A stretch of DNA of 63,052 bases from Bacteroidia bacterium (GTDB lineage Bacteria; Bacteroidota; Bacteroidia; J057): contig JAUIGE010000036.1 of NCBI GenBank assembly GCA_030430205.1, positions 1-63,052 of the forward strand. The letters are read 5' to 3'. The notes under the pieces are model-generated. The model ran no database searches and was not told where the DNA came from. It saw only the letters and a list, made by a program, of their open reading frames with translations. Both the position numbers and the translations under genes were made by a program. Below are positions 1 through 63,052 of this stretch, in pieces. Within the stretch, counting starts at the first letter, position 1, and every line of letters starts with the position of its first letter.

Positions 1-10
1 TAAGATATGT

Positions 11-91
11 CGTCCTTTCAGGACTTCTATGGGAGTCGTTCACCTTCATGGGGCTTCGCCCCATGCTGAATATAGCGTCCCTTCGGGACTT
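11..91. repeat. REP-like palindromic intergenic repeat
   Basis: Short hairpin-forming units lie just downstream of ileS: cgtcctttcaggactt (11-26), ggggcttcgcccc (50-62) and cgtcccttcgggactt (76-91). The first and third are imperfect copies of one unit (14 of 16 bases agree), and the middle one is a separate palindrome. Runs of such gggacg/cgtccc hairpins between genes are common in Bacteroidota and resemble REP sequences mobilised by REP-associated transposases. The window begins inside this block, so its full extent is unknown. It may also act as the 3' end of the ileS transcript. Confidence 0.6.
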
Positions 92-150
92 TTGGAGGCT
101 TGCCTGAAAAATTGTCCTGTACTGAAAAAAAATATTACAGTTTAATTTAC

Positions 151-3100
151 CTACACCCGTTCCACCAGCAGCAAAGCTGCCACCCCTTCAATATCCACCT
201 CCTCGCCACGGGCGAGTCCTTTCACCAGCTCCAGGCCGTTGGCCAGGGTCTCCTGCATGATAAAAGCGCCATGCGCTTCCACTGCTGCTACAAGGCTTTC
301 GTGATGCGAAAGTTGCACCATGATGCGATCGGTGATCTCGAAATCCTGCCCTTTGCGCGCATCCTGGATGCGCTTGACGATCTCACGAGCCATGCCTTCC
401 TGACGCAGTTCGTCAGTAAGGGTCAAGTCCAGCGCTACGGTATAGCGCCCATCCGAAGCCACAGCCCAGCCGGGGATGTCCTCCGTCACGATCTCGGCAT
501 CGTCGAGCGTCAGCTCAAATTCCTGAGCGGAGAGGGCCAGCATCACGCTGCCAGTCGATTCAAAAGCGCGGATATCATCCTGCGTAAGCTTCGCCAGGGC
601 GGGACCGATTTCCTTGACCATCTTGCCGACTTTCGGCCCGAGCGTGCGGAAATTGGGTTTCACCTTCTTGACGAGCACGGAATTATCGCCCGTGATGTAT
701 TCCATCTCCTTGACGTTGACTTCGGCTTCGATCTGGTCGGCGACCAGTTCGAGTTGGGTGTGCATGTCTTTGCCGAGCACGGCGACCATGGCTTTTTGCA
801 GCGGCTGACGCACTTTGATTTTCTCCTTCTTGCGGATGGAGAGGATCAGGCTGGTCAGGCGACGCGCCATGTCTACGCGTTCTTCCAAATTTTTGTCGAT
901 GGCGGCGGTATCTACTTTGGGGAAGTAGGCGAGATGCACGCTTTCTGCCATTTCCTCCTGCGAGGCGCGCAGGTCCTGCCAGAGTCTTTCTGCATAGAAA
1001 GGGGCGATGGGGCTCATCAGGATAGCGACCGTCTGCAAACACTCATAGAGTGTCTGGTATGCCGCTTCTTTGTCGCGGTCCATTTCTCCTTTCCAGAATA
1101 CGCGGCGCGACAGCCGCACAAACCAGTTGGAAAGCTGCTCCTGCACGAAGTAGTCGATCGCGCGGATCGATGGGGTGATGTCATAGTCTGACATGCGCTC
1201 GTGCACGACTTTCACCAGTGAATTCAGCTCCGAGATGATCCAGCGATCGAGTTCGCGGCGCTCGCTGAGCGGGATGCGCTCATTGTAGTGGAAGTTGTCC
1301 AGGTTGGCGTAGGTCGCGAAAAAGCTATAGGTATTGTAAAGCGTACCAAAGAATTTGCGCTTGACTTCATGCACGCCCGCTGGGTCGTAGCGCAGGTTCT
1401 CCCAGGGAGAAGTATTGCCCAGCATATACCAACGCACCGCGTCGGCACCATCATCGGCAATCGCGCCGAAGGGATCGACGGCATTGCCCAAACGCTTGGA
1501 CATCTTATTGCCGTCCTTATCGAGAACGAGGCCGTTGGACACTACGTTTTTGAAAGCTACGCTGTCAAACAACATGCTCGCGATCGCGTGCAGGGTAAAG
1601 AACCAACCGCGCGTCTGGTCCACGCCTTCAGCGATAAAGTCCGCTGGAAAGCTATTTTTAAATGTCTCTTTATTCTCAAAAGGATAGTGCCACTGCGCAT
1701 AGGGCATGGCGCCTGAGTCGAACCAAACGTCTATCAGGTCAGCTTCGCGCTTCATCGGCTTGCCGCTTTCGCTGACGAGCACGATTTCATCTACACCTGG
1801 TTTGTGCAGGTCGAGATCGCCATTGAAGGCGTCTGCTTCTGCCTGTGTCATCAGGCCAACTGCAACGGATTTTGCCATTTCCGCCTGCAATTCTTCGACC
1901 GAACCGATGCAGATTTCCTCTTTGGCATCTTCCGTACGCCAGATCGGCAGCGGGATGCCCCAATAGCGCGAGCGCGAGAGATTCCAGTCCACGAGGTTTT
2001 CGAGCCAGTTGCCGAAACGGCCTGTACCGGTAGCCGCAGGCTTCCAGTTGATGGTTTCATTCAACTCCAGCATGCGCTTTTTGTAGTCCGTGGTTTTGAT
2101 AAACCAGCTGTCAAGCGGGTAATACAAAACCGGGCGGTCCGTGCGCCAGCAGTGTGGGTAGCTGTGTTCGTATTTTTCAGAGAGAAAAAGCTTGTCTTCC
2201 CCTTTCAGTTTGATGACGATGTCTACATCGACAGAGCGATCTTCCTGCTGCCCGTAGTCTTTGACGTAGCGGCCTGCGAAGTCGGTGACTTCGGCGACGA
2301 AGCGGCCTTGCTTGTCTACAAGCGGCCCGGCATTGCCTTCGGCATCATAGACCATCACGGGCGGGATGTCATTTTGCTGCGCAACTTTGAAGTCATCGGC
2401 CCCAAAAGTAGGGGCGATATGCACGATGCCTGTACCGTCTTCGGTAGAGACAAAATCGCCGATAACCACGCGGAAGGCGGGTTTTTCGGGTGTGACATAA
2501 GGCATGAGCTGCTCATATTCCATTCCTGCCAACTCGCTGCCTTTCATTTCGCCAACGATTCCGATATAAGGAATCGGCTTATTGCCGGGCTGCAACTCCT
2601 CTGCGCGGAGGTCTTCCTTTTGCTCAGAGAAATACTTGCCCATCAATGCTTTCGCAAGGATCACAGTCGATGGCTGACCTGTATAGCGGTTGTAGCCACG
2701 GACTTTGACGTAGTCGATGTTTTTGCCGACCGCCAGGGCGGTGTTGGAAGGCAATGTCCAGGGCGTGGTCGTCCACGCGAGGAAGTATTCGTCCTCCTTG
2801 CCCTTGACCTTAAACTGGGCAACAGCAGAAGTATCTTTGATATTCTGGTATGCGCCTGGCATATTCAGCTCATGTGAGCTGAGGCCTGTACCCGCCGCAG
2901 GCGAGTAGGGCTGTATGGTGAAGCCTTTGTACAACAATTTTTTATCATACAGCTGCTTCAACAACCACCAAACGGTTTCTATATAGTCATTTTCAAAGGT
3001 GATATAGGGATCGTCCAGATCCACCCAATAGCCCATCTTGCGGGTGATATCATCCCATAGGTCCTTGTATTTCAGGACGTCCTTACGGCACTCGGCATTG

Positions 3101-3453
3101 TATTCCTTGATCGTGATTTTGGTACCAATATCCGCTTTGGTGATGCCCAGCATCTTTTCCACCTGCAATTCTACGGGCAGCCCGTGCGTATCCCAACCGC
3201 CTTTGCGTTTGACCTGATAGCCCTCCAGGGTCTTGAATCGGCAAAAAATGTCCTTAATCGAGCGCGCCAATACATGGTGAATGCCCGGCTTGCCATTGGC
3301 AGAGGGGGGGCCTTCATAGAAGGTATAGGATTGCTTGCCTTCGCGACTGCTGATGCTCTTCTGGAAGGTTTGGTTTTTCTCCCAAAATGCCAGCACTTCT
3401 TTGTCGACTTCCGGCAGGTTAAATGATGCGTACTCGGGGTATTTCTTGCCCAT
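151..3453 (-). CDS. ileS: isoleucyl-tRNA synthetase
   Basis: Cytoplasmic class I aminoacyl-tRNA synthetase that charges tRNA-Ile and edits misactivated valine. The 1100-residue product starts MGKKYPEYASFNLP. It carries the HIGH-type signature as PGIHHVLAR near residues 56-64, the editing (CP1) insertion in the middle, and the KMSKR loop (KDGNKMSKRLGN) before the anticodon-binding alpha-helical domain. Length and the GIHH form fit the long bacterial/eukaryote-like IleRS typical of Bacteroidota. Start chosen at 3453 because the N-terminus aligns with the family there. No cognate tRNA or T-box was seen upstream. The gene is GC-rich and so has long antisense open frames, which are shadows. Confidence 0.97.
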   Translation of the reverse strand: MGKKYPEYASFNLPEVDKEVLAFWEKNQTFQKSISSREGKQSYTFYEGPPSANGKPGIHHVLARSIKDIFCRFKTLEGYQVKRKGGWDTHGLPVELQVEKMLGITKADIGTKITIKEYNAECRKDVLKYKDLWDDITRKMGYWVDLDDPYITFENDYIETVWWLLKQLYDKKLLYKGFTIQPYSPAAGTGLSSHELNMPGAYQNIKDTSAVAQFKVKGKEDEYFLAWTTTPWTLPSNTALAVGKNIDYVKVRGYNRYTGQPSTVILAKALMGKYFSEQKEDLRAEELQPGNKPIPYIGIVGEMKGSELAGMEYEQLMPYVTPEKPAFRVVIGDFVSTEDGTGIVHIAPTFGADDFKVAQQNDIPPVMVYDAEGNAGPLVDKQGRFVAEVTDFAGRYVKDYGQQEDRSVDVDIVIKLKGEDKLFLSEKYEHSYPHCWRTDRPVLYYPLDSWFIKTTDYKKRMLELNETINWKPAATGTGRFGNWLENLVDWNLSRSRYWGIPLPIWRTEDAKEEICIGSVEELQAEMAKSVAVGLMTQAEADAFNGDLDLHKPGVDEIVLVSESGKPMKREADLIDVWFDSGAMPYAQWHYPFENKETFKNSFPADFIAEGVDQTRGWFFTLHAIASMLFDSVAFKNVVSNGLVLDKDGNKMSKRLGNAVDPFGAIADDGADAVRWYMLGNTSPWENLRYDPAGVHEVKRKFFGTLYNTYSFFATYANLDNFHYNERIPLSERRELDRWIISELNSLVKVVHERMSDYDITPSIRAIDYFVQEQLSNWFVRLSRRVFWKGEMDRDKEAAYQTLYECLQTVAILMSPIAPFYAERLWQDLRASQEEMAESVHLAYFPKVDTAAIDKNLEERVDMARRLTSLILSIRKKEKIKVRQPLQKAMVAVLGKDMHTQLELVADQIEAEVNVKEMEYITGDNSVLVKKVKPNFRTLGPKVGKMVKEIGPALAKLTQDDIRAFESTGSVMLALSAQEFELTLDDAEIVTEDIPGWAVASDGRYTVALDLTLTDELRQEGMAREIVKRIQDARKGQDFEITDRIMVQLSHHESLVAAVEAHGAFIMQETLANGLELVKGLARGEEVDIEGVAALLLVERV

Positions 3454-3478
3454 TGGAAAAATTAGATTTTTAAAACGT

Positions 3479-3622
3479 CTACCCCCCCCGTCCGAGATCC
3501 CGAATCAAGTTCGGGACAGGCTCTCCCCCTCAAGAAGGGGCCTGACGAAGATGGTAGAGAAATTAAATTTCTCTTGTTCACCCGTTAGCCCCCTTGAGGG
3601 GGCGATTACGGAAGGGGGTGTT
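3479..3622. repeat. palindromic repeat element, copy 1
   Basis: Nested inverted repeat. The outer arms are a C-rich run (taccccccccgtcc) and a G-rich end (ggaagggggtgtt). The inner arms are ccccctcaagaaggggcctg and agcccccttgagggggc. The same arrangement, with inner arms gccccctcaagggggct and agcccccttgagggggc and outer arms aacacccctcgtcct and gcaaggggtgtt, recurs at 6766-6880. The core between the arms differs between copies. It looks like a non-coding REP/MITE family that folds into a long hairpin. Confidence 0.65.
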
Positions 3623-3685
3623 CAAAAAAAACACCAGCAAAAAGCTGGTTTTCAAAACGAATGGCAAATATAGGGATTGGAGGTG

Positions 3686-3704
3686 TTTTTGCCTAAAGTT
3701 GAAA
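3686..3704 (+). repeat. 19-bp direct repeat, left copy
   Basis: tttttgcctaaagttgaaa occurs here and again, without mismatch, at 5030-5048. The two copies enclose the antitoxin-like gene and the secreted protein gene, so the 1344-bp unit between them could be a cassette gained or lossable by recombination. Confidence 0.7.
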
Positions 3705-3781
3705 TGGAGTTCTAGCCTTTAATTGGCTCAGCCTTCAATTTTTTCGTATCTTGTAAAAAGAAGCTTAATTTCTTTTCAAAA

Positions 3782-4012
3782 ATGACAGCCAGATTGAAAA
3801 ATAGAATTATTCGGGATATAGAGTCGCTAAGCAGTCCTCATTTATTGGGACAGCTTTTTGAGTTTATGAGAATACTTCGGAAAAGCTCACGAAAACAAAA
3901 AAGCAACAGAAAGGCAGTGTTAAGCTTAGCAGGTTCTATAAATGATGAAGATGCATTGGAAATGCAAAGCTTCATTGATCAAGAGTTTAACTCGATTGAA
4001 GGAGAATGGTGA
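3782..4012 (+). CDS. orphan antitoxin-like small protein
   Basis: 76 residues, hydrophilic. An N-terminal helical part (MTARLKNRIIRDIESL) is followed by a basic linker (RKSSRKQKSNRK) and an acidic tail, NDEDALEMQSFIDQEFN, ending IEGEW. This layout (short helical N-terminus, LAGS-type linker, acidic tail) resembles antitoxins encoded just upstream of PIN-type toxins in Bacteroidota; that reading is from memory of the family and unproven. The frame expected to hold a toxin, overlapping or abutting the stop at 4012, closes after about ten codons (MVKVSELALR), so the antitoxin appears to be an orphan. Its tail matches the reconstructed reading frame of the interrupted gene at 6675-6965 in 14 of 22 residues. 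Confidence 0.6.
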   Translation: MTARLKNRIIRDIESLSSPHLLGQLFEFMRILRKSSRKQKSNRKAVLSLAGSINDEDALEMQSFIDQEFNSIEGEW

Positions 4013-4116
4013 AAGTTTCTGAATTAGCCCTGAGGTAACCCGCTCCAAAAAGTAAACTTTATCCTACCCTCAAAAGCCCCATTCTTAAGGTGTATTTCAA
4101 GTATCCATCTTAAATC

Positions 4117-5028
4117 ATGAAAAAAATACTCCCTTTTATCATCCTAAGTCTATTTCTCTCTCTTCAAGCACAACGTAATATGGCATTGCTGGAGGAAGCC
4201 TATTTGAGGAAGGATACTACACTTTTGGATGAATTTTTAAAGCACTGGGAACGAGCTATGCCTCCCGTATCTGATAGCCAACTTGCGAGCTATTCAGATA
4301 CAATCAGGCAAGCTTATGCTGTTTTTAAAGCTGTTTACAGGCCTCATGACATCGGGAGCTTAGGCGAATATGAATGGGGGAATGATATTTATAAAGACAA
4401 GGCTTATTATGTTGTTCAGACGAATCTTCAAATTTACTTTGCTGACCAGGTCTATGTGCCTAAAGATGAAATATTACAACAAATGGGGAGGTTTGGATCA
4501 TTACTAGGCATCGATGATTCGTTGACAACAAATGTGGACTCGTTGATTGATGCCTATTTAAAAAATACAAGAAATGATTTTTCGCGGGATCTTTTAATGA
4601 AAGTCAGGTTTTCAAAAGCAAAAGCCGAATTAACCCATGACATCCAAAATTTCAGACCTCAAATAGAGTGTGATGGAAAAACTGCCTTGTGCCTGAATTC
4701 GGAATATGAAAAAATCCTGAATGATTTTTTAAACAATGCGACCAGCCACCTTCCTGGCAAAGGTATGGAGAGGTCAACGCAAGAAATAAGAGAATTAACA
4801 TCACAAAAAAAGGTCTTTTTGGAAAGCAAATTTAAGATTTGGGATAGCCATTGGGGAGGATATTGGCAGCTGCGGTCTTATCCTCAGATTAACCGAATCA
4901 CTTTTGACAAAGACATGATTTATGCGCAAGCAGATTTCAGAATGGTCTATGAAGGAGGGAGTGCCGTCCTAAAAAGGGAAGGAGATCAATGGAAGCTGTT
5001 ATGGGCCACGCATACCTGGATCGAATGA
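4117..5028 (+). CDS. secreted protein of unknown function
   Basis: 303 residues, not recognised. The N-terminus MKKILPFIILSLFLSLQAQ is a clear Sec signal peptide, likely cut after QA, so the protein should reach the periplasm or surface; there is no lipobox cysteine. The body is mainly helical and charged. The last 40 residues (AQADFRMVYEGGSAVLKREG, then a WKLLWATHTWIE end) read like the closing beta strands of an NTF2/SnoaL-type fold, which is only a guess. The gene is more AT-rich than ileS and lies between the two copies of a 19-bp direct repeat together with the antitoxin-like gene. Confidence 0.75.
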   Translation: MKKILPFIILSLFLSLQAQRNMALLEEAYLRKDTTLLDEFLKHWERAMPPVSDSQLASYSDTIRQAYAVFKAVYRPHDIGSLGEYEWGNDIYKDKAYYVVQTNLQIYFADQVYVPKDEILQQMGRFGSLLGIDDSLTTNVDSLIDAYLKNTRNDFSRDLLMKVRFSKAKAELTHDIQNFRPQIECDGKTALCLNSEYEKILNDFLNNATSHLPGKGMERSTQEIRELTSQKKVFLESKFKIWDSHWGGYWQLRSYPQINRITFDKDMIYAQADFRMVYEGGSAVLKREGDQWKLLWATHTWIE

Positions 5029-5029
5029 T

Positions 5030-5048
5030 TTTTTGCCTAAAGTTGAAA
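5030..5048 (+). repeat. 19-bp direct repeat, right copy
   Basis: Exact second copy of the repeat at 3686-3704. It lies between the stop of the secreted protein gene (5028) and the stop of the convergent ATPase gene (5054). Confidence 0.7.
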
Positions 5049-5053
5049 GCTAT

Positions 5054-6496
5054 TCAATCCAAGCTTTTCACTTCCTCAAATAAATCTGCAATCGTCAGCT
5101 GATTTGTCACAGTACTGAGGTAGTATTTATTTTTTTTTACGCCGAAAGCTGTGATAAAAGTCAAAAATACATTCTTACGAGTCTTCGTCTGAGATCCAAA
5201 AACCTCGATTTTTTGAGCCAACTGTCTTGCATAATCTGATGTGATTTCAAATTCCGTATTGTGAAATTTCAGTTCAAAAAGGTTGATGCAATTGTCGCTT
5301 CTGTCAATGACTAAGTCTATTTGCGCTCCCTGTTCAGTGTCATTCCCTTGATGTGACCATGCGTATTCGTTGGTAATGATGCCATGGATGCCCAATGCTT
5401 TTTTGATGGGCAAAGTATGTTTGAGGCAGAGGTTTTCAAAGGCATAGCCCAGCCAACTTGTATAGCTTGGTTTGCTTGTTATCTGTAACCAACTGCTTTT
5501 AGATGAAGTATTGGCTAAAAATTTAAAGTAGAAAATGCTGTATTCGTCAACTAACCTGAAGAGCTGACTTCCGGTTTTTTTATTGAGGGGATAAAACTCT
5601 TTGACAAAACCACAGGAAATCAACTCCTTCAAAACCAGACTTAAGCCGCCGCCGCTTTTTATTTCAGAAAGGGCGATTATCTCTGCACGATTTAGTCCCT
5701 TTTTCCTCCTTGAAAGCACTTCGACTACTTTCTCATGCAATTCATTATTGTTAAATAAAGCAGCATATAGATTTGAAAATTCATGTTTCAAACTAGCTTG
5801 CGGCACAAAAAACAGATCATCCAGTATCTGTGCTACACTTTTCCCTGCCTTGACATCTTTCAAATAAAAAGGAATTCCTCCTACACACATATACAATTGT
5901 ACTATGTCTTTGAGCGTCAAATGGACTTGTTGGTTCTCTAAAAATGCTTTTGTTTCCCGCAGTGTAAAAGGCATGAGCTGAACATGTGTCGTAACGCGGT
6001 TATGTAAGCCTCCTTTATCATTAATGATTTTTTTGATAATCCATGAAGCTGCTGACCCGCAAATAACCAGGATAATATCCTCTCTTTTCGAGCAGTATTG
6101 GTTCCAAAAATTATCAAGTGCTGCCAAAAAGCCAGAACGCAAGGTTTCGAACCATGGAATTTCATCCAAAAAAACCACCTTCTTCTCAGGGCCTTTTAGG
6201 GTATTTAAATACATTTTGAGCTGCGAAAAAGCTTGTAACCATGTCTTGGGCGGTAAAGTAGCTCTGCCGTCTGAGTGGGTTTCCTGTAACGTTAGCCAGA
6301 AATTCTCTAGTTGTTGACTGAAGCTTTTTTGATGTAATCCACTACATTCAAAGACAATGTGATCTTTATAAACCTGTCTTATTAAAAAGGTTTTCCCAAC
6401 TCGTCTGCGACCATAAACGGCCACAAATTCTGGGCTTTCCTTTTTCAGTAAGCCCTTCAAAAGTGCTATTTCAGGCTCTCTTCCTATTAATTTCAT
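5054..6496 (-). CDS. AAA ATPase with DUF234-type nuclease-like C-terminus
   Basis: 480 residues. Walker A is GRRRVGKT at residues 29-36, Walker B is VVFLDEIPW about 80 residues later, and a sensor-like strand LVICGSAASW follows. A winged-helix-like middle (LSRRKKGLNRAEIIALSEI) comes next. The C-terminal domain carries QIDLVIDR and INLFELKFHN, the D...ExK pattern of PD-(D/E)xK nucleases. This order is that of the archaeal/bacterial ATPase family with DUF234 or DUF4143-like tails, common in Bacteroidota but of unknown function and often suspected to act in mobile-element or toxin-antitoxin contexts. The gene is monocistronic, convergent with 4117-5028. Its promoter region contains paired operator-like repeats. 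Confidence 0.85.
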   Translation of the reverse strand: MKLIGREPEIALLKGLLKKESPEFVAVYGRRRVGKTFLIRQVYKDHIVFECSGLHQKSFSQQLENFWLTLQETHSDGRATLPPKTWLQAFSQLKMYLNTLKGPEKKVVFLDEIPWFETLRSGFLAALDNFWNQYCSKREDIILVICGSAASWIIKKIINDKGGLHNRVTTHVQLMPFTLRETKAFLENQQVHLTLKDIVQLYMCVGGIPFYLKDVKAGKSVAQILDDLFFVPQASLKHEFSNLYAALFNNNELHEKVVEVLSRRKKGLNRAEIIALSEIKSGGGLSLVLKELISCGFVKEFYPLNKKTGSQLFRLVDEYSIFYFKFLANTSSKSSWLQITSKPSYTSWLGYAFENLCLKHTLPIKKALGIHGIITNEYAWSHQGNDTEQGAQIDLVIDRSDNCINLFELKFHNTEFEITSDYARQLAQKIEVFGSQTKTRKNVFLTFITAFGVKKNKYYLSTVTNQLTIADLFEEVKSLD

Positions 6497-6507
6497 GACT
6501 TTTTCGA

Positions 6508-6608
6508 TTTATATCTTGCCAAAATACTACTTTTTATCCTAATTTGGCGAACTTCAAATTTATATCTCGCCAAATCGCCCGCAAAATGCCTCAATTTGGC
6601 GAACTTCA
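6508..6608. promoter_or_regulatory. paired operator-like repeats upstream of ATPase gene
   Basis: Motif A, tttatatctYgccaaa, occurs at 6508-6523 and 6559-6574. Motif B, aatttggcgaacttca, occurs at 6541-6556 and 6593-6608, an exact duplicate. A and B together form inverted repeats of TTTGGCGA and TCGCCAAA (6543-6550 and 6567-6574). That pair brackets a TAAATTTG box read on the minus strand (6562-6555). The geometry fits binding sites for a dimeric regulator, possibly the ATPase itself. Function is inferred. Confidence 0.55.
6555..6562 (-). promoter_or_regulatory. -7 box of ATPase gene (TAnnTTTG)
   Basis: Read on the minus strand the sequence is TAAATTTG, matching the Bacteroidota TAnnTTTG consensus, about 60 bp before the ATPase start at 6496. 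It lies inside the inverted repeat of the operator-like motifs. No clear upstream TTTG box was established. Confidence 0.4.
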
Positions 6609-6723
6609 GCCGCCAACCCTATATTCAAAAAGATTCCTACCTTAGTATTTCATATTTCTTTTAATGAAACCGTAATTCAAGATATTGATGCACTAGAAAT
6701 GCAAAATTTGATTGACGAAAAGT

Positions 6724-6931
6724 GGTTCATCGAGATCTTTAGTGGAGCAGTGCTCCTGGGCATGAAACACCCCTCGTCCTGAACGCCCCCTCAAGGGGGC
6801 TGACGTTGATTGAAAGGCGTTAAAACGCCTTCTGGGCAGCGCTAGCCCCCTTGAGGGGGCGATTTTGCGCAAGGGGTGTTACAACTCAAAAGCTTCGTTT
6901 TTTTGAACTCCACTAAAATCCTCGATGAACC
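6724..6931. mobile_element. 208-bp MITE-like element with 8-bp target duplication
   Basis: The ends are inverted repeats of about 24 bp: ggttcatcgag at the left end and ctcgatgaacc at the right, continuing as tttagtggag and ctccactaaa with three mismatches in between. The element is flanked by an exact 8-bp duplication, CGAAAAGT, at 6716-6723 and 6932-6939. It holds no open reading frame of note. Its core (6766-6880) is a second palindromic repeat shared with 3479-3622. Terminal GG and 8-bp duplications are seen in families such as ISL3 and IS1595, so a non-autonomous derivative of one of these is possible; the parent is not in the window. Confidence 0.85.
6766..6880. repeat. palindromic repeat element, copy 2
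   Basis: Outer arms aacacccctcgtcct and gcaaggggtgtt, inner arms gccccctcaagggggctgac and gctagcccccttgaggggg, nested inside the MITE-like element. A small hairpin aaggcgttaaaacgcctt sits at its centre (6812-6829). Same family as 3479-3622. Confidence 0.7.
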
Positions 6932-6999
6932 CGAAAAGTTTAATACGGTTGAAGGAGAATCATAAATCGTTACATTATAGTTCTAAAATCATATTTGAA

Positions 7000-8832
7000 A
7001 TGAATAAATACCTTTTTTCCATCATACCTTTCTTCATTTTATGTAATCTCCTAGTAGCTCAATCAGGACATCTAATTATCAATGAGGTTTTTTATGATCC
7101 AGATACTTTAACCGGAGATACAAACGGCGATGGAGTATATTCTCAGCAAGATGATGAGTTTATTGAAATTTATAATGCCTCAGGAAAGAATCTTAATGTA
7201 AGTGGTTATAAAATATATAATGATGAGAATTGGGATTTAAAGGTGCCCAACCATATTATTCCAACTGGAACAATCTTACCACCGAAAGGAGTTCTTGTTG
7301 TCTTTGGAGGTGGAAATCCAAATGGTGATTTTGGAGGGGCCATTGTTCAAACTGCTAGTTTTGGAGAATTAGATATCAAAGGCACCTCTGATTTTATCCA
7401 GGTAACAGACACTGGAAGTTCATTGATTGCCGCACTCAATCTGGGACAATTTTCAACTTCTCCTAATGTATCCTACACCAGAAACCCAGATGGTAAAGGA
7501 AACTTTCAGCTACATACCGATAGTACCACTTCTTCCTTTTCTCCTGGCCTTAAAATAGACAACACCGCATTCAATACCGAATACAAGAAAAAACCAGTTT
7601 TTACCAATGACGCAGTTGTACTGGGCCTGTTGATGGCCATTCTCGGCCTGATATTTTGGGCACAGGCCAGCAACATTCCTTTTTTCAAAAAAGTCTATTC
7701 ATTCGTTCCTCCCCTGCTTTTTTGTTATATACTGCCTGCTTTGCTGACTTCTTTTGGGCTGGTGGATCCGGAGGAAAGCAAATTGTATCACGTCGCTTCG
7801 CGCTACTTCCTGCCCGCGAGTTTGATCCTGCTGACGCTCAGCATCGATCTGAAAGAGGTATTCAAATTGGGCCCCAAGGCCCTGATCATGTTTTTGACAG
7901 GCACCTTCGGTGTGATTATCGGTGGACCGATCGCTATACTGGTTACCTCCTGGATAGCTCCGGATATCGTTGGCGGCCAGGGGCCGGAGGCGATCTGGAG
8001 AGGGATGTCTACCATCGCTGGTAGCTGGATCGGAGGAGGAGCCAATCAGGCTTCCATGTATGAAATATTCAAACCCACAGATGGCATTTACTCTACCATG
8101 ATCATCATAGATGTGGTGGTAGCTGAGTTGTGGATGTTTTTCCTCCTGCTGGGTGTCGGCCAGGCCGACAGGATCGACCGCTTTTTCAAAGCGGATAGCA
8201 CGGCGGTCGAGAACCTCAAGCAAAAGATGGAGACTTTTAGCAAGAAGATTACCCGTGTCCCTACGCTCAATGACCTTTTTGTCATTTTGGGCCTGGCACT
8301 TGCCTTCACAGGCCTGGCACACCTGATCGCTGATTGGATCGCACCCCTTATCGAAACCCATGCACCCTTCCTCAAAAAATTCTCGCTGACGAGCAGTTTC
8401 TTCTGGCTGATTATCCTCTCCACGACCTTTGGACTGATCCTTTCATTTACCAAAGCAAGAAGCTACGAAGGGGCTGGCGCTTCCCGCATGGGCAGCGTCT
8501 TTATCTACTTCCTCGTAGCCACGATCGGCATGAAGATGGATTTCGCTGAAATCCTCCATTACTGGGAATTGGTGCTCGTAGGCATCGGATGGATGATCAT
8601 CCATATCGTCCTTCTTGTCGTTGTGGCGAAGGTCATTCGCGCACCTTACTTCTTCCTGGCTGTTGGCAGCAAAGCCAATATCGGCGGAGCAGCCTCCGCG
8701 CCTGTGGTAGCGGCGGCCTTCCATCCGTCTCTGGCGCCTGTGGGCGTTTTGCTGGCAGTTTTGGGATATGCTTTAGGCACCTATGGTGCCTGGTTGTGTG
8801 CTTTGTTGATGGCGGGTGTAGCGCCGGGATAA
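7000..8832 (+). CDS. lamin-tail domain fused to DUF819 membrane protein
   Basis: 610 residues from ATG 7000. The upstream in-frame ATG at 6925 would add 25 residues that overlap the MITE end and antitoxin remnant, whereas 7000 starts a good signal peptide (MNKYLFSIIPFFILCNLLVA). Residues about 25-185 are a lamin-tail-like beta domain (HLIINEVFYDP, DEFIEIYNAS, VSGYKIY, FIQVTD). From about residue 200 (VFTNDAVVLGLLM) to the end it is a DUF819 integral membrane protein with many hydrophobic helices, a glycine-rich SWIGGGANQ segment and a KANIGGAASAP segment. DUF819 proteins are putative transporters of unknown substrate and normally lack this N-terminus. The first 600 bp are clearly AT-rich and the DUF819 part GC-rich. 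Likely cotranscribed with the next two genes. Confidence 0.85.
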   Translation: MNKYLFSIIPFFILCNLLVAQSGHLIINEVFYDPDTLTGDTNGDGVYSQQDDEFIEIYNASGKNLNVSGYKIYNDENWDLKVPNHIIPTGTILPPKGVLVVFGGGNPNGDFGGAIVQTASFGELDIKGTSDFIQVTDTGSSLIAALNLGQFSTSPNVSYTRNPDGKGNFQLHTDSTTSSFSPGLKIDNTAFNTEYKKKPVFTNDAVVLGLLMAILGLIFWAQASNIPFFKKVYSFVPPLLFCYILPALLTSFGLVDPEESKLYHVASRYFLPASLILLTLSIDLKEVFKLGPKALIMFLTGTFGVIIGGPIAILVTSWIAPDIVGGQGPEAIWRGMSTIAGSWIGGGANQASMYEIFKPTDGIYSTMIIIDVVVAELWMFFLLLGVGQADRIDRFFKADSTAVENLKQKMETFSKKITRVPTLNDLFVILGLALAFTGLAHLIADWIAPLIETHAPFLKKFSLTSSFFWLIILSTTFGLILSFTKARSYEGAGASRMGSVFIYFLVATIGMKMDFAEILHYWELVLVGIGWMIIHIVLLVVVAKVIRAPYFFLAVGSKANIGGAASAPVVAAAFHPSLAPVGVLLAVLGYALGTYGAWLCALLMAGVAPG

Positions 8833-9209
8833 TGAACCTCAACCAGATAACCCTCCCCGTTCTGGACGTCCCCAGAGCCATTCTTTTCTACGAAAAGCTT
8901 GGCCTGCGGCTTATCGTGCATACGCACGACGCCTATGCGCGCTTCGAAAGCCCGCAGGGAGATGCCACCTTTTCCCTGCATCAGGTGAGCGAAATGCCGC
9001 AAGGCGAGGGAGCATGGATTTACTTCGAATGTAAAGATTTGGACGCCACAGTAGCGCAGCTACAGACGCAAGGCATCGCCTTTGACGAGCTACCTGAGGA
9101 TAAGTCCTGGCGCTGGCGCGAAGCGCGCCTGAAAGATCCTGATGGAAATCAGCTGATTTTGTATTTTGCAGGTGAGGATAGGAAAAATCCTCCCTGGCGT
9201 ATCTCCTGA
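8832..9209 (+). CDS. VOC (glyoxalase/bleomycin-resistance) superfamily protein
   Basis: 125 residues, starting MNLNQITLPVLDVPRAILFY, which is the usual opening of the vicinal-oxygen-chelate fold. It ends with KDPDGNQLILY, the conserved last metal-ligand strand. The middle has the second beta-alpha-beta unit (AWIYFECKDLDATVAQLQ). The start overlaps the stop of the DUF819 gene by one base (taATG), so translation is probably coupled. A longer in-frame start at 8589 lies inside the DUF819 gene and was rejected. Substrate unknown: such proteins act as lyases, dioxygenases or drug-binding proteins. Confidence 0.9.
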   Translation: MNLNQITLPVLDVPRAILFYEKLGLRLIVHTHDAYARFESPQGDATFSLHQVSEMPQGEGAWIYFECKDLDATVAQLQTQGIAFDELPEDKSWRWREARLKDPDGNQLILYFAGEDRKNPPWRIS

Positions 9210-9224
9210 CCCAATCATATTTCC

Positions 9225-10949
9225 ATGAAATCAATCAAATTATCGCTGCTTCTTCTCCTGTTTACAGGATTCCTTTCTTCCGCCTTTGCCCAGCAAGAGC
9301 GCATCACCCGCTTCGATGTCACCATCGAAATCGCAGCAGATCGTTCGATCACCGTGACTGAGGAGATCAGCGTCTACGCTGCCGGCAATGTGATCCGGCG
9401 GGGTATCACCCGCAGCCTGCCCAAAACCCGCGATTTTCAGGGAAAACAGCGCAACATGCGCTATGATATCCTCGAAATCAAGCGTGACGGCAAAGCCGAA
9501 AATTACCATTCGGAAAACAGTGATGCCTACAAAATCCTGTACCTGGGAGATGAAGATGTCTTCCTGCAAGCCGGAAACTATAGCTACAGCATCAAGTACC
9601 GGGTGCCCAATCAGATCGCTTTGTATGAGGATTTTGATGAACTGTATTGGAATGCCATCGGTACAGATGTGATATTTTCGGTGGAAAAAGCCTCCTGTAG
9701 GGTGATCCTGCCCGAGGGCATTGAGATGCTTCAACATGCCTGTTATACAGGCTCTTATGGGGCAAGTGGAGATGAATGCTCCATGGAGCAGTTGTCAGAT
9801 GCAGAAGGAATTCATTTTGAGGCATTGGCGCCGCTGAATCCTTATCAGGGCCTGACCATCGGCATCGGATTTGAAAAAGGGAAAATGCAGCCTCCCAGCT
9901 TTTTTGAGCGCTTTGGTATTGCCATTGTATTGGGAGCAGGCATGCTGGCTATGCTTGTTTATTTCTTCATCACCTGGCTTCGCCATGGTATAGACCCGCC
10001 CCGACCTACGGTCTTTCCCGTTTTTGAATCGCCCGGAGGGCGCTCACCGGCTGCGCTCAGCTATATCTGGAAAGAGAAGCACACCAACAAAAGTGTGACT
10101 GCCAGCATCATCAATCTGGCGGTGAAAGGCCATATCCATATAGAGGAAATAGAAAAAAGTGGCATACTGAGAAAGTCCAAAGACTATCGGCTGACCCGGT
10201 TGAAAAATGCAAAAGGAGATTTATCCCATGAAGAAAGAAACCTACTGGCCAGTTTATTGGGAAGTAGTAATTCTTTTACCATAGATGGAGAGTATAGCAG
10301 CAAAATGGAAAAAGCAGTCAAAAAGCACCGGACTGCGCTCGAAAGCAAGCTGAAGGCTTTTGTCACAGAAGGCAATAACCACCAGTTTCTGGCGCTGCCG
10401 ATTATAGGGGCCTCGCTTTTTTGGGGGGCATGCGTAGCATGGTTTGCGCTGGGTAGCGGAGATGTGGGATCACAAGGTGTCAACTCCGGTATGGGCCCCA
10501 ATTTTTTGGCACTTATCCTCTTCCTGCCGCTGGCACTTGTCGGAATTTTGGCATATGCTTTCCTGATCAGAAAGCCCAGCAGAGAAATGCAATCGCTGAA
10601 ATCAGCGATCGAAGGCTTCCAGATGTATCTGGAAATGGCAGAAGAAGAGCGCCTCAAGGTCAATGACCCCTTTGATCGGGCACCCGATCATTTTGAAGAA
10701 TTGCTTCCCTATGCCATCGCCCTGGGCGTAGAAAATGAATGGTCTGACTCCTTCAAAAAGACGCTGGAAAAAGCCAGCTACGAACCTAAATGGAGTAATA
10801 ATCCTTATTTCTACCACCATCCGGGCTACTACCGCAGCTTCTCGCGCACGATGTCTACAGCTTCTACACCGCCCTCTTCCAGTGGAGGTAGTGGCGGCGG
10901 CGGATTTTCCGGCGGCGGCGGCGGTGGCGGCGGTGTTGGAGGATGGTAA
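9225..10949 (+). CDS. DUF2207 membrane protein with glycine-rich tail
   Basis: 574 residues. The signal peptide MKSIKLSLLLLLFTGFLSSAFA is followed by an extracytoplasmic beta domain (ITRFDVTIEIAADRSITVTE, RGITRSLP) typical of DUF2207. A membrane segment lies near residues 228-250 (GIAIVLGAGMLAMLVYFFI). A cytoplasmic winged-helix-like part (AASIINLAVKGHIHIEE-type) and two further membrane helices (FLALPIIGASLFWGACVAW and FLALILFLPLALVGILAYAF) follow. It ends in a Gly/Ser run (SGGGGFSGGGG) as in many family members. Function unknown; 16 bp after the VOC gene, so probably in the same operon. Confidence 0.9.
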   Translation: MKSIKLSLLLLLFTGFLSSAFAQQERITRFDVTIEIAADRSITVTEEISVYAAGNVIRRGITRSLPKTRDFQGKQRNMRYDILEIKRDGKAENYHSENSDAYKILYLGDEDVFLQAGNYSYSIKYRVPNQIALYEDFDELYWNAIGTDVIFSVEKASCRVILPEGIEMLQHACYTGSYGASGDECSMEQLSDAEGIHFEALAPLNPYQGLTIGIGFEKGKMQPPSFFERFGIAIVLGAGMLAMLVYFFITWLRHGIDPPRPTVFPVFESPGGRSPAALSYIWKEKHTNKSVTASIINLAVKGHIHIEEIEKSGILRKSKDYRLTRLKNAKGDLSHEERNLLASLLGSSNSFTIDGEYSSKMEKAVKKHRTALESKLKAFVTEGNNHQFLALPIIGASLFWGACVAWFALGSGDVGSQGVNSGMGPNFLALILFLPLALVGILAYAFLIRKPSREMQSLKSAIEGFQMYLEMAEEERLKVNDPFDRAPDHFEELLPYAIALGVENEWSDSFKKTLEKASYEPKWSNNPYFYHHPGYYRSFSRTMSTASTPPSSSGGSGGGGFSGGGGGGGGVGGW

Positions 10950-10957
10950 GAAAACGA

Positions 10958-11029
10958 AGTTTGAGTTCGCGTACAGCTTTGAGTACAAGACCCCATGGCC
11001 GTACTAAAACTCGTACCCAAACTCAAACT
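10958..11029. terminator. inverted repeat between convergent genes
   Basis: agtttgagttcgcgtac (10958-10974) pairs with gtacccaaactcaaact (11013-11029) at 14 of 17 positions, with a 38-nt loop that contains a further gagtac/gtact pair. It sits between the stops of the DUF2207 gene and the phosphohexomutase gene, where a shared two-way terminator would be expected. It has no long T-run, so termination is inferred from position and symmetry. Confidence 0.5.
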
Positions 11030-11032
11030 CTC

Positions 11033-12769
11033 TTAAACGACTGCCTGAATCTGCGATTCAATCCTGCCAATCTTCTCGCCCAATGCGGCATAGACCGCAT
11101 CAAAATCCTCTGCACGCGCCAGGGGTGCATTCACACTGATGTAAAATTTGATTTTCGGCTCGGTGCCGGACGGACGGGCGGAAACCTTGGTTCCGCTGGC
11201 GGTCAGGAATTGCAGCACATTGCTTTTGGGAAAAGCGATGGGCGATACCTTACCTGAAGCCAGGTCCTGGCTGGTTTTCGCCTGGTAGTCAATGGCGGTA
11301 GTCACCGCTTCTCCGTCGATAGAATCGAGGGGCGTAGCGCGCAGCTTCGCCATCAAGGCCTGAATCTCTTCAGCGCCGGCTTTGCCGGTTTTTTTGATAG
11401 AAATCAAATGCTCGCGGTACATGCCAAATTGCAGGTACATCTCCGTGAGCATATCGAAAAGGGATTGTCCCTTGTCTTTGGCATAAGCCACCAGCTCGGC
11501 GATCATGGCGCAGGAGGCAACCGCATCTTTGTCGCGGACGGAGTCCCCGATCAGGTAGCCATAGCTCTCCTCGCCACCGGCGATATATTCTTTTTTGCCT
11601 TCATTTTCCAATAAAACAGCAGCGATCCACTTAAAGCCTGTGAGGGTATTGATGCACTCCACGCCAAAGTGATCGGCGATCACATCGATCAGATCTGTGG
11701 TCACGATGGTATTGCAAATGTACTGATTGCCAGTGAGTTTGCCTTTGGCTTCCCATTGCTTGAGCAAATAATAGATCAGCAAAGCGCCGGTCTGGTTGCC
11801 ATTGAGCAACTGCCACTCGCCATGGTGATTTTTCACCCCTATGCCCACGCGGTCCGCGTCGGGATCGGTAGCCATGACGAGGTCCGCGTCTATCGCTTTG
11901 GCCCTGGCCAGGGCGATGCTCATCGCTTCGGTTTCCTCCGGATTGGGATAAACGACCGTCGGGAAGTTGCCGTCAGGCGTAGCCTGCTCCTCTACGATAT
12001 GGACGTTGGTGAAGCCGAGTTTCGCCAGGATTGCTGGGACCATGGTGATGCCCGTTCCATGGATGGAAGAAAAGACGATTTTGAGGTCTTGCTGATTTTT
12101 GATCGCCTCTGGTGTGACCACATTGGCTGCCACGGCCTCCAGGTAAGGCACATCTATCTCTGCGCTGATGCGCTTGATTTTGCTTTCGTCCGCCTGAAAA
12201 TTCACATCATCTACGCTGAGGATTTTGTTCACCTCGGTGATGATGTTTTTGTCATGTGGAGGCGTCACCTGCGCCCCATCGTTCCAGTAGGCTTTGTAGC
12301 CGTTGTATTCCTTGGGATTATGTGAAGCTGTGAGCACGACACCACTTTTGCAGCCCAGATGCCGGATGGCAAAGCTCAGTTCCGGCGTAGGCCGCAAGGC
12401 TTCAAAAAGATATACCTGTATGCCATTGGCAGAGAAAACGCCGGCGGTCACCTCGCCAAAATATTGGCTGTTGTTGCGGCTATCGTAGGCGATGGCTACG
12501 CTGATCTGCTCGCCGGGATAGGTCATCCGGAGGTAATTGGCGAGTCCCTGGGTCGCCATGCCCAGGGTGTATTTATTCACCCGATTGGAGCCGATGCCCA
12601 TGATGCCGCGCAGGCCACCGGTACCAAATTCGAGGTTTCTGTAAAAAGAATCGACCAACTCATCGGTATTTTCGCTTGCCATCATTTTGCGAATTTCTGC
12701 TTTGGAAGCTTCGTCTATATTGCTGTCGAGCCATGCCTGTGCGCGTTGTTTCTCTGCTGATGCTGTCAT
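11033..12769 (-). CDS. phosphoglucomutase/phosphomannomutase
   Basis: 578 residues from ATG 12769 (MTASAEKQRAQAWLDSNIDE). The frame is open for 41 more codons upstream, but those residues (MFFPARFLSQALILPEL) do not resemble the family. Alpha-D-phosphohexomutase interconverting hexose-1- and -6-phosphates. The phosphoserine loop is VVLTASHNPKEYNGYK, the Mg-binding loop DPDADRVGIG, the sugar-binding loop GGEESYGYLIGD, and the C-terminal phosphate-binding loop RPSGTEPKIKFY. Domain order and length match the group of long bacterial phosphoglucomutases (PgcA/Pgm2-like). Monocistronic, convergent with the DUF2207 gene. Confidence 0.95.
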   Translation of the reverse strand: MTASAEKQRAQAWLDSNIDEASKAEIRKMMASENTDELVDSFYRNLEFGTGGLRGIMGIGSNRVNKYTLGMATQGLANYLRMTYPGEQISVAIAYDSRNNSQYFGEVTAGVFSANGIQVYLFEALRPTPELSFAIRHLGCKSGVVLTASHNPKEYNGYKAYWNDGAQVTPPHDKNIITEVNKILSVDDVNFQADESKIKRISAEIDVPYLEAVAANVVTPEAIKNQQDLKIVFSSIHGTGITMVPAILAKLGFTNVHIVEEQATPDGNFPTVVYPNPEETEAMSIALARAKAIDADLVMATDPDADRVGIGVKNHHGEWQLLNGNQTGALLIYYLLKQWEAKGKLTGNQYICNTIVTTDLIDVIADHFGVECINTLTGFKWIAAVLLENEGKKEYIAGGEESYGYLIGDSVRDKDAVASCAMIAELVAYAKDKGQSLFDMLTEMYLQFGMYREHLISIKKTGKAGAEEIQALMAKLRATPLDSIDGEAVTTAIDYQAKTSQDLASGKVSPIAFPKSNVLQFLTASGTKVSARPSGTEPKIKFYISVNAPLARAEDFDAVYAALGEKIGRIESQIQAVV

Positions 12770-12909
12770 AAGGGTAGTTTTGTTGTTTCGGGTTTTGAGT
12801 TTTGGGTTCGAATATAATAAATGCTTTTCGGATGTAGCAGATAGCTCAGGCAAAATGAGTGCCTGGGACAAAAAACGAGCAGGGAAAAACACCGTTTTGT
12901 AGTGCTGGA

Positions 12910-15057
12910 TTAAGTATTCTCTGGTATAATCAGGCTGGCTATAGCCCCTTTTTCAGAATGATTGTAAATCGCCAGCGATGCACCAATTTGACTACAGAGT
13001 TTTTGGGAAAGATAAAGCCCCATGCCCTGGGAGCTTTCTCCGTTGGTAGGCTGTGCGCTTAAGGTCTGAAACTGCTTAAACATATTGGAAAAGTCTGCCT
13101 CTTGGAAGCCTGGGCCCCGGTCACGGATGGTATAGTGGTATCCATCAGATTGATTCGTAAGGCATACATCTATCTCACTGTTTAGGGGTGCGTATTTGAT
13201 TGCATTTGAAAGCAAGTTCTCCAGTACGAGTTGCAAGGCTTCCTGATTGGTTTGAATTGTCTTTTCTTCGGGAAGAAATTGTTTATGGATTTGTATTCCC
13301 TTTTTGAATGCTTTAGACTGATATTTTTCAATAGCGGACTCCATCCGCTGATTTAGTTTTGTTCCACTTTTTTGGCTTATTTCCAGGTTTTCTGGCTGAT
13401 CTTCAGCATCCATGATTCGCTCACTGAAATGGTCTATCTCAGATGCCGCATGGGCGATTTCAGCGATTTCAGCCTGCGTTTCCTCCTCTTTTCCTTTATT
13501 TTCTTCCCAATTACCCAATAAATTTGCTACAATAATCTGTATCCGCATCAGCGGACTTCGTAAGTCATGTGTGAGCAACCTAAGGATAAGCTGACGCTCC
13601 CTAAACATACTTTTCAGGCGGTGATTTTGATTGTCTATGATTTTCCAGGTGTGTAGCAAACGATTCCGCTGAGAAGCGATAATTATCAGAGCTATAACAG
13701 TGACGATTAGAATGCCAATAGATGCCAGGAGGAAGTAAAACCGATGTTGAGATTGACTCTTAGAGAGAGCTAATTCCCTGGAAATAAATTCTTTTTCTTG
13801 TTCTGACTTTTCGAGATCATATTCCATTTGAATATTGTCAATCATTCGATCATTTTTGATTCTGTTTAGGCTATCACTTAAGCGGTGATACCGCTGGTAA
13901 TAGGTCATGGCTGAAACTATGTTTCCCCCTAAGCTATCTACTTTTGCCAGCCTATAGAGCAAGTGTATCTGACCTGTATAGTTTCCCAGCTGAATAGCCG
14001 CATCAAGAGCCCGATTGTAGTGGTTTTTCGCCTGTGAATAGTTCCCTCTAAATATTTCAAAATTTCCCTTTTCTAATTCCAGGTCAGTATTCATTGCATC
14101 CAATTGATTCGTTTTAATGAGCGTTTCTGCCATCTCTATTTCGTGTTGAATCCTATTCTGATCACCCTTCATTGACATGAGACAGGCTGCCCGTTGGAAT
14201 CGGATTTTTACCTGCAAAAAGGGATCCTCAGTTAATATACTCTCATGAAGAGCTGAATCAAGCATAGAGATGGTCTGTGCCCACATGCTCTGTTTAAGAT
14301 ATACTGCAGACAGATTGAGGTAAAGCCTTCCCTTCAATTGCGTATCGGGGATGGTATCCACCAACTTGAGAATCTCCCGAAATTGCGATTCAGCTCGGTC
14401 TAGAGAATCTAAATCATAGTAGACGAGTCCCCAGTTCAACCTGACACTGTTTTTCTGCTGAACTGTAGCATTCTCACTTTCAAAGAGCACCAATGCCCGT
14501 TTATAATGTATAGAGGCATCAAAGAGCGACCCCATCAGGTACTCAACCAATCCCAGATTATTATAGAAAACACCGGTTTCAATCGAAATGTGAGAGGATT
14601 GAATCGCTTGTAAATAGCTCTTCCTGGCCTCAATCAGGTTCCCTTTTTCCTGATAAAGTCTGCCCAATAGACCGTAGTACTTACTTGCCCCATTGAAATA
14701 GGCTACTAAATCGGGCTTTGATAGAATTGTGTGTAGTTCGCTGATGCCTTCATCGAACTTTCCCTGGGAACTGAAGCCTTGACTTTTCAAAAACACGATT
14801 TCTCCTTTTTGCCTGAGAAAAGGGCGGTCCAGGGTCTGTTCCAACTGAGTAAGAAGGCTGTCAGCCTCTTCGATTAGGGCCATAGACAATGGCAGATCGG
14901 TAGGCATCAGAGAAGGGATGGAGTCAAGTAAGGCCTCGATCCGTATTGTATCTGCGATCGAAAGCTGCTGGGTTTCCTTTCCTAAGACACTTTTTCCAAA
15001 TAGACATACCAGAGCAGGGATAAAAAAAACAGAAAAATACCGAATTCGCCTACGCAT
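12910..15057 (-). CDS. TPR sensor histidine kinase
   Basis: 715 residues. The signal/anchor is MRRRIRYFSVFFIPALVCLF. A periplasmic region of TPR-like helix pairs follows (about residues 50-390, for example YYGLLGRLYQEKGNLIEARK), then a membrane helix (FYFLLASIGILIVTVIALII), a short linker coiled coil, the HisKA dimerisation domain with phospho-acceptor His497 in LLTHDLRSPLMR, and the HATPase domain (N box VLENLLSNAIKYAP, G1 DRGPGF, G2 GMGLYLSQ). Inner-membrane sensor; ligand unknown. Divergent from the LuxR-type response regulator 283 bp away, its likely partner. Confidence 0.92.
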   Translation of the reverse strand: MRRRIRYFSVFFIPALVCLFGKSVLGKETQQLSIADTIRIEALLDSIPSLMPTDLPLSMALIEEADSLLTQLEQTLDRPFLRQKGEIVFLKSQGFSSQGKFDEGISELHTILSKPDLVAYFNGASKYYGLLGRLYQEKGNLIEARKSYLQAIQSSHISIETGVFYNNLGLVEYLMGSLFDASIHYKRALVLFESENATVQQKNSVRLNWGLVYYDLDSLDRAESQFREILKLVDTIPDTQLKGRLYLNLSAVYLKQSMWAQTISMLDSALHESILTEDPFLQVKIRFQRAACLMSMKGDQNRIQHEIEMAETLIKTNQLDAMNTDLELEKGNFEIFRGNYSQAKNHYNRALDAAIQLGNYTGQIHLLYRLAKVDSLGGNIVSAMTYYQRYHRLSDSLNRIKNDRMIDNIQMEYDLEKSEQEKEFISRELALSKSQSQHRFYFLLASIGILIVTVIALIIIASQRNRLLHTWKIIDNQNHRLKSMFRERQLILRLLTHDLRSPLMRIQIIVANLLGNWEENKGKEEETQAEIAEIAHAASEIDHFSERIMDAEDQPENLEISQKSGTKLNQRMESAIEKYQSKAFKKGIQIHKQFLPEEKTIQTNQEALQLVLENLLSNAIKYAPLNSEIDVCLTNQSDGYHYTIRDRGPGFQEADFSNMFKQFQTLSAQPTNGESSQGMGLYLSQKLCSQIGASLAIYNHSEKGAIASLIIPENT

Positions 15058-15121
15058 AATTCCTTTAATAAAAAACCTTATATACCATCATCATGTAGGT
15101 GACACATGATTTTCCCCTCTA

Positions 15122-15129
15122 TACCTTTG
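15122..15129 (+). promoter_or_regulatory. -7 box (TAnnTTTG) upstream of leader and response regulator
   Basis: TACCTTTG matches the Bacteroidota consensus TAnnTTTG. Transcription starting a few bases downstream would run through the seven-codon leader (15219) and the terminator-like hairpin (15245-15278) before reaching the response regulator gene. Confidence 0.4.
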
Positions 15130-15218
15130 CAATACTTAACATGAAAAAGTAATTGGATGTATGCATACTGCTATGCGCTACAATATAAAATATTCTATTT
15201 ATTAATAGGAGGAAGACT

Positions 15219-15242
15219 ATGCATTTACCCTATTTATTATAA
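15219..15242 (+). CDS. possible seven-residue leader peptide
   Basis: ATG CAT TTA CCC TAT TTA TTA TAA, product MHLPYLL. It is preceded by AGGAGG (15207-15212) with a 6-nt spacer, a strong Shine-Dalgarno sequence in a genome that mostly lacks them. The stop is two bases before a terminator-like hairpin. Together they look like a transcription attenuator or a short leader RNA. No amino acid is strongly repeated except leucine (3 of 7). Confidence 0.35.
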   Translation: MHLPYLL

Positions 15243-15244
15243 TT

Positions 15245-15278
15245 AGCGAAGGTGTCTCTCCGATGCCTTCGCTTTTTT
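15245..15278 (+). terminator. rho-independent terminator-like hairpin upstream of response regulator
   Basis: The stem agcgaagg/ccttcgct (15245-15252 with 15266-15273) can extend inward by four more pairs (two wobble) to a 5-nt loop, and it is followed by six T. It is intrinsic-terminator-like on the plus strand, 63 bp before the response regulator start. No ordinary gene ends here; the only candidate transcript is the short leader starting near 15135. Confidence 0.7.
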
Positions 15279-15340
15279 AAACAAAAGGGTAGCTTTAACA
15301 TGGTGAATGATAAGGTGAAATTAAGTTAAAACCAGAAGAC

Positions 15341-15988
15341 ATGATCAATTTAGCACTTATAGATGATGACGTGAAAATTGCAAGTAGGCTTCATGGCTGG
15401 TTAAGTGCAAAGCCAGAAGTATTCTCTGAAGGTCATTTCCAGACAGTTAATGGTTTATTAGAGTCAAAAAGTGAGTTAGAAGAACTAGATATTATTTTGT
15501 TGGATATTGAGTTGGATGGAACCAACGGAATAACTCAAATTGGAAGAATAAAGGAAGTTTTTCCCAATGTGCAGATTATTATTTTAAGCTCGCATGGAGG
15601 AGAAGAGTATGTTTTTTCTGCCCTGAGAGCGGGGGCTGAAAGTTATTGTTTGAAGGGTAGAAACCCAGAGAACCTATGGGAGGCGATCAAAGATACCTAT
15701 GAGAAAGGATCTTATCTGGATCCCTTAGTCGCACGAAAGGTGACGAATTATTTTTCAAAGAAAAGTGAAAAAGACCCCAATAGATTGCTTACCGATCGGG
15801 AGCTGGAGGTGGTACAGGGATTAGTGGATGGGCTAAGCTATAAACTCATTGCTGTTCGTATGGGAATAGCCCTTAATACAGTAAGGCATTTCATTAAAGT
15901 GATTTACAAAAAACTGGAAATCAACAGTAAATCTGAAATCATCGCAAAAGCTTATAAAGGAGAGATAGAAGGCTTTAAGATTGGGTAA
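15341..15988 (+). CDS. LuxR/NarL-family response regulator
   Basis: 215 residues. The receiver domain (1-120) has the acidic cluster IDDD at residues 7-10, phospho-acceptor Asp55 in LLDIELDG, and the conserved Lys in CLKGRNP. The C-terminal LuxR helix-turn-helix has LTDRELEVVQGLVDG and VRHFIKVIYKKLEI. It would bind DNA as a phosphorylated dimer. It is divergent from the TPR histidine kinase and 345 bp upstream of the giant adhesin gene on the same strand, so it may control either its own kinase or the adhesin; no binding site could be assigned. Confidence 0.93.
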   Translation: MINLALIDDDVKIASRLHGWLSAKPEVFSEGHFQTVNGLLESKSELEELDIILLDIELDGTNGITQIGRIKEVFPNVQIIILSSHGGEEYVFSALRAGAESYCLKGRNPENLWEAIKDTYEKGSYLDPLVARKVTNYFSKKSEKDPNRLLTDRELEVVQGLVDGLSYKLIAVRMGIALNTVRHFIKVIYKKLEINSKSEIIAKAYKGEIEGFKIG

Positions 15989-16332
15989 TCAAAAACATAC
16001 ATTTCATTTTTTGATAATTATGTTTTCATGAAAAAAACAAAAAATGTAGGTAGCCACATCAAGATGTGGTTGAACCTCCTAGCTAAACCCCCTTACTTTG
16101 CATAAGTATTTTTACAGAGAAGTCTTTCCGCTATTATTTTCATTAAGATAGACTTTCATTTAAAAACATCCTTGCTTCTACTCCAAGAAACTGTGACAAT
16201 TACCTTATCATAAGGATGATTGATATGTTCGTGATCCTCTCACAAAGAGGTACAGTATTATAGAGTGAGGAGGATGTTCATGAGGGAATTAGATTTTGGG
16301 TATTTTTTCAACACTTTTTAGTTACATCTAAT
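15989..16332. other. AT-rich leader region of giant adhesin gene
   Basis: 344 bp without an ordinary gene. A perfect hairpin ccacatcaagatgtgg is at 16054-16069; it lacks a T-run. ttactttg at 16093-16100 is one base off the TAnnTTTG box. A short open frame with a Shine-Dalgarno sequence lies at 16280-16321. The long untranslated leader would allow post-transcriptional control of the very large downstream gene. Confidence 0.45.
16280..16321 (+). CDS. possible 13-residue leader peptide before giant adhesin
   Basis: ATG 16280 to TAG 16321 encodes MRELDFGYFFNTF. AGGAGG lies 6-7 nt upstream (near 16268-16273). It ends 11 bp before the adhesin ATG at 16333, which itself has no Shine-Dalgarno sequence, so the adhesin could be translated by re-initiation. 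The short length makes chance likely. Confidence 0.25.
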   Translation: MRELDFGYFFNTF

Positions 16333-19300
16333 ATGTTTAATTCAGATCTGGCTGTGTTTCGCAGCTTGAGTAGACTTGCTTTGGGTATGTTTCTCCTTCT
16401 TGCTGCGTGTACGCGCGCGGAGAAAAACGTACCTCAGGACGACGGAACCCAACAACCGCTTGTTTTTGTTCAATCCGATGAAACAAGCCCTCAAGTCCTG
16501 GCAAAGGGGTATGAAATGATTTTTCATCCGGATATCGTTGAGGTGAGAGCGGAGGAAACAGCAGATATCTTTGCCATTCGGTTTAATGGGGCAATGAAAA
16601 CCACCCCTGAATTGGAAGAAAATCCTTCCACAGGCCGAAAAGAATTGTGGTACAAAAATATTTCAACGGACACAGATGTTCGTTTTTATGACAAAGGGAA
16701 TAGCCTGATGGGCTATGATGTGATGCTGAAAGCAGGGGCTGACCCCAGGCAGATTCAATTTTGTCTGGAAGGCATGGAGGAGTCCTTTATTGCCGAAAAT
16801 GGAGAGCTCGTGATGCGCCGGGGGGAAGAAGAAATCCGGCATACACCGCCATACACTTACCAGGAAATAAATGGAGAACTTGTAGAAGTAGCAAGCCGCT
16901 TTCAATTGGAAGGCGACTGTCTGGGTTTTGAGGTGGAGGAATATAATCCTGCTTATGGGCTTACGATTGACCCCAGTATCTACCGGGCCAATGCTGTCAG
17001 TCTAATCCTTGACAAGCAAGCCAGCAATACCAATCCCGCGCCAGGACAGGCTTTTACCTATCGTATTCGCTACCGTTGCGCTTCCCTTACAGAAGATTGT
17101 CAGGATGCTACCATCGTTGATTTGCTGCCGGCAGAATTTGATGTCGCCAACTTCACAGGTATTGGTGGTTCGGTAGAGACTGCTGACCTGACAGGAACTA
17201 CCCTCACATGGACATTGGGAGATGGTTCGGGGGGAGATCTTCCCGCTGGATCAGCTGGGGTGTTGGTGATTAATGGCCGCTTTCCTACATGCGGCCCAAC
17301 CCTTGCCAGTGGCTCTCTCCATACTAATTCTGTGACCTTTTCTGCTACGAATGCATCCTCAAATCCCACAGCGACTGCGGATGTTACCCTCAATGGCGCC
17401 GTGGCGGCCTGCCCCACAGGAGGAGGGGGCGGAAGCCAAAATACGGATTTCCGGAAAGTAAAAAGAAGACCCTATGCTGTTGTTGATGGGCCTGTTCAAT
17501 TTTGGGTAATCTCAATGCCTACCAAAGATGAAACAGGGCCTACAGATGCTATATATACCGTTACGGATGTTTTGCCTACGAATGCGATTTTTACAGGACT
17601 AACGGATATGACAGAGTGGACCTCTTCTGGGTCTGATGGGGTTATTGGCCAAATCCAGATTCAATGTGCGAACTCTGGCAATTGGTTTACCTTGATAGAT
17701 AATGGGGCGGATCAGTTGGATTACCGGGAAGACCTCACGGGTAGTTCGCACTATGCCAATCAAATCCCCGCTGCTGCTACCGAATGTCTGGTAATTGATG
17801 ACCCCAATTTTAACCGCTTCTTTGGCGCAGACCGGGCTGGTTATTTTAATATCTCAGCTATTCGCTTCACGGTTGATGAGAGCCAATGGACGAGTGCTAC
17901 TTTTCAACCTGATATTATTGTTACCTATGTTGTCGTTTCTGAGAATCCTTTTGCAGGACAGACGGTTAGTATTTCCGGTGGCGGAGGTACCAGTGATGCC
18001 ATGCCAAGCTGGCAGGCTCCCGTGCCGAATGATATTCAGATAAACTGTATAAATGCCACTGTTGGTACCTTTGGAGGAACTACCCCTCAAGATATGGATA
18101 AAGATGATGGAGGGGCTATAACGAGCCAGGATTGTGTCACAAGCCCAATCTATGGCCCGGGAACGGGAGAACTTCATCCCCTTAAGAGCTTATTAGGATT
18201 TGGGACAAGCTCTTTATTAGGGTCCTCTTCGCCTGACGCCAATGCTGTCCCTCCCCAAACCCTTAAATCAAATAGTGTCTATTATGAATTAAAATTAGAG
18301 CAGGAGTCTAGTTCGGGCTCCATTGAAGGCCTAAGGGTTTTTGAATTGTTGGATGCAAACCTGAGTTATGATCCTGCTGTCAACTGGTATACCATTTCGC
18401 TATCCGAAACATCTGAGGGGGTTTTTAATAATGGACAAAATATCTTTGATCAACCGGATTGTGGCGACCCGGATTTTACGGTTATTCCAAATTATGCAGG
18501 GACGGGTAGAACAGCATTAATTTGGGATTTTGGTACATGTATCCTGCATCCTACACCCACTGGAAAGGCAGCTTCTCCTGCGATAATAAATATCTACCTG
18601 GAAGCTACTGTTAAGGCAGGGATCCCTGCGGGAACCAGCATCGAAAATGCCTTTATGGCACTGTATGATAACCAGGGAGTAGAACAGCAGATTTCGGGAT
18701 GTCAGCCCAACTCAAACAGCATAGATGATTATTGGAATATCGTGCTGAATCCTGATTATAGTGATGCAGACCGGAGTTTTTCAGATATGCTTGACAACTC
18801 CGATTTAGATGGAAATGGCCAAACATCGCTTGATTTCCTCTGTCCGTCTGAAGTTATTACCAGTACATTACCAGCTATCACGGATATGGTATCCGAAAAG
18901 TTGGTCAAGGGTAAGCTTGACGCTCAGTTCAGCAAATACCCGCTTTCCGGGAATACAGACCTTACAGGTGAAGGGGTCTATGAACTGACCCTCGAGAATA
19001 GAGGCAATGCCGATATCACCACCTTTGACCTGGTCGATATTCTTCCTCATATAGGGGATGTGGGCGTAATCCCTGCTAATGGCTCCCGCCTTTCAACATG
19101 GCAAGAGGAACTCGCCGGAGCGATAACTGTAGAGCGCTCTTCTGATGGTGGTGTGACTTACACTGCGGTACCTACAGGCGACCTGCCGCTGGGGATACAG
19201 TATTCTGCTTCTACCAATCCAGAACGCTTCTCTGCTGATCCCGCATCCAATTTTGATGTCTTGACAGCCGATGCGGCGGCGGCAGCCAGTTTTCCTGCTG

Positions 19301-22300
19301 GCTCTACTGTGAATCCCTGGGGAGCCTCCGCTATAGGAGCCCATTCCTTTAGTTTCCGGTTTACGCCTACGAGCACCGGTGGTGTTTTTCCTTCCGGCGA
19401 TATCATCCGCATCACTGTGCCAGTACAATTGGCTTCGGGGACCTGCCCTCCGGGGCAGAGTGGCTCACCCTGTAGCGGGATTGTCAATCCCAATGCTGTC
19501 GCCTGGAATTCATTTGCCTTTGGGGCCACCTATGATAATGGAGGTACTCCAACCCGTCTATTGGATACAGAACCGATCAAAGTCGGCCTGAAAATGGTAG
19601 ATCCGAGCGCTACTGCTGCTTTGGGTGATTTTGTTTGGAATGACCTGAATGCTAATGGCGTTCAGGACGGTGGTGAGCCTGGCTTCCAGGGGGTAACAGT
19701 TTCTCTCTTCACCAGCCTGAATGTTCAAAATGGATTGATAGATATCAATGGCGATGGTAACTATGATAGCAATGATGATGGCATCATCGGTAACCTAACC
19801 ATCATTGATGGTCGGGTAGATACCGATGGAGACAATGACACAGATACGGATGATGATATGGCAGCTTCTAATCGTTTTGGAGGTTTTGCTATAGTAGATG
19901 GATATATCGATATAGATGGTGATGGTAATGGAGGGGAAATCAATGGAGAAGATGATGGGGCATTTGAAGGAAGAGTAGACCAGACGGCTACAGATGCCAA
20001 CGGAGCGTATCATTTTTATGGCCTTACGCCGAGTACGGTCTATGAAGTGCGATTAGACAATCTCATTAACTTCAGCGGTGGCGTACTTGCTGGATATAGC
20101 CTTTCTCCCCAGGATGTCACCTCTGGAGGTGGCAATGACACCAATGACTCTGACGCGGCAAACAATGCCAATGGCAATCCTGAAATCACCGCCACCACAG
20201 GCGTGGGAGGGAGTGATATCATTACCTACGACTTTGGCTTTTTCCAATCCAATAGCCTGGGAAATTATGTCTGGTATGACCTCGATGAGTTTGGCGACCA
20301 GACTTCAGGTGAACCACCTGTGCAGGGAGCAGTCGTTACCCTCTACAGTGTAGGTACCAATGGAGTTGCCGAAGCAGGAGGAGGAGACGATGTCCTGATC
20401 GGTACCCAAACCACAGGCGCTAATGGGCTGTATCTCTTTGAAGACTTGCCCAATGGTACATATTATGCGCGTTTTGATATTTCAGGTATTACGGGTAATG
20501 ATCCCAATACAGGCACGACCGTCGTTCCTTCCAACTGGACATTTACCACTGCCAACGCTGCCAGCAATGACCAGACAGATTCAGATGCAAATCTGGCGGG
20601 CTTCACCCAAAATGTCACCCTGACTGGAAATCAAACCAACCTGAGTCTGGATGCAGGACTCAAAGCTCCTCCCGCCAACCCCGGCGCGATAGAAGGAGTA
20701 GTATGGGAAGACCGCAATGCAAATGGTCGCCATAACTTCCCTACAGAAGAAAGAATAGAAGGCATTACCGTGAATCTGCTGGATGATCTGGGCTTACCAG
20801 TCAGCAGCACTACCACCAATAGTCAGGGCGAATATTCCTTTACAGGCTTAACCCCAGCTGATTATCAGGTGCAGATCGTTTTGCCACCCTCCTTTACGCA
20901 AACGACCTTTGATGTAGGGAATAATAGCAATGACGATGCTGCCAACGCACTGGTAGACGATGCGGACGATAACGACTTTGATCCAACAGATCTGCTTTCT
21001 CCGTTAATTACCGTGACAGCAGGCAATACAGAGGGAGACATAGACGCGGGGATCATTGCTCCGGTATCTTTAGGTAACCGTGTTTGGATAGATGCCAATG
21101 ACAATGGGGTATTGGATGGAAGCGAATCGGGCCTTGCAGGCGTAACTGTTCGCCTCATCAATTCTGATGGTTCTACCGTTGAGGAAACCACAACCACTGA
21201 CGCCAATGGCCGCTATCTTTTTGATGAATTAACAGCAGGGGATCAATACTTTGTGGAAATTGTGATTCCGACGGGCTATCGCTCAAGTAGCGATGCCGCC
21301 AATACAGCAACTCCTTTCGCTGCAGATAGTGATGACAATGGAGCTGGCGTTCAGAAGGAAGGAACGATACGTTCTGCCCTGGTTACGCTGACTGTTCCCG
21401 CAACAGGTGCCAATATAGGGGAGCTTGATGACGCTATACCCATCAATGGAGCAATAGACCCAACGCCTGATTACAAGGCATTCTATGCAGTTGATTTTGG
21501 CGTATTACTTGCCCAAAATGTAGCCATTGGTAACCTCGTCTTCAATGACGGAAACAGAGATGGTATATTTAATGGCTCAGACGCAGGTATCAATGGAGTA
21601 AGGGTTGAACTATATCGTTCAGATCAAACCCCCGGGCTATCCACACCCTTAACTTTTCAGAATACTTCAGCTGGATTTTACCTCTTTGATAATCTGGAAG
21701 AAGGCGACTATATCGTCTACATCCCAGGCTCCAATTTTAATGCATTTCAGCCATTAGAAAACCTGACGTCCTCTACTCCCGAAGGAGGAGATAATACCAG
21801 CGATGATAACGCAGATGAAAACGGACAAAATACATTGGTAAATGGAGGCATCGCCTCTACAACCATCGTCCTACGTGCCAATACAGAACCTCAATCAGAG
21901 GCTGGCCAGGGAAGTTATACCGGGAGCCTTGATGATGATAATGTGAACCTTACTGTGGACTTTGGATTTGGCCTTGCCTGTCCAACGATTTCGGGCGTAA
22001 ATGATATTTCTGGTTCAGGCAATCCTGCAGCTATTTGTGCCGGAGAAACCTTTAGCGTGCGGGTAACGCATAGTGCTGACCCCGCTGCAGATATTGAATT
22101 GTATTATTCTACTACCCAATTGTCTACTGCTGCCGCAGTCTATGCACTGGCAACAGCCGTAACCAACGGTACCGCAACACCTGCCGCAAGTGCAACGACG
22201 ACTGATTTTACAAATCTAAGCATCCCTGCGGCGACTACGGGCACAGTTTATCTGTATGCACGTATTTCGACTGGCGGTTCTTCGCCTTATGTAAATGGAA

Positions 22301-25300
22301 GTTGTGAGCCGTTTTTTGAGGGGCAAATTCAAATTGATATCCCAGCTACAGTGGAAGCTGGAGCTGCTCAGACGATTTGTGAAACGGAAACGGTTACACT
22401 TAATGGTTCTATCGGTGGCGGCGCTAGCTCCTCTACCTGGTCTACATCAGGTGACGGAACGTTTAACACCGCTTCAGCGCTGAATGCAATCTACACCCCA
22501 GGTACCAATGACATCGCAGCCGGTACGGTAACGCTTACCCTTACCACGGATGACCCAACTGGCCCATGTGTAGCCGAGAGTGATCAGATGGTGGTGACGA
22601 TTGCTGATGATGCAACAGCAGATGCAGGTGCTGCCCAGACGATTTGTGAAACGGAGACCGTGAGTCTCACTGGAACCATCGGCGGTGGAGCAACAAGTCT
22701 GACCTGGACAACGAGTGGTGATGGAAACTTTAATAATGCGAATTCTGCCACGGCGATCTATACGCCCGGTATCAATGATATTTCAGCGGGTACAGTTACC
22801 CTTACGCTGACTACAGACGATCCAGCTGGCTCATGTAATGCAGCTTCTGATCAAATGGTAGTTACAATCAATGATCAACCAGAGGTGAATGCCAATGCTG
22901 ATCAGACCATTTGTGAAACTGAGACCGTAAGCCTTAATGGTTCTATCGGTGGTGGCGCTACTTCTAGTACCTGGTCTACATCAGGTGACGGAACGTTTAA
23001 CACCGCTTCAGCGCTGAATGCAATCTACACCCCAGGTACCAATGACATCGCAGCCGGTACGGTAACGCTTACCCTTACCACGGATGACCCAGCTGGCCCA
23101 TGTGTGGCCGAGAGTGATCAGATGGTGGTGACGATTGCTGATGATGCAATAGCAGATGCAGGTGCTGCCCAGACGATTTGTGAAACGGAGACCGTGAGTC
23201 TCACTGGAACCATCGGTGGTGGAGCAACAAGTCTGACCTGGACAACGAGTGGTGATGGAACCTTTAATAATGCGAATTCTGCCACGGCGATCTATACGCC
23301 CGGTATCAATGATATTTCAGCAGGTACAGTTACCCTTACGCTGACTACAGACGATCCAGCTGGCTCATGTAATGCAGCTTCTGATCAAATGGTAGTTACA
23401 ATCAATGACCAACCAGAAGTGAATGCCAATGCTGATCAGACGATCTGTGAAACGGAGACCGTAAGCCTTAATGGTTCTATCAGTGGCGGCGCTAGCTCCT
23501 CTATCTGGACAACATCAGGTGATGGCACATTCAACACCGCTTCTGCGCTGAACGCAATCTACACCCCAGGTACCAATGACATCGCAGCCGGCACAGTAAC
23601 GCTTACCCTCACAACTGATGACCCCGCTGGCCCATGTGTGGCCGAGAGTGATCAGATGGTGGTGACGATCAATGACCAGCCAGAAGTGAATGCGGGTGCT
23701 GATGAGACGATTTGTGAAGATGAAACGGTTACAATAAGTGGTTCAATCAGTGGCAGCGCTAGCTCCTCTACCTGGACAACAAGTGGTGACGGTACATTTA
23801 ATAACGCTTCTGCCCTGAATGCAATCTACACCCCAGGTACCAATGACATCGCAGCCGGCACAGTAACGCTTACCCTCACAACTGATGACCCCTTTGGCCC
23901 ATGTGTGGCCGAGAGTGATCAGATGGTAGTTACCATTAATCCCCTCCCAACCTTTACCCTTTCGAAGGTCGATGAACAAACATGTTTAGGCAACGACGGC
24001 AGCTTTACCTTGAGTGGTTTGACCAATGGGGCAACCTATACATTAGGCTACAGCTTCAACAGCACGCCGGTAACGCCAGGCACCGAAACTGCTAATGGCT
24101 CAGGAGAAATCACCATTTCCAACCTGGCACCAGGCGATTATACCAACATTACTGTTACGGATGCCAATACCTGTGAAAGCGTAGCTGCGAGTGTTACCAT
24201 TGACCCTGCCAACTGCTACCGCATCGGTAACCTGGTATGGTTAGATGCCAATAATAATGGTAGTGCAGAGTCCGCAGAAAGTGGCATAAATGGGGTAGAG
24301 GTTACCTTATATGCAGATGATGATGCTACAAGTGGACCATCAGCAGGTGATACCCAGGTTGGAACAGAGACGACTGCTGGCGGTGGGAAATATAGTTTTG
24401 AAAACCTGACAGCAGGAACCTATTATGCGATCATTGGAGATGGTCAGGCAAGCTTGACCAATCGTTATTCTTCAACGAAAGGGGAAGAAGCTAATCCAGA
24501 TAGTGATGGCGATAATAATGATAATGGTGTTACAATCCTTGCAGGAGCTACCCCATTAGCAGGGATTTCTTCTGGACTTATCACCTTAGGGCCTGGCTCC
24601 AACGAGCCAACAGTTGAGCAACTGCGTTCAGATGACGGAACCATAGATGATACGGGTGCCCCCGGAATACCTGATAATCAGTCGAATTATACCCTTGACT
24701 TCAGTTTCTTTGCTCCGATGAGCGTAGGTAACTACGTCTGGCTGGATCTGGATGGCGATGGCGATCAGGACGGTGGCGCAGAGCCAGCCTTCCCAGGCAT
24801 TGAGATGCAGTTGTTGATCAATGATGGTGCTGGCAACTACCTTGCAGCAGTAGATGTAACCGGAACAACGGTTGCAAACCAAACGACCGACGCAACGGGT
24901 AACTACACCTTCACCAACCTGCCTCCGGGCGAGTACAAAGTGGTGATGGTGAACCCACCAGCAGGCTACTACCTGACCACAGGTGGCGCTGATGTAGATG
25001 CCGACGACAGTGATGATGACTCGAATGCGCAGGGAACTTATCCTGGTGGCGTAGAGAGTTTACCATTTACCTTGGTCAATAATACAGAGCCCGTAGCAGG
25101 CATAGATGGAGATGATGAGAATGGCAACCAAACCGTCGACTTCGGTCTGGCCGGCTATAACCTGGGTAACTATGTGTGGTTTGATGCCGATAACTCTGGC
25201 CACGTGAATGGTGCAGATGGGGCGAATCCTGGTTTGGATGGGGTAGTTCTTACCTTGTTGGATGCCAATAATGGCGATGCTCCATTTGACTTTGACCCTG

Positions 25301-28300
25301 AAACTGCAGGAGTACAATCAGAGGTGACAACCACTAATGGTGGGGAATATCTCTTTACGGGCTTACCAGCAGGTAACTATAAGGTACAAGTAGGTACTGC
25401 CAACTTCGGAGTAACGGGCTCTTTGGCAGGCCTGTATCCAAGTAATGGGGGAGCGAATGAAAATGATGATCCTGAGCAGTCTGCTGCAGGAGGAACGGAT
25501 CAGGACGATAACGCACACTTTGTGGCGGATCCCACTACAACCGCTGTCACTACAGGGGTGCTGATTTTGGGACCTGGTGGGGTAGAGCCAACAAGCGAAA
25601 ATCCTGATAATGACAATACTGCTATTGCGGATAACCGTTCCAACCTGACCCTTGACCTGGGCTTTAATGGGCCACTGTCTCTGGGTGATTTGGTCTGGCT
25701 GGATCAGAATGTAAATGGTATTCAGGATGGGGGAACAGAGGAACCTGGTATAGATGGGGTTGAGTTATCACTTGAGGTCTATGACCCACAAGCAATGACC
25801 TATGGCCCTGCTGTTCATGTTAATGGAAATCCCGTGGCAAATGAAACCACTGCTGGTGGAGGCCTCTATTCCTTCAATAACCTGCGTGCAGGTATCTATC
25901 GGGTAACGATACTCTCAGATAACTGGAATACTTCAAATGTATTTGGGGCGGGTGGATTATATGAAGGGGCACTGGGTACAATCAGCCAGGGAGGAGATGA
26001 TGGAACGCCAAATGATGATAATGGAGACAATGATTTTGTTGCTTTTCCACCAAATGGTATTCGGTCTACCAATATAGAGTTGGTTGATAATGGAGAAGGG
26101 AACCGAGAGCCGAGCGCCAATATTAACCGTGACCAAACGGTAGACTTTGCTGTGACCCGCCCTTTCTCAATTGGTAACCGTATCTGGTACGACCTCGATA
26201 ACAATGGCATCCTGGATGCAGGAGAGCAAGGAATTGATGGCGTATTGGTAGAATTATATGAAGTAGACGGATTAACAAGTGCGCGGACCTTTGTTGATGA
26301 TATGAATACGCAGGATGGTGGCTTCTATGTGTTTACCACTTTGCCTCCTGGTGACTACGAAGTGGTCTTGCCAGCAAGCAACTTTGCTCCGGGTACAGGT
26401 GTGCTGAATAGCTACCATAGTACGGGAACCAACATTCTGGCAAATGGGACGATTGTCGAAACACCTGCCGTTGATCCTGACAATGATCTGGATAGTGATG
26501 TAGATGAAAATGGAACCCAGGTTTCCGCAACAGCTGCCATCAGTAGTGGTGTTCTGACCCTGGGACCAAAAGCCTCTCAGCCCTTTGAACCGATTACTGA
26601 TGATGATAATCTTGGCGGTAACCTAACAGATCCTGCCCCAGACTTCCTGACCAACTATACTGTTGACTTTGGTTTCTATACCACCAGTCTCGGCAACCAG
26701 GTTTGGGAAGACCAAAACAACAACGGTGTTCGTGATGCAGGCGAGCCTGCCATTCAGGGCGTGCTGGTAGAACTGCTTTCTGCTGACGGTACGCAAGTTC
26801 TTGATACAGATATAACCAATGGAAACGGTCGTTACATGTTCGAAAATCTACCTGAGGGAGATTACCAGATTCGTCTGACGCCTCCTGCAGGATTTGTGAG
26901 TAGTACCGGTACCAATGGACAAGCATCTGGACCCTACGAGCCAGCGGTTGATCCCAATACAGTGATTGTAAACAATGACGATAACGGCACGCAGGGCGCA
27001 GGCGCCCAGGCGGGATATGTGATCAGTCCGATCATCACCCAGGAGGCCGGCAACGAGCATGATGTGAACCTGACTGATGGTACGAGTACGGACAGAAGAG
27101 TAGACTTCGGTTTATTTGAACCGCTCAACATCGGTAACCGTGTCTTCCTCGATGACGATGGCCTCGGGACACAGTTCAGCACAGCCAATAATGGCACACA
27201 AGACCTCAATGAGCCCGGTATCGCAGGCGTAGCCCTTACGCTCTACCTCGACGCCAATGGCGACGGTATTGCTGATACCCCTGGCAGTCCGATTGCCAGA
27301 GATACCACAGATGCTGATGGCTACTATATGTTCGATTACCTGAGCGAAGGCACCTATGTTATCGGTATTGATGCCCATAACTTTGCCGCCGGACAGCCAC
27401 TCGACGCTCTGTTTAGCAGCACGATCTCTGATCCTACGCCTAATAATGACCAGGATCTGGACGACAACGGCATAGACGACCCTGACTATGAGACCAACGG
27501 TATCTTCAGTGGACCGATCACCCTGCTGGATGATATGGAGCCAACCAACGATGCCGACAAAGGTCCTGATGGTGACGGCCTTGCCGACAACAACAACTCC
27601 AACCTGTCAGTTGACTTCGGATTTGTAGCTCCAGCTACCTATGGTGACTATGTCTGGGAAGACATCAACCAGAATGGTTTGCAGGACAGCAATGAAGATG
27701 GCGTAGCAGGGGTAATGGTCACTTTGTATGAAATTGACCTTGGCAGCATGACGATTGTGCGTACCGTTGGTACGGATGTGACAGATACAGACGGCCTCTA
27801 TCTCTTCGAAGAGTTAGCTCCAAATCGCTATTACTATGCATCTTACAGCAACTTGCCGGCGGGATATGTAGTGACAGCACAAAGTGCCAGCTCCAACGAC
27901 AGCATTGACTCTGACATTGACCAGCTGACCCTCGCCAATGTGCAAACACATCTGGCACCCGGAGAAGATGATATGACATGGGATGTCGGGATTTACCTGC
28001 CTCTCTCAAGTGTCGGTGACTATGCTTGGGAAGATTTGGATGAAGATGGATACCAGGAAGCAGGTGAGCCTCCGGTTCCGGGTGTGATGGTCATTCTCTA
28101 TGCTGCAATTGGCAGCCCGGTAGATACGACCTATACCGATGCGAATGGCCGCTACCTCTTTGAGGACCTGCAGCCTGGCGATTACTTCATTGAATTCCAT
28201 GACCTGCCTGCGGCTTATGATGACTATGTCTTCAGCCCGGCAAACCAAAATCCAAATGACGCCTCAGACTCTGACGTAGATCCTACGACCGGACGTACAG

Positions 28301-31300
28301 CGGTATTTACCCTCGATCCGGGAGAGTTTGATCCTAATTGGGATGCAGGTATTTATCTGCCGAAAGCATCTTTGGGTAACCGCGTTTGGAGAGATGATAA
28401 TGAAGATGGAATCCAGGATGCCAATGAAGTGGGCGTGCCGAATGTAAAAGTCATCCTCTATGATGACAATGGAACCCCACTGGATTCTACCTATACCGAT
28501 GCACAGGGCTTCTATAGCTTTGATGAGCTGACTCCAGGCGACTATGTGGTCAAATTTACTGACCTGCCAACTGGCTTCTCCTTAACGGATAAGGGCCAGG
28601 GCAATGATGGAACCACTGATTCAGATGCAGATTCTATTACAGGTCTTACAACAACGATCACCTTAGGTCCTGGCGAAAACAATCCTGATATAGATGCAGG
28701 TATCTACCGCCCATTGGCTTCTCTGGGTGATCTGGTGTGGGAAGACTTGAATGAAAACGGAATACAGGATACAAATGAGCCGGGCGTAAGCGGTGTAACG
28801 GTTGTGCTAAAAATGGCTAACGGAACGGCAGTAGCCACCACAACCACCGATGCAAACGGTAGCTACGACTTTGCCATGCTGGTCCCAGGGGACTACTATG
28901 TCACCTTCAGCAACCTGCCGACAGGCTATCAGCTCACAGGCAAAGACCTTGGAATCAACGACTCGCTTGACTCAGACGCTGATCCTATAACAGGCCAGAC
29001 AGCTGTGACTACCCTTTCTCCTGGAGAAAATGATCCTACATGGGATGCGGGTATCTACCAGCCGAAAGCCAGCCTGGGGGACTATGTGTGGGAAGATGAC
29101 AATGAAAACGGTATCCAGGACGGTGGAGAGACAGGCGTAGCGGGCGTAAAAGTCATCTTGTTTGATGCTAATGGTGTCAAATTGGATAGCACGGCCACAG
29201 ATGCGAATGGTTTCTACCTCTTCGATATGCTCGATCCGGGAGCCTATTATGTACAATTCAAGGATATTCCTACGGATTATACATTCAGTCCAAAAGACGT
29301 GGCTACCAGTGACACACAGGACTCTGATGCCGATGTGAACACGGGCGTAACTGCTCCTGTGACCTTGAGCGCCGGACAAGCCTACCGCGACCTCGATGCA
29401 GGCATCTACCTGCCCAAGGCAAGCCTTGGAGACCGTGTCTGGAATGACCTTGACAAGGACGGCATCCAGGATCCGGGTGAAGTGGGCGTAGCAGGTATCA
29501 AAGTGGTTCTCTATGACAACCATGGAAACCGCATTGACTCTACCAATACAAATATCAATGGAAATTACCTCTTTGATGAACTGACTCCTGCTACGTATCA
29601 GCTAGGCTTTGAGATGACGCCTCCGGGCTTCACCTTCAGTCCGAAGAATACAGGCGGTCCTGCCAATGATTCTGATGCTGATCCGATCAGTGGTATCACT
29701 GCTCCTGTGACCCTCGCCCCTGGCGAGGACAACAGAGACGTAGATGCGGGTATCCACCAGCCTTTGGCTTCTTTGGGTAACTTTGTCTGGAATGACTACA
29801 ATGAAGATGGCGTACAGGACGGCAATGAGCCGGGTGTAGGCGGCGTCAAAGTGATCCTCCTCGACGGAGCGGGTAACAAGATCGACTCTAGCCTCACCGA
29901 TCCACAGGGAGGATATATCTTCACAGATTTGACTCCCGGAACCTACTCGGTTCAGTTTACCGACCTGCCGGCTGACTTTGTCTTCACGACTCCGGACCAG
30001 GGCAATGATCAGACTGACTCGGATGCCCATCCACAGACAGGTAATACCAGTACGGTGAGCCTGACTCCTGGCCAGAATTATCCTGACCTCGATGCCGGTA
30101 TCTATCAGCCCAAAGCGGCTTTGGGTGATAAAGTGTGGCTCGATCTCGATCAGGACGGCGAGCAGGATGCTACCGAGTCTGGGGTAGCCAATGTGAAAGT
30201 TGTGCTCTATGACGGAACGGGTACCGCTGTTGATTCTGTACTCACAGATGCTCAGGGCAACTACCTCTTCCCGGATCTGCTACCTGGCGACTACTTCGTC
30301 CAGTTCAAAGACCTGCCTGCAGATCACAACTTCAGCCCACAGGACAATACCAACGACAGCGATGACTCCGATGCCAATCAGCAAGGCTTCACCAATCCTG
30401 TGACCCTCGGTCCGGGTGAGACCAAGCTGACAGTAGATGCAGGCATCATTCCGCCGACGGCTTCACTGGGTGACTATGTGTGGTATGACCTGAATGAGGA
30501 TGGCGTGCAGAATGGCAATGAGCCTCCGGTAACGGGAATTCAGGTTGTGCTCAACGACGGTAATGGAAATCCATTGGATACGACTTATACAGATGCCAGT
30601 GGACATTATCTGTTCGAAGACCTTCCTGCAGGAGACTACATCGTTTCCTTCCCGAATATTCCTACAGGCTATCAGGTGACTGATCCGGGCCAAGGTGGAG
30701 ATAACACGATGGACTCAGACGTAGATCCTATCTCAGGACAAACAGGGGTTATCACCCTGCAGCCGGGCGAGGAAAGAAGAGATGATGCGGACCTCGGTAT
30801 CTCACCGATCTCGGTGACAGACTGTTCGGCAGAAGCATATATGTCAGGAGGATTTGCCATGCTGTTTACCAGTGGTAGTTATCCGGGCCCAGACAACAGA
30901 TGGGTATTTGATGCAGCAGGTGGTTCCTTCAAGACCTATGTCGATGGAACGGCCCGCCTGAGTGGTAGACTTGTCAACGCAAGCAACAGCAGCCTGACCT
31001 TCGATATGAACCTCCGCCTCGTCAATGTAAAAGACTGGGGTGAGTGGACTGCCGATGGTGGCCAGGTGAAAGGCGCTCCAAATGGTCCATTCATGACCTG
31101 GGACTTCTTCGAAGTAGACAGCCTGAACAGCTACCTGCTTGGGATGGGCGACACCCTGTGGCTGAGTCACATGCCTGTCAGCCGTACCTATGGCTTCCAG
31201 TTGGGAGAGGGTGCCAATGACAAAAACAGTGACTATGGCCTCGGCGGCTGGTGGTTCTTCAACTCTACGAGCGGCAACTACGCCGGTACCGGCGACTTCA

Positions 31301-32019
31301 ATGTGACGCTGGATTGCCAGGCAGGTTCTGTTACTCCTACACCAGTTGCGAATCAGCTCGGTGCCAAAGCATTGCTTCAGGGGCCCTATGATCCTAATAT
31401 CGGTAAGATGAGGACTGACCTTCGTCAGCAGGGCTTATTGCCAGTTGCACAGCCCTTCAATACTGCTCCATGGAACTATATGGGTACAGAAACACTGACT
31501 CAATTGGCACCGGATTCAATCGTAGATTGGGTTTTGGTTGAGTTGAGAGATGTGAACAATCCTAAGATTGTCCTGGCTCGCAAAGCAGCTGTGCTGCTCA
31601 AAGGTGGACAGTTAGTCCAGGAGGATGGCCATAGTTTGATGGAGGTCCCTCAGGGAGTGACAAACTTCTATCTGGTGGTTTATAACTGGAACCACCTGGC
31701 TGTGATGTCATCACAACCGCTTCAGAAGTATGGAAATGTATACTTCCATGATTTCAGCAAAGGGATGAACAGCTTGTTTCAGGATATCACAATCTCTAAC
31801 CTGCCAGGTGTTTTGGTTCCTGCTGGAGTGAGCTTGTTATACCAGGGCGATGCCTCTGGCGATGCACAGATCAACTCCCTTGACCTGGGGCAGGTTATGC
31901 AGCAGTACTTCAATACGGGTTCCAATCATTCAGATGTCAACCTCGATGGAATGATTAACTCCCTTGATGTGGGCCGTGCTATGCAGAATTACTTTAAACG
32001 GTCGCATGTGCCTAAATAG
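16333..32019 (+). CDS. giant SdrD_B-repeat surface lipoprotein/adhesin
   Basis: 5228 residues. Signal peptide with lipobox LLLAAC (Cys26). Residues about 40-215 resemble the DUF7948 domain that precedes SBBP propellers (DVRFYDKGNSLMGYDV, GADPRQIQF, YGLTIDPS). DUF11-like segments follow (SLILDKQASNTNPAPGQAFT; YELTLENRGNADI). About 21 SdrD_B units start near 19621, 20251, 20685, 21067, 21523, 24217, 24718, 25156, 25675, 26164, 26680, 27124, 27634, 28006, 28366, 28717, 29068, 29419, 29767, 30115 and 30460, each opening like LGNYVWxDxNxNGxQD. Six 89-residue repeats lie between (22351-23952) and a SprB-like unit at 23941-24216. The last approximately 55 residues hold two dockerin-like loops (GDASGDAQINSLDLGQ; DVNLDGMINSLDVGR). 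Probably a calcium-stiffened stalk for adhesion or matrix. Export route uncertain: lipobox but no T9SS sorting domain. Confidence 0.9.
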   Translation: MFNSDLAVFRSLSRLALGMFLLLAACTRAEKNVPQDDGTQQPLVFVQSDETSPQVLAKGYEMIFHPDIVEVRAEETADIFAIRFNGAMKTTPELEENPSTGRKELWYKNISTDTDVRFYDKGNSLMGYDVMLKAGADPRQIQFCLEGMEESFIAENGELVMRRGEEEIRHTPPYTYQEINGELVEVASRFQLEGDCLGFEVEEYNPAYGLTIDPSIYRANAVSLILDKQASNTNPAPGQAFTYRIRYRCASLTEDCQDATIVDLLPAEFDVANFTGIGGSVETADLTGTTLTWTLGDGSGGDLPAGSAGVLVINGRFPTCGPTLASGSLHTNSVTFSATNASSNPTATADVTLNGAVAACPTGGGGGSQNTDFRKVKRRPYAVVDGPVQFWVISMPTKDETGPTDAIYTVTDVLPTNAIFTGLTDMTEWTSSGSDGVIGQIQIQCANSGNWFTLIDNGADQLDYREDLTGSSHYANQIPAAATECLVIDDPNFNRFFGADRAGYFNISAIRFTVDESQWTSATFQPDIIVTYVVVSENPFAGQTVSISGGGGTSDAMPSWQAPVPNDIQINCINATVGTFGGTTPQDMDKDDGGAITSQDCVTSPIYGPGTGELHPLKSLLGFGTSSLLGSSSPDANAVPPQTLKSNSVYYELKLEQESSSGSIEGLRVFELLDANLSYDPAVNWYTISLSETSEGVFNNGQNIFDQPDCGDPDFTVIPNYAGTGRTALIWDFGTCILHPTPTGKAASPAIINIYLEATVKAGIPAGTSIENAFMALYDNQGVEQQISGCQPNSNSIDDYWNIVLNPDYSDADRSFSDMLDNSDLDGNGQTSLDFLCPSEVITSTLPAITDMVSEKLVKGKLDAQFSKYPLSGNTDLTGEGVYELTLENRGNADITTFDLVDILPHIGDVGVIPANGSRLSTWQEELAGAITVERSSDGGVTYTAVPTGDLPLGIQYSASTNPERFSADPASNFDVLTADAAAAASFPAGSTVNPWGASAIGAHSFSFRFTPTSTGGVFPSGDIIRITVPVQLASGTCPPGQSGSPCSGIVNPNAVAWNSFAFGATYDNGGTPTRLLDTEPIKVGLKMVDPSATAALGDFVWNDLNANGVQDGGEPGFQGVTVSLFTSLNVQNGLIDINGDGNYDSNDDGIIGNLTIIDGRVDTDGDNDTDTDDDMAASNRFGGFAIVDGYIDIDGDGNGGEINGEDDGAFEGRVDQTATDANGAYHFYGLTPSTVYEVRLDNLINFSGGVLAGYSLSPQDVTSGGGNDTNDSDAANNANGNPEITATTGVGGSDIITYDFGFFQSNSLGNYVWYDLDEFGDQTSGEPPVQGAVVTLYSVGTNGVAEAGGGDDVLIGTQTTGANGLYLFEDLPNGTYYARFDISGITGNDPNTGTTVVPSNWTFTTANAASNDQTDSDANLAGFTQNVTLTGNQTNLSLDAGLKAPPANPGAIEGVVWEDRNANGRHNFPTEERIEGITVNLLDDLGLPVSSTTTNSQGEYSFTGLTPADYQVQIVLPPSFTQTTFDVGNNSNDDAANALVDDADDNDFDPTDLLSPLITVTAGNTEGDIDAGIIAPVSLGNRVWIDANDNGVLDGSESGLAGVTVRLINSDGSTVEETTTTDANGRYLFDELTAGDQYFVEIVIPTGYRSSSDAANTATPFAADSDDNGAGVQKEGTIRSALVTLTVPATGANIGELDDAIPINGAIDPTPDYKAFYAVDFGVLLAQNVAIGNLVFNDGNRDGIFNGSDAGINGVRVELYRSDQTPGLSTPLTFQNTSAGFYLFDNLEEGDYIVYIPGSNFNAFQPLENLTSSTPEGGDNTSDDNADENGQNTLVNGGIASTTIVLRANTEPQSEAGQGSYTGSLDDDNVNLTVDFGFGLACPTISGVNDISGSGNPAAICAGETFSVRVTHSADPAADIELYYSTTQLSTAAAVYALATAVTNGTATPAASATTTDFTNLSIPAATTGTVYLYARISTGGSSPYVNGSCEPFFEGQIQIDIPATVEAGAAQTICETETVTLNGSIGGGASSSTWSTSGDGTFNTASALNAIYTPGTNDIAAGTVTLTLTTDDPTGPCVAESDQMVVTIADDATADAGAAQTICETETVSLTGTIGGGATSLTWTTSGDGNFNNANSATAIYTPGINDISAGTVTLTLTTDDPAGSCNAASDQMVVTINDQPEVNANADQTICETETVSLNGSIGGGATSSTWSTSGDGTFNTASALNAIYTPGTNDIAAGTVTLTLTTDDPAGPCVAESDQMVVTIADDAIADAGAAQTICETETVSLTGTIGGGATSLTWTTSGDGTFNNANSATAIYTPGINDISAGTVTLTLTTDDPAGSCNAASDQMVVTINDQPEVNANADQTICETETVSLNGSISGGASSSIWTTSGDGTFNTASALNAIYTPGTNDIAAGTVTLTLTTDDPAGPCVAESDQMVVTINDQPEVNAGADETICEDETVTISGSISGSASSSTWTTSGDGTFNNASALNAIYTPGTNDIAAGTVTLTLTTDDPFGPCVAESDQMVVTINPLPTFTLSKVDEQTCLGNDGSFTLSGLTNGATYTLGYSFNSTPVTPGTETANGSGEITISNLAPGDYTNITVTDANTCESVAASVTIDPANCYRIGNLVWLDANNNGSAESAESGINGVEVTLYADDDATSGPSAGDTQVGTETTAGGGKYSFENLTAGTYYAIIGDGQASLTNRYSSTKGEEANPDSDGDNNDNGVTILAGATPLAGISSGLITLGPGSNEPTVEQLRSDDGTIDDTGAPGIPDNQSNYTLDFSFFAPMSVGNYVWLDLDGDGDQDGGAEPAFPGIEMQLLINDGAGNYLAAVDVTGTTVANQTTDATGNYTFTNLPPGEYKVVMVNPPAGYYLTTGGADVDADDSDDDSNAQGTYPGGVESLPFTLVNNTEPVAGIDGDDENGNQTVDFGLAGYNLGNYVWFDADNSGHVNGADGANPGLDGVVLTLLDANNGDAPFDFDPETAGVQSEVTTTNGGEYLFTGLPAGNYKVQVGTANFGVTGSLAGLYPSNGGANENDDPEQSAAGGTDQDDNAHFVADPTTTAVTTGVLILGPGGVEPTSENPDNDNTAIADNRSNLTLDLGFNGPLSLGDLVWLDQNVNGIQDGGTEEPGIDGVELSLEVYDPQAMTYGPAVHVNGNPVANETTAGGGLYSFNNLRAGIYRVTILSDNWNTSNVFGAGGLYEGALGTISQGGDDGTPNDDNGDNDFVAFPPNGIRSTNIELVDNGEGNREPSANINRDQTVDFAVTRPFSIGNRIWYDLDNNGILDAGEQGIDGVLVELYEVDGLTSARTFVDDMNTQDGGFYVFTTLPPGDYEVVLPASNFAPGTGVLNSYHSTGTNILANGTIVETPAVDPDNDLDSDVDENGTQVSATAAISSGVLTLGPKASQPFEPITDDDNLGGNLTDPAPDFLTNYTVDFGFYTTSLGNQVWEDQNNNGVRDAGEPAIQGVLVELLSADGTQVLDTDITNGNGRYMFENLPEGDYQIRLTPPAGFVSSTGTNGQASGPYEPAVDPNTVIVNNDDNGTQGAGAQAGYVISPIITQEAGNEHDVNLTDGTSTDRRVDFGLFEPLNIGNRVFLDDDGLGTQFSTANNGTQDLNEPGIAGVALTLYLDANGDGIADTPGSPIARDTTDADGYYMFDYLSEGTYVIGIDAHNFAAGQPLDALFSSTISDPTPNNDQDLDDNGIDDPDYETNGIFSGPITLLDDMEPTNDADKGPDGDGLADNNNSNLSVDFGFVAPATYGDYVWEDINQNGLQDSNEDGVAGVMVTLYEIDLGSMTIVRTVGTDVTDTDGLYLFEELAPNRYYYASYSNLPAGYVVTAQSASSNDSIDSDIDQLTLANVQTHLAPGEDDMTWDVGIYLPLSSVGDYAWEDLDEDGYQEAGEPPVPGVMVILYAAIGSPVDTTYTDANGRYLFEDLQPGDYFIEFHDLPAAYDDYVFSPANQNPNDASDSDVDPTTGRTAVFTLDPGEFDPNWDAGIYLPKASLGNRVWRDDNEDGIQDANEVGVPNVKVILYDDNGTPLDSTYTDAQGFYSFDELTPGDYVVKFTDLPTGFSLTDKGQGNDGTTDSDADSITGLTTTITLGPGENNPDIDAGIYRPLASLGDLVWEDLNENGIQDTNEPGVSGVTVVLKMANGTAVATTTTDANGSYDFAMLVPGDYYVTFSNLPTGYQLTGKDLGINDSLDSDADPITGQTAVTTLSPGENDPTWDAGIYQPKASLGDYVWEDDNENGIQDGGETGVAGVKVILFDANGVKLDSTATDANGFYLFDMLDPGAYYVQFKDIPTDYTFSPKDVATSDTQDSDADVNTGVTAPVTLSAGQAYRDLDAGIYLPKASLGDRVWNDLDKDGIQDPGEVGVAGIKVVLYDNHGNRIDSTNTNINGNYLFDELTPATYQLGFEMTPPGFTFSPKNTGGPANDSDADPISGITAPVTLAPGEDNRDVDAGIHQPLASLGNFVWNDYNEDGVQDGNEPGVGGVKVILLDGAGNKIDSSLTDPQGGYIFTDLTPGTYSVQFTDLPADFVFTTPDQGNDQTDSDAHPQTGNTSTVSLTPGQNYPDLDAGIYQPKAALGDKVWLDLDQDGEQDATESGVANVKVVLYDGTGTAVDSVLTDAQGNYLFPDLLPGDYFVQFKDLPADHNFSPQDNTNDSDDSDANQQGFTNPVTLGPGETKLTVDAGIIPPTASLGDYVWYDLNEDGVQNGNEPPVTGIQVVLNDGNGNPLDTTYTDASGHYLFEDLPAGDYIVSFPNIPTGYQVTDPGQGGDNTMDSDVDPISGQTGVITLQPGEERRDDADLGISPISVTDCSAEAYMSGGFAMLFTSGSYPGPDNRWVFDAAGGSFKTYVDGTARLSGRLVNASNSSLTFDMNLRLVNVKDWGEWTADGGQVKGAPNGPFMTWDFFEVDSLNSYLLGMGDTLWLSHMPVSRTYGFQLGEGANDKNSDYGLGGWWFFNSTSGNYAGTGDFNVTLDCQAGSVTPTPVANQLGAKALLQGPYDPNIGKMRTDLRQQGLLPVAQPFNTAPWNYMGTETLTQLAPDSIVDWVLVELRDVNNPKIVLARKAAVLLKGGQLVQEDGHSLMEVPQGVTNFYLVVYNWNHLAVMSSQPLQKYGNVYFHDFSKGMNSLFQDITISNLPGVLVPAGVSLLYQGDASGDAQINSLDLGQVMQQYFNTGSNHSDVNLDGMINSLDVGRAMQNYFKRSHVPK
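22351..23952 (+). repeat. six tandem 267-bp coding repeats
   Basis: Units begin at 22351, 22618, 22885, 23152, 23419 and 23686, exactly 267 bp (89 residues) apart, each starting around AGAAQTICETETV and ending SDQMVVTI. Units 1-2 and 3-4 are nearly identical at DNA level over a 534-bp super-unit (differences are scattered single bases), which points to recent duplication. Each unit looks like one Ig/PKD-like beta-sandwich with two conserved cysteines. Confidence 0.85.
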
Positions 32020-32032
32020 ACTTTGAGACTGC

Positions 32033-32110
32033 GAGAGGCGGGACAGCGAGAGGCGAGACAAAAGACTTTTAATCGAATCTGTCTCGCTTCTCCTTCGCTT
32101 CCCGCCTCTC
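32033..32110. terminator. long inverted repeat after giant adhesin gene
   Basis: The left arm gagaggcgggacagcgagag (32033 onward, continuing gcgagac) pairs with the right arm gtctcgcttctccttcgctt (32081 onward, continuing cccgcctctc), a bulged stem of about 25 pairs around an AT-rich loop. It starts 14 bp after the adhesin stop. It may end the adhesin transcript or belong to a REP-type family (gagacNgcgagac-like runs are frequent in this phylum). Confidence 0.5.
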
Positions 32111-32137
32111 CTTCGCATCTCCATAACAACAAAAAAA

Positions 32138-32944
32138 ATGAAAAAAGTACTTTATTTTATTCTCTTCCCTATCTTCTCATTGGGTGCTTTGTTGCCTGCG
32201 CAGCAGCTGGCTATCTCTTATGAGATCATTCCCCAATCAGACAATGAGTTGGTCATGCATGTTTACTTGCAGAGCCTGACAAATCAGGATCAGCCTATCA
32301 GGGCTATTAATCTTTCGTTGGCGATCCCCGAAAGTTGTGTCAAAATTACGGGGCAGACAGCTGTCTTTTCAGATGCCTGGACCGATTATTTACAGGAAGT
32401 ACAAATAACTGATCAGCTGGATCTGAATTATAATAATTGGCATTATGACAACCGATGGCAATTTGGGAGTGCAGATCCAGGCTTGCCTAATACCAGGGCG
32501 ATCATTGCTCCTGCTCAAGACAAGGCAGCACTTTTGATTATGCAAATAAGACTTAAAGGAAATTGCACGGATAAATTGTATTTGGAAAACCAGACACAGA
32601 ATGGTTTAAACCAGGTAGGGGATGCCCAAATGCAAGCTATGGAATGGATAATTATTCATCCAAAGGCAAGCATAGAACTGCAAAATGGAGTAAGCCTTCA
32701 AGCTTTTCCAAATCCAGTAAATGATGTGTTGAATATCCACCTGGATGGTCATAGAGAACATGCATATAGCCTGGAATTATTTTCCCTTGAAGGAAAAATG
32801 ATCATGCAGGAACAAATGGATATAGAACAGCAGGAACTAAAAATAAAGATGGACCACCTGCCTAATGCAGTATATGTCCTTTCTGTAAGAAAGAAGGGTG
32901 AAGGAGAAAGCCAATTTTTTAAACTGAAAGTGATAAAGAAATAA
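32138..32944 (+). CDS. small secreted protein with T9SS sorting domain
   Basis: 268 residues. Signal peptide MKKVLYFILFPIFSLGALLPA. Residues about 22-170 form an unidentified beta-rich domain (QPIRAINLSLAIPESCVKI; AALLIMQIRLKGNC) that has the general pattern of a cohesin-like fold, but similarity is weak. Residues about 190-268 are a type A T9SS C-terminal sorting domain (LQAFPNPVNDVLNIHL, SLELFSLEGKMI, LPNAVYVLSVR, FKLKVIKK), so it should be exported across the outer membrane by PorU-dependent sorting. It is 118 bp after the giant adhesin, likely a functional partner. Confidence 0.85.
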   Translation: MKKVLYFILFPIFSLGALLPAQQLAISYEIIPQSDNELVMHVYLQSLTNQDQPIRAINLSLAIPESCVKITGQTAVFSDAWTDYLQEVQITDQLDLNYNNWHYDNRWQFGSADPGLPNTRAIIAPAQDKAALLIMQIRLKGNCTDKLYLENQTQNGLNQVGDAQMQAMEWIIIHPKASIELQNGVSLQAFPNPVNDVLNIHLDGHREHAYSLELFSLEGKMIMQEQMDIEQQELKIKMDHLPNAVYVLSVRKKGEGESQFFKLKVIKK

Positions 32945-33017
32945 AAGAATATCCAAAGGAGTGGAAATTGACTTAAGGGCAATACTGCCTGGAGGCAGGG
33001 GGCCATATTTTGTATCC

Positions 33018-34430
33018 TCAATCAAAGATCGCCATCAGCTGCTGGTTCAGTTCGGGAAAGCCGGTTTTGAGTCGTTCCATCAGGTTCATATAAATGGCCC
33101 TTTTGTTAGCGATCTCCTCCTGTAGGTTGGATTCAAACTCCTGAATGAGTTCTTCGAAGCTCAGGTCCCCATGCTGGTACCTTGCCATGCTGGTATACCA
33201 GGCGATGGTCGGGAGGTAGTTGGAGCGGGATTTATACCTTCTCTCTTTTTCTACAAGTCGGTATTTTCGCACAATGCCTGTGACTTCTGTATAGCGCTTG
33301 AGCAGGAGCAGGCATTCGAGGTAGGTAGAAAAAAAACGGTGCCAGCGGTATCGGAGAATCTCCTTTTTGTAGGCGTTTAGGTTGATCTCGCCATAGGCGC
33401 GCGCCTTTTCGTATTCCCCCATCATGATGAGGGTCTTCATATACAAAGCCACAAAGCCGATGCGGCTGTGGTAGTTGTGGGTGGATTTGAGAGAAGGCAG
33501 CGCCTCTCTCAGGATGTGCCAGCTTTCAGATACCTGCCCCATCTGAAGCAAGACATTGCAGAGGTTATTGACATAAAAAAGGTAATCGTGATTTTTTCTG
33601 CGAATGGACAGGTGCCCATAGTAAACGCCCTGCTCCAACTCGCCCAGGCGGGTATGCAGGAGCAGGCGGTTATTGTAGTAATTGAGCAAAATCCTTTTGG
33701 AGTAATATTTTCCTTCCCCAAATGCCTTGCTTAGGTATTGGAACATCTGCTGGATCTGCCCATATTTATTGTAGTTAAAAGCGATGAAAATCAACCGAAT
33801 CAGGGCCATATAACGGTTCAGGCCATCCAGTTTTTCATCATAAAACGTGTCTGTGAGCCACTTTTCCCACTGGATAGATTCCTGGGTATTTTCGGCATAA
33901 TGCCTGATGATGTCTTTGGAGGCCTGATGAAGCTGCTCATTGACGAGCATGGCATGTTCATAGGAGAGTTTGTATTGTTGCAAAAAATCATCGACCAGCT
34001 GGTGGTCTGCATACCGCAGCCGGATGAGCAAAAATTGGCGGTAGAGTCTAATGACTTCATAGAACTTGATAAAATGAAAGCGCGGATGCGCATAATGGCG
34101 GATAGCTTTGAGCAACTCTTTCTCCTCCGCCGGGCTGATGATATCCCAGCTGATCTTGCGTTCGAGCTCGATCATCCAGGCGAAGTCCTGGTCCACATCA
34201 ATGGCTTGTAGCTGCTTGCTGATCCAGGCTTTGAGGTGAGAATATTTGCGTTTGTCAATGCTTTCATCATAGGGCCTGGGCTGCTGGAAACTGTGGCAAT
34301 TTTCGTCTATCTGCTGCAGGATATTCAACTTGATGGGGTCAGCCATCTGCTGTATCGCCAGTAGATACTGCGTCTCATGCGGCAGCAGGCTGTTTGCAAA
34401 ATCTGTGAATATTTTCAGTTTCGAACGCAT
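33018..34430 (-). CDS. alpha-solenoid (TPR-like) protein of unknown function
   Basis: 470 residues, no signal peptide or membrane helix, so probably cytoplasmic. The sequence is a run of amphipathic helices with aromatic and Arg/Leu-rich positions (RLYRQFLLIRLRYADHQLVD, NNLCNVLLQMGQVSESWHIL, KTLIMMGEYEKARAYGEINL) in the spacing of degenerate TPRs. Proteins of this look are widespread in Saprospiria and unassigned. The stop is 74 bp from the convergent T9SS protein; a small palindrome ctgcctggaggcag (32985-32998) lies between them. Confidence 0.75.
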   Translation of the reverse strand: MRSKLKIFTDFANSLLPHETQYLLAIQQMADPIKLNILQQIDENCHSFQQPRPYDESIDKRKYSHLKAWISKQLQAIDVDQDFAWMIELERKISWDIISPAEEKELLKAIRHYAHPRFHFIKFYEVIRLYRQFLLIRLRYADHQLVDDFLQQYKLSYEHAMLVNEQLHQASKDIIRHYAENTQESIQWEKWLTDTFYDEKLDGLNRYMALIRLIFIAFNYNKYGQIQQMFQYLSKAFGEGKYYSKRILLNYYNNRLLLHTRLGELEQGVYYGHLSIRRKNHDYLFYVNNLCNVLLQMGQVSESWHILREALPSLKSTHNYHSRIGFVALYMKTLIMMGEYEKARAYGEINLNAYKKEILRYRWHRFFSTYLECLLLLKRYTEVTGIVRKYRLVEKERRYKSRSNYLPTIAWYTSMARYQHGDLSFEELIQEFESNLQEEIANKRAIYMNLMERLKTGFPELNQQLMAIFD

Positions 34431-34452
34431 CGCAACTTGGATTCAGGTGTGT

Positions 34453-35196
34453 TTAGGCGACCAGACCGCCATCTACACTCAGGGTCGTCCCTGTGATAAA
34501 TGCCGCCTGTTCTGACGCCAAAAAGGCGTATGCATGGGCGATATCTTCGGGTTTTCCCAGTTTTTTCAAAGGGGTCTTTTCGTGAATCCCCGCGATGATA
34601 TGCGGCGGAATGGTATCTATCATTTCGGTTTGGATAAAACCCGGCGCAACCGCATTGACGGTGATGCCTTTAGGCCCCAACTCTCTGGCCCAGACCTTGG
34701 TCATGCCGATCACGCCTGCCTTGGTGGCGACATAGTTGCTCTGGCCGTAGTTGCCATACAGCGCCACGATGGAGCTGGCGTTGATGATTCTGCCATAGCC
34801 TTTTTCGACCATATAGGCCGATACGGCCTGGGTGCAATAAAAGACGCCCGTCAGGTTGACGTCGATCACCTGCTTCCATTGCAGGGGCGTCATTTTCTTC
34901 ATGGAAGCATCCCGTGTGATGCCTGCATTGTTGATCAGGATGTCTATCCGGTCCCATTTTTCAACTACTGCCAGGGCTGCCGCCTGCACAGATTCGAGAT
35001 CGGTGGTGTCCACCTGCTGAAAAAAAGCTGTATGCCCCTGCGCCTGCCAGGCGGAGACGACTTGCCTGCCGCTGGCCTCATCTATATCCCAGATGGCTAC
35101 TTTGGCTCCCAGAGCCATAAAGGTCTCGGCGGTCACTTTTCCTATCCCGCGGGCTCCGCCCGTGATGATAGCTACTTTGTCATGGAGTTGGATCAT
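34453..35196 (-). CDS. short-chain dehydrogenase (FabG/PhaB-like)
   Basis: About 247 residues from ATG 35196 (MIQLHDKVAIITGG); an in-frame ATG at 35208 would add MYDN. NAD(P)-dependent reductase with the classical SDR motifs: cofactor loop TGGARGIG, LINNAGITRD, catalytic Ser in INASSIVALYG and YxxxK in NYVATKAG, and the C-terminal SVDGG. Closest in look to 3-oxoacyl-ACP or acetoacetyl-CoA reductases. Divergent from the transporter/TonB/KAS cluster, with which it may share regulation and fatty-acyl or hydroxyacid substrates. Confidence 0.9.
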   Translation of the reverse strand: MIQLHDKVAIITGGARGIGKVTAETFMALGAKVAIWDIDEASGRQVVSAWQAQGHTAFFQQVDTTDLESVQAAALAVVEKWDRIDILINNAGITRDASMKKMTPLQWKQVIDVNLTGVFYCTQAVSAYMVEKGYGRIINASSIVALYGNYGQSNYVATKAGVIGMTKVWARELGPKGITVNAVAPGFIQTEMIDTIPPHIIAGIHEKTPLKKLGKPEDIAHAYAFLASEQAAFITGTTLSVDGGLVA

Positions 35197-35277
35197 GTTG
35201 TCATACATTTTGTCTGCTTACAAAGTAACAGTCTGAAGATAGATTGACGCAGGATGATGAAACAGAATTGAATATGA

Positions 35278-35285
35278 CAAATATA
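35278..35285 (-). promoter_or_regulatory. -7 box of SDR gene
   Basis: On the minus strand the sequence is TATATTTG, an exact fit to TAnnTTTG, about 80 bp before the SDR start. Confidence 0.45.
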
Positions 35286-35338
35286 AAAAATTTGAATCAT
35301 TTAGATATAAATATATGTAAATCAATGTTTTATTAATA

Positions 35339-35346
35339 TATTTTTG
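35339..35346 (+). promoter_or_regulatory. -7 box of symporter operon
   Basis: TATTTTTG fits TAnnTTTG. The operator-like site 35349-35367 follows within three bases and so would cover the expected transcription start. Confidence 0.45.
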
Positions 35347-35348
35347 AA

Positions 35349-35478
35349 GGTTGACTGAGCGTTTATCTTATCTGTGATATCTCCTTTAGGCGACAGGATA
35401 AAAAGTGGTATTGTGCCCTAAATCAAAAGATTTGCCTTTTTGAGAAGCCTTTTGAACAAAATAATCGTTCGGTCAACC
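35349..35478. promoter_or_regulatory. inverted pair of operator-like sites
   Basis: ggttgactgagcgtttatc (35349-35367, plus) and ggttgaccgaacgattatt (35478-35460, minus) agree at 15 of 19 positions and face each other about 92 bp apart. The GACCGAaCG core is like half-sites of TetR-type regulators of fatty-acid or aromatic catabolism, but no regulator gene is present in the neighbourhood. Placement over the predicted start of the symporter operon suggests repression. Confidence 0.5.
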
Positions 35479-35714
35479 CCTTTTATCTCTGGCGATATAT
35501 TCGGTAAAAAATGCCCCATATCTTAATATGCAACTATTTAGATATTAAAATAGATTCAGCAGAACGGTATTTTTATGAATTTAGGAAATGGGTCAGCCTA
35601 TTTTTACTTGTTGGCTAAGCAGCCAAAGTCCACGCGGACAATTTAAATTGGTCCTTATACAAGTGGAGTCAACCCGCTTGAAGACTAAGGAATCAACAAA
35701 ATTAAGGTGAAATC

Positions 35715-37238
35715 ATGGCATCCCGCGAAATGGTCATAGCAACAAGTTGTTTACTGGGACTTTTGGTCCTGGGCATCCTGTTGCTCGTGATCCGGGGCGC
35801 CCGGCAGACCCGCTCCATGAAGGACTACGCCATCGGCAGCATACATTTTTCGCCTGTTTTTGTAGGTTTGTCACTTGCGGCCTCTATCACCAGTGCAGCT
35901 ACTTTTATCATCAATCCCGGCTTCATCGCGCTATACGGCATCAGTGGCGTAGTGGCATTGGGGATCGTATTGCCGTTGGGGCTTTATATCTCCCTGGTCA
36001 TCCTGACCAAGAGTTTTCGCAAATATGGCCAGACCGTCAAGGCCCTTACTATGGCTCAGTGGATCGGTCAACGCTACCAAAGTAAAGGCTTTGCTTTCTT
36101 TTTTGGCATCCTTTCGCTGTTGTTGATCAGCTTTATTGTGTTGATATGTGTAGGCATGACCAAGGTCTTGTCGCGATCTCTCAACACAGCAGAGCTGCCT
36201 GTGCTGATCAGCCTCGTGGTGTTTGTTTTTGGCTATATGATGTTTGGCGGTGCCAACTCCATGGTGTACACCAACGCCATACAGGCGGGCATGATGATCG
36301 TTGTAGCGACGATCCTGCTGGGCTCAGGCTATCAGCATTTTAGCGGAGGCGTACATGCCTTTTTGGATAAACTCGCCGCGATCGATCCGCAGCTTGCCAC
36401 GCTCACAAATCCCCAAAGTCCGCTTTTTAGAGATTATTTCGAAATCTTCTTTTGCAATTTCATCATCGGCATAGCCATCGTCTGTCAGCCACATATCATC
36501 ACCAAGTCTCTTTTGATCAAAGAAGACCGCGATGTTAATCGCTTTTTGTGGGTGGCTATAGGCGTGGAATGCCTCTTTTTTCTGGTGGTATTTGCGGGTT
36601 TGTATGCCCGGCTGAGTTTTCCGGATCTCAGGGCGGAAGGGCAGCCGCTCAGGATGGACGGGATCATCTCGGCTTATGTGGTAAGTGAATTTCCGGTCTA
36701 TATAGGCATCATATTGATTTTGGGGCTTCTTGCGGCAGGCCTTTCTACGCTGGAAGGCCTGATTCAGAGTGTACCGACCAGCATCACTTCAGATATCCTG
36801 GAGCCTTTGCTTGGGCAAAGGCTGGGCAGCGGGCAAGCCCGTGAAGGGCGGTTGATCCTGCTGAATAAAGCAGTCATCGCTTTGCTGGCAATCGTCACGA
36901 TTGTGGTATCCTATGATCAGCTGGTGCATCCCAGCCTGAGTGTGGGCATTTTTGCCCAAAATGGGGTTTACGCCTATTTTTCGGCGGCTTTTATTCCGGT
37001 TTTGTTTGGCATTTTTCTCAAAAATGTTCCCCTCGCTGCGCCTTTGCTTGCCTCTGTGAGTGCGATCCTGATTCACTTTGCCATCTATTATGGGCGCATC
37101 GGGAGCTATATGCAGGGAGAAATCCGAAACCCGGCGATCGCTGCTACCTTTGCCATTTTGATTTCAACGGGCGTAGGCCTTGCCGTGTACCTGCTTATGC
37201 GCAATAAAGCCAGACCCGATTTAACACTCCCCCAATGA
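35715..37238 (+). CDS. sodium/solute symporter (SSS family)
   Basis: 507 residues, about 13 hydrophobic segments, starting MASREMVIATSCLLGLLVLG. Features of the SSS family (PutP/MctP/PanF type): the early KDYAIG and SAATFIINPGF segments, the MAQWIGQRY loop, YTNAIQAGMMIV, and the AAGLSTLEGLIQ helix that contributes to Na+ binding. Inner-membrane uptake of a small organic solute, likely a carboxylate given the acyl-CoA ligase downstream. Its stop overlaps the next start by 4 bp (ATGA at 37235-37238), so the two are translationally coupled. Confidence 0.9.
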   Translation: MASREMVIATSCLLGLLVLGILLLVIRGARQTRSMKDYAIGSIHFSPVFVGLSLAASITSAATFIINPGFIALYGISGVVALGIVLPLGLYISLVILTKSFRKYGQTVKALTMAQWIGQRYQSKGFAFFFGILSLLLISFIVLICVGMTKVLSRSLNTAELPVLISLVVFVFGYMMFGGANSMVYTNAIQAGMMIVVATILLGSGYQHFSGGVHAFLDKLAAIDPQLATLTNPQSPLFRDYFEIFFCNFIIGIAIVCQPHIITKSLLIKEDRDVNRFLWVAIGVECLFFLVVFAGLYARLSFPDLRAEGQPLRMDGIISAYVVSEFPVYIGIILILGLLAAGLSTLEGLIQSVPTSITSDILEPLLGQRLGSGQAREGRLILLNKAVIALLAIVTIVVSYDQLVHPSLSVGIFAQNGVYAYFSAAFIPVLFGIFLKNVPLAAPLLASVSAILIHFAIYYGRIGSYMQGEIRNPAIAATFAILISTGVGLAVYLLMRNKARPDLTLPQ

Positions 37239-38209
37239 AAAAATATATCCTGAAATATGTGCTCATCGGAAGCCTCATCTGCCTGTCGCAGGCATGCAGG
37301 AATCAGAGCGATTCAACAGAAGCAGCAAAAAACATGCATCCATCCTATTCCTATTCCGCGCAAACAATCACCCTCCCCTCGGGGCAGCAAATCGCTTATC
37401 GCGAAGCAGGCGAAGGCGAGCAAAGCCTCGTGATGATCCATGGCCTGGGCAGCTACCTGCCCGTCTGGAACAAACTCTTTCCCCTTTTGACGCCCCAATT
37501 TCATTGTATCGCCATCGATTTGCCAGCTTATGGACAATCCGGGGAAGCGGTAGATACCGTGAGTATGGACTTTTTTGCTGCGCAAATAGAAGCCTTCATC
37601 CAGGCCAAAGGCCTGGAAAATGTATCCCTGATCGGGCACTCCATGGGCGGTCAGATCGCCATGCGATTGGCGCTGCGGGCAAAGCTTCCTTTGCAGAAAC
37701 TCATCCTGCTGGCTCCCGCAGGGATCGAGATTTTCAGCCAGGCCGAAGGCGATTTGATGAAGCAGATCGTTACGCCAGCCTCTATCCTGGCGCTGCCGGA
37801 TAGCCAGATTGAGCAAAACTTTGCGATCAATTTTTTTGGCAACCGCCTGCCCGCAGATGCAGCTTTTATGTATGAAGACAGGCTTAGGATGAAAGCCGAT
37901 TCTGCGGCCTATGACCGCTTTTCGAGGCTATTTCCCCAAAGCGTGCGTGCAATGCTCGATGGGCCTGTATTTCAGGAATTGGGAGAGCTGGACCTGCCAG
38001 TCTTGGTGGTTTTTGGGGAAGAAGATGCCTTGATACCCAATCGCTATCTGCATCCTGATTTGACAACCCAACAGATAGGAGAAAAAGCTACGGAGGCCTT
38101 GCCTCAGGGGCGCCTGATGATGATTCCGGAATGTGGCCATTTTGTGCCCTGGGACGGGGCGGAGGCCCTGGGAGCTGCGATGACTTCCTTTTTAAACGAC
38201 CTAAAATGA
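37235..38209 (+). CDS. alpha/beta-hydrolase lipoprotein
   Basis: 324 residues. The N-terminus MKKYILKYVLIGSLICLSQAC has a lipobox with Cys21, so the enzyme is probably membrane-anchored outside the cytoplasm. The fold is an alpha/beta hydrolase: oxyanion strand MIHGLGSYLPVW, nucleophile Ser in LIGHSMGGQIAM, acidic residue in VVFGEEDALIP, and His in IPECGHFVPWDG. Probably an esterase or thioesterase that releases the acid taken up by the symporter; the substrate is not identifiable. Confidence 0.88.
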   Translation: MKKYILKYVLIGSLICLSQACRNQSDSTEAAKNMHPSYSYSAQTITLPSGQQIAYREAGEGEQSLVMIHGLGSYLPVWNKLFPLLTPQFHCIAIDLPAYGQSGEAVDTVSMDFFAAQIEAFIQAKGLENVSLIGHSMGGQIAMRLALRAKLPLQKLILLAPAGIEIFSQAEGDLMKQIVTPASILALPDSQIEQNFAINFFGNRLPADAAFMYEDRLRMKADSAAYDRFSRLFPQSVRAMLDGPVFQELGELDLPVLVVFGEEDALIPNRYLHPDLTTQQIGEKATEALPQGRLMMIPECGHFVPWDGAEALGAAMTSFLNDLK

Positions 38210-38250
38210 CCTTTCACTTTTCATAGAGACAAAACAATTCAACTAACATT

Positions 38251-40743
38251 ATGAAAAATTTTACCTTATTAATCGTCAGCATCTTGCTGGGCATAACTGG
38301 CCTGCAAGCCCAGCAGGCTACGCTTGTTGGCAAAGTCACCACCACAGAGGGAGAGGCCATTAGTGGAGCCACCATACAACTGGTGGGAACGCGCTCCGGA
38401 GCTATCGCGGATGAGGAAGGCAGGTTTTCCGTCAAAGGCCTCGATGCGGGAAGCTATGAAGTGACAGCCAGCTATGTGGGCTATGCCAGCCAGCGTAAGC
38501 AGGTGACATTGAGTGCAGGAAAAACCACTACCCTCGATTTCAGCCTCGAAGGCGGCGTCATTTACGGAGATCAGGTGGTGATTTCCGGGTCCAAAAGACC
38601 TGAAAAAATCACCCTGAGCCCTGCGACGGTAGTTACCATCCAGGCAAAGCAGATTGCGGAATTTGCCGGAAATCCGGCAGAATTGCTGGCCAGACAAAAG
38701 GGGATCGAGTACTTCCGTGCGGGCATCGCCACCCCGGCCCTCAACATCAGGGGCTTTAACTCCAACTTCAACGCCAAAAATTTGCAGGTCACTGATGGTC
38801 GGTATTCTACACTGATTGCGACAGGTTTGGCCTTTGGTCCGCTGAATACAACCATTAAGGAGGATATTGCCCAGGTCGAGGTTATTTTGGGTCCCAATTC
38901 TACCATGTATGGCCCCAATGCCCACAATGGTTTGCTCAATACCATAACCAAAGACCCACGCGAGACCGCCGGAACCACCCTCGTCCTGAATCCCGGCATC
39001 AGTGGCGATGGCCATCCTTTTTACTCCGCCCGCCTGCGCCATGCGCAGGTATTGAGTGACAAACTGGCCTTCAAAGTCACCGCTGAATACACCCAGGCCA
39101 CAGAGTTTGATTGGGCAGATTCTGTCTTTATCGATAGGGTAGGTGCTTTTGACACCCTCGGAAATCCGATTCCCAATGGCGTAAAGGAAGGCTACGAAGA
39201 GTTTGAACTGGATCCCGGAACAGACTTTCTACGTACCGAAGCAGCTCTATACTATAGCCCAACGGAGAATTCAGATATTATCTTCAACTGGGGACGTAGC
39301 AACAGCAACTACCTTTCGCCTACCAATGTAGGCCGCAACCAGATCAAAGACTGGGTGATCAGCTACTACCAGCTGCGATTTACCAGCAAACATTGGTTTG
39401 CGCAGGGATATATGTCTTTCAGCAATACTGACAGTACCTATGCCATAGACGAAAGAACCAAGCAGTACTACCGCCTGCTGGATGCCGGCTATTCGCCGGC
39501 AGAAGCGAGAGGTGACCTTTCCTATGGAAGTGGTGCCCTTTTCCAGGACAATTCCCGCCGCCTCAATGCTGAGGTTCAGTATAACAACAGCATCGGTAAG
39601 CTGGATTTCATCATCGGGGGGCAATACCAGCTCGATCAGGCCAACAGCCTCGGAACCTATCTGCTAGATGAAAACGAAGATGATTATATCAACGTCGCTC
39701 AATATGGAGCCTATGTGCACGCCAACTACAAATTCAATGAGCAGTGGCGACTGGTAGCTGCTGCGCGAGGTGACTATCACCAGATATATGAGTTTAACTT
39801 TATTCCCAAGCTCGCCCTGCTGCGTGCCGGAAAAAGAGGAACCTGGCGTCTGACCTACGGAAAGGGGATCGCTGCACCCACCATCCTCAATATGTATGGC
39901 AATCTCTTCAGCGGTCTTATTCTGGGTAATTCTGATGGTTTTACCCTGGTAGATGGAACCGTAATAGAGAAGCAGCGTGTGGAGAAAATTCAGTCTTTCG
40001 AGATCGGCTATCGCGGCCTGATTGCGGACAGCAAACTGGTCATTGATGCCAATGCCTATTACAATATTTCCACAGACTTCTTAAGTCCTGTGACCGTGAT
40101 CGGCGTAGCTGCGCTCAGAGGCGAAGACTCCCTCAAGCACATCCAGTCCGGTTATGGTGCCTATGGCGGCCTGGTCGCCACCTATATCAATTTTGGGAAG
40201 GTGAATACTTACGGCTTTGACCTCGGTGCGACCTACTACCTCAGCAAAGAGCTAAGCGCGGTGGTGAATTACTCCTACTTTGGCTGGTCTGTAGATGAAA
40301 CAGATATGGCAAATGACTTCAACAAAGATGGCGTGGTTAATTTCCTCGATGTGCTAGTCAACGCACCTACACACAAGATAGGCGCTGGCCTGACGTACAG
40401 CGGCAAAAAGTTTTATGCCAATGGCTATATGCGCTGGGTGCAGCAATACGACTATTTTTCCAGCTTTCAGATCGCTTCGAAAACCCATGAGGAACTCAGC
40501 TACAGGGGCCTTCCTATCGTTGAAAATGCCCGCAGCGGAGATTCTTTCAACTATGGCCCACTGGGTGGATTCACCACTTTTGATGTAGGCGTAGGCTATC
40601 GGGTAAATGAAAAATTCACCATTGGTGCTTCAGCCAGCAATCTGTTCAACACGGCTTTGAGAGAATTTACCGCTTCGGCCCCTACCAGAGGCTTGTATCT
40701 GCTGGAGCTCAAATTGACTTTACCCGAAATTGCGCCTAAATAA
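38251..40743 (+). CDS. TonB-dependent receptor
   Basis: 830 residues, outer membrane. Signal peptide MKNFTLLIVSILLGITGLQA. A carboxypeptidase-regulatory-like beta domain follows (about 22-105; LVGKVTTTEGEAISGATIQL), then the plug domain (SGSKRPEKITLSPATVVTI, NIRGFNSNF, VEVILGPNSTMYGPNAHNG) and a long barrel with alternating aromatic strands, ending LYLLELKLTLPEIAPK. Not a SusC (no SusD neighbour and too short). By context it imports a lipid-like or ester substrate handled by the neighbouring hydrolase and CoA ligase; this is inference. Confidence 0.92.
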   Translation: MKNFTLLIVSILLGITGLQAQQATLVGKVTTTEGEAISGATIQLVGTRSGAIADEEGRFSVKGLDAGSYEVTASYVGYASQRKQVTLSAGKTTTLDFSLEGGVIYGDQVVISGSKRPEKITLSPATVVTIQAKQIAEFAGNPAELLARQKGIEYFRAGIATPALNIRGFNSNFNAKNLQVTDGRYSTLIATGLAFGPLNTTIKEDIAQVEVILGPNSTMYGPNAHNGLLNTITKDPRETAGTTLVLNPGISGDGHPFYSARLRHAQVLSDKLAFKVTAEYTQATEFDWADSVFIDRVGAFDTLGNPIPNGVKEGYEEFELDPGTDFLRTEAALYYSPTENSDIIFNWGRSNSNYLSPTNVGRNQIKDWVISYYQLRFTSKHWFAQGYMSFSNTDSTYAIDERTKQYYRLLDAGYSPAEARGDLSYGSGALFQDNSRRLNAEVQYNNSIGKLDFIIGGQYQLDQANSLGTYLLDENEDDYINVAQYGAYVHANYKFNEQWRLVAAARGDYHQIYEFNFIPKLALLRAGKRGTWRLTYGKGIAAPTILNMYGNLFSGLILGNSDGFTLVDGTVIEKQRVEKIQSFEIGYRGLIADSKLVIDANAYYNISTDFLSPVTVIGVAALRGEDSLKHIQSGYGAYGGLVATYINFGKVNTYGFDLGATYYLSKELSAVVNYSYFGWSVDETDMANDFNKDGVVNFLDVLVNAPTHKIGAGLTYSGKKFYANGYMRWVQQYDYFSSFQIASKTHEELSYRGLPIVENARSGDSFNYGPLGGFTTFDVGVGYRVNEKFTIGASASNLFNTALREFTASAPTRGLYLLELKLTLPEIAPK

Positions 40744-40770
40744 ACAGCACAAAACCCGAAAATCAGATAG

Positions 40771-41760
40771 ATGCAAAATGCAGTCATTGCTTCGGTTGGT
40801 GCTTATGTCCCCGATCGCATCTTAACCAATAGCTGGTTTGATGAGTTGCTTCAGGAAGATGTAAGCAGCTGGCTGGAGGAAAACCTCCATATCCACGAGC
40901 GCCGGTGGTGCGCAGCAAACGAAAGCACGGCAGATCTTGCCGAGCGGGCTGCCCTGCTGGCCATGGAGAGAGCAGGCATCGAAGCTCATGATATTGACCT
41001 GATCGTGCTTTCAACAGATACGCCGGAGTTCATCTCTCCTTCAACTGCTGCGGTTGTGCAGGATCGCCTGGGCGCCAAAAATGCAGGCACTTTTGATGTG
41101 AACTCCGCCTGTGCAGGCTTTGTGACGGCTTTGGATATCAGTGCCAAATTTATCCGGGCAGATGAGCAATACAGCTGCATCCTCGTGATCGGTGCTTATG
41201 CCATGAGCAAGTACCTCAATATGGCTGACAAACGGACCGTGACTTTGTTTGCAGATGGCGCAGGCGCTGTTGTTTTGAAGGCGGAGCAAGGCACAGAAAA
41301 AGGCTTTCTCAGCAGTCAACTGCGTTCCATGGGCCAGTATCATGGCTGGATGGGTATCTACGAGGGAGGCACCAGGCATCCGCTGGATGTGAATACGCCT
41401 CCGCATGCTGCCCAGCAGCTGAAGTTTGTGAAAAAATTTCCCAAAGAAATCAATCCTGAGACCTGGGCCGATATGGCCCGGGTTCTCTCCCATCGTATTG
41501 GACAGACGCCCCAGTCCGTGGACCATTATTTTATTACCCAACTCAACATCAACAGCATTTGGGAGACTATGGATCGGCTGGGGGTTCCGAGGGAAAAAGC
41601 GCATACCATCATGGAGAATTACGCCTATACTGGTTCTGCCTGCTTGCCTTTAGCATTCAATGATGCCTGGGAAAAAGGATTGGTAAAAAGCGGTGACCTG
41701 CTTTACTTTATAGGCTCTGGTGGAGGATTGGCCTTTGCCAGCGCTGCTTTTCGATACTAA
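40771..41760 (+). CDS. KAS III (FabH)-like ketoacyl synthase, catalytic His replaced
   Basis: 329 residues with the thiolase fold of 3-oxoacyl-ACP synthase III: N-terminal VGAYVPDRILTN, catalytic Cys114 in DVNSACAGFVTAL, and GSGGGLAFASAAF at the C-terminus. In FabH the triad is Cys-His-Asn; here the HQAN motif reads TQLN (Thr256 in place of His), while the Asn is kept at 283 (ENYAYTGSACLP). Loss of the His should impair decarboxylative condensation, so it may instead transfer or hydrolyse acyl groups, as some KAS III homologues do. It sits between the TonB receptor and an acyl-CoA synthetase, not in a fatty-acid synthesis operon. Confidence 0.88.
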   Translation: MQNAVIASVGAYVPDRILTNSWFDELLQEDVSSWLEENLHIHERRWCAANESTADLAERAALLAMERAGIEAHDIDLIVLSTDTPEFISPSTAAVVQDRLGAKNAGTFDVNSACAGFVTALDISAKFIRADEQYSCILVIGAYAMSKYLNMADKRTVTLFADGAGAVVLKAEQGTEKGFLSSQLRSMGQYHGWMGIYEGGTRHPLDVNTPPHAAQQLKFVKKFPKEINPETWADMARVLSHRIGQTPQSVDHYFITQLNINSIWETMDRLGVPREKAHTIMENYAYTGSACLPLAFNDAWEKGLVKSGDLLYFIGSGGGLAFASAAFRY

Positions 41761-41771
41761 TCACAAGATGT

Positions 41772-43280
41772 ATGGCGCTTTTTCAACCCGATTGGGTTTC
41801 TAAATGGGCTGTGTATAAGCCTGATGCTGTTGCTGTCAAAGATCAGGCTTCTGGCAGAAGCCTGACCTATGCCGAATTAGATCGGCAGGGTTCAGCACTT
41901 GCAGCCTGGCTACAGGCATCTAAGGGCCTCCAAAAAGGGGACAGAATCGCCATTTTATCCGAATTCAACCTGACTTATATCCTCCTGTTTGTCGCTGCGC
42001 AGAAAACGGGTATTATCCTTGTGCCCCTGAATTATCGCCTGACAAGCAGCGAATTGGACTTTCTGCTTCAAGACGCGGATCCTGCATTCGTTTTGTTTGA
42101 GGAAAAATACACAGCCTTGATTCAGGAGGCGCAAAGTCTGGCGAAGATTGCGCATCAGGCACCGTTGGAGAGCCTGCTCTACATGGCAGCAAGCCATTTG
42201 CCGGGCCCCTTGGCACAGCAAGCGGTTACACTTACGGAAGATGATCCCGTCTTTATCCTTTATACTTCCGGCACCACAGGCTTCCCCAAAGGGGCTTTGT
42301 ATACGCATGGGATGCTTTTTTGGAACAGCATCAATACCAGCATGAGCCTGCTGCTCAATACTGAAAGCCGAACCATCAATTGCATGCCGCCTTTCCATAC
42401 GGGCGGCTGGAATGTGCTCCTGACGCCCTTGCTGCACCATGGCGGCTATATCTGTCTGGTGAAAAAATTTGAAGCCGGGCTCATATTGGAGCTGATGAAA
42501 AGCGAAAAGCCCAGCCTGTTGATGGCTGTGCCTACCATGCTCAAAATGATTGCGGAAGAAGCGACTTTTGCCCAGGCTGATCTTTCAAGCCTGCATTATC
42601 TGATCGTGGGAGGCGAGCCGATGCCTATCCCGCTGATTGAGACCTGGCATCAGAAAGGTATCGCTATCCGGCAGGGATATGGGATGACGGAGGTGGGCCC
42701 CAACCTCACTTCTCTGCATCAGGATGATGCGATTCGGAAAAAAGGTTCGATCGGTTTTCCCAATTTTTACCTCGAAACCCGCATCGTGAAGGAAGATGGA
42801 GAAATCGCAGCACCTGGAGAGTCGGGAGAGCTATGGCTCAAAGGGCCTGTGGTGATGCCAGCCTACTGGCGCAATGAAACAGCCACCCGGTCCGCATTTT
42901 CAGGCGAATGGTTTCGCAGTGGTGATCAGGTCGTCATGGATGAGGAAGGCTATTATTACGTCGTGGACCGGATCAAAAATATGTTTGTCTCTGGGGCGGA
43001 AAATGTATATCCCGCAGAGATTGAGCGTATTCTTCGCATACATCCCGCCGTTAAGGAGGCGGTTGTCATCGGTATTCCCGACCCCAAATGGGGGGAAGTA
43101 GGCCACGCTTTCATCGTGGCTCAGGACCAACAGCCGGATCCCCGGCAGATCCTGGCGCATTGCGCCAGGCAACTCGCCAAATACAAAGTCCCCAAAAGCA
43201 TGAGCTTTTTGCCCGAACTTCCCCGCAATGACACGGGGAAGATCGATCGGAAGCGATTGAGATGGCCGGTGGATGGCTAG
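41772..43280 (+). CDS. acyl-CoA synthetase (AMP-forming)
   Basis: 502 residues, starting MALFQPDWVSKWAVYKPDA. Adenylate-forming enzyme that activates a carboxylic acid to its CoA thioester. Motifs: P-loop YTSGTTGFPKGA, A5 GYGMTEVGPN, the A7/A8 region FRSGDQVVMDEEGYYYV and VDRIKNMFVSGAENVYP, and catalytic Lys in RNDTGKIDRKRLR. Closest in look to FadD/FadK-like or short-chain aryl acid ligases; acid unknown. Eleven bp after the KAS III-like gene, the last gene of the cluster. Confidence 0.92.
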   Translation: MALFQPDWVSKWAVYKPDAVAVKDQASGRSLTYAELDRQGSALAAWLQASKGLQKGDRIAILSEFNLTYILLFVAAQKTGIILVPLNYRLTSSELDFLLQDADPAFVLFEEKYTALIQEAQSLAKIAHQAPLESLLYMAASHLPGPLAQQAVTLTEDDPVFILYTSGTTGFPKGALYTHGMLFWNSINTSMSLLLNTESRTINCMPPFHTGGWNVLLTPLLHHGGYICLVKKFEAGLILELMKSEKPSLLMAVPTMLKMIAEEATFAQADLSSLHYLIVGGEPMPIPLIETWHQKGIAIRQGYGMTEVGPNLTSLHQDDAIRKKGSIGFPNFYLETRIVKEDGEIAAPGESGELWLKGPVVMPAYWRNETATRSAFSGEWFRSGDQVVMDEEGYYYVVDRIKNMFVSGAENVYPAEIERILRIHPAVKEAVVIGIPDPKWGEVGHAFIVAQDQQPDPRQILAHCARQLAKYKVPKSMSFLPELPRNDTGKIDRKRLRWPVDG

Positions 43281-43285
43281 AAGTC

Positions 43286-43330
43286 TCTTCACTTCCTCAT
43301 TCGTAACTCCTTGTTCGTCATTCGTCATTC
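43286..43330. repeat. 45-bp direct repeat, left copy
   Basis: Matches 43718-43762 at 42 of 45 positions; the core is gtaactccttgttcgtca. Followed by more attcgtc tandem units up to 43340. The two copies bracket the four-helix-bundle gene. Confidence 0.7.
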
Positions 43331-43340
43331 GTCATTCGTC

Positions 43341-43700
43341 TCATCTCCCCTGATTTTGGCGGGCCGTTTTCAGGCTGGCGACAAAAATAGAGATGAGTTC
43401 ATTTGTCTCCTGGATGATCGGGTCAGCAAGCTCCTCGGGGAGATAAAGCATCCTTTTGATGATTTTCAGGCACATAAATGTTTCCCGAAGCTCCTTCGCA
43501 GCAACCTTGAATTTGTGGATAAAATCCGCCCGCGACTCCGCTCCCTGAGCTTCCCCATAATTTAGAGCCACAGCCGTTCCAGAGCGAATCAGCTGTTTAC
43601 TCAAATGCCCTGCTGCATAAGTAGGAGGAAGCTTCTCCCCAATTCTGATTATCTCACAAGCAAACGCCACCAGGCGTTCTTCCAAATCATATTTCTTCAT
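43341..43700 (-). CDS. four helix bundle protein
   Basis: 119 residues from ATG 43700 (MKKYDLEERLVAFACEIIRI); the open frame extends 20 codons upstream into the repeat (MTSDEQGVTSEEVKKL), which is not protein-like. Belongs to the family first known from intervening sequences in 23S rRNA genes (IGEKLPPTYAAGHLSKQLIRS, AVALNYGEAQGAESRADFI, KELRETFMCLKII). The function is unknown; in Bacteroidota copies are scattered in the genome and are usually bracketed by gacgaatgac-type repeats, as here. Confidence 0.88.
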   Translation of the reverse strand: MKKYDLEERLVAFACEIIRIGEKLPPTYAAGHLSKQLIRSGTAVALNYGEAQGAESRADFIHKFKVAAKELRETFMCLKIIKRMLYLPEELADPIIQETNELISIFVASLKTARQNQGR

Positions 43701-43717
43701 TTCTTCACTTCTTAATT

Positions 43718-43762
43718 TCTTCACTTCTTCACTCGTAACTCCTTGTTCGTCACTCGTCATTC
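43718..43762. repeat. 45-bp direct repeat, right copy
   Basis: Second copy of the repeat at 43286-43330, immediately upstream of the four-helix-bundle start and running to the comM stop codon region. It is preceded by tcttcactt-type near-tandem units (43700-43725). Confidence 0.7.
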
Positions 43763-43763
43763 C

Positions 43764-45308
43764 CTACCCCCCCCAGCCCTCCCGATCCAACGACCGATAC
43801 TGTATCGCCTCCGCCAAATGCGCCGCCGCTATCCTCTCCGAATCCGCCAAATCCGCAATCGTGCGGGAAACCTTCAAAATCCGGTCAAAGGCCCGGGCCG
43901 ATAGGTCCAGCTTCTGCATAGCCGTCTTGAGCAGCGTCATGCTGGCTTTGTCCAGCGGGCATAGTTCGCGCAGCATGCGCGAAGGCATCATCGCATTCGA
44001 GTACAAATGCGGAAAATCCTCAAAGCGCGCCAACTGCCGCTCGCGGGCCAGCATGACGCGGGTGCGGATGTCCGCGCTGGCTTCGCCTGCATCCCGCGAA
44101 GCGAGCTCGTCGAAAGGAACGGGCGTGACCTCCACGTGCAGGTCGATGCGATCGAGCAGCGGGCCGGAGATCTTGCTCATGTAGCGCTGGACGAGGGCGG
44201 GGTTGCAGATGCACTCGCGCTCGGGGTGGTTGTAGTAGCCGCAGGGGCAGGGATTCATACTCGCCACCAGCACAAAATTCGCCGGATAATCCACCGTCAC
44301 CCGCGCCCGCGAAACCGTCACCTTCCGGTCTTCCAGCGGCTGCCGCAGCACCTCCAGCGCGGAGCGCTTAAACTCCGGCAACTCATCCAGGAATAAAACC
44401 CCATTATGTGCCAGGCTGATCTCGCCGGGCTGCGGATTGGTGCCGCCGCCTACCAGCGCGACATCGCTGATGGTATGGTGCGGCGAACGATAGGGGCGAT
44501 GCGCCACCAGCGCCGCTTTTTCGCCTAAAAGCCCCACCACCGAATGGATCTTCGTCGTCTCCAGTGCCTCATGCAGGCTCATGGGCGGCAGGATACCGGG
44601 CAGGCGCTTCGCCAGCATGGTCTTGCCCGCGCCCGGCGGGCCGATCAGGATCACATTGTGGCCGCCGGCGGCCGAGACTTCCAGCGCGCGTTTGACATTT
44701 TCCTGTCCTTTGACGTCGGAGAAATTCATGCCGTCCTGCTGCTGGGCCTCGAAGAAAAGCTCGCGCGTGTCTTTGAAGATGGGCGGGATGTCCTGGATGC
44801 TGTTGAGGAAATCCACCGCCTCGTTGAGGTGCTCGATGGGGATGACATCCAGGCCATCTACGATGGCGGCCTCATCGGCATTCTGCCGGGGCAGCAACAG
44901 CCCCCTAAAGCCGCGCTTGCGCGCCTCTATGGCGATGGGCAAAGCCCCTCGGATCGGCCGCAGCGAGCCATCGAGCGAAAGCTCGCCCATGATGATAAAG
45001 TCGGAGAGTTTCTCTCCGTCCATCAGGTCGCCGCTCGCGGCGAGGATGCCCAGGGCGATGGGCAGATCGTAGGCTGCCCCTTCCTTGCGGATGTCCGCAG
45101 GGGCCAGGTTGACGGTAATGCGCCTGCGCGGCACTTCCAGCCCATTGTTGCGCATGGCGGTGGAGAAGCGCGAGAAGCTCTCGCGCAGCGCATTGTCAGG
45201 CAGGCCGACGAGCATATAGCCAAAGAGGCCTTTGGCGACATTGACTTCAATGGTGATGATGGTGGCGGTGATGCCCTGGACAGCTGCGCCGAATACTTTT
45301 ACGAGCAT
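43764..45308 (-). CDS. comM: ComM/YifB-family Mg-chelatase-like ATPase
   Basis: 514 residues, starting MLVKVFGAAVQGITATIITIEV. AAA+ helicase that in naturally competent bacteria promotes branch migration of donor DNA into the chromosome. An N-terminal Lon-like S5 fold (FGYMLVGLPDNALRES, VNLAPADIRKEG) is followed by the MCM/chelatase AAA core with Walker A IGPPGAGKTMLAK, Walker B LFLDELPEF, and the zinc-like CPCGYYNHPERECIC segment. Full length for the family. It stands alone; competence genes are not otherwise visible in the window. Confidence 0.95.
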   Translation of the reverse strand: MLVKVFGAAVQGITATIITIEVNVAKGLFGYMLVGLPDNALRESFSRFSTAMRNNGLEVPRRRITVNLAPADIRKEGAAYDLPIALGILAASGDLMDGEKLSDFIIMGELSLDGSLRPIRGALPIAIEARKRGFRGLLLPRQNADEAAIVDGLDVIPIEHLNEAVDFLNSIQDIPPIFKDTRELFFEAQQQDGMNFSDVKGQENVKRALEVSAAGGHNVILIGPPGAGKTMLAKRLPGILPPMSLHEALETTKIHSVVGLLGEKAALVAHRPYRSPHHTISDVALVGGGTNPQPGEISLAHNGVLFLDELPEFKRSALEVLRQPLEDRKVTVSRARVTVDYPANFVLVASMNPCPCGYYNHPERECICNPALVQRYMSKISGPLLDRIDLHVEVTPVPFDELASRDAGEASADIRTRVMLARERQLARFEDFPHLYSNAMMPSRMLRELCPLDKASMTLLKTAMQKLDLSARAFDRILKVSRTIADLADSERIAAAHLAEAIQYRSLDREGWGG

Positions 45309-45438
45309 GATTGCGGGTGTTTGGGGGTTTGTTTTTGTCTATTAGACGCAGGGGAGGGATTGGGATCAACAGGGGCGGGGAAATTTCTTGCAGTTAGCAG
45401 CATATGCAGCATGCCAGCCTTCTTTGATAAAAAATCGC

Positions 45439-45603
45439 ATGATCGAAATCTCCTCCCGCCTAAGCGGCAGCCAGGGCCTGAATGAATGGCTGCATCGCTT
45501 TAAAGAAAAGCAGCTGCTGTTTCCGGTAAATGTAGCCCATGAGCCCCGGGCGAACTATTTGTGCTGGCATCAGAAGGAGCTTTTTTGGGGGGGCATGATT
45601 TGA
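45439..45603 (+). CDS. doubtful small hypothetical protein
   Basis: 54 residues, MIEISSRLSGSQGLNEWL onward, ending ELFWGGMI. The frame is open to 45388 but the start at 45439 is more natural. It has no recognised family and ends in a T/G homopolymer run, so it may be a gene fragment. Confidence 0.2.
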   Translation: MIEISSRLSGSQGLNEWLHRFKEKQLLFPVNVAHEPRANYLCWHQKELFWGGMI

Positions 45604-45691
45604 AATTTTCCTGAAAATAGGATTTTTGTTTTTTTGGGAATACCACTTCTCCTGGTACATGCTACCAGACAAAATTGTCATACCTCCTTTT

Positions 45692-45783
45692 TTGACAGGA
45701 TTACAGGATTACAGGATTTTCAGGATTAACAGGATGCCATTTGTTTTTCTTGTAAATCCTGAAAGTCATGTTTATCCCGTCTG
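45692..45783. repeat. caggatt-type palindromic repeat
   Basis: The left arm contains acaggattacaggatt, followed by ttcaggattaacaggat. The right arm (45751-45783) is its imperfect complement (tgtaaatcctgaaagtcatg). Repeats built from caggatt units occur throughout many Bacteroidota genomes and are probably REP/MITE-like. Confidence 0.6.
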
Positions 45784-45852
45784 AATCTTCTCTTCAGGTT
45801 GGCTAACCATGCAAAATGTCTGGTAGGATGCTCCTGGTAAACAGCACAATTC

Positions 45853-48645
45853 TTAAAGCAAGGTTTCAAATCCCCCCACCCATGCTTTCGGCACCAGGTA
45901 CAAAGCACAAATCCGTTCAACTGTATCTCCTTCAGGCATATTGGCATTTTTCGCCCAACACACTTTCCCTTTTTGCGCCAGCTTTTCGATGGTCTCAGGA
46001 TCAATTGGTGCCAGAGGCGTATCCGGCTCACACTTCAGCATGTTTAGGAGGGCATCTTCCTTAATAGGCTGAATCTCATTGGATTGGGGGTCGTAAAGGA
46101 TGCGGTAGTATTCAGATGCATTTTTCAGCAGGAGATACAGAAGGGGTTTATCCCCTTCAAAAATTCTGGCACTACTGATATCATCCGGAATCGCTTTGGC
46201 CCTGTCTTCATATGTCTTAAGCGTGGTAATATGTTTCAGGAAGGGCGAAACGCCGGAGAATTCCTCCAAAGCTTCTACTTCCACCAGTCCAAGGTCTTCA
46301 ATGGTTACATTTGACAAGGGGCCAAGTGATTCGAAACGGGCATTTTCTTCCTCAGGTATAAGGGGGATTTCGCTAAACTTCTGGGCATGTTTGCTACGAC
46401 GGCTCAATTTTCTCAGTCGCTCTTCAATTCGGTGGGTCGCTTGTTTTCCTTTCAGGTTACTTTGAAAAGATCCAACAAAGGTGAAAAAATACACTTTTCT
46501 TGGTTTTTTCCATAAACGGAGAATGCGTCCTGCGCGCTGGATCAGGACGTCTGGCGTCCAGGCGAGATCATAATTGATGACGACACTGGCATCCTGGAGG
46601 TTTACCCCTGTGCTATAGGCATCGGTTGCTATCAGGATTTGATAATCTGTCAGAGAATCTTCCTGTCTGATTTTGTCCTTATTGGCTACGGGTGCAAAGC
46701 CTTTGATAAGTGGAAGAACCTCCTTGCTGAAATCTTTTAGCTCATACTCTTTTTCTCCCTTTTTAACCGTGTTTGCCACCTGGATAGCAGGTAAACATCG
46801 GTTAATGCCCTGCTCAAGGTAAATAGCTGTAGAGAGGCGTTCTGTGAAAATGATCACCTTGCGGTTTTCCCGCCGCATCCTTTTGATCAGTTCTTCCAGG
46901 GCTTTGAATTTGGGGTCATCATTCAGGTCAAAGGAATGTATTTTAGATAAAATGGGATCCAGTTTTTCTCTCCGGCTTGAAACGCTTTTTTTGAATGTAA
47001 CCTTATAGAAGGAATCTTCCATGCTATTGGCAATGACTTCCTGCATGGCCAGGGGAGAACTCATCCAGGATGTTTCTGCCAGTCCCTGAATCGTCGTTTC
47101 CGAACGCCGCCAGTTGCCCTTCCTGTCTGAAAAGGATTTAACCTTATGCAGGAAAAAGCCCTCCCGGATGACTTCCGAAATTTCCTCCTCCAAAAAGACA
47201 GGAACTTTTACTTTGCTGATTTCGATTTGGGGAATCCATCGCTTTTCTTCTCCGAAACTGATGGAATCTCCCTCTTCTTCATGTTCTGCAAAGTCTTTAG
47301 CGACCTGGGAAGTACTGATCACCGTGGCGACAGGGAGTTGGATAAACTCCTGGAAAAATTCCGGTCCTTCCTGTACCTGCCAGGCATCCGGTAGTATTTC
47401 CTCATCGATCATTCCGGGAAGAACAAATTGCCCATTGGGACGGATATGTTTGGTCTCCGCTGTGTGAGGCAATAATTCCAGCTGATTGTTCAGGTCGTCT
47501 ACTTCCTTTGAATAGGGGGTGGCCGTGAGCAACAAAACCAAAGCCTTACTTTTGCTGATGATAGGTAATAAACGAGCAAAAGCATGGCGTTTTTTGCCTG
47601 CATTCATCCCTGCCTGTTTGCTGTTTCGGAAGTGCTGACTTTCATCAATGATGATCAGGTATTTGTCATCAATTCTTCGAAAGGCGTCTTCCATTTCCTG
47701 CATCCCCTTGCCTTTGCTACTTTTGGGGGATTTGTCAAGCAGGTTTCGTGTGAAAATTTCGGCTCCCACACCCGCACTCGCCATGGCAATTCTCCAGTCA
47801 GGCTGGACCTGTACAGGGGCAAAAACAAGCACATTATAGATGCGTCTCTCCCGATGCAGGCGAAGGGCCGTGTGGGTAGCCATCACCGTTTTCCCAAGTC
47901 CTGTAGATGCCACAAGCATAGCTCCGCGTGACTCCTGAAGTTGCCTGAGGAGGCGTTCGATCACGACCATCTGGTAGCGAACGGGCATTTTGTAATTTTC
48001 CCTGGGAGGTTCTACATCCTCCTCGGGAATCAATAGCTGAATGGTTTTGAGGTAGATATCAAATGGGTCTCTAAGACTCAGCCAGGCCAGCAAGGCATCC
48101 AGCAAGGCCTGGGTCAGGTCTAGGGTATCTTCCGCCTCCCAAAAAGAATTGAATTGATCGAGGTAGTAGCGCACCCTTCCGGTTTCAAGTACAGAGGCCA
48201 TCCCTTCATAATTGTACTTTAAGCCACTTACCGTCAGGTTGCTGGAACCCACCAGTACCGTCGCTTCATCAAAAATATAAATCTTCGCATGGTCCCGATT
48301 CCTTGCCCGGGCATCCAGAAAATCCTGCTTTTTGTGCTCGATGATCTGAAACCGACCCTGCTGAATGCGTTTGACCAAATCTTCTACGGCCGCCCGGCGG
48401 TTCTCCGCATCCCACCGACTCAGATGCAACAAAATTTCGGCGATCAACAGTTCCTTCAAACGCTCCCTCGACTGCTCATCAAAACCTACCATGACCTGCA
48501 CCCACTTCTGCGCCAGGCCCTCCCGGATCAGTTCATAGCCCTGAATGGTGAAAAAGCCTGTGGCTATCTGTACTTTTTGCTGGGCTTCTGCCAGATAGGG
48601 CTGTATGAAGCCAAGGGCGCTTTTGTTCCAGTGGTCTTTTTTCAT
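45853..48645 (-). CDS. phospholipase D-like/SF2 helicase fusion
   Basis: 930 residues from ATG 48645 (MKKDHWNKSALGFIQPYLAE). The frame is open to 48855, but those 70 residues have low-complexity, non-family character. The N-terminal PLD domain (about 10-175) has one HxKxxxxD motif, HAKIYIFDEATVLVGSSN (His at residue 119), as in PLD-type nucleases. The helicase part has Walker A ASTGLGKTVMATH, DEAH-like IIIDESQHFRN, motif III LLTATPYSKE and the C-terminal lobe ILIATDAYSTGVNLQD and QRAGRILRLW. Likely cuts or remodels foreign DNA. Divergent from the DrmD-like operon, whose genes it may serve; DISARM also uses a PLD protein (DrmC) with helicases, but as separate genes. Confidence 0.88.
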   Translation of the reverse strand: MKKDHWNKSALGFIQPYLAEAQQKVQIATGFFTIQGYELIREGLAQKWVQVMVGFDEQSRERLKELLIAEILLHLSRWDAENRRAAVEDLVKRIQQGRFQIIEHKKQDFLDARARNRDHAKIYIFDEATVLVGSSNLTVSGLKYNYEGMASVLETGRVRYYLDQFNSFWEAEDTLDLTQALLDALLAWLSLRDPFDIYLKTIQLLIPEEDVEPPRENYKMPVRYQMVVIERLLRQLQESRGAMLVASTGLGKTVMATHTALRLHRERRIYNVLVFAPVQVQPDWRIAMASAGVGAEIFTRNLLDKSPKSSKGKGMQEMEDAFRRIDDKYLIIIDESQHFRNSKQAGMNAGKKRHAFARLLPIISKSKALVLLLTATPYSKEVDDLNNQLELLPHTAETKHIRPNGQFVLPGMIDEEILPDAWQVQEGPEFFQEFIQLPVATVISTSQVAKDFAEHEEEGDSISFGEEKRWIPQIEISKVKVPVFLEEEISEVIREGFFLHKVKSFSDRKGNWRRSETTIQGLAETSWMSSPLAMQEVIANSMEDSFYKVTFKKSVSSRREKLDPILSKIHSFDLNDDPKFKALEELIKRMRRENRKVIIFTERLSTAIYLEQGINRCLPAIQVANTVKKGEKEYELKDFSKEVLPLIKGFAPVANKDKIRQEDSLTDYQILIATDAYSTGVNLQDASVVINYDLAWTPDVLIQRAGRILRLWKKPRKVYFFTFVGSFQSNLKGKQATHRIEERLRKLSRRSKHAQKFSEIPLIPEEENARFESLGPLSNVTIEDLGLVEVEALEEFSGVSPFLKHITTLKTYEDRAKAIPDDISSARIFEGDKPLLYLLLKNASEYYRILYDPQSNEIQPIKEDALLNMLKCEPDTPLAPIDPETIEKLAQKGKVCWAKNANMPEGDTVERICALYLVPKAWVGGFETLL

Positions 48646-48916
48646 AGGGTGGTAAGAGCTTTTGGTGGGCATTTTTTGCCGAAAAATGGGGGCGAGTGAT
48701 AGGAGATTGTCCTGTGGAAGAAAGATAGTAGATTTTTTTGTAAAAGGAGGAAAAAGGGTGGTAAAAACGCAGGTATTTGGTGGCCTTCTCCCCTTGCAAA
48801 AATCCCCAACATCTCCTAGCTTGCTGAGAACTAACCAATGTTCTTCCAGGCTCATCTATTTATCTATGAACACAAATGGGGCCGCAGGATGAACCATCAC
48901 CTACGATGCTACCCTC
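48646..48916. other. divergent promoter region of defence island
   Basis: 271 bp between the PLD-helicase and the SNF2-helicase genes. Both promoters must lie here, but no box fits TAnnTTTG well on either strand and no inverted repeat stands out. The minus-strand frame is open through part of it, which inflates the PLD-helicase open frame. Confidence 0.4.
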
Positions 48917-51790
48917 ATGAAGCAAAACTTTGTACCAGGCACCCGAATCAGCACCCGAGGAGAAGACTTCCTCATAACAGAAGTAAAAGACAACGCAGAA
49001 GACTGGATTCTGCATGCAGAAGGGATCAGCGAGCTGGTAAAAGGAAAGAAATTCCAGTTTGACACCGCCATAGATCGCGATATACGGGTGCTCGACCCGG
49101 TGGATACGGAGTTGAAGGCAGACGTGGATGCGGGCTACCGCAAGACCAAACTCTTCCTCGAAACCCAGCTGCGCAACAGCACCAGCTACAGCCGCAAAAT
49201 CAATATCGCGCATAAAGGCGCCTTTAATATCTCGAACTATCAGTTTGATCCTACGCTGAAGGCCTTCCAGCTACCCCGTCCTCGTATCCTCATCGCCGAT
49301 GGCGTTGGCCTCGGAAAAACCATCGAAGTCGGCATTTTCCTGGCGGAAATGATCAAGCGCGGCAAAGGCAAGCGCATCATGGTGCTGGCGCTGAAGTCCA
49401 TCCTGGGACAGTTTCAGCAGGAAATCTGGAATCGCTTCGCGATTCCCCTGGTGCGCCTGGATTCCCACGGCATCGCCCAGATCAAGGCAGATCTGCCTGC
49501 CAACAAAAACCCCTTCGACTACTACGACAAGACCATCGTGTCTATCGACACGCTGAAAAACAATGCCAAATTCCGGCATTATATCGAAAAATCGCGCTGG
49601 GACATCATCGTGATCGATGAGTGCCATACGGTAGCCAATACCGGCAGCCAGCGGGGAGACCTCGCCCAATTCCTCGCCACCCAGTGCGAAGCACTGGTGC
49701 TCACCTCGGCTACGCCGCACAACGGCAAGCGCGAAAGCTTCGCCAACCTGATCCACATGATCGAGCCTACCGCCATTCCGCGCAGCGGGGAGTACGACAA
49801 ATCCGATGTGGAGCCCTATTACGTGCGGCGCTTCAAGCAGCATATTCTGGATGATGAGGTTCGGTCGAACTTTCAGGATCGAAAAATCATCCCCATCCAC
49901 GCTGCGCTTTTTCCGGAGGAAGAAGCATGGCTGGAACTGCAGCAAAAAATCAAATTTGAGGCCCTGGGCCTTGCCCGGGATTCGGCAGACAAACTTGTCA
50001 GCAACAAGAGCAGAAGAGACTTCCTCTTCTCCATCGGCCTTTTCAAGGCCTATATGTCTTCGCCTCTAGCTGCGCTGAGAAGCGTGGAGCGCAGGCTCCA
50101 AAAACTGGTCGATCGACCGCCGGAAACTTCCGATCAGGCAGAAGATAACCAGCACCTGCTGGGCGAACTCAAGAGCGGCCTGGAAAGCATCCTTGCCCAG
50201 GGGAAAGATGCCAAATACCACGCATTTCGGGATAAGCTGATCGAGCTGAAATGGAATGGCCGCAAGAAAGACGAACGCATCGTCATCTTTGCCGAGCGGA
50301 TAGATACCATCCGATACCTCAAAGAAAACCTGATCCGGGATTTTGATTTGAAAGATGAGGTGATCGCGGAGTTCCATGGCGGCTATTCCGATATGGAGCA
50401 GCAGGCCATCATCGAAGATTTTGGCAAGGAAGATTCGATTATTCGGGTGTTTATCAGTTCGGATGCAGGCTCGCAGGGGGTCAACCTGCACTACTTCTGT
50501 AACCACATGTTCAACTACGATATCCCCTGGTCGCTCATCACGCTGGAGCAGCGCAATGGCCGCATTGACCGCTACGGCCAGCAAAACACCCCATTCATTC
50601 ACTACCTGATATCCAAATCAGAAATGGAGGGCCTCAAGACAGACCTGCACATCATCGAAAACCTCACCAAAAAGGAAGAAGAGGTATACAGCGCCCTGGG
50701 AGATGCGGGCTCTGTGATGAAGCTCTACGACAGCAAAAAGGAAGAGCAGCAAATCGAAAAAGCGATTGAACAGCAGCAGGAAGATTTCCTGGAAGACGAC
50801 AGTTTTTTCGACCTGGATATGCTGTTTGGAGAAGATTCGGATATAACTGAATCATTCGTTGAGCCCGATCCCCTGGATCAGCAGATCTCGCTCTATCCCC
50901 ATGACGGAGCCTACTACCAGGCACTGATAGAGCAACTGCAGTCTGACAGGCTGCTGGCAAAGGGCGATGCCGAATTTGTCGACAGCAGCTACCTGGAGGT
51001 CAAAAACACCCGCGAATTACATCGCGTGCTCTACGACCTGCCCAAAGAGGCCAAACCGGCCCTTAACGATATCTACCGCCTGTCGCTGGACAGCGACACT
51101 GTGCAGAAAGCCATCGCGGATGCCCGCAGGAAAAAAGGCGAATGGGCCAAATTTCAGGTCCTCTATGACCTGCATCCCGTGGTACGATACTTCATGACCA
51201 AGCTGGAAGCCAGCGTGGACAAAGATGTAGCCCCCGTGGCCAAACTGCACAAACTGCCCCCCGGCTCCGCCTCCTTTGTCCTGCACGGACAGGTAGCCAA
51301 CAACATCGGCCAGGCCGTGATTTCCGAATTTTTTGTCATCACCCTGGACTTCGATGGAAGCCTGATCCGCCGACCGGAAAAACTGGCAGATTTTGTCGCG
51401 AACCAGGGCATTAGCGAGCAACTGCATACGCAGGCCATCAGTCAAGAAGAGCTTACAGCCCTCAAAAAGTTACTGCCTGATGTCGTCAGTTTTGGACAGG
51501 AAATGTATATGCAGCAAATCCAGCAGAAGCAAGGGCTGGAAATGGAGCAGAAACGCCAGGCATATACACAGCAACTGCAAAACTGGGAAAAAGAGGCCCG
51601 GGGCCAGTTAGAGCTGCAATTTGCAGAGAGCCCGGCTACGGGTTTCATCCGACGCAGGATGGAAGACAAGGAGCTCGAGATAGAAACCATCGTGAGCAAT
51701 TCCAGCCAGTATTATCATGACCTGACTTCCCTGGATCAGGATCCTTATCTCAAAGTCATCGCCGTATTTTTCAATTCCGAGCAAGCATGA
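48917..51790 (+). CDS. DrmD-like SNF2 helicase
   Basis: 957 residues, starting MKQNFVPGTRISTRGEDFLI. SF2/SNF2 helicase of the HepA/RapA-DrmD type: Walker A GVGLGKT at residues 129-135 (ILIADGVGLGKTIEVG), motif II DECH at 234-237, motif III LTSATPHNGKRESFAN, and the C-lobe IFISSDAGSQGVNLHYF (as RVFISSDAGSQG) with LEQRNGRIDRYGQ. A long acidic/glutamine-rich tail is predicted to be coiled coil (KKEEQQIEKAIEQQQEDFLE). In class 1 DISARM, DrmD is encoded next to the adenine methylase DrmMI, exactly as here (4-bp overlap with the next gene). It likely translocates on DNA in restriction. Confidence 0.9.
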   Translation: MKQNFVPGTRISTRGEDFLITEVKDNAEDWILHAEGISELVKGKKFQFDTAIDRDIRVLDPVDTELKADVDAGYRKTKLFLETQLRNSTSYSRKINIAHKGAFNISNYQFDPTLKAFQLPRPRILIADGVGLGKTIEVGIFLAEMIKRGKGKRIMVLALKSILGQFQQEIWNRFAIPLVRLDSHGIAQIKADLPANKNPFDYYDKTIVSIDTLKNNAKFRHYIEKSRWDIIVIDECHTVANTGSQRGDLAQFLATQCEALVLTSATPHNGKRESFANLIHMIEPTAIPRSGEYDKSDVEPYYVRRFKQHILDDEVRSNFQDRKIIPIHAALFPEEEAWLELQQKIKFEALGLARDSADKLVSNKSRRDFLFSIGLFKAYMSSPLAALRSVERRLQKLVDRPPETSDQAEDNQHLLGELKSGLESILAQGKDAKYHAFRDKLIELKWNGRKKDERIVIFAERIDTIRYLKENLIRDFDLKDEVIAEFHGGYSDMEQQAIIEDFGKEDSIIRVFISSDAGSQGVNLHYFCNHMFNYDIPWSLITLEQRNGRIDRYGQQNTPFIHYLISKSEMEGLKTDLHIIENLTKKEEEVYSALGDAGSVMKLYDSKKEEQQIEKAIEQQQEDFLEDDSFFDLDMLFGEDSDITESFVEPDPLDQQISLYPHDGAYYQALIEQLQSDRLLAKGDAEFVDSSYLEVKNTRELHRVLYDLPKEAKPALNDIYRLSLDSDTVQKAIADARRKKGEWAKFQVLYDLHPVVRYFMTKLEASVDKDVAPVAKLHKLPPGSASFVLHGQVANNIGQAVISEFFVITLDFDGSLIRRPEKLADFVANQGISEQLHTQAISQEELTALKKLLPDVVSFGQEMYMQQIQQKQGLEMEQKRQAYTQQLQNWEKEARGQLELQFAESPATGFIRRRMEDKELEIETIVSNSSQYYHDLTSLDQDPYLKVIAVFFNSEQA

Positions 51791-54700
51791 TCAAGTTCAT
51801 TCAAAATATAGGCGAATTCTTCGCGTCCAACTACTTCGATGAGGACTTTGGGAAAAAGGTGCTGGAGAAATCCGGCTACGCCGCCGAAGACCAAAAGGTC
51901 TTCAACAAAAAAATCAGCGCCCTCAAAGAGCGCTACTACCGCTTCAAGCAGGAACTGCTCGAAGGACGGCTGCGCACCAAAGACAAAGTCACAGAGACCC
52001 ATCGCTTCCATGCGGAAGTGCTGCTCGCCCTGGGCTATCCCGGCGACAGGCCCGAATACGAAAACCTGTTTCATGTAGATGAAAAAACGGTGCTGCCCGT
52101 CAGGCATACCCTCTATCGGGGAGAGCATCCTCACCTGATGATCATGGAGATGCATGCCCTCATCAAAGATGGGGAAGAAGAGCCCGATGGCCTCTTTGAG
52201 CAACGCTACCATGTGGAGGAGGAAGAAACTTCCGTGCCGCCGCAAAAGTACCATCGCTCCCAGTGGAGCAATGTCTTCAGCGTGCCGGAAGGGCTGAGCA
52301 TCTCGCCCATGATCATCAACAAAGCGGTCTCCGAGCTTTTCCTGCTGCCGCAGCACCGCCGCCCCCGCTACATCCTGCTCTGCGCAGGCAACCAATACTT
52401 CCTGCTGGAGCAGGAAAAATGGTTTCGCGGCAGCTACCTGCAGCTGGACCTCGAAGAGCTCTTCGATGAAGCAGCCATCAGGCGGGACTATTTCGCCCTC
52501 TTTTACTTCCTGCTCGCAAAAGAGACCCTCGCGCCCCAGGCCGAGATCGTGCTCATGGAGCAGCTCGACGAGGACTCCCATAAAAGTGCCTACGAAGTCA
52601 CCAAAGACCTCAAGGAAGGCGTCATCCACGCCGTGGAGGCCCTCGCCAATGAGGCCGTCTATTACCAGGGAGAGCAGGGTCATGACTTCAGCGAGCTGAA
52701 TGCAGACCAGCTCAAAGACGACTGCCTGAGCATGGTCTATAGGCTGTTGTTTTTGTTTTATGCCGAATCACGCGCTGATCTGGATATTTTGCCTTCCGAC
52801 GATCCCGTCTACCAGCAGGGCTACTCCCTGGAGATGCTGCGCGACCTGGAGCAGGTGCCGCTCAATACCGCCTCCAGCCAGAACGGATTTTTCTTCCATG
52901 AATCGCTCTACCGCCTCTTTGGGCTGCTTTCGGGAGGATACCGTGAGCACCAGGCTGCCAACAAAAGCTTTCGCATCCGCCACCTGGATTCGCCCCTGTT
53001 TGACAACCAAAACCTGCACTACCTGGCCGATGTCAAAATCCGCAATGTCGTCTGGCAGGATGTCATTCAGCAGCTCAGCCTTTCGCGCAAGCAAAAAGGC
53101 AAAAACCGCGGCCGCATCTCCTACGCCAACCTGGGCATCAACCAGCTGGGCAGCGTCTATGAGAGCCTGCTGGCATTCCGGGGCTTTTTTGCGGAAAGCG
53201 ATCATATCGAGGTGCACCGCAGGCGCAAAGCCAAAGAGAACTCTGACAAAGTGGCCAGCAGCGATGGCTCCTTCCTGGTGCCGCGCTCCCGCATAGATGA
53301 TTTTCATCCCGGCGAAGTATACCGGGAAAACAATGAGGAGCTGCGCATCATCCCCCAGGGGACCTTTATCTACCGCCTGAGCGGGCGCGACCGGCAGAAG
53401 TCTGCCTCCTACTACACCCCTGAGGTGCTCACCCAATGCACCGTCAAATACACCCTGAAGCCCATACTCGAGCGCCTGGATCAGGGCGAGATGACGGCCA
53501 TGGAGCTGCTTGACCTCAAAATCCTGGAGCCCGCCATGGGGGCCGCCGCCTTTCACAATGAGGTGATCAACCAACTGGCAGAGGCTTACCTCACCTACCG
53601 GCAGCAGGAACTCCGCCGCAAAGTCGCGCCCGACAAATACCGCGAAGAGCTGCAAATGGTCAAGGCCTATATCGCCCTGAACAATGTATATGGCGTGGAC
53701 ATCAACCCCACCGCCGTGGAGCTGGGCAAACTCTCCCTCTGGCTCAATGTCATCCATCGCGACATGGAGACGCCCTTCTTTGGCTACCGCCTGGGCGTGG
53801 GCAATGCCGTGATCGGCTGCTGGCTCAAAGCCTTCAAACACAAAGACTTTTCCCTGGAACGCCTCAGCCCCAGCAGCCAGCGCGCCAAAAAGAAGGAATG
53901 GTGGAAAAAAGCCCCCAAACACCTGAAGTTTGGCAAGGAGCGCATCCTGCGGCGGGAAGATGAAATCTACCACTTCCTGCTGCCCGATCCGGGCATGCTC
54001 GCCTCCGCAGGCATTAAGCTACTCAAATCAGAATACCCCGCTCAGGCCAAAAGCCTCAGTGAGTGGAGCAAAAGCTTCACGGAGCCCATCCGCATGGAGG
54101 AGTACCAACTGCTGCAGCGGCTGTGTGAAAAGATAGACGTCCTGCTGGAAGCACACTATGCTTACCAAAAACAGGTCAATGCCCTGACAGCAGGCAAACT
54201 CAACTTCTTCGGCGTAGAAGCGCCCGAGATAGGCCTGCGCAACTACCGCGAGAAGGAGCGCATCGCCGCCGAGCGCTACGCCCATAATGCGCCCTACTTC
54301 AAGCTCAAAATGATCATGGACTACTGGTGTAGCCTCTGGTTTTGGGATATGCGCGAAGCCGCGGCCCTGCCTGAGCGCGGAGACTGGTGGCGCGATCTGC
54401 TCTATATCTGTGACCATGAGCTGACAGGTAAAGAAGAAGAAACAAGCCTCTCCAGCTACCGCAAAGGCGAAGCCGCCGAGGCCGCCAGCCAGGAACTGGC
54501 CGCACAGGCCAGGCGAACGGACCTCTTCGCCAATACCCGCCTGCAGCGGGTGCGGGAGTATGCCGCGCGCTACCGCTTTTTCCACTACCAGTTGGAGTTT
54601 ATTGAGGTCTTCAAAGAGCGTGGAGGCTTCGATGTGGCGGTGGGCAATCCGCCCTGGCTCAAGCTGCAATTCGAAGAGAAAGGCCTGATGTCAGAGCTAT

Positions 54701-56562
54701 ATCCCGAGCTGGAGATCCGCAAGGTGTCTGCGCCCCAGGTGCGTAAGCTGCAAGCAGCCTTTCTGGAACAGCCGGAGCAACAGGAAGCCTATTTTGCTGA
54801 AAATATTGAATATGCTGCCTCTACGGCCTTTATGAATGCCTACCAGAACTATCCCCTGCTCGTGGGCCAACAAACCAACCTCTATAAATGTGTGCTGGAA
54901 AATGGCTTTCATTGGGTATCGGAGCAGGGCTATTTAGGCCTGCTGCATCCTGAAGGGGTGTATGATGATCCTAAGGGGGAGCCATTGCGGAAAGAGATGT
55001 ATCAGCGGCTTCAATTTCATTTTCAGTTTAAAAATGAACTGATGCTTTTTAGCGAGATCGATCATCATAATGCTTATGGAGCGCACATTTACGCAGGAAA
55101 AACCACCTCTCCAGACTTTTTCTCCATCAATAACCTATTCCATCCTGCCACCATTGATGGTTCTTTTGTACACGATGGCAGGGGACTGGCGGGAGGCTAT
55201 AAGGTAAAAGATGAGCAGGCAGGCAAAATGGTCTGGAATATTCACCCGCATCAGGATCGGATCGTACGCATAGGAGAAAAGGAGTTAAAAGTTCTGGCCC
55301 AAACCTTCGAAAACAGCAAAGATTGGCAGGGAGCCAAATTGGTCAGTATCCATTCCGCCAAATTGCTTGCTGTACTGGAAAAGCTGGGGCAATTCCCGAC
55401 AAGTGTAGGAGATTTTGAGAATAAAATCAGTGAAGGCTGGCACGAAACCAATGCAGTTAATGAAGGCATAATAGAGCGAAATACCCAATACCCTGATTTG
55501 GAAAAGTATGAACTCATCTACAGCGGTCCCCACTTTTTTGTAGGCAATCCCCTCTATAAAACCCCGCGCGAGGTCTGTGAGCTGAATTCTCACTACGATG
55601 TAATCGACCCCAGCGAAATCCCGGCAGATTATCTGCCGCGGACGAATTATATCCCCCCAAAAATAGATGAGAACTATATCTCCGCCATCAAAGGTTTTGA
55701 GATAGGTAAGGATACAGGGGGGAAGGCAGTTTATGATGATTGGTTGGGGTATTATAAGGTGGGCTATAGAAGAAGGCTCGCTCAAGGGGGAGAACGTACC
55801 CTCATTTGTAGCATCTTACCTCCAAAAGCAGCCAACGTACACCCTGTTATTACTGCTATTTTAAAAGATGAAAATCGACTAATAGAATTATCTGGACTCT
55901 GTTCATCTTTAGTATTTGATTTCTTAATTAAAACCGTTGGAAAATCAGATTTATATGAGAGTACCCTAAATAGTTTTCCACTGGATATCTTAGCAGGGTA
56001 TCGAAGTCTCCTCTTCTCCCGCACCCTCCTCCTCAACTGCCTCAACCAATACTACGCCCCCCTTTGGGCACGCCACTACGATCCTGCCTTCCGGCAGGAC
56101 AGCTGGAGCAAGGTAGATACCCGCCTCAAGCCTTTTGACAGCCTCGGCCCGGAATGGGCCTGGGAGACACCCTTGCGCAACTGGTACGAGCGTCGTCAGG
56201 CGCTCGTAGAGATCGATGTGATCACGGCCATGGCCCTGGGCCTGGAGCTGGAGGAGCTGATCCTGATGTATAATGTGCAGTTTCCCGTCCTCCAGCAAAA
56301 TGAGGACGATACCTGGTATGACCAGCGCGGGAATATCGTCTTTACCTGCTCCAAGGGGCTGACAGGGGTGGGCGTGGATCGGCCGGTTTGGAATACCATC
56401 CGCGATTTGAAGGCGGGAGAGACCTATACACATGTCATTGAGAAGAGTGAGTTGTATTATGGGAAGGAGGTGGTTTATTATGCGCCTTTTGACAAATGTG
56501 ACCGGGTGGAGGATTATCGGGTGGCCTGGGTGCATTTTGGTTCAATCTTTGAAGTAAGTTAG
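51787..56562 (+). CDS. large adenine-N6 DNA methyltransferase (Eco57I/DrmMI-like)
   Basis: 1591 residues, starting MIKFIQNIGEFFASNYFDED; ATG overlaps the helicase stop by 4 bp (51787-51790). SAM motif I is ILEPAMGAAAF (579 onward); the catalytic NPPW tetrad is at 954-957 (FDVAVGNPPWLKL), the signature of gamma-type N6-adenine methylases of the Eco57I/PglX/DrmMI group. The N-terminal 570 residues are a helical region as in these proteins; the C-terminal part (about 960-1591) should hold the target-recognition domain. Base composition changes sharply inside the gene: GC-rich to about 54780, AT-richer to about 55990, GC-rich again after. Probably marks self DNA. Confidence 0.9.
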   Translation: MIKFIQNIGEFFASNYFDEDFGKKVLEKSGYAAEDQKVFNKKISALKERYYRFKQELLEGRLRTKDKVTETHRFHAEVLLALGYPGDRPEYENLFHVDEKTVLPVRHTLYRGEHPHLMIMEMHALIKDGEEEPDGLFEQRYHVEEEETSVPPQKYHRSQWSNVFSVPEGLSISPMIINKAVSELFLLPQHRRPRYILLCAGNQYFLLEQEKWFRGSYLQLDLEELFDEAAIRRDYFALFYFLLAKETLAPQAEIVLMEQLDEDSHKSAYEVTKDLKEGVIHAVEALANEAVYYQGEQGHDFSELNADQLKDDCLSMVYRLLFLFYAESRADLDILPSDDPVYQQGYSLEMLRDLEQVPLNTASSQNGFFFHESLYRLFGLLSGGYREHQAANKSFRIRHLDSPLFDNQNLHYLADVKIRNVVWQDVIQQLSLSRKQKGKNRGRISYANLGINQLGSVYESLLAFRGFFAESDHIEVHRRRKAKENSDKVASSDGSFLVPRSRIDDFHPGEVYRENNEELRIIPQGTFIYRLSGRDRQKSASYYTPEVLTQCTVKYTLKPILERLDQGEMTAMELLDLKILEPAMGAAAFHNEVINQLAEAYLTYRQQELRRKVAPDKYREELQMVKAYIALNNVYGVDINPTAVELGKLSLWLNVIHRDMETPFFGYRLGVGNAVIGCWLKAFKHKDFSLERLSPSSQRAKKKEWWKKAPKHLKFGKERILRREDEIYHFLLPDPGMLASAGIKLLKSEYPAQAKSLSEWSKSFTEPIRMEEYQLLQRLCEKIDVLLEAHYAYQKQVNALTAGKLNFFGVEAPEIGLRNYREKERIAAERYAHNAPYFKLKMIMDYWCSLWFWDMREAAALPERGDWWRDLLYICDHELTGKEEETSLSSYRKGEAAEAASQELAAQARRTDLFANTRLQRVREYAARYRFFHYQLEFIEVFKERGGFDVAVGNPPWLKLQFEEKGLMSELYPELEIRKVSAPQVRKLQAAFLEQPEQQEAYFAENIEYAASTAFMNAYQNYPLLVGQQTNLYKCVLENGFHWVSEQGYLGLLHPEGVYDDPKGEPLRKEMYQRLQFHFQFKNELMLFSEIDHHNAYGAHIYAGKTTSPDFFSINNLFHPATIDGSFVHDGRGLAGGYKVKDEQAGKMVWNIHPHQDRIVRIGEKELKVLAQTFENSKDWQGAKLVSIHSAKLLAVLEKLGQFPTSVGDFENKISEGWHETNAVNEGIIERNTQYPDLEKYELIYSGPHFFVGNPLYKTPREVCELNSHYDVIDPSEIPADYLPRTNYIPPKIDENYISAIKGFEIGKDTGGKAVYDDWLGYYKVGYRRRLAQGGERTLICSILPPKAANVHPVITAILKDENRLIELSGLCSSLVFDFLIKTVGKSDLYESTLNSFPLDILAGYRSLLFSRTLLLNCLNQYYAPLWARHYDPAFRQDSWSKVDTRLKPFDSLGPEWAWETPLRNWYERRQALVEIDVITAMALGLELEELILMYNVQFPVLQQNEDDTWYDQRGNIVFTCSKGLTGVGVDRPVWNTIRDLKAGETYTHVIEKSELYYGKEVVYYAPFDKCDRVEDYRVAWVHFGSIFEVS

Positions 56563-56600
56563 TTTACTTCAATGCCTCCAAATATAATTTATCAAGCCTT

Positions 56601-59600
56601 ATGAAATCCCAGAAAGATGTTGAACAAGAATTGTGTGAGCTGTGGGGTATCCCACGCCTAACGGTTCTGGCTGATTGCTATCAGCAAATTAATGGTAAAA
56701 AAGCCTTTCGGAATGTCAAGACCTCCAGGGGAAAACGCTGTCTCTTACCTAATGGGAGGCCTCTGACTCTCTATGATGGCAAAAATCAGGATAAGTATGT
56801 AGCAGGGGAGGAGTATAAACTGAACTTGTTTTTAGCGCGGGATGAGATTCGCATAGAGCGGGAAAATCCTTTTCTCTTGTTGATAGATACGATCAATCAC
56901 CCGCCCAGAAAAAATACCCTAATCCCGCAAAAGCGGATAGCTCAAATCCAGCGCAGTTATCTGGATACCCGGGGAGAGGCCAAGCAATCGTTGATTGGCT
57001 CAATGAAGCGCTTATCTGCCGAGACCAACAAAAAACCAGAAACGTTTCTCTATGAGCTGATTCAAAATGCGGATGACTACCCCGATGAAGAAAAGGGAGG
57101 GGTACAAATGGGCTTTCGATTAACCGATAACTACCTGGTGCTATTGCATGATGGGCAGCCTTTTGGGCCTGCTAATGTATCTGCAATTTGTACAGTAGAT
57201 GGAGGAGATAAAAGTGAGGATTTGGATAAAACAGGCTTTAAGGGAATTGGCTTTAAATCTATTTTCAAAGATTCCAATTACGTCTGGATTCACTCCGGGG
57301 GATTTTCCTTTCGATTCGATCAGGGACACTTCCATCAAATGGGAACGGACTATCCCTGGCAGGTGATACCTATCTGGACGGATATAGAGCAGGATATAGA
57401 TGGTGAAATTGTCAATCCCGATGTATTGAATGCGCCCGTTTCTATTTGCATTCGGCCCAAAGAAGGGCAACCCAAGCTGCATACTTATGAGGAGATTTTT
57501 ACATCGGTTTTTAAAGATGAGCGTGTGCTGCTTTTCTTGAGAAATGTAAAGAGCATTGCTTTTAAGGGATATAATGGGACAGGTTTTAGGATAAAAAAAT
57601 CAGATGATAAATGGTGTTTTGGCAGTTCCGGTGCCATACAACCACCTGAGGAGCTGGTTGCTTCTATTAATCGGGCCATTGAAAAGAGCATGGACGATAG
57701 GATTCCGGAAAAATACAAAGACATCCAATCTACCCTGATTAGCTATGCCGTGGCCGTAGAGGAAGGGAAGCTTACCCAGACAGAGCGTGCGACCCTCTAT
57801 GCATACCTGCCAACAAGCGTAGACTTTGGTTTGCCTTTTTTGATCAATGGAGACTTTATTCCTGATGGAAGCAGGGATAATTTGTTCTGGGACCTGGAAT
57901 GGAATCGTTTTCTATTTCAGTCAGCGGGAAAGTACCTGCTCAAGTGGCTGGCAGACTTATATACTGAGCGCAGAGAAACGGCCATCTATGGGACCCTGCT
58001 TCCAGGCATTTCCCGCCTGATAGCGAAACAAACAGAACCGGAAAAAAAGACCTATCTCGAACTTTTTCAGGCTGGATTGGAAGAAGGAATAGCAAGCTTT
58101 GCTTTTCTTCCGGATAATCAACAAAAACTCCGGGCGTTCGGGGAATTAATCTTCGATAGTACAGGCTTGTTTTATCTGATTCCTGCCCACTTCCTTGCAG
58201 AGATCAACAAACCTGGGGAATTAATTCATCATGACCTCATTACACATGAAGGAATAAAAGAGCTTTTTGAAAGCAAAGAAGCTAATCTGATAGATCTCCA
58301 GGATCTCAAAAAACTGTTTGGCAATGCTGCCTTCCAGGCTTGGCTATCTGATCCTTTACATAATGTCATTCTGCTTTCTTTTCTTTCCACTAAAAGCTGG
58401 CTACGGAGTTTTGATGACTATGCAATTTTTCTGAATCAACATGGACAACTTTGCAATCGAACAGGTTTGTATCTATCATTTGGAGAAGATGAGGCACTTC
58501 TGAGTTGGAGCCAAAGTGATTTTTTGCATTCTGATTTGCAAGCCTCCCTGAGTGAAAAGGAGTTGTTCCTCAAGAAATATGAACCCCAAATCTTTATCCG
58601 GGAAGAAGTTTTGGAGAAGCCTGACCAGCAAAAAATTGCAGATAAAGCACACAATATTGCTTTTTGGAGTTATCTGAAAAAGTATCAGGCTGGTCTGAGT
58701 GAAAACGATATAAAGATACTGGTATCTAAACCGGTATTTTCCATGGATGAGGCTCCCTATCTGCTCAATACGTCTTTATGGTTTAACTATGAGCCTAATA
58801 GCGCCTCGATTTTCCAGGAGGATTTATTTCCCGCTCACCTCTTTCGGGTAATAGACCCGGAATATAACCGGGAGGATGCTGAAGCCTGGAAAGCTTTCTG
58901 GCAGAAAATGGGGGTGAAAGATTATAGCTATGAGAATGGGGCCATTTTCAAGCTACTTTTCATCGATTATGCATCTCATATTGAGGCCCGTCTTAAGCAG
59001 GCAGAAGTGCAGGAATCCTCTAAAATCCCCGGTTTTAGTAGCCTTTGGGTCGAACTGAGTCGTTTCTTGCCTCACTTCAAACGGGAGGAATGGAAGGCCA
59101 TGTTGGCGAGTGTTAGGAAGCTACCCGTTTTAACAACACAGGGTAACTGGGTCCCAATAGGAGACTGCTATTTGTCTCAGGAGTATACAGGCAATGATAC
59201 CCTCGAAAAGCTGGCAATTGAAAATGAAGACCTGAATTGCATATTTCTTTCAGCTGATTATTTGAAGGACAATCGCCTTTCTCTTTCAAAATGGGCTGCC
59301 TTATTCCAAAAATGTGGGATCAAAAAAGATGAGGCAGATTTTGTTAGCTACCTCGTTAAGAAAATTGGAGAGATAGATCCAAAAGATTTGATCTCTAAGA
59401 CCCAGTTTTTGTTTAAAAACAAGTCCTACATCGATGATTGGGAAACCAAGTTGAAAGATTTAAAGCTGTTGAATGCCCATGGTGACCCTCAATCCCCTTC
59501 AGATTTGTTAATAGGAGAACCTTATACGGATAATTTGCTTTTTGACTCTGTGCTGCCTTCAATTGAACTGAGTCAGGCTATTTCACCTGATTATCTGATA

Positions 59601-62030
59601 GGATACGAGGGGAAGAAAGCCGCTTGGGAGGGATTTTTTGAAGCCTTAAGCGCAAAGTCTGTTCGAGAACAGGAGGGATTGCTTAAGCTTAAAATGGAGG
59701 TTTTGTTGGCTTCTTTGGAGGATTTTAAAGAGGTTGAGAAGTCGGTTCAATTGGTGAATGAGTTGTATGAATTGCATTCGGAGGGGCTGTTGGAGGATTA
59801 TTATGAGGGTTTGCATGAGCTTCCATTACTAACAAAAAAGGAAGGGGAGTTTAGAACTGCGAAATATTTGCAGCAAGGTTCGGTTTATGAACCAGAATTG
59901 GATTTGGAGGGCATGCTTACATCTTTAGAGACGTATGAGTTTGCTTTTATTCATGATATTTATGCAAATCGCATTTCTGATCTTGATCAATTTTTTTCGA
60001 TTTTTCTAAATAAAATTGGCGTTTCAAGATGGTGGAAAATTAATGTTGTTCCAGATGTAGGAAGGCCAGCCCTAAATAAATCTTTTGAGGACTATTTTAA
60101 ATTTTTGGATATGTCAAATGCGTATCCTCCACTATATCAAAGGTATCCTGCACAGCATGGACTACTAAGTTTTAGATATTTATATTTCTCTAGAGCATTA
60201 CATGAATATAATTCATCACTATCATTTTGGAAGTCGTTTAATGAACAATTCTACCTTTTGTTTGAAAAAGTCAAGTATTGGGTTTATGGAAATAAAAACA
60301 TGACATATGAAGTGATTTCTCCATTTTTATATTTTATAAAAAATAACCCTGTCATACCAGCAACAGACGGCCAATGTCACCTTCCCGAAGACTTATATTC
60401 TATCAAACTCAAACCTATTTTAAAAACCAGCGCATTATATTCTGTTGTTGATCTTTCTCAAATATTTTTTGAGCAAGAGGATCGGATTTCACTGGAGGCC
60501 TGGTTGGGAATTAACCAAACCCTTTCTTTAAAACATTGCCTGGATAGGATTTCTGAACTACAGGATTATGCTAAATTAAAAAAGGAAGGAATATGGAAGA
60601 GATTAGAGGAAATACTCCCTCTGGGTGCTCTTGGAGATGCTGAACTTGAAGCTCTGGAAAGTTTTGGCAAAACGGGCAAGCTTCCTAACCAATTAGGTGA
60701 CTGGAAACCGCTTGAGGAACTATATTATATCTGGGATGAGTTCGATTTGGGGCTGGGTAATAGCCCATGGTTGATCAAGGATGACCTAACTTTTATAGCT
60801 AAAGAATTAGATCTCAATGCATTAGAAGAGAGTGACTTTGAGCCTCAATTTAGAAATGAGCGGATTGATACAGAATTTACAAACTGGCTCAAAAAGCGGC
60901 TTCCATATTTGGCATTTGCTGAACAGCATGATGCATGGGAAGAAAGGTATGATCATTACCTTGATATCTTAAATGAACATATTTTCAAACGAGTTGATCG
61001 GATTTCTTTTGTGTATCCCCAAATAGAGCCTCCTATTGCCAATTCTGAGAAATTATTTTTTGAGAAAGAAAAAACCATCTACCATGTCGGTTCCTGGAGT
61101 AATTTGAGAGGCAAGGACCTGATGACATTTATCCATAAGCTGCTAGACATTCGAAATACTGATTTTTTCCAAAATATACTTCTTTGGGATGATGATGAGC
61201 TTTTTGAATACTTCCAGGAGAAAAACATGAATCTTCCTGCAGCCCTGAAACCAAAGGAAACTCCTCCTCCTGGCGAAAATGGTCATGTATCGATTCCAGC
61301 TGTTGTTGGAAGCAGGATTCAAAATGATTCCAGGATAGAAGAACCTGTACCAACATATCCCACATCTGAAGAGACCGAGGATGGAGAGAATGCAACACCG
61401 TCTAAAAATCCAGATTATCCTGATTCCTTCACAGAAGAGGAGATAAAAAAGCTGGAAGATCTTTTTGGCAACAATGCACCTGCAAACTCACGCGAAGACT
61501 TGAATCTGGCAGCAATCGTTTCCTGCCTGGTTTTTCTGGAATCCCAGGGGTATGGCATTGAAGAGGCCGAGGAGAATTTGAAAGAATCGCGTGAATATGC
61601 TCAACTCTATCCGGTATTTCTGCCCGGAGAAGACCCTGAACGAGATTCTCCTATCACCGTTATGTGCCGGTCTGCCAAGGCTGAATTGCTGTATCTAAGA
61701 AGTTCGTCCTGGGAGAGGCTTAAAGACCCCCTGATTCATCTTTACCTGAAAACAGGTGACGGCAGGTTAGATTATCATTATTGCCAAACGAGAGAGGAAG
61801 TCATTCAGGATGAAAAAGCCGCTTATAGGGTACTCCGGGTTGAAATGGAAGGAGGGGTAGAAAGTATTGATGATTTGCTTAAGGGGCAATATGATAAAGA
61901 AAAAGTTTGGCTGTTATTGAGAACGAAAAACTCTCAAAAGAATAAGGCAATTTTTGAGAAAAATATTCGCCCAAAAGAGGCGGGGGATACCTCAAGTAAT
62001 GCCCATGTAGGTGGGGAAAACGAAATTTAG
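56601..62030 (+). CDS. giant sacsin/HSP90-type GHKL ATPase
   Basis: 1809 residues, starting MKSQKDVEQELCELWGIPRL. The ATPase domain at about 115-260 has the GHKL motifs: N box FLYELIQNADDYP (Asn156), G1 VLLHDGQPFG (Asp184-Gly185), and G2 KTGFKGIGFKSIF (GIGF 215-218), in the form used by sacsin and related HSP90-like proteins. The next 1300 residues have no recognised domain and look helical. The last approximately 200 residues (after a Pro/Glu/Asn-rich linker near 1530-1600) form a separate globular unit, LYLRSSSWERLKDPLIHLYL. GHKL ATPases are known in restriction-like operons (MORC-type). 38 bp after the methylase; more AT-rich than it. Confidence 0.85.
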   Translation: MKSQKDVEQELCELWGIPRLTVLADCYQQINGKKAFRNVKTSRGKRCLLPNGRPLTLYDGKNQDKYVAGEEYKLNLFLARDEIRIERENPFLLLIDTINHPPRKNTLIPQKRIAQIQRSYLDTRGEAKQSLIGSMKRLSAETNKKPETFLYELIQNADDYPDEEKGGVQMGFRLTDNYLVLLHDGQPFGPANVSAICTVDGGDKSEDLDKTGFKGIGFKSIFKDSNYVWIHSGGFSFRFDQGHFHQMGTDYPWQVIPIWTDIEQDIDGEIVNPDVLNAPVSICIRPKEGQPKLHTYEEIFTSVFKDERVLLFLRNVKSIAFKGYNGTGFRIKKSDDKWCFGSSGAIQPPEELVASINRAIEKSMDDRIPEKYKDIQSTLISYAVAVEEGKLTQTERATLYAYLPTSVDFGLPFLINGDFIPDGSRDNLFWDLEWNRFLFQSAGKYLLKWLADLYTERRETAIYGTLLPGISRLIAKQTEPEKKTYLELFQAGLEEGIASFAFLPDNQQKLRAFGELIFDSTGLFYLIPAHFLAEINKPGELIHHDLITHEGIKELFESKEANLIDLQDLKKLFGNAAFQAWLSDPLHNVILLSFLSTKSWLRSFDDYAIFLNQHGQLCNRTGLYLSFGEDEALLSWSQSDFLHSDLQASLSEKELFLKKYEPQIFIREEVLEKPDQQKIADKAHNIAFWSYLKKYQAGLSENDIKILVSKPVFSMDEAPYLLNTSLWFNYEPNSASIFQEDLFPAHLFRVIDPEYNREDAEAWKAFWQKMGVKDYSYENGAIFKLLFIDYASHIEARLKQAEVQESSKIPGFSSLWVELSRFLPHFKREEWKAMLASVRKLPVLTTQGNWVPIGDCYLSQEYTGNDTLEKLAIENEDLNCIFLSADYLKDNRLSLSKWAALFQKCGIKKDEADFVSYLVKKIGEIDPKDLISKTQFLFKNKSYIDDWETKLKDLKLLNAHGDPQSPSDLLIGEPYTDNLLFDSVLPSIELSQAISPDYLIGYEGKKAAWEGFFEALSAKSVREQEGLLKLKMEVLLASLEDFKEVEKSVQLVNELYELHSEGLLEDYYEGLHELPLLTKKEGEFRTAKYLQQGSVYEPELDLEGMLTSLETYEFAFIHDIYANRISDLDQFFSIFLNKIGVSRWWKINVVPDVGRPALNKSFEDYFKFLDMSNAYPPLYQRYPAQHGLLSFRYLYFSRALHEYNSSLSFWKSFNEQFYLLFEKVKYWVYGNKNMTYEVISPFLYFIKNNPVIPATDGQCHLPEDLYSIKLKPILKTSALYSVVDLSQIFFEQEDRISLEAWLGINQTLSLKHCLDRISELQDYAKLKKEGIWKRLEEILPLGALGDAELEALESFGKTGKLPNQLGDWKPLEELYYIWDEFDLGLGNSPWLIKDDLTFIAKELDLNALEESDFEPQFRNERIDTEFTNWLKKRLPYLAFAEQHDAWEERYDHYLDILNEHIFKRVDRISFVYPQIEPPIANSEKLFFEKEKTIYHVGSWSNLRGKDLMTFIHKLLDIRNTDFFQNILLWDDDELFEYFQEKNMNLPAALKPKETPPPGENGHVSIPAVVGSRIQNDSRIEEPVPTYPTSEETEDGENATPSKNPDYPDSFTEEEIKKLEDLFGNNAPANSREDLNLAAIVSCLVFLESQGYGIEEAEENLKESREYAQLYPVFLPGEDPERDSPITVMCRSAKAELLYLRSSSWERLKDPLIHLYLKTGDGRLDYHYCQTREEVIQDEKAAYRVLRVEMEGGVESIDDLLKGQYDKEKVWLLLRTKNSQKNKAIFEKNIRPKEAGDTSSNAHVGGENEI

Positions 62031-62909
62031 ATGAATACAATACCCAATGAACAGCATGTCCGGTTTTATGAATGGCAGATTCAGATACTGGAAGAGGCGT
62101 GGTTGCGGTATGCAAATACCCCCATGAATACCTTATGGATGAGCAAAAAATTATTTGTAGGAAGGATATGGGGTATACAGCATGCCCAGGGAAATGTGAT
62201 TCTACGATTTAAAGCAGGCGCATTGCCCAGAATCAAAAACCACTATTTGTTGTCATTGGTAACTCCTGATCTGGGACACAACCCTGCATCCTGGTCATTT
62301 TCATACCTCGAGTTCAGGTCGTCGACTCAACCTCGTTTATCAGGAAAAAATACAGAGGTTAAACCCGTGTATTTGCTGAAATCAGAAGATCCCAAATGGG
62401 TATATGTAGCTGTCTCCAATTTTGACCATGCACTTTTTAATGATATTGAGACACAATTTTTATCTCAAAAGCAGCATCCTTTAGTAGTTTTGGCAGAAAC
62501 AGATCCACCTGTAGACTACCTGCTTAAGTTAAAGGAGTTTGTTTCCCGGAATCCAAGACATCCTATCCTGAATTTGGATTTGCTGAAACGAGATAACGAG
62601 TGGAGGCCCACTAATTTGGATAATCAGGGAGATATTTCTCCTCAACTTATCAACTTGATCGAAGCGAATCATACCATTCTGGTTCAAGGACCACCCGGAA
62701 CGGGGAAGTCTTATTTGGCGGCACAGATTTGTTCCGATTATCTGCAGAAAGATAAAACAGTAGCTGTAACTGCTTTAACAAATAAGGCCCTGGTGGAAGT
62801 CGTTGGAAAGGAGCCTCTTGCTCACGCCTTGCTGGAAGGTAATTTGTTCAAAACAAATTTATCAGCAGATGAGAAAAAACAATTCCCCTTAGGAACAGTG
62901 ACAAAATAA
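62031..62909 (+). pseudogene. SF1 (UPF1/DNA2-like) helicase, truncated by insertion sequence
   Basis: 292 residues; the ATG at 62031 abuts the previous stop (TAG 62028-62030). An N-terminal beta-rich region (about 1-170) precedes the SF1 start HTILVQGPPGTGKSYLAAQI (Walker A GPPGTGKS at 220-227) and motif Ia VAVTALTNKALVE. A full-length SF1 helicase needs motifs II-VI over several hundred more residues; here the frame ends at 62909 after KKQFPLGTVTK. The last five residues probably belong to the insertion sequence that starts at about 62892. The gene completes the GHKL-ATPase operon and is likely inactive in this strain. Confidence 0.8.
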
Positions 62910-63052
62910 ATCATCGAACTAATTATTATCTTGCTGATAAAAAGAAATGACTCCTTACTCTTCTGACATAGAGGCAAAAATGGTGACTTACTACACAAGT
63001 TTACCTGAAAAATCTGCCCGTCATTATGCTGCTCTGGAATCCTTGAAGCTAG
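62892..63052 (+). mobile_element. left end of an insertion sequence (ISAzo13-like), partial
   Basis: The helicase homology is lost near 62891. ggaacagtgacaaaataaat begins directly after a TA dinucleotide (62890-62891), a plausible element end. The transposase starts at 62947. The right end and the rest of the helicase lie beyond the window, so the boundary is inferred. Confidence 0.55.
62947..63052 (+). CDS. transposase N-terminus (ISAzo13-like), partial
   Basis: The first 35 codons are open to the window end: MTPYSSDIEAKMVTYYTSLP, then EKSARHYAALESLKL. The pattern DIEAKM ... LxEKxxRxYAAxExLKL is the usual opening of ISAzo13-family transposases in Bacteroidota, before their helix-turn-helix. 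The family call rests on this short stretch and on memory of the family. Confidence 0.65.
   Translation, partial: MTPYSSDIEAKMVTYYTSLPEKSARHYAALESLKL

Follow-up and report, generated by a model that had tools for sequence, protein, structure and literature searches.

Anti-phage activity has been reported for ARMADA systems of Escherichia coli, in which loss of any one of the four genes abolished protection (Bell et al. 2025, PMC12458937, preprint). In their main text, Bell et al. describe the Type II gene order as "strict", and the terms 'accessory', 'Tiamat', 'additional gene' and 'Bacteroidota' occur 0 times there. Here, we describe a locus in a Bacteroidia bacterium that is very likely an ARMADA Type II system with the order armA-armB-(TmtA-type ATPase-SF1 helicase)-armC-armD, and with the armB/armC boundary acting as a cargo slot. 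What is new is the presence of a cargo pair inside ARMADA Type II, whose published gene order is strict.

The window (the whole stretch of DNA analysed) is the entire contig C41 of 63,052 bp. It stops inside a repeat that is common to the ends of several contigs and cuts off C41, so the remainder of the operon is hidden from the window. Copies of the left repeat end also occur at the ends of C12, C5 and C4, and copies of the right end at the starts of C60, C38, C6 and C48 (with a partial copy in C14). The two ends form an imperfect inverted repeat with each other, and from these ends the multi-copy repeat is read as a putative IS. The gene layout given in the initial annotation was confirmed, with the coordinates listed in Table 1: four plus-strand genes, with the start of armB overlapping the end of armA by 4 bp, a 38-bp gap between armB and the ATPase gene and a 0-bp gap between the ATPase and SF1 genes, beside a divergent PLD-SF2 gene. 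Its domain calls also held for the 957-aa helicase (SNF2-related and Helicase_C), the 1591-aa methylase (Eco57I-type methylase), the ATPase (sacsin-type ATP-binding) and the divergent gene (PLDc and helicase). The fourth gene had been taken for an intact SF1 helicase; the window holds only ~285 of its N-terminal residues (to about 62888), after which the reading frame runs into the repeat and continues to 62909 (292 aa).

Table 1. Features of the locus in the window (contig C41) and on contig C6.
Feature	Position	Strand	Evidence or context
PLD(HKD)-SF2 helicase fusion, 1000 aa, outside the operon	45853..48855	-	PLDc_2 + Helicase_C; PADLOC
armA, BrxHII/RapA-like SNF2 helicase, 957 aa	48917..51790	+	PADLOC, NCBIfam, E. 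coli alignment
armB, Eco57I/PglX-like N6-adenine methylase, 1591 aa	51787..56562	+	PADLOC, E. coli alignment
Cargo gene 1, TmtA-type (Tiamat-like) sacsin/GHKL ATPase, 1809 aa	56601..62030	+	PADLOC, NCBIfam, motifs
Cargo gene 2, N-terminal half of Upf1/Dna2-like SF1 helicase, split	62031..62888	+	Belliella calami homologue, Walker A
Repeat, left end, read as putative IS	62891..63052	+	contig C41 terminates within
armC, YprA-like helicase with fused MZB domain, 2091 aa	C6:1043-7318		directly behind SF1 half
armD, GajB-like UvrD helicase	C6:7315-9420		directly after armC; UvrD domains, GajB profiles

The product of armA scored 304 bits against PADLOC DrmD and 328 bits against NCBIfam DISARM_DrmD (below the cutoff of 610), and was 34.7% identical to its E. 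coli plasmid homologue over 989 columns. The product of armB matched PADLOC PDLC03614 with 1672 bits (residues 1-1589 covered) and was 39% identical to its E. coli plasmid homologue. A PDB sequence search with the ArmB profile returned no match. The two genes had been likened to DrmD-DrmMI in order and overlap, and this likeness stands. ArmA K134 and D234 aligned with K136 and D236 of the E. coli protein, and ArmB N954 (NPPW) and G585 with N971 and G605. The window genome retains each of the eight residues that Bell et al. mutated in the E. coli system, and the frames of all four core genes are open.

Contig C6 begins with the remainder of the SF1 gene, followed by armC (a YprA helicase) and then armD (a UvrD helicase). 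An SF1 protein of Belliella calami matched the window half at 51% (its residues 10-293) and C6:121-1014 at 49% (its residues 295-593), and from these complementary gene halves and the repeat ends we infer a C41-repeat-C6 join. The armC gene is the only strong YprA-helicase match in the genome; its product was 50% identical to the ArmC of relative L033 over 1937 columns, with MZB at 48.6 bits. ArmD was 34% identical to E. coli plasmid ArmD, and Pfam named no RelE domain in it, with ~240 residues preceding the helicase domain. Because armC and armD stand behind the other SF1 half, the locus is read as ARMADA Type II rather than as DISARM minus DrmA and DrmB. The reported absence of DrmA and DrmB was an artefact of the end of C41, given the YprA helicase on C6, and the case shows that a contig end can disguise a known system as a new one.

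The initial annotation had instead suggested that the sacsin-type ATPase and the SF1 helicase stand in functionally for DrmA/DrmB, in a DISARM-related system not described before, and inside the window alone the SNF2 helicase and methylase do resemble DrmD and DrmMI, with no YprA helicase after the methylase. We consider this replacement very improbable: ArmC and ArmD follow the second SF1 half on C6, which refutes it here provided that C41 and C6 are truly linked; in L047, L052, L062 and L063, too, ArmC comes after the pair; and among relatives the armB-armC interval stays below 400 bp in 17 of the 59 measurable loci, with other cargo elsewhere. The original proposal was right that this is a DISARM-related defence locus, but the core is that of ARMADA Type II (PMC12458937) with two genes between armB and armC.

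Two further candidates were rejected. The divergent PLD-helicase (PADLOC C3a139 'HKD+Snf2', 90 bits) had been offered as a possible DrmC substitute. It was not found by tblastn at a place beside armA in any of 80 relatives, and its best match there, where any, was the helicase core of ArmA (with one exception, a DrmD-like cargo gene). Since it has no conserved place beside armA, the substitute role finds no support. An Hma system, already doubted in the initial annotation, was rejected as Pfam detected no DUF499 ATPase (HmaC) in the six window proteins, ArmC or ArmD; nor was HmaC among the PADLOC matches listed for the window proteins, which for the PLD-helicase and ArmA comprised 25 matches each.

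The 1809-aa ATPase matched PADLOC TmtA (PDLC03972), which we take to be the Tiamat system, with 553 bits over three stretches, of which the best spans residues 110-774, and NCBIfam P_loop_sacsin with 66.5 bits (cutoff 50). Tiamat is a single-gene system. The matches listed in a literature search on Tiamat/TmtA were unrelated to it. The protein keeps the conserved motifs ELIQNADD and GFKGIGFKS, presumably GHKL boxes; its N-terminal ATPase region is conserved and its middle fast-changing. For the last 250 residues (C-terminal), the predicted fold had a mean pLDDT of 61.7 and its best PDB match was not significant (E 0.24). PDB sequence searches with the ATPase found no match, and a search of the genome contigs with this protein alone found no relative. 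Among 149 genomes, short weak matches occurred in only four others, and a plasmid search returned 13 records at ~22-27% identity, 0 of 13 covering 80% of the query. The sacsin passages of PMC3710099 concern animal sacsin and HEPN domains. For the SF1 helicase, the window half carries the Walker A motif GPPGTGKS, and the predicted fold of the L052 homologue had Dna2 as its best PDB match (E 2.7e-16). Plasmid searches yielded three records with the N-terminal part and six with the L052 homologue, all distant. As the repeat splits the SF1 gene, the cassette is probably dead or damaged in the window strain, and the core may be weakened where the repeat parts armC-armD from armA-armB.

The pair of TmtA-type ATPase and SF1 helicase was also present in five other ARMADA loci, and it is tightly coupled behind armB in six (window included). 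The order A-B-TmtA-SF1-C was observed in L052 and L062 (Belliella calami and Cyclobacterium jeungdonense), both of which have additional ORFs between armA and armB. Such coupling would fit a Bacteroidota subtype of ARMADA in which the two proteins are genuine additional subunits, forming one complex with ArmA-D. This reading appears unlikely, however, because the pair is missing in relatives L075, L083 and L057, and a similar pair resides in G327 next to a pAgo gene and a type I REase-like one, in an island that showed no arm gene. Moreover, conservation is far lower in the TmtA-type protein (30-34% identity to L050, L052 and L062) than in ArmB (69% to L062). The initial annotation had set its own proposal against the case of ATPase and SF1 homologues lying mostly apart from the methylase/SNF2 pair, and this comparison speaks partly against the proposal: in a sample of 395 genomes of the phylum, three of the four with an ATPase relative (E<=1e-40) fell outside the 10 with ArmB-family matches.

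We surveyed 80 related loci with an interval threshold of 400 bp. Of the 59 loci in which the armB-armC interval could be measured, 42 reached this threshold; the corresponding counts were 10 of 69 at armA-armB and 3 of 26 at armC-armD (all three measuring artefacts, as the genes overlap when read by frame). In the other 21 of 80 loci, armB-armC was unmeasurable due to contig ends, armC past the 10-kb flank, armC elsewhere (L119) or broken genes; the counts retain L110, whose ArmC call is weak (157 bits versus 128 for a DruE decoy). Where both intervals were measured (53 loci), inserts occurred at armB-armC only in 32, at both in 7 and at armA-armB only in 0. Cargo ORFs of at least 150 aa in the 42 loci lay mostly on the operon strand (89, with 9 opposite), and same-strand ORFs filled at least 70% of 28 of the 34 armB-armC intervals of at least 1500 bp, albeit with little same-strand coding in some. 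In comparisons between relatives, homology ends at the end of armB and restarts at the start of armC.

Profiles placed TmtA, AbiE, Zorya I, Zorya II, PifA and pPIWI-RE genes among the slot cargo (147 proteins counted). When 50 cargo proteins were compared with PADLOC, nine remained without a match at 1e-5 and several more matched only weakly; one scanned 482-aa 'cargo' ORF, in L074 (armB and armC broken, no cargo label), is a piece of armB. Solo TmtA genes occupied the slot in L048, L053 and L061 (906, 938 and 1138 bits), and TmtA-type genes with different PADLOC models recurred there in two phyla and one viral contig. Cargo type shifts along the ArmB tree (81 rows including the window, cargo labelled by hand; the permutation on named cargo used 57 rows, leaving out 'short' and 'otherCargo'). 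The slot is empty in L075 and L083, which have all four core genes (armB-armC 91 and 6 bp), and in L057, whose contig begins inside armB, C and D follow after 51 bp. The junction is present in 518 E. coli genomes, and 59 of the 60 records listed from these have no insert; in Bacillota, the slot was filled in 0 of 5 loci. With different defence genes at one same boundary in so many relatives, it appears that the operon offers exchangeable defences a docking site at armB/armC.

It is quite possible that the slot is instead a by-product of defence-island churn, the boundary being merely tolerated as A-B and C-D must stay together, with cargo and core functionally unlinked. The cargo varies greatly, and some of it consists of systems that are self-sufficient (AbiE, Zorya, pPIWI-RE); a TmtA and SF1 pair is also present in an island that showed no arm gene, and armA-armB accepts inserts as well, less often. 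Against churn, TmtA-type genes recur in the slot across the taxa named above, and the cargo is mostly co-directional with exchange points at gene ends, although this does not prove function.

By analogy with the E. coli system, ArmB would mark host DNA, and ArmA, ArmC and ArmD would attack unmarked phage DNA directly. The TmtA-type protein may be an infection sensor or ATP-driven switch, with the Upf1/Dna2-like helicase as the nucleic-acid translocase that would execute its response. The cargo pair would then form a second defence line transcribed together with the core, and the slot would allow the core to carry along and exchange such a defence. We tentatively propose, as one possible account, that armB/armC is a dedicated dock. 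ARMADA Type II would then be a chassis of two parts, armA-armB for marking and armC-armD for attack, that carries and itself transcribes a second, exchangeable defence as a guard against core-disarming phages. The TmtA-type ATPase and Upf1/Dna2-like helicase would be one such module, a helicase-coupled Tiamat variant working both inside and outside ARMADA.

A boundary that collects other defences within a defence operon is a place to seek unknown systems by position: some recurring slot cargo (one cargo cluster, and two proteins of 850 and 640 aa that L051 and L077 have in common) is without a clear PADLOC name. The slot also makes it testable whether nested defences are merely co-inherited or act as backup to the host operon.

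Among known systems, Mokosh (MkoA) shares the SF1 helicase core (118.6 bits for the L047 homologue, 93 bits for that of L052), but the cargo SF1 proteins are 581-711 aa long and match only parts of the 1112- and 1607-position MkoA models. DISARM class 1 likewise has a DrmD-like helicase followed by a DrmMI-like methylase, yet with DrmA and a separate DUF1998 protein, DrmB, whereas the window genome has one fused 2091-aa YprA helicase with MZB. The auxiliary and backup effectors of BREX/BR loci (Rakesh and Krishnan 2026, PMC12839542, with 0 occurrences of 'YprA' and 'DISARM' in the main text) are also defence genes within or beside a related methylase/helicase operon; they are nuclease effectors, while the present case involves one ARMADA boundary with multi-gene systems and sacsin-type ATPases. 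The cassette shares its sacsin-type protein with Tiamat, but here TmtA is directly coupled to a Upf1/Dna2-like SF1 helicase and placed inside ARMADA. ARMADA Type II, as described in the preprint by Bell et al. (2025, PMC12458937), has the same four core proteins in the same A-B-C-D order as the locus, which also keeps the eight mutated residues; in the locus, however, armB and armC are separated by two cargo genes and a repeat.

The core defence genes at the end of the contig belong to an ARMADA Type II operon, which Bell et al. 2025 (PMC12458937) define by BrxHII-like ArmA, PglX-like ArmB, YprA-like ArmC and GajB-like ArmD, and for which they describe direct, non-abortive protection requiring all four genes; ARMADA is also mentioned in PMC13192584 and PMC12904381. 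Aligned to the E. coli plasmid homologue, all eight residues mutated by Bell et al. are conserved here. The initial annotation had proposed a candidate non-canonical island, possibly DISARM-related and recalling Hma; DISARM was ruled out by the absence of separate DrmA and DrmB, and Hma by the absence of a DUF499 ATPase from the Pfam matches. ORF checks showed that its coordinates, overlaps and gaps were all correct, and domain profiles agreed with its gene set. The fourth plus-strand gene starts where annotated, but is not a whole SF1 helicase: it encodes 292 residues, of which ~285 are helicase and the remainder is repeat sequence.

Coordinates of features in the window (contig C41 in full), on contig C6 of the same genome, and in related loci
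Feature	Location	Strand	Basis or remark
Giant ORF (5,228 aa)	16333-32019		SdrD_B, SpaA and PKD domains in first 2,555 residues
PLD(HKD)-SF2 helicase fusion	45853-48855	-	ORF and profiles
armA (SNF2 helicase)	48917-51790	+	ORF and profiles
armB (methylase)	51787-56562	+	ORF and profiles
TmtA-type ATPase (1,809 aa)	56601-62030	+	ORF and profiles
SF1 helicase, first half	62031-62909	+	ORF, its last residues being repeat
SF1 helicase, second half	C6:121-1014		alignment to Belliella calami homologue
armC	C6:1043-7318		directly behind SF1 second half
armD	C6:7315-9420		behind armC
NOV_C protein and SoFic-like Fic protein	L052:7569-9969		between armA and armB
Two ORFs, sizes like those of L052	L062:7583-9980		between armA and armB
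TPR protein (weak NERD match) and CHAT-TPR protein	L130:9979-16786	opposite	behind armD

The SF1 homologue of Belliella calami (locus L052) aligns to the window over residues 10-293 and to C6 over residues 295-593. About 130 bp of the repeat at the window's end also closes contigs C12, C5 and C4, with differing flanks. A second repeat piece, which matches the first imperfectly in inverted orientation, opens contigs C60, C38, C6 and C48, and C14 contains part of it; we read the two pieces as a putative IS, which very probably links C41 to C6. ArmC (DEAD, Helicase_C and MZB domains) is the sole strong YprA match of the genome, the two others reaching at most 26 bits, and ArmD carries UvrD domains. 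Because the SF1 halves lie on C41 and C6 and are followed on C6 by ArmC and ArmD, we infer with confidence the order armA, armB, TmtA-type ATPase, SF1 helicase (split), armC, armD. The ATPase-helicase cassette is probably inactive in this strain.

Elsewhere in the window, the divergent PLD(HKD)-SF2 fusion scores 90 bits to PADLOC C3a139 (HKD+Snf2) and may be a separate single-gene defence, and the giant ORF encodes an adhesin-like surface protein. ArmB residues ~700-900 and ~1100-1400 show 39-65% identity per 100 aa to four relatives, against 51-84% elsewhere, and are possible target-recognition parts.

We assessed the armB-armC interval (the slot) in the best 80 of 533 loci from an ArmB-alignment scan, with measurable gaps for armB-armC (n = 59), armA-armB (n = 69) and armC-armD (n = 26). 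Gaps of at least 400 bp occurred in 42, 10 and 3 of these, respectively, and gaps of at least 1,500 bp in 34, 4 and 0, inserts larger than the 10-kb flank being missed in these counts. The three armC-armD gaps were an effect of the ArmC query being cut at the locus edge; by frame, the genes overlap in all three. Fisher tests of armB-armC against armA-armB (p = 4e-11) and armC-armD (p = 3e-7) serve as guides, since the loci are related. Of the 53 loci in which the armA-armB and armB-armC gaps were both measured, 32 were open only at armB-armC, 7 at both boundaries and none only at armA-armB. The armA-armB boundary, as seen in L052 and L062, is a second, rarer insertion place. An ArmC-like gene on the opposite strand upstream of armA (L119) indicates that the A-B and C pieces of ARMADA can be rearranged.

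Occupied slots were found in Bacteroidota (18/23), Pseudomonadota (13/15), Thermodesulfobacteriota (4/4), Cyanobacteriota (2/4), Bacillota (0/5) and others (5/8), frequencies that are not those of all ARMADA, since loci were ranked by likeness to the window's ArmB. Among eight further ArmB genomes of the 395-genome phylum sample with surroundings examined, armC directly follows armB in six (G377, G401, G409, G340, G522, G415) and cargo intervenes in two (G275, G475). The E. coli armB-armC junction query matched in 518 of 5,426 genomes (493 over at least 80% of the query); 59 of 60 listed records lacked an insert and one spanned an IS3 transposase gene. On viral contigs, both genes were present in 6/7 loci, with >3 kb between them in 3/6.

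Cargo, named by profile matches or in some loci by clustering, included TmtA standing alone (L048, L053, L061; 906-1138 bits), AbiEi and AbiEii (L064; L060 by clustering; G275, read from position and a near-identical core), MkoA-like and IetA (L059), Orf5/HEC-06-like (L078, L109), Zorya I A-D (L091; L100 by clustering), Zorya II A, B and E (L095; L111 by clustering), PifA (L122), a PDC-M55C/HEC-05-like protein (L116), a DrmD-like helicase with TmtA (L124) and TmtA on viral contig L153. In G475 (L034/L045), an ArmC match of 193 residues, lying where the examined stretch ends, is ~24 kb from armB; the interval holds an AbiLi-like gene, pPIWI-RE genes (PprRE, PprDinG, PprPIWI) and two large proteins that matched no PADLOC model. 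Most cargo ORFs of 150 aa or longer share the operon strand (89, against 9 opposite). PADLOC was run on 50 of the relatives' 147 clustered cargo ORFs (44 of 98 within the 42 occupied loci); nine of the 50 lacked any match at E<=1e-5, several other matches were weak, and one ORF was an armB piece. No PADLOC match was found for 4/8 scanned ORFs in G475 and 2/5 on viral contigs. A 417-638-aa family (cargo cluster 3; L068, L076, L117, L122) recurs across three phyla; its two scanned members, L076 and L122, gave only weak pAgo matches, L076 also weak Csa3/CARF-type ones. Cargo function and any cargo-core coupling are presumptive.

By clustering, TmtA-type genes occupy 10 of the 42 filled slots (L047, L048, L052, L053, L058, L061, L062, L063, L065, L124) and occur in four loci without measurable armC (L050, L068, L071, L073). 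An SF1 gene follows in L047, L050, L052, L062, L063 and the window. The window's TmtA-type protein, best conserved over a large stretch at residues 100-500, shares 30-34% identity with L050, L052 and L062 and 23% with L047; the window's ArmB shares 69% with L062 and 67% with L047. A model of the L052 SF1 homologue (mean pLDDT 73.4) predicts a Upf1/Dna2-type helicase, with Dna2 as the top-ranking PDB structure (E 2.7e-16, query TM-score 0.45). Across the 395 genomes, the TmtA-type profile matched G000 (the window's genome), G158, G327 and G447 (E<=1e-40), and the SF1 profile (E<=1e-25) matched G327 and, as two halves, G000 at full strength, and G299 and G338 more weakly. The G327 pair adjoins a type I REase-like gene, PDC-S02 and pAgo (897 bits); arm genes >60 bits were not found in the 15 kb examined, and a downstream armC is possible, as the contig ends soon after. 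No SF1 match >60 bits lies in the stretches examined around the G158 and G447 genes, so TmtA-type genes also occur without SF1.

DNA homology between five different-slot pairs (L091/L095, L091/L093, L111/L115, L048/L075, L122/L113) extends to within 17-30 bp of the end of the armB stop codon, then restarts from 11 bp before to 1 bp after the armC start. On the ArmB tree (81 rows, hand-given labels), slot labels changed at least 34 times and occupied/empty state at least 14 times. Named cargo plus empty (57 rows) gave 21 changes, against a mean of 29.9 and a minimum of 27 in 1,000 label shuffles; for occupied/empty (75 rows) there were 14, against a shuffle mean of 21.7 and a minimum of 15. The content of the slot is therefore partly inherited with the core and partly exchanged. 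We recognised no description of an ARMADA cargo slot in the literature searched (titles and abstract openings, mostly outside subscription journals and supplements); the closest earlier idea, in PMC12839542, is that of auxiliary effectors within BREX and BR loci.
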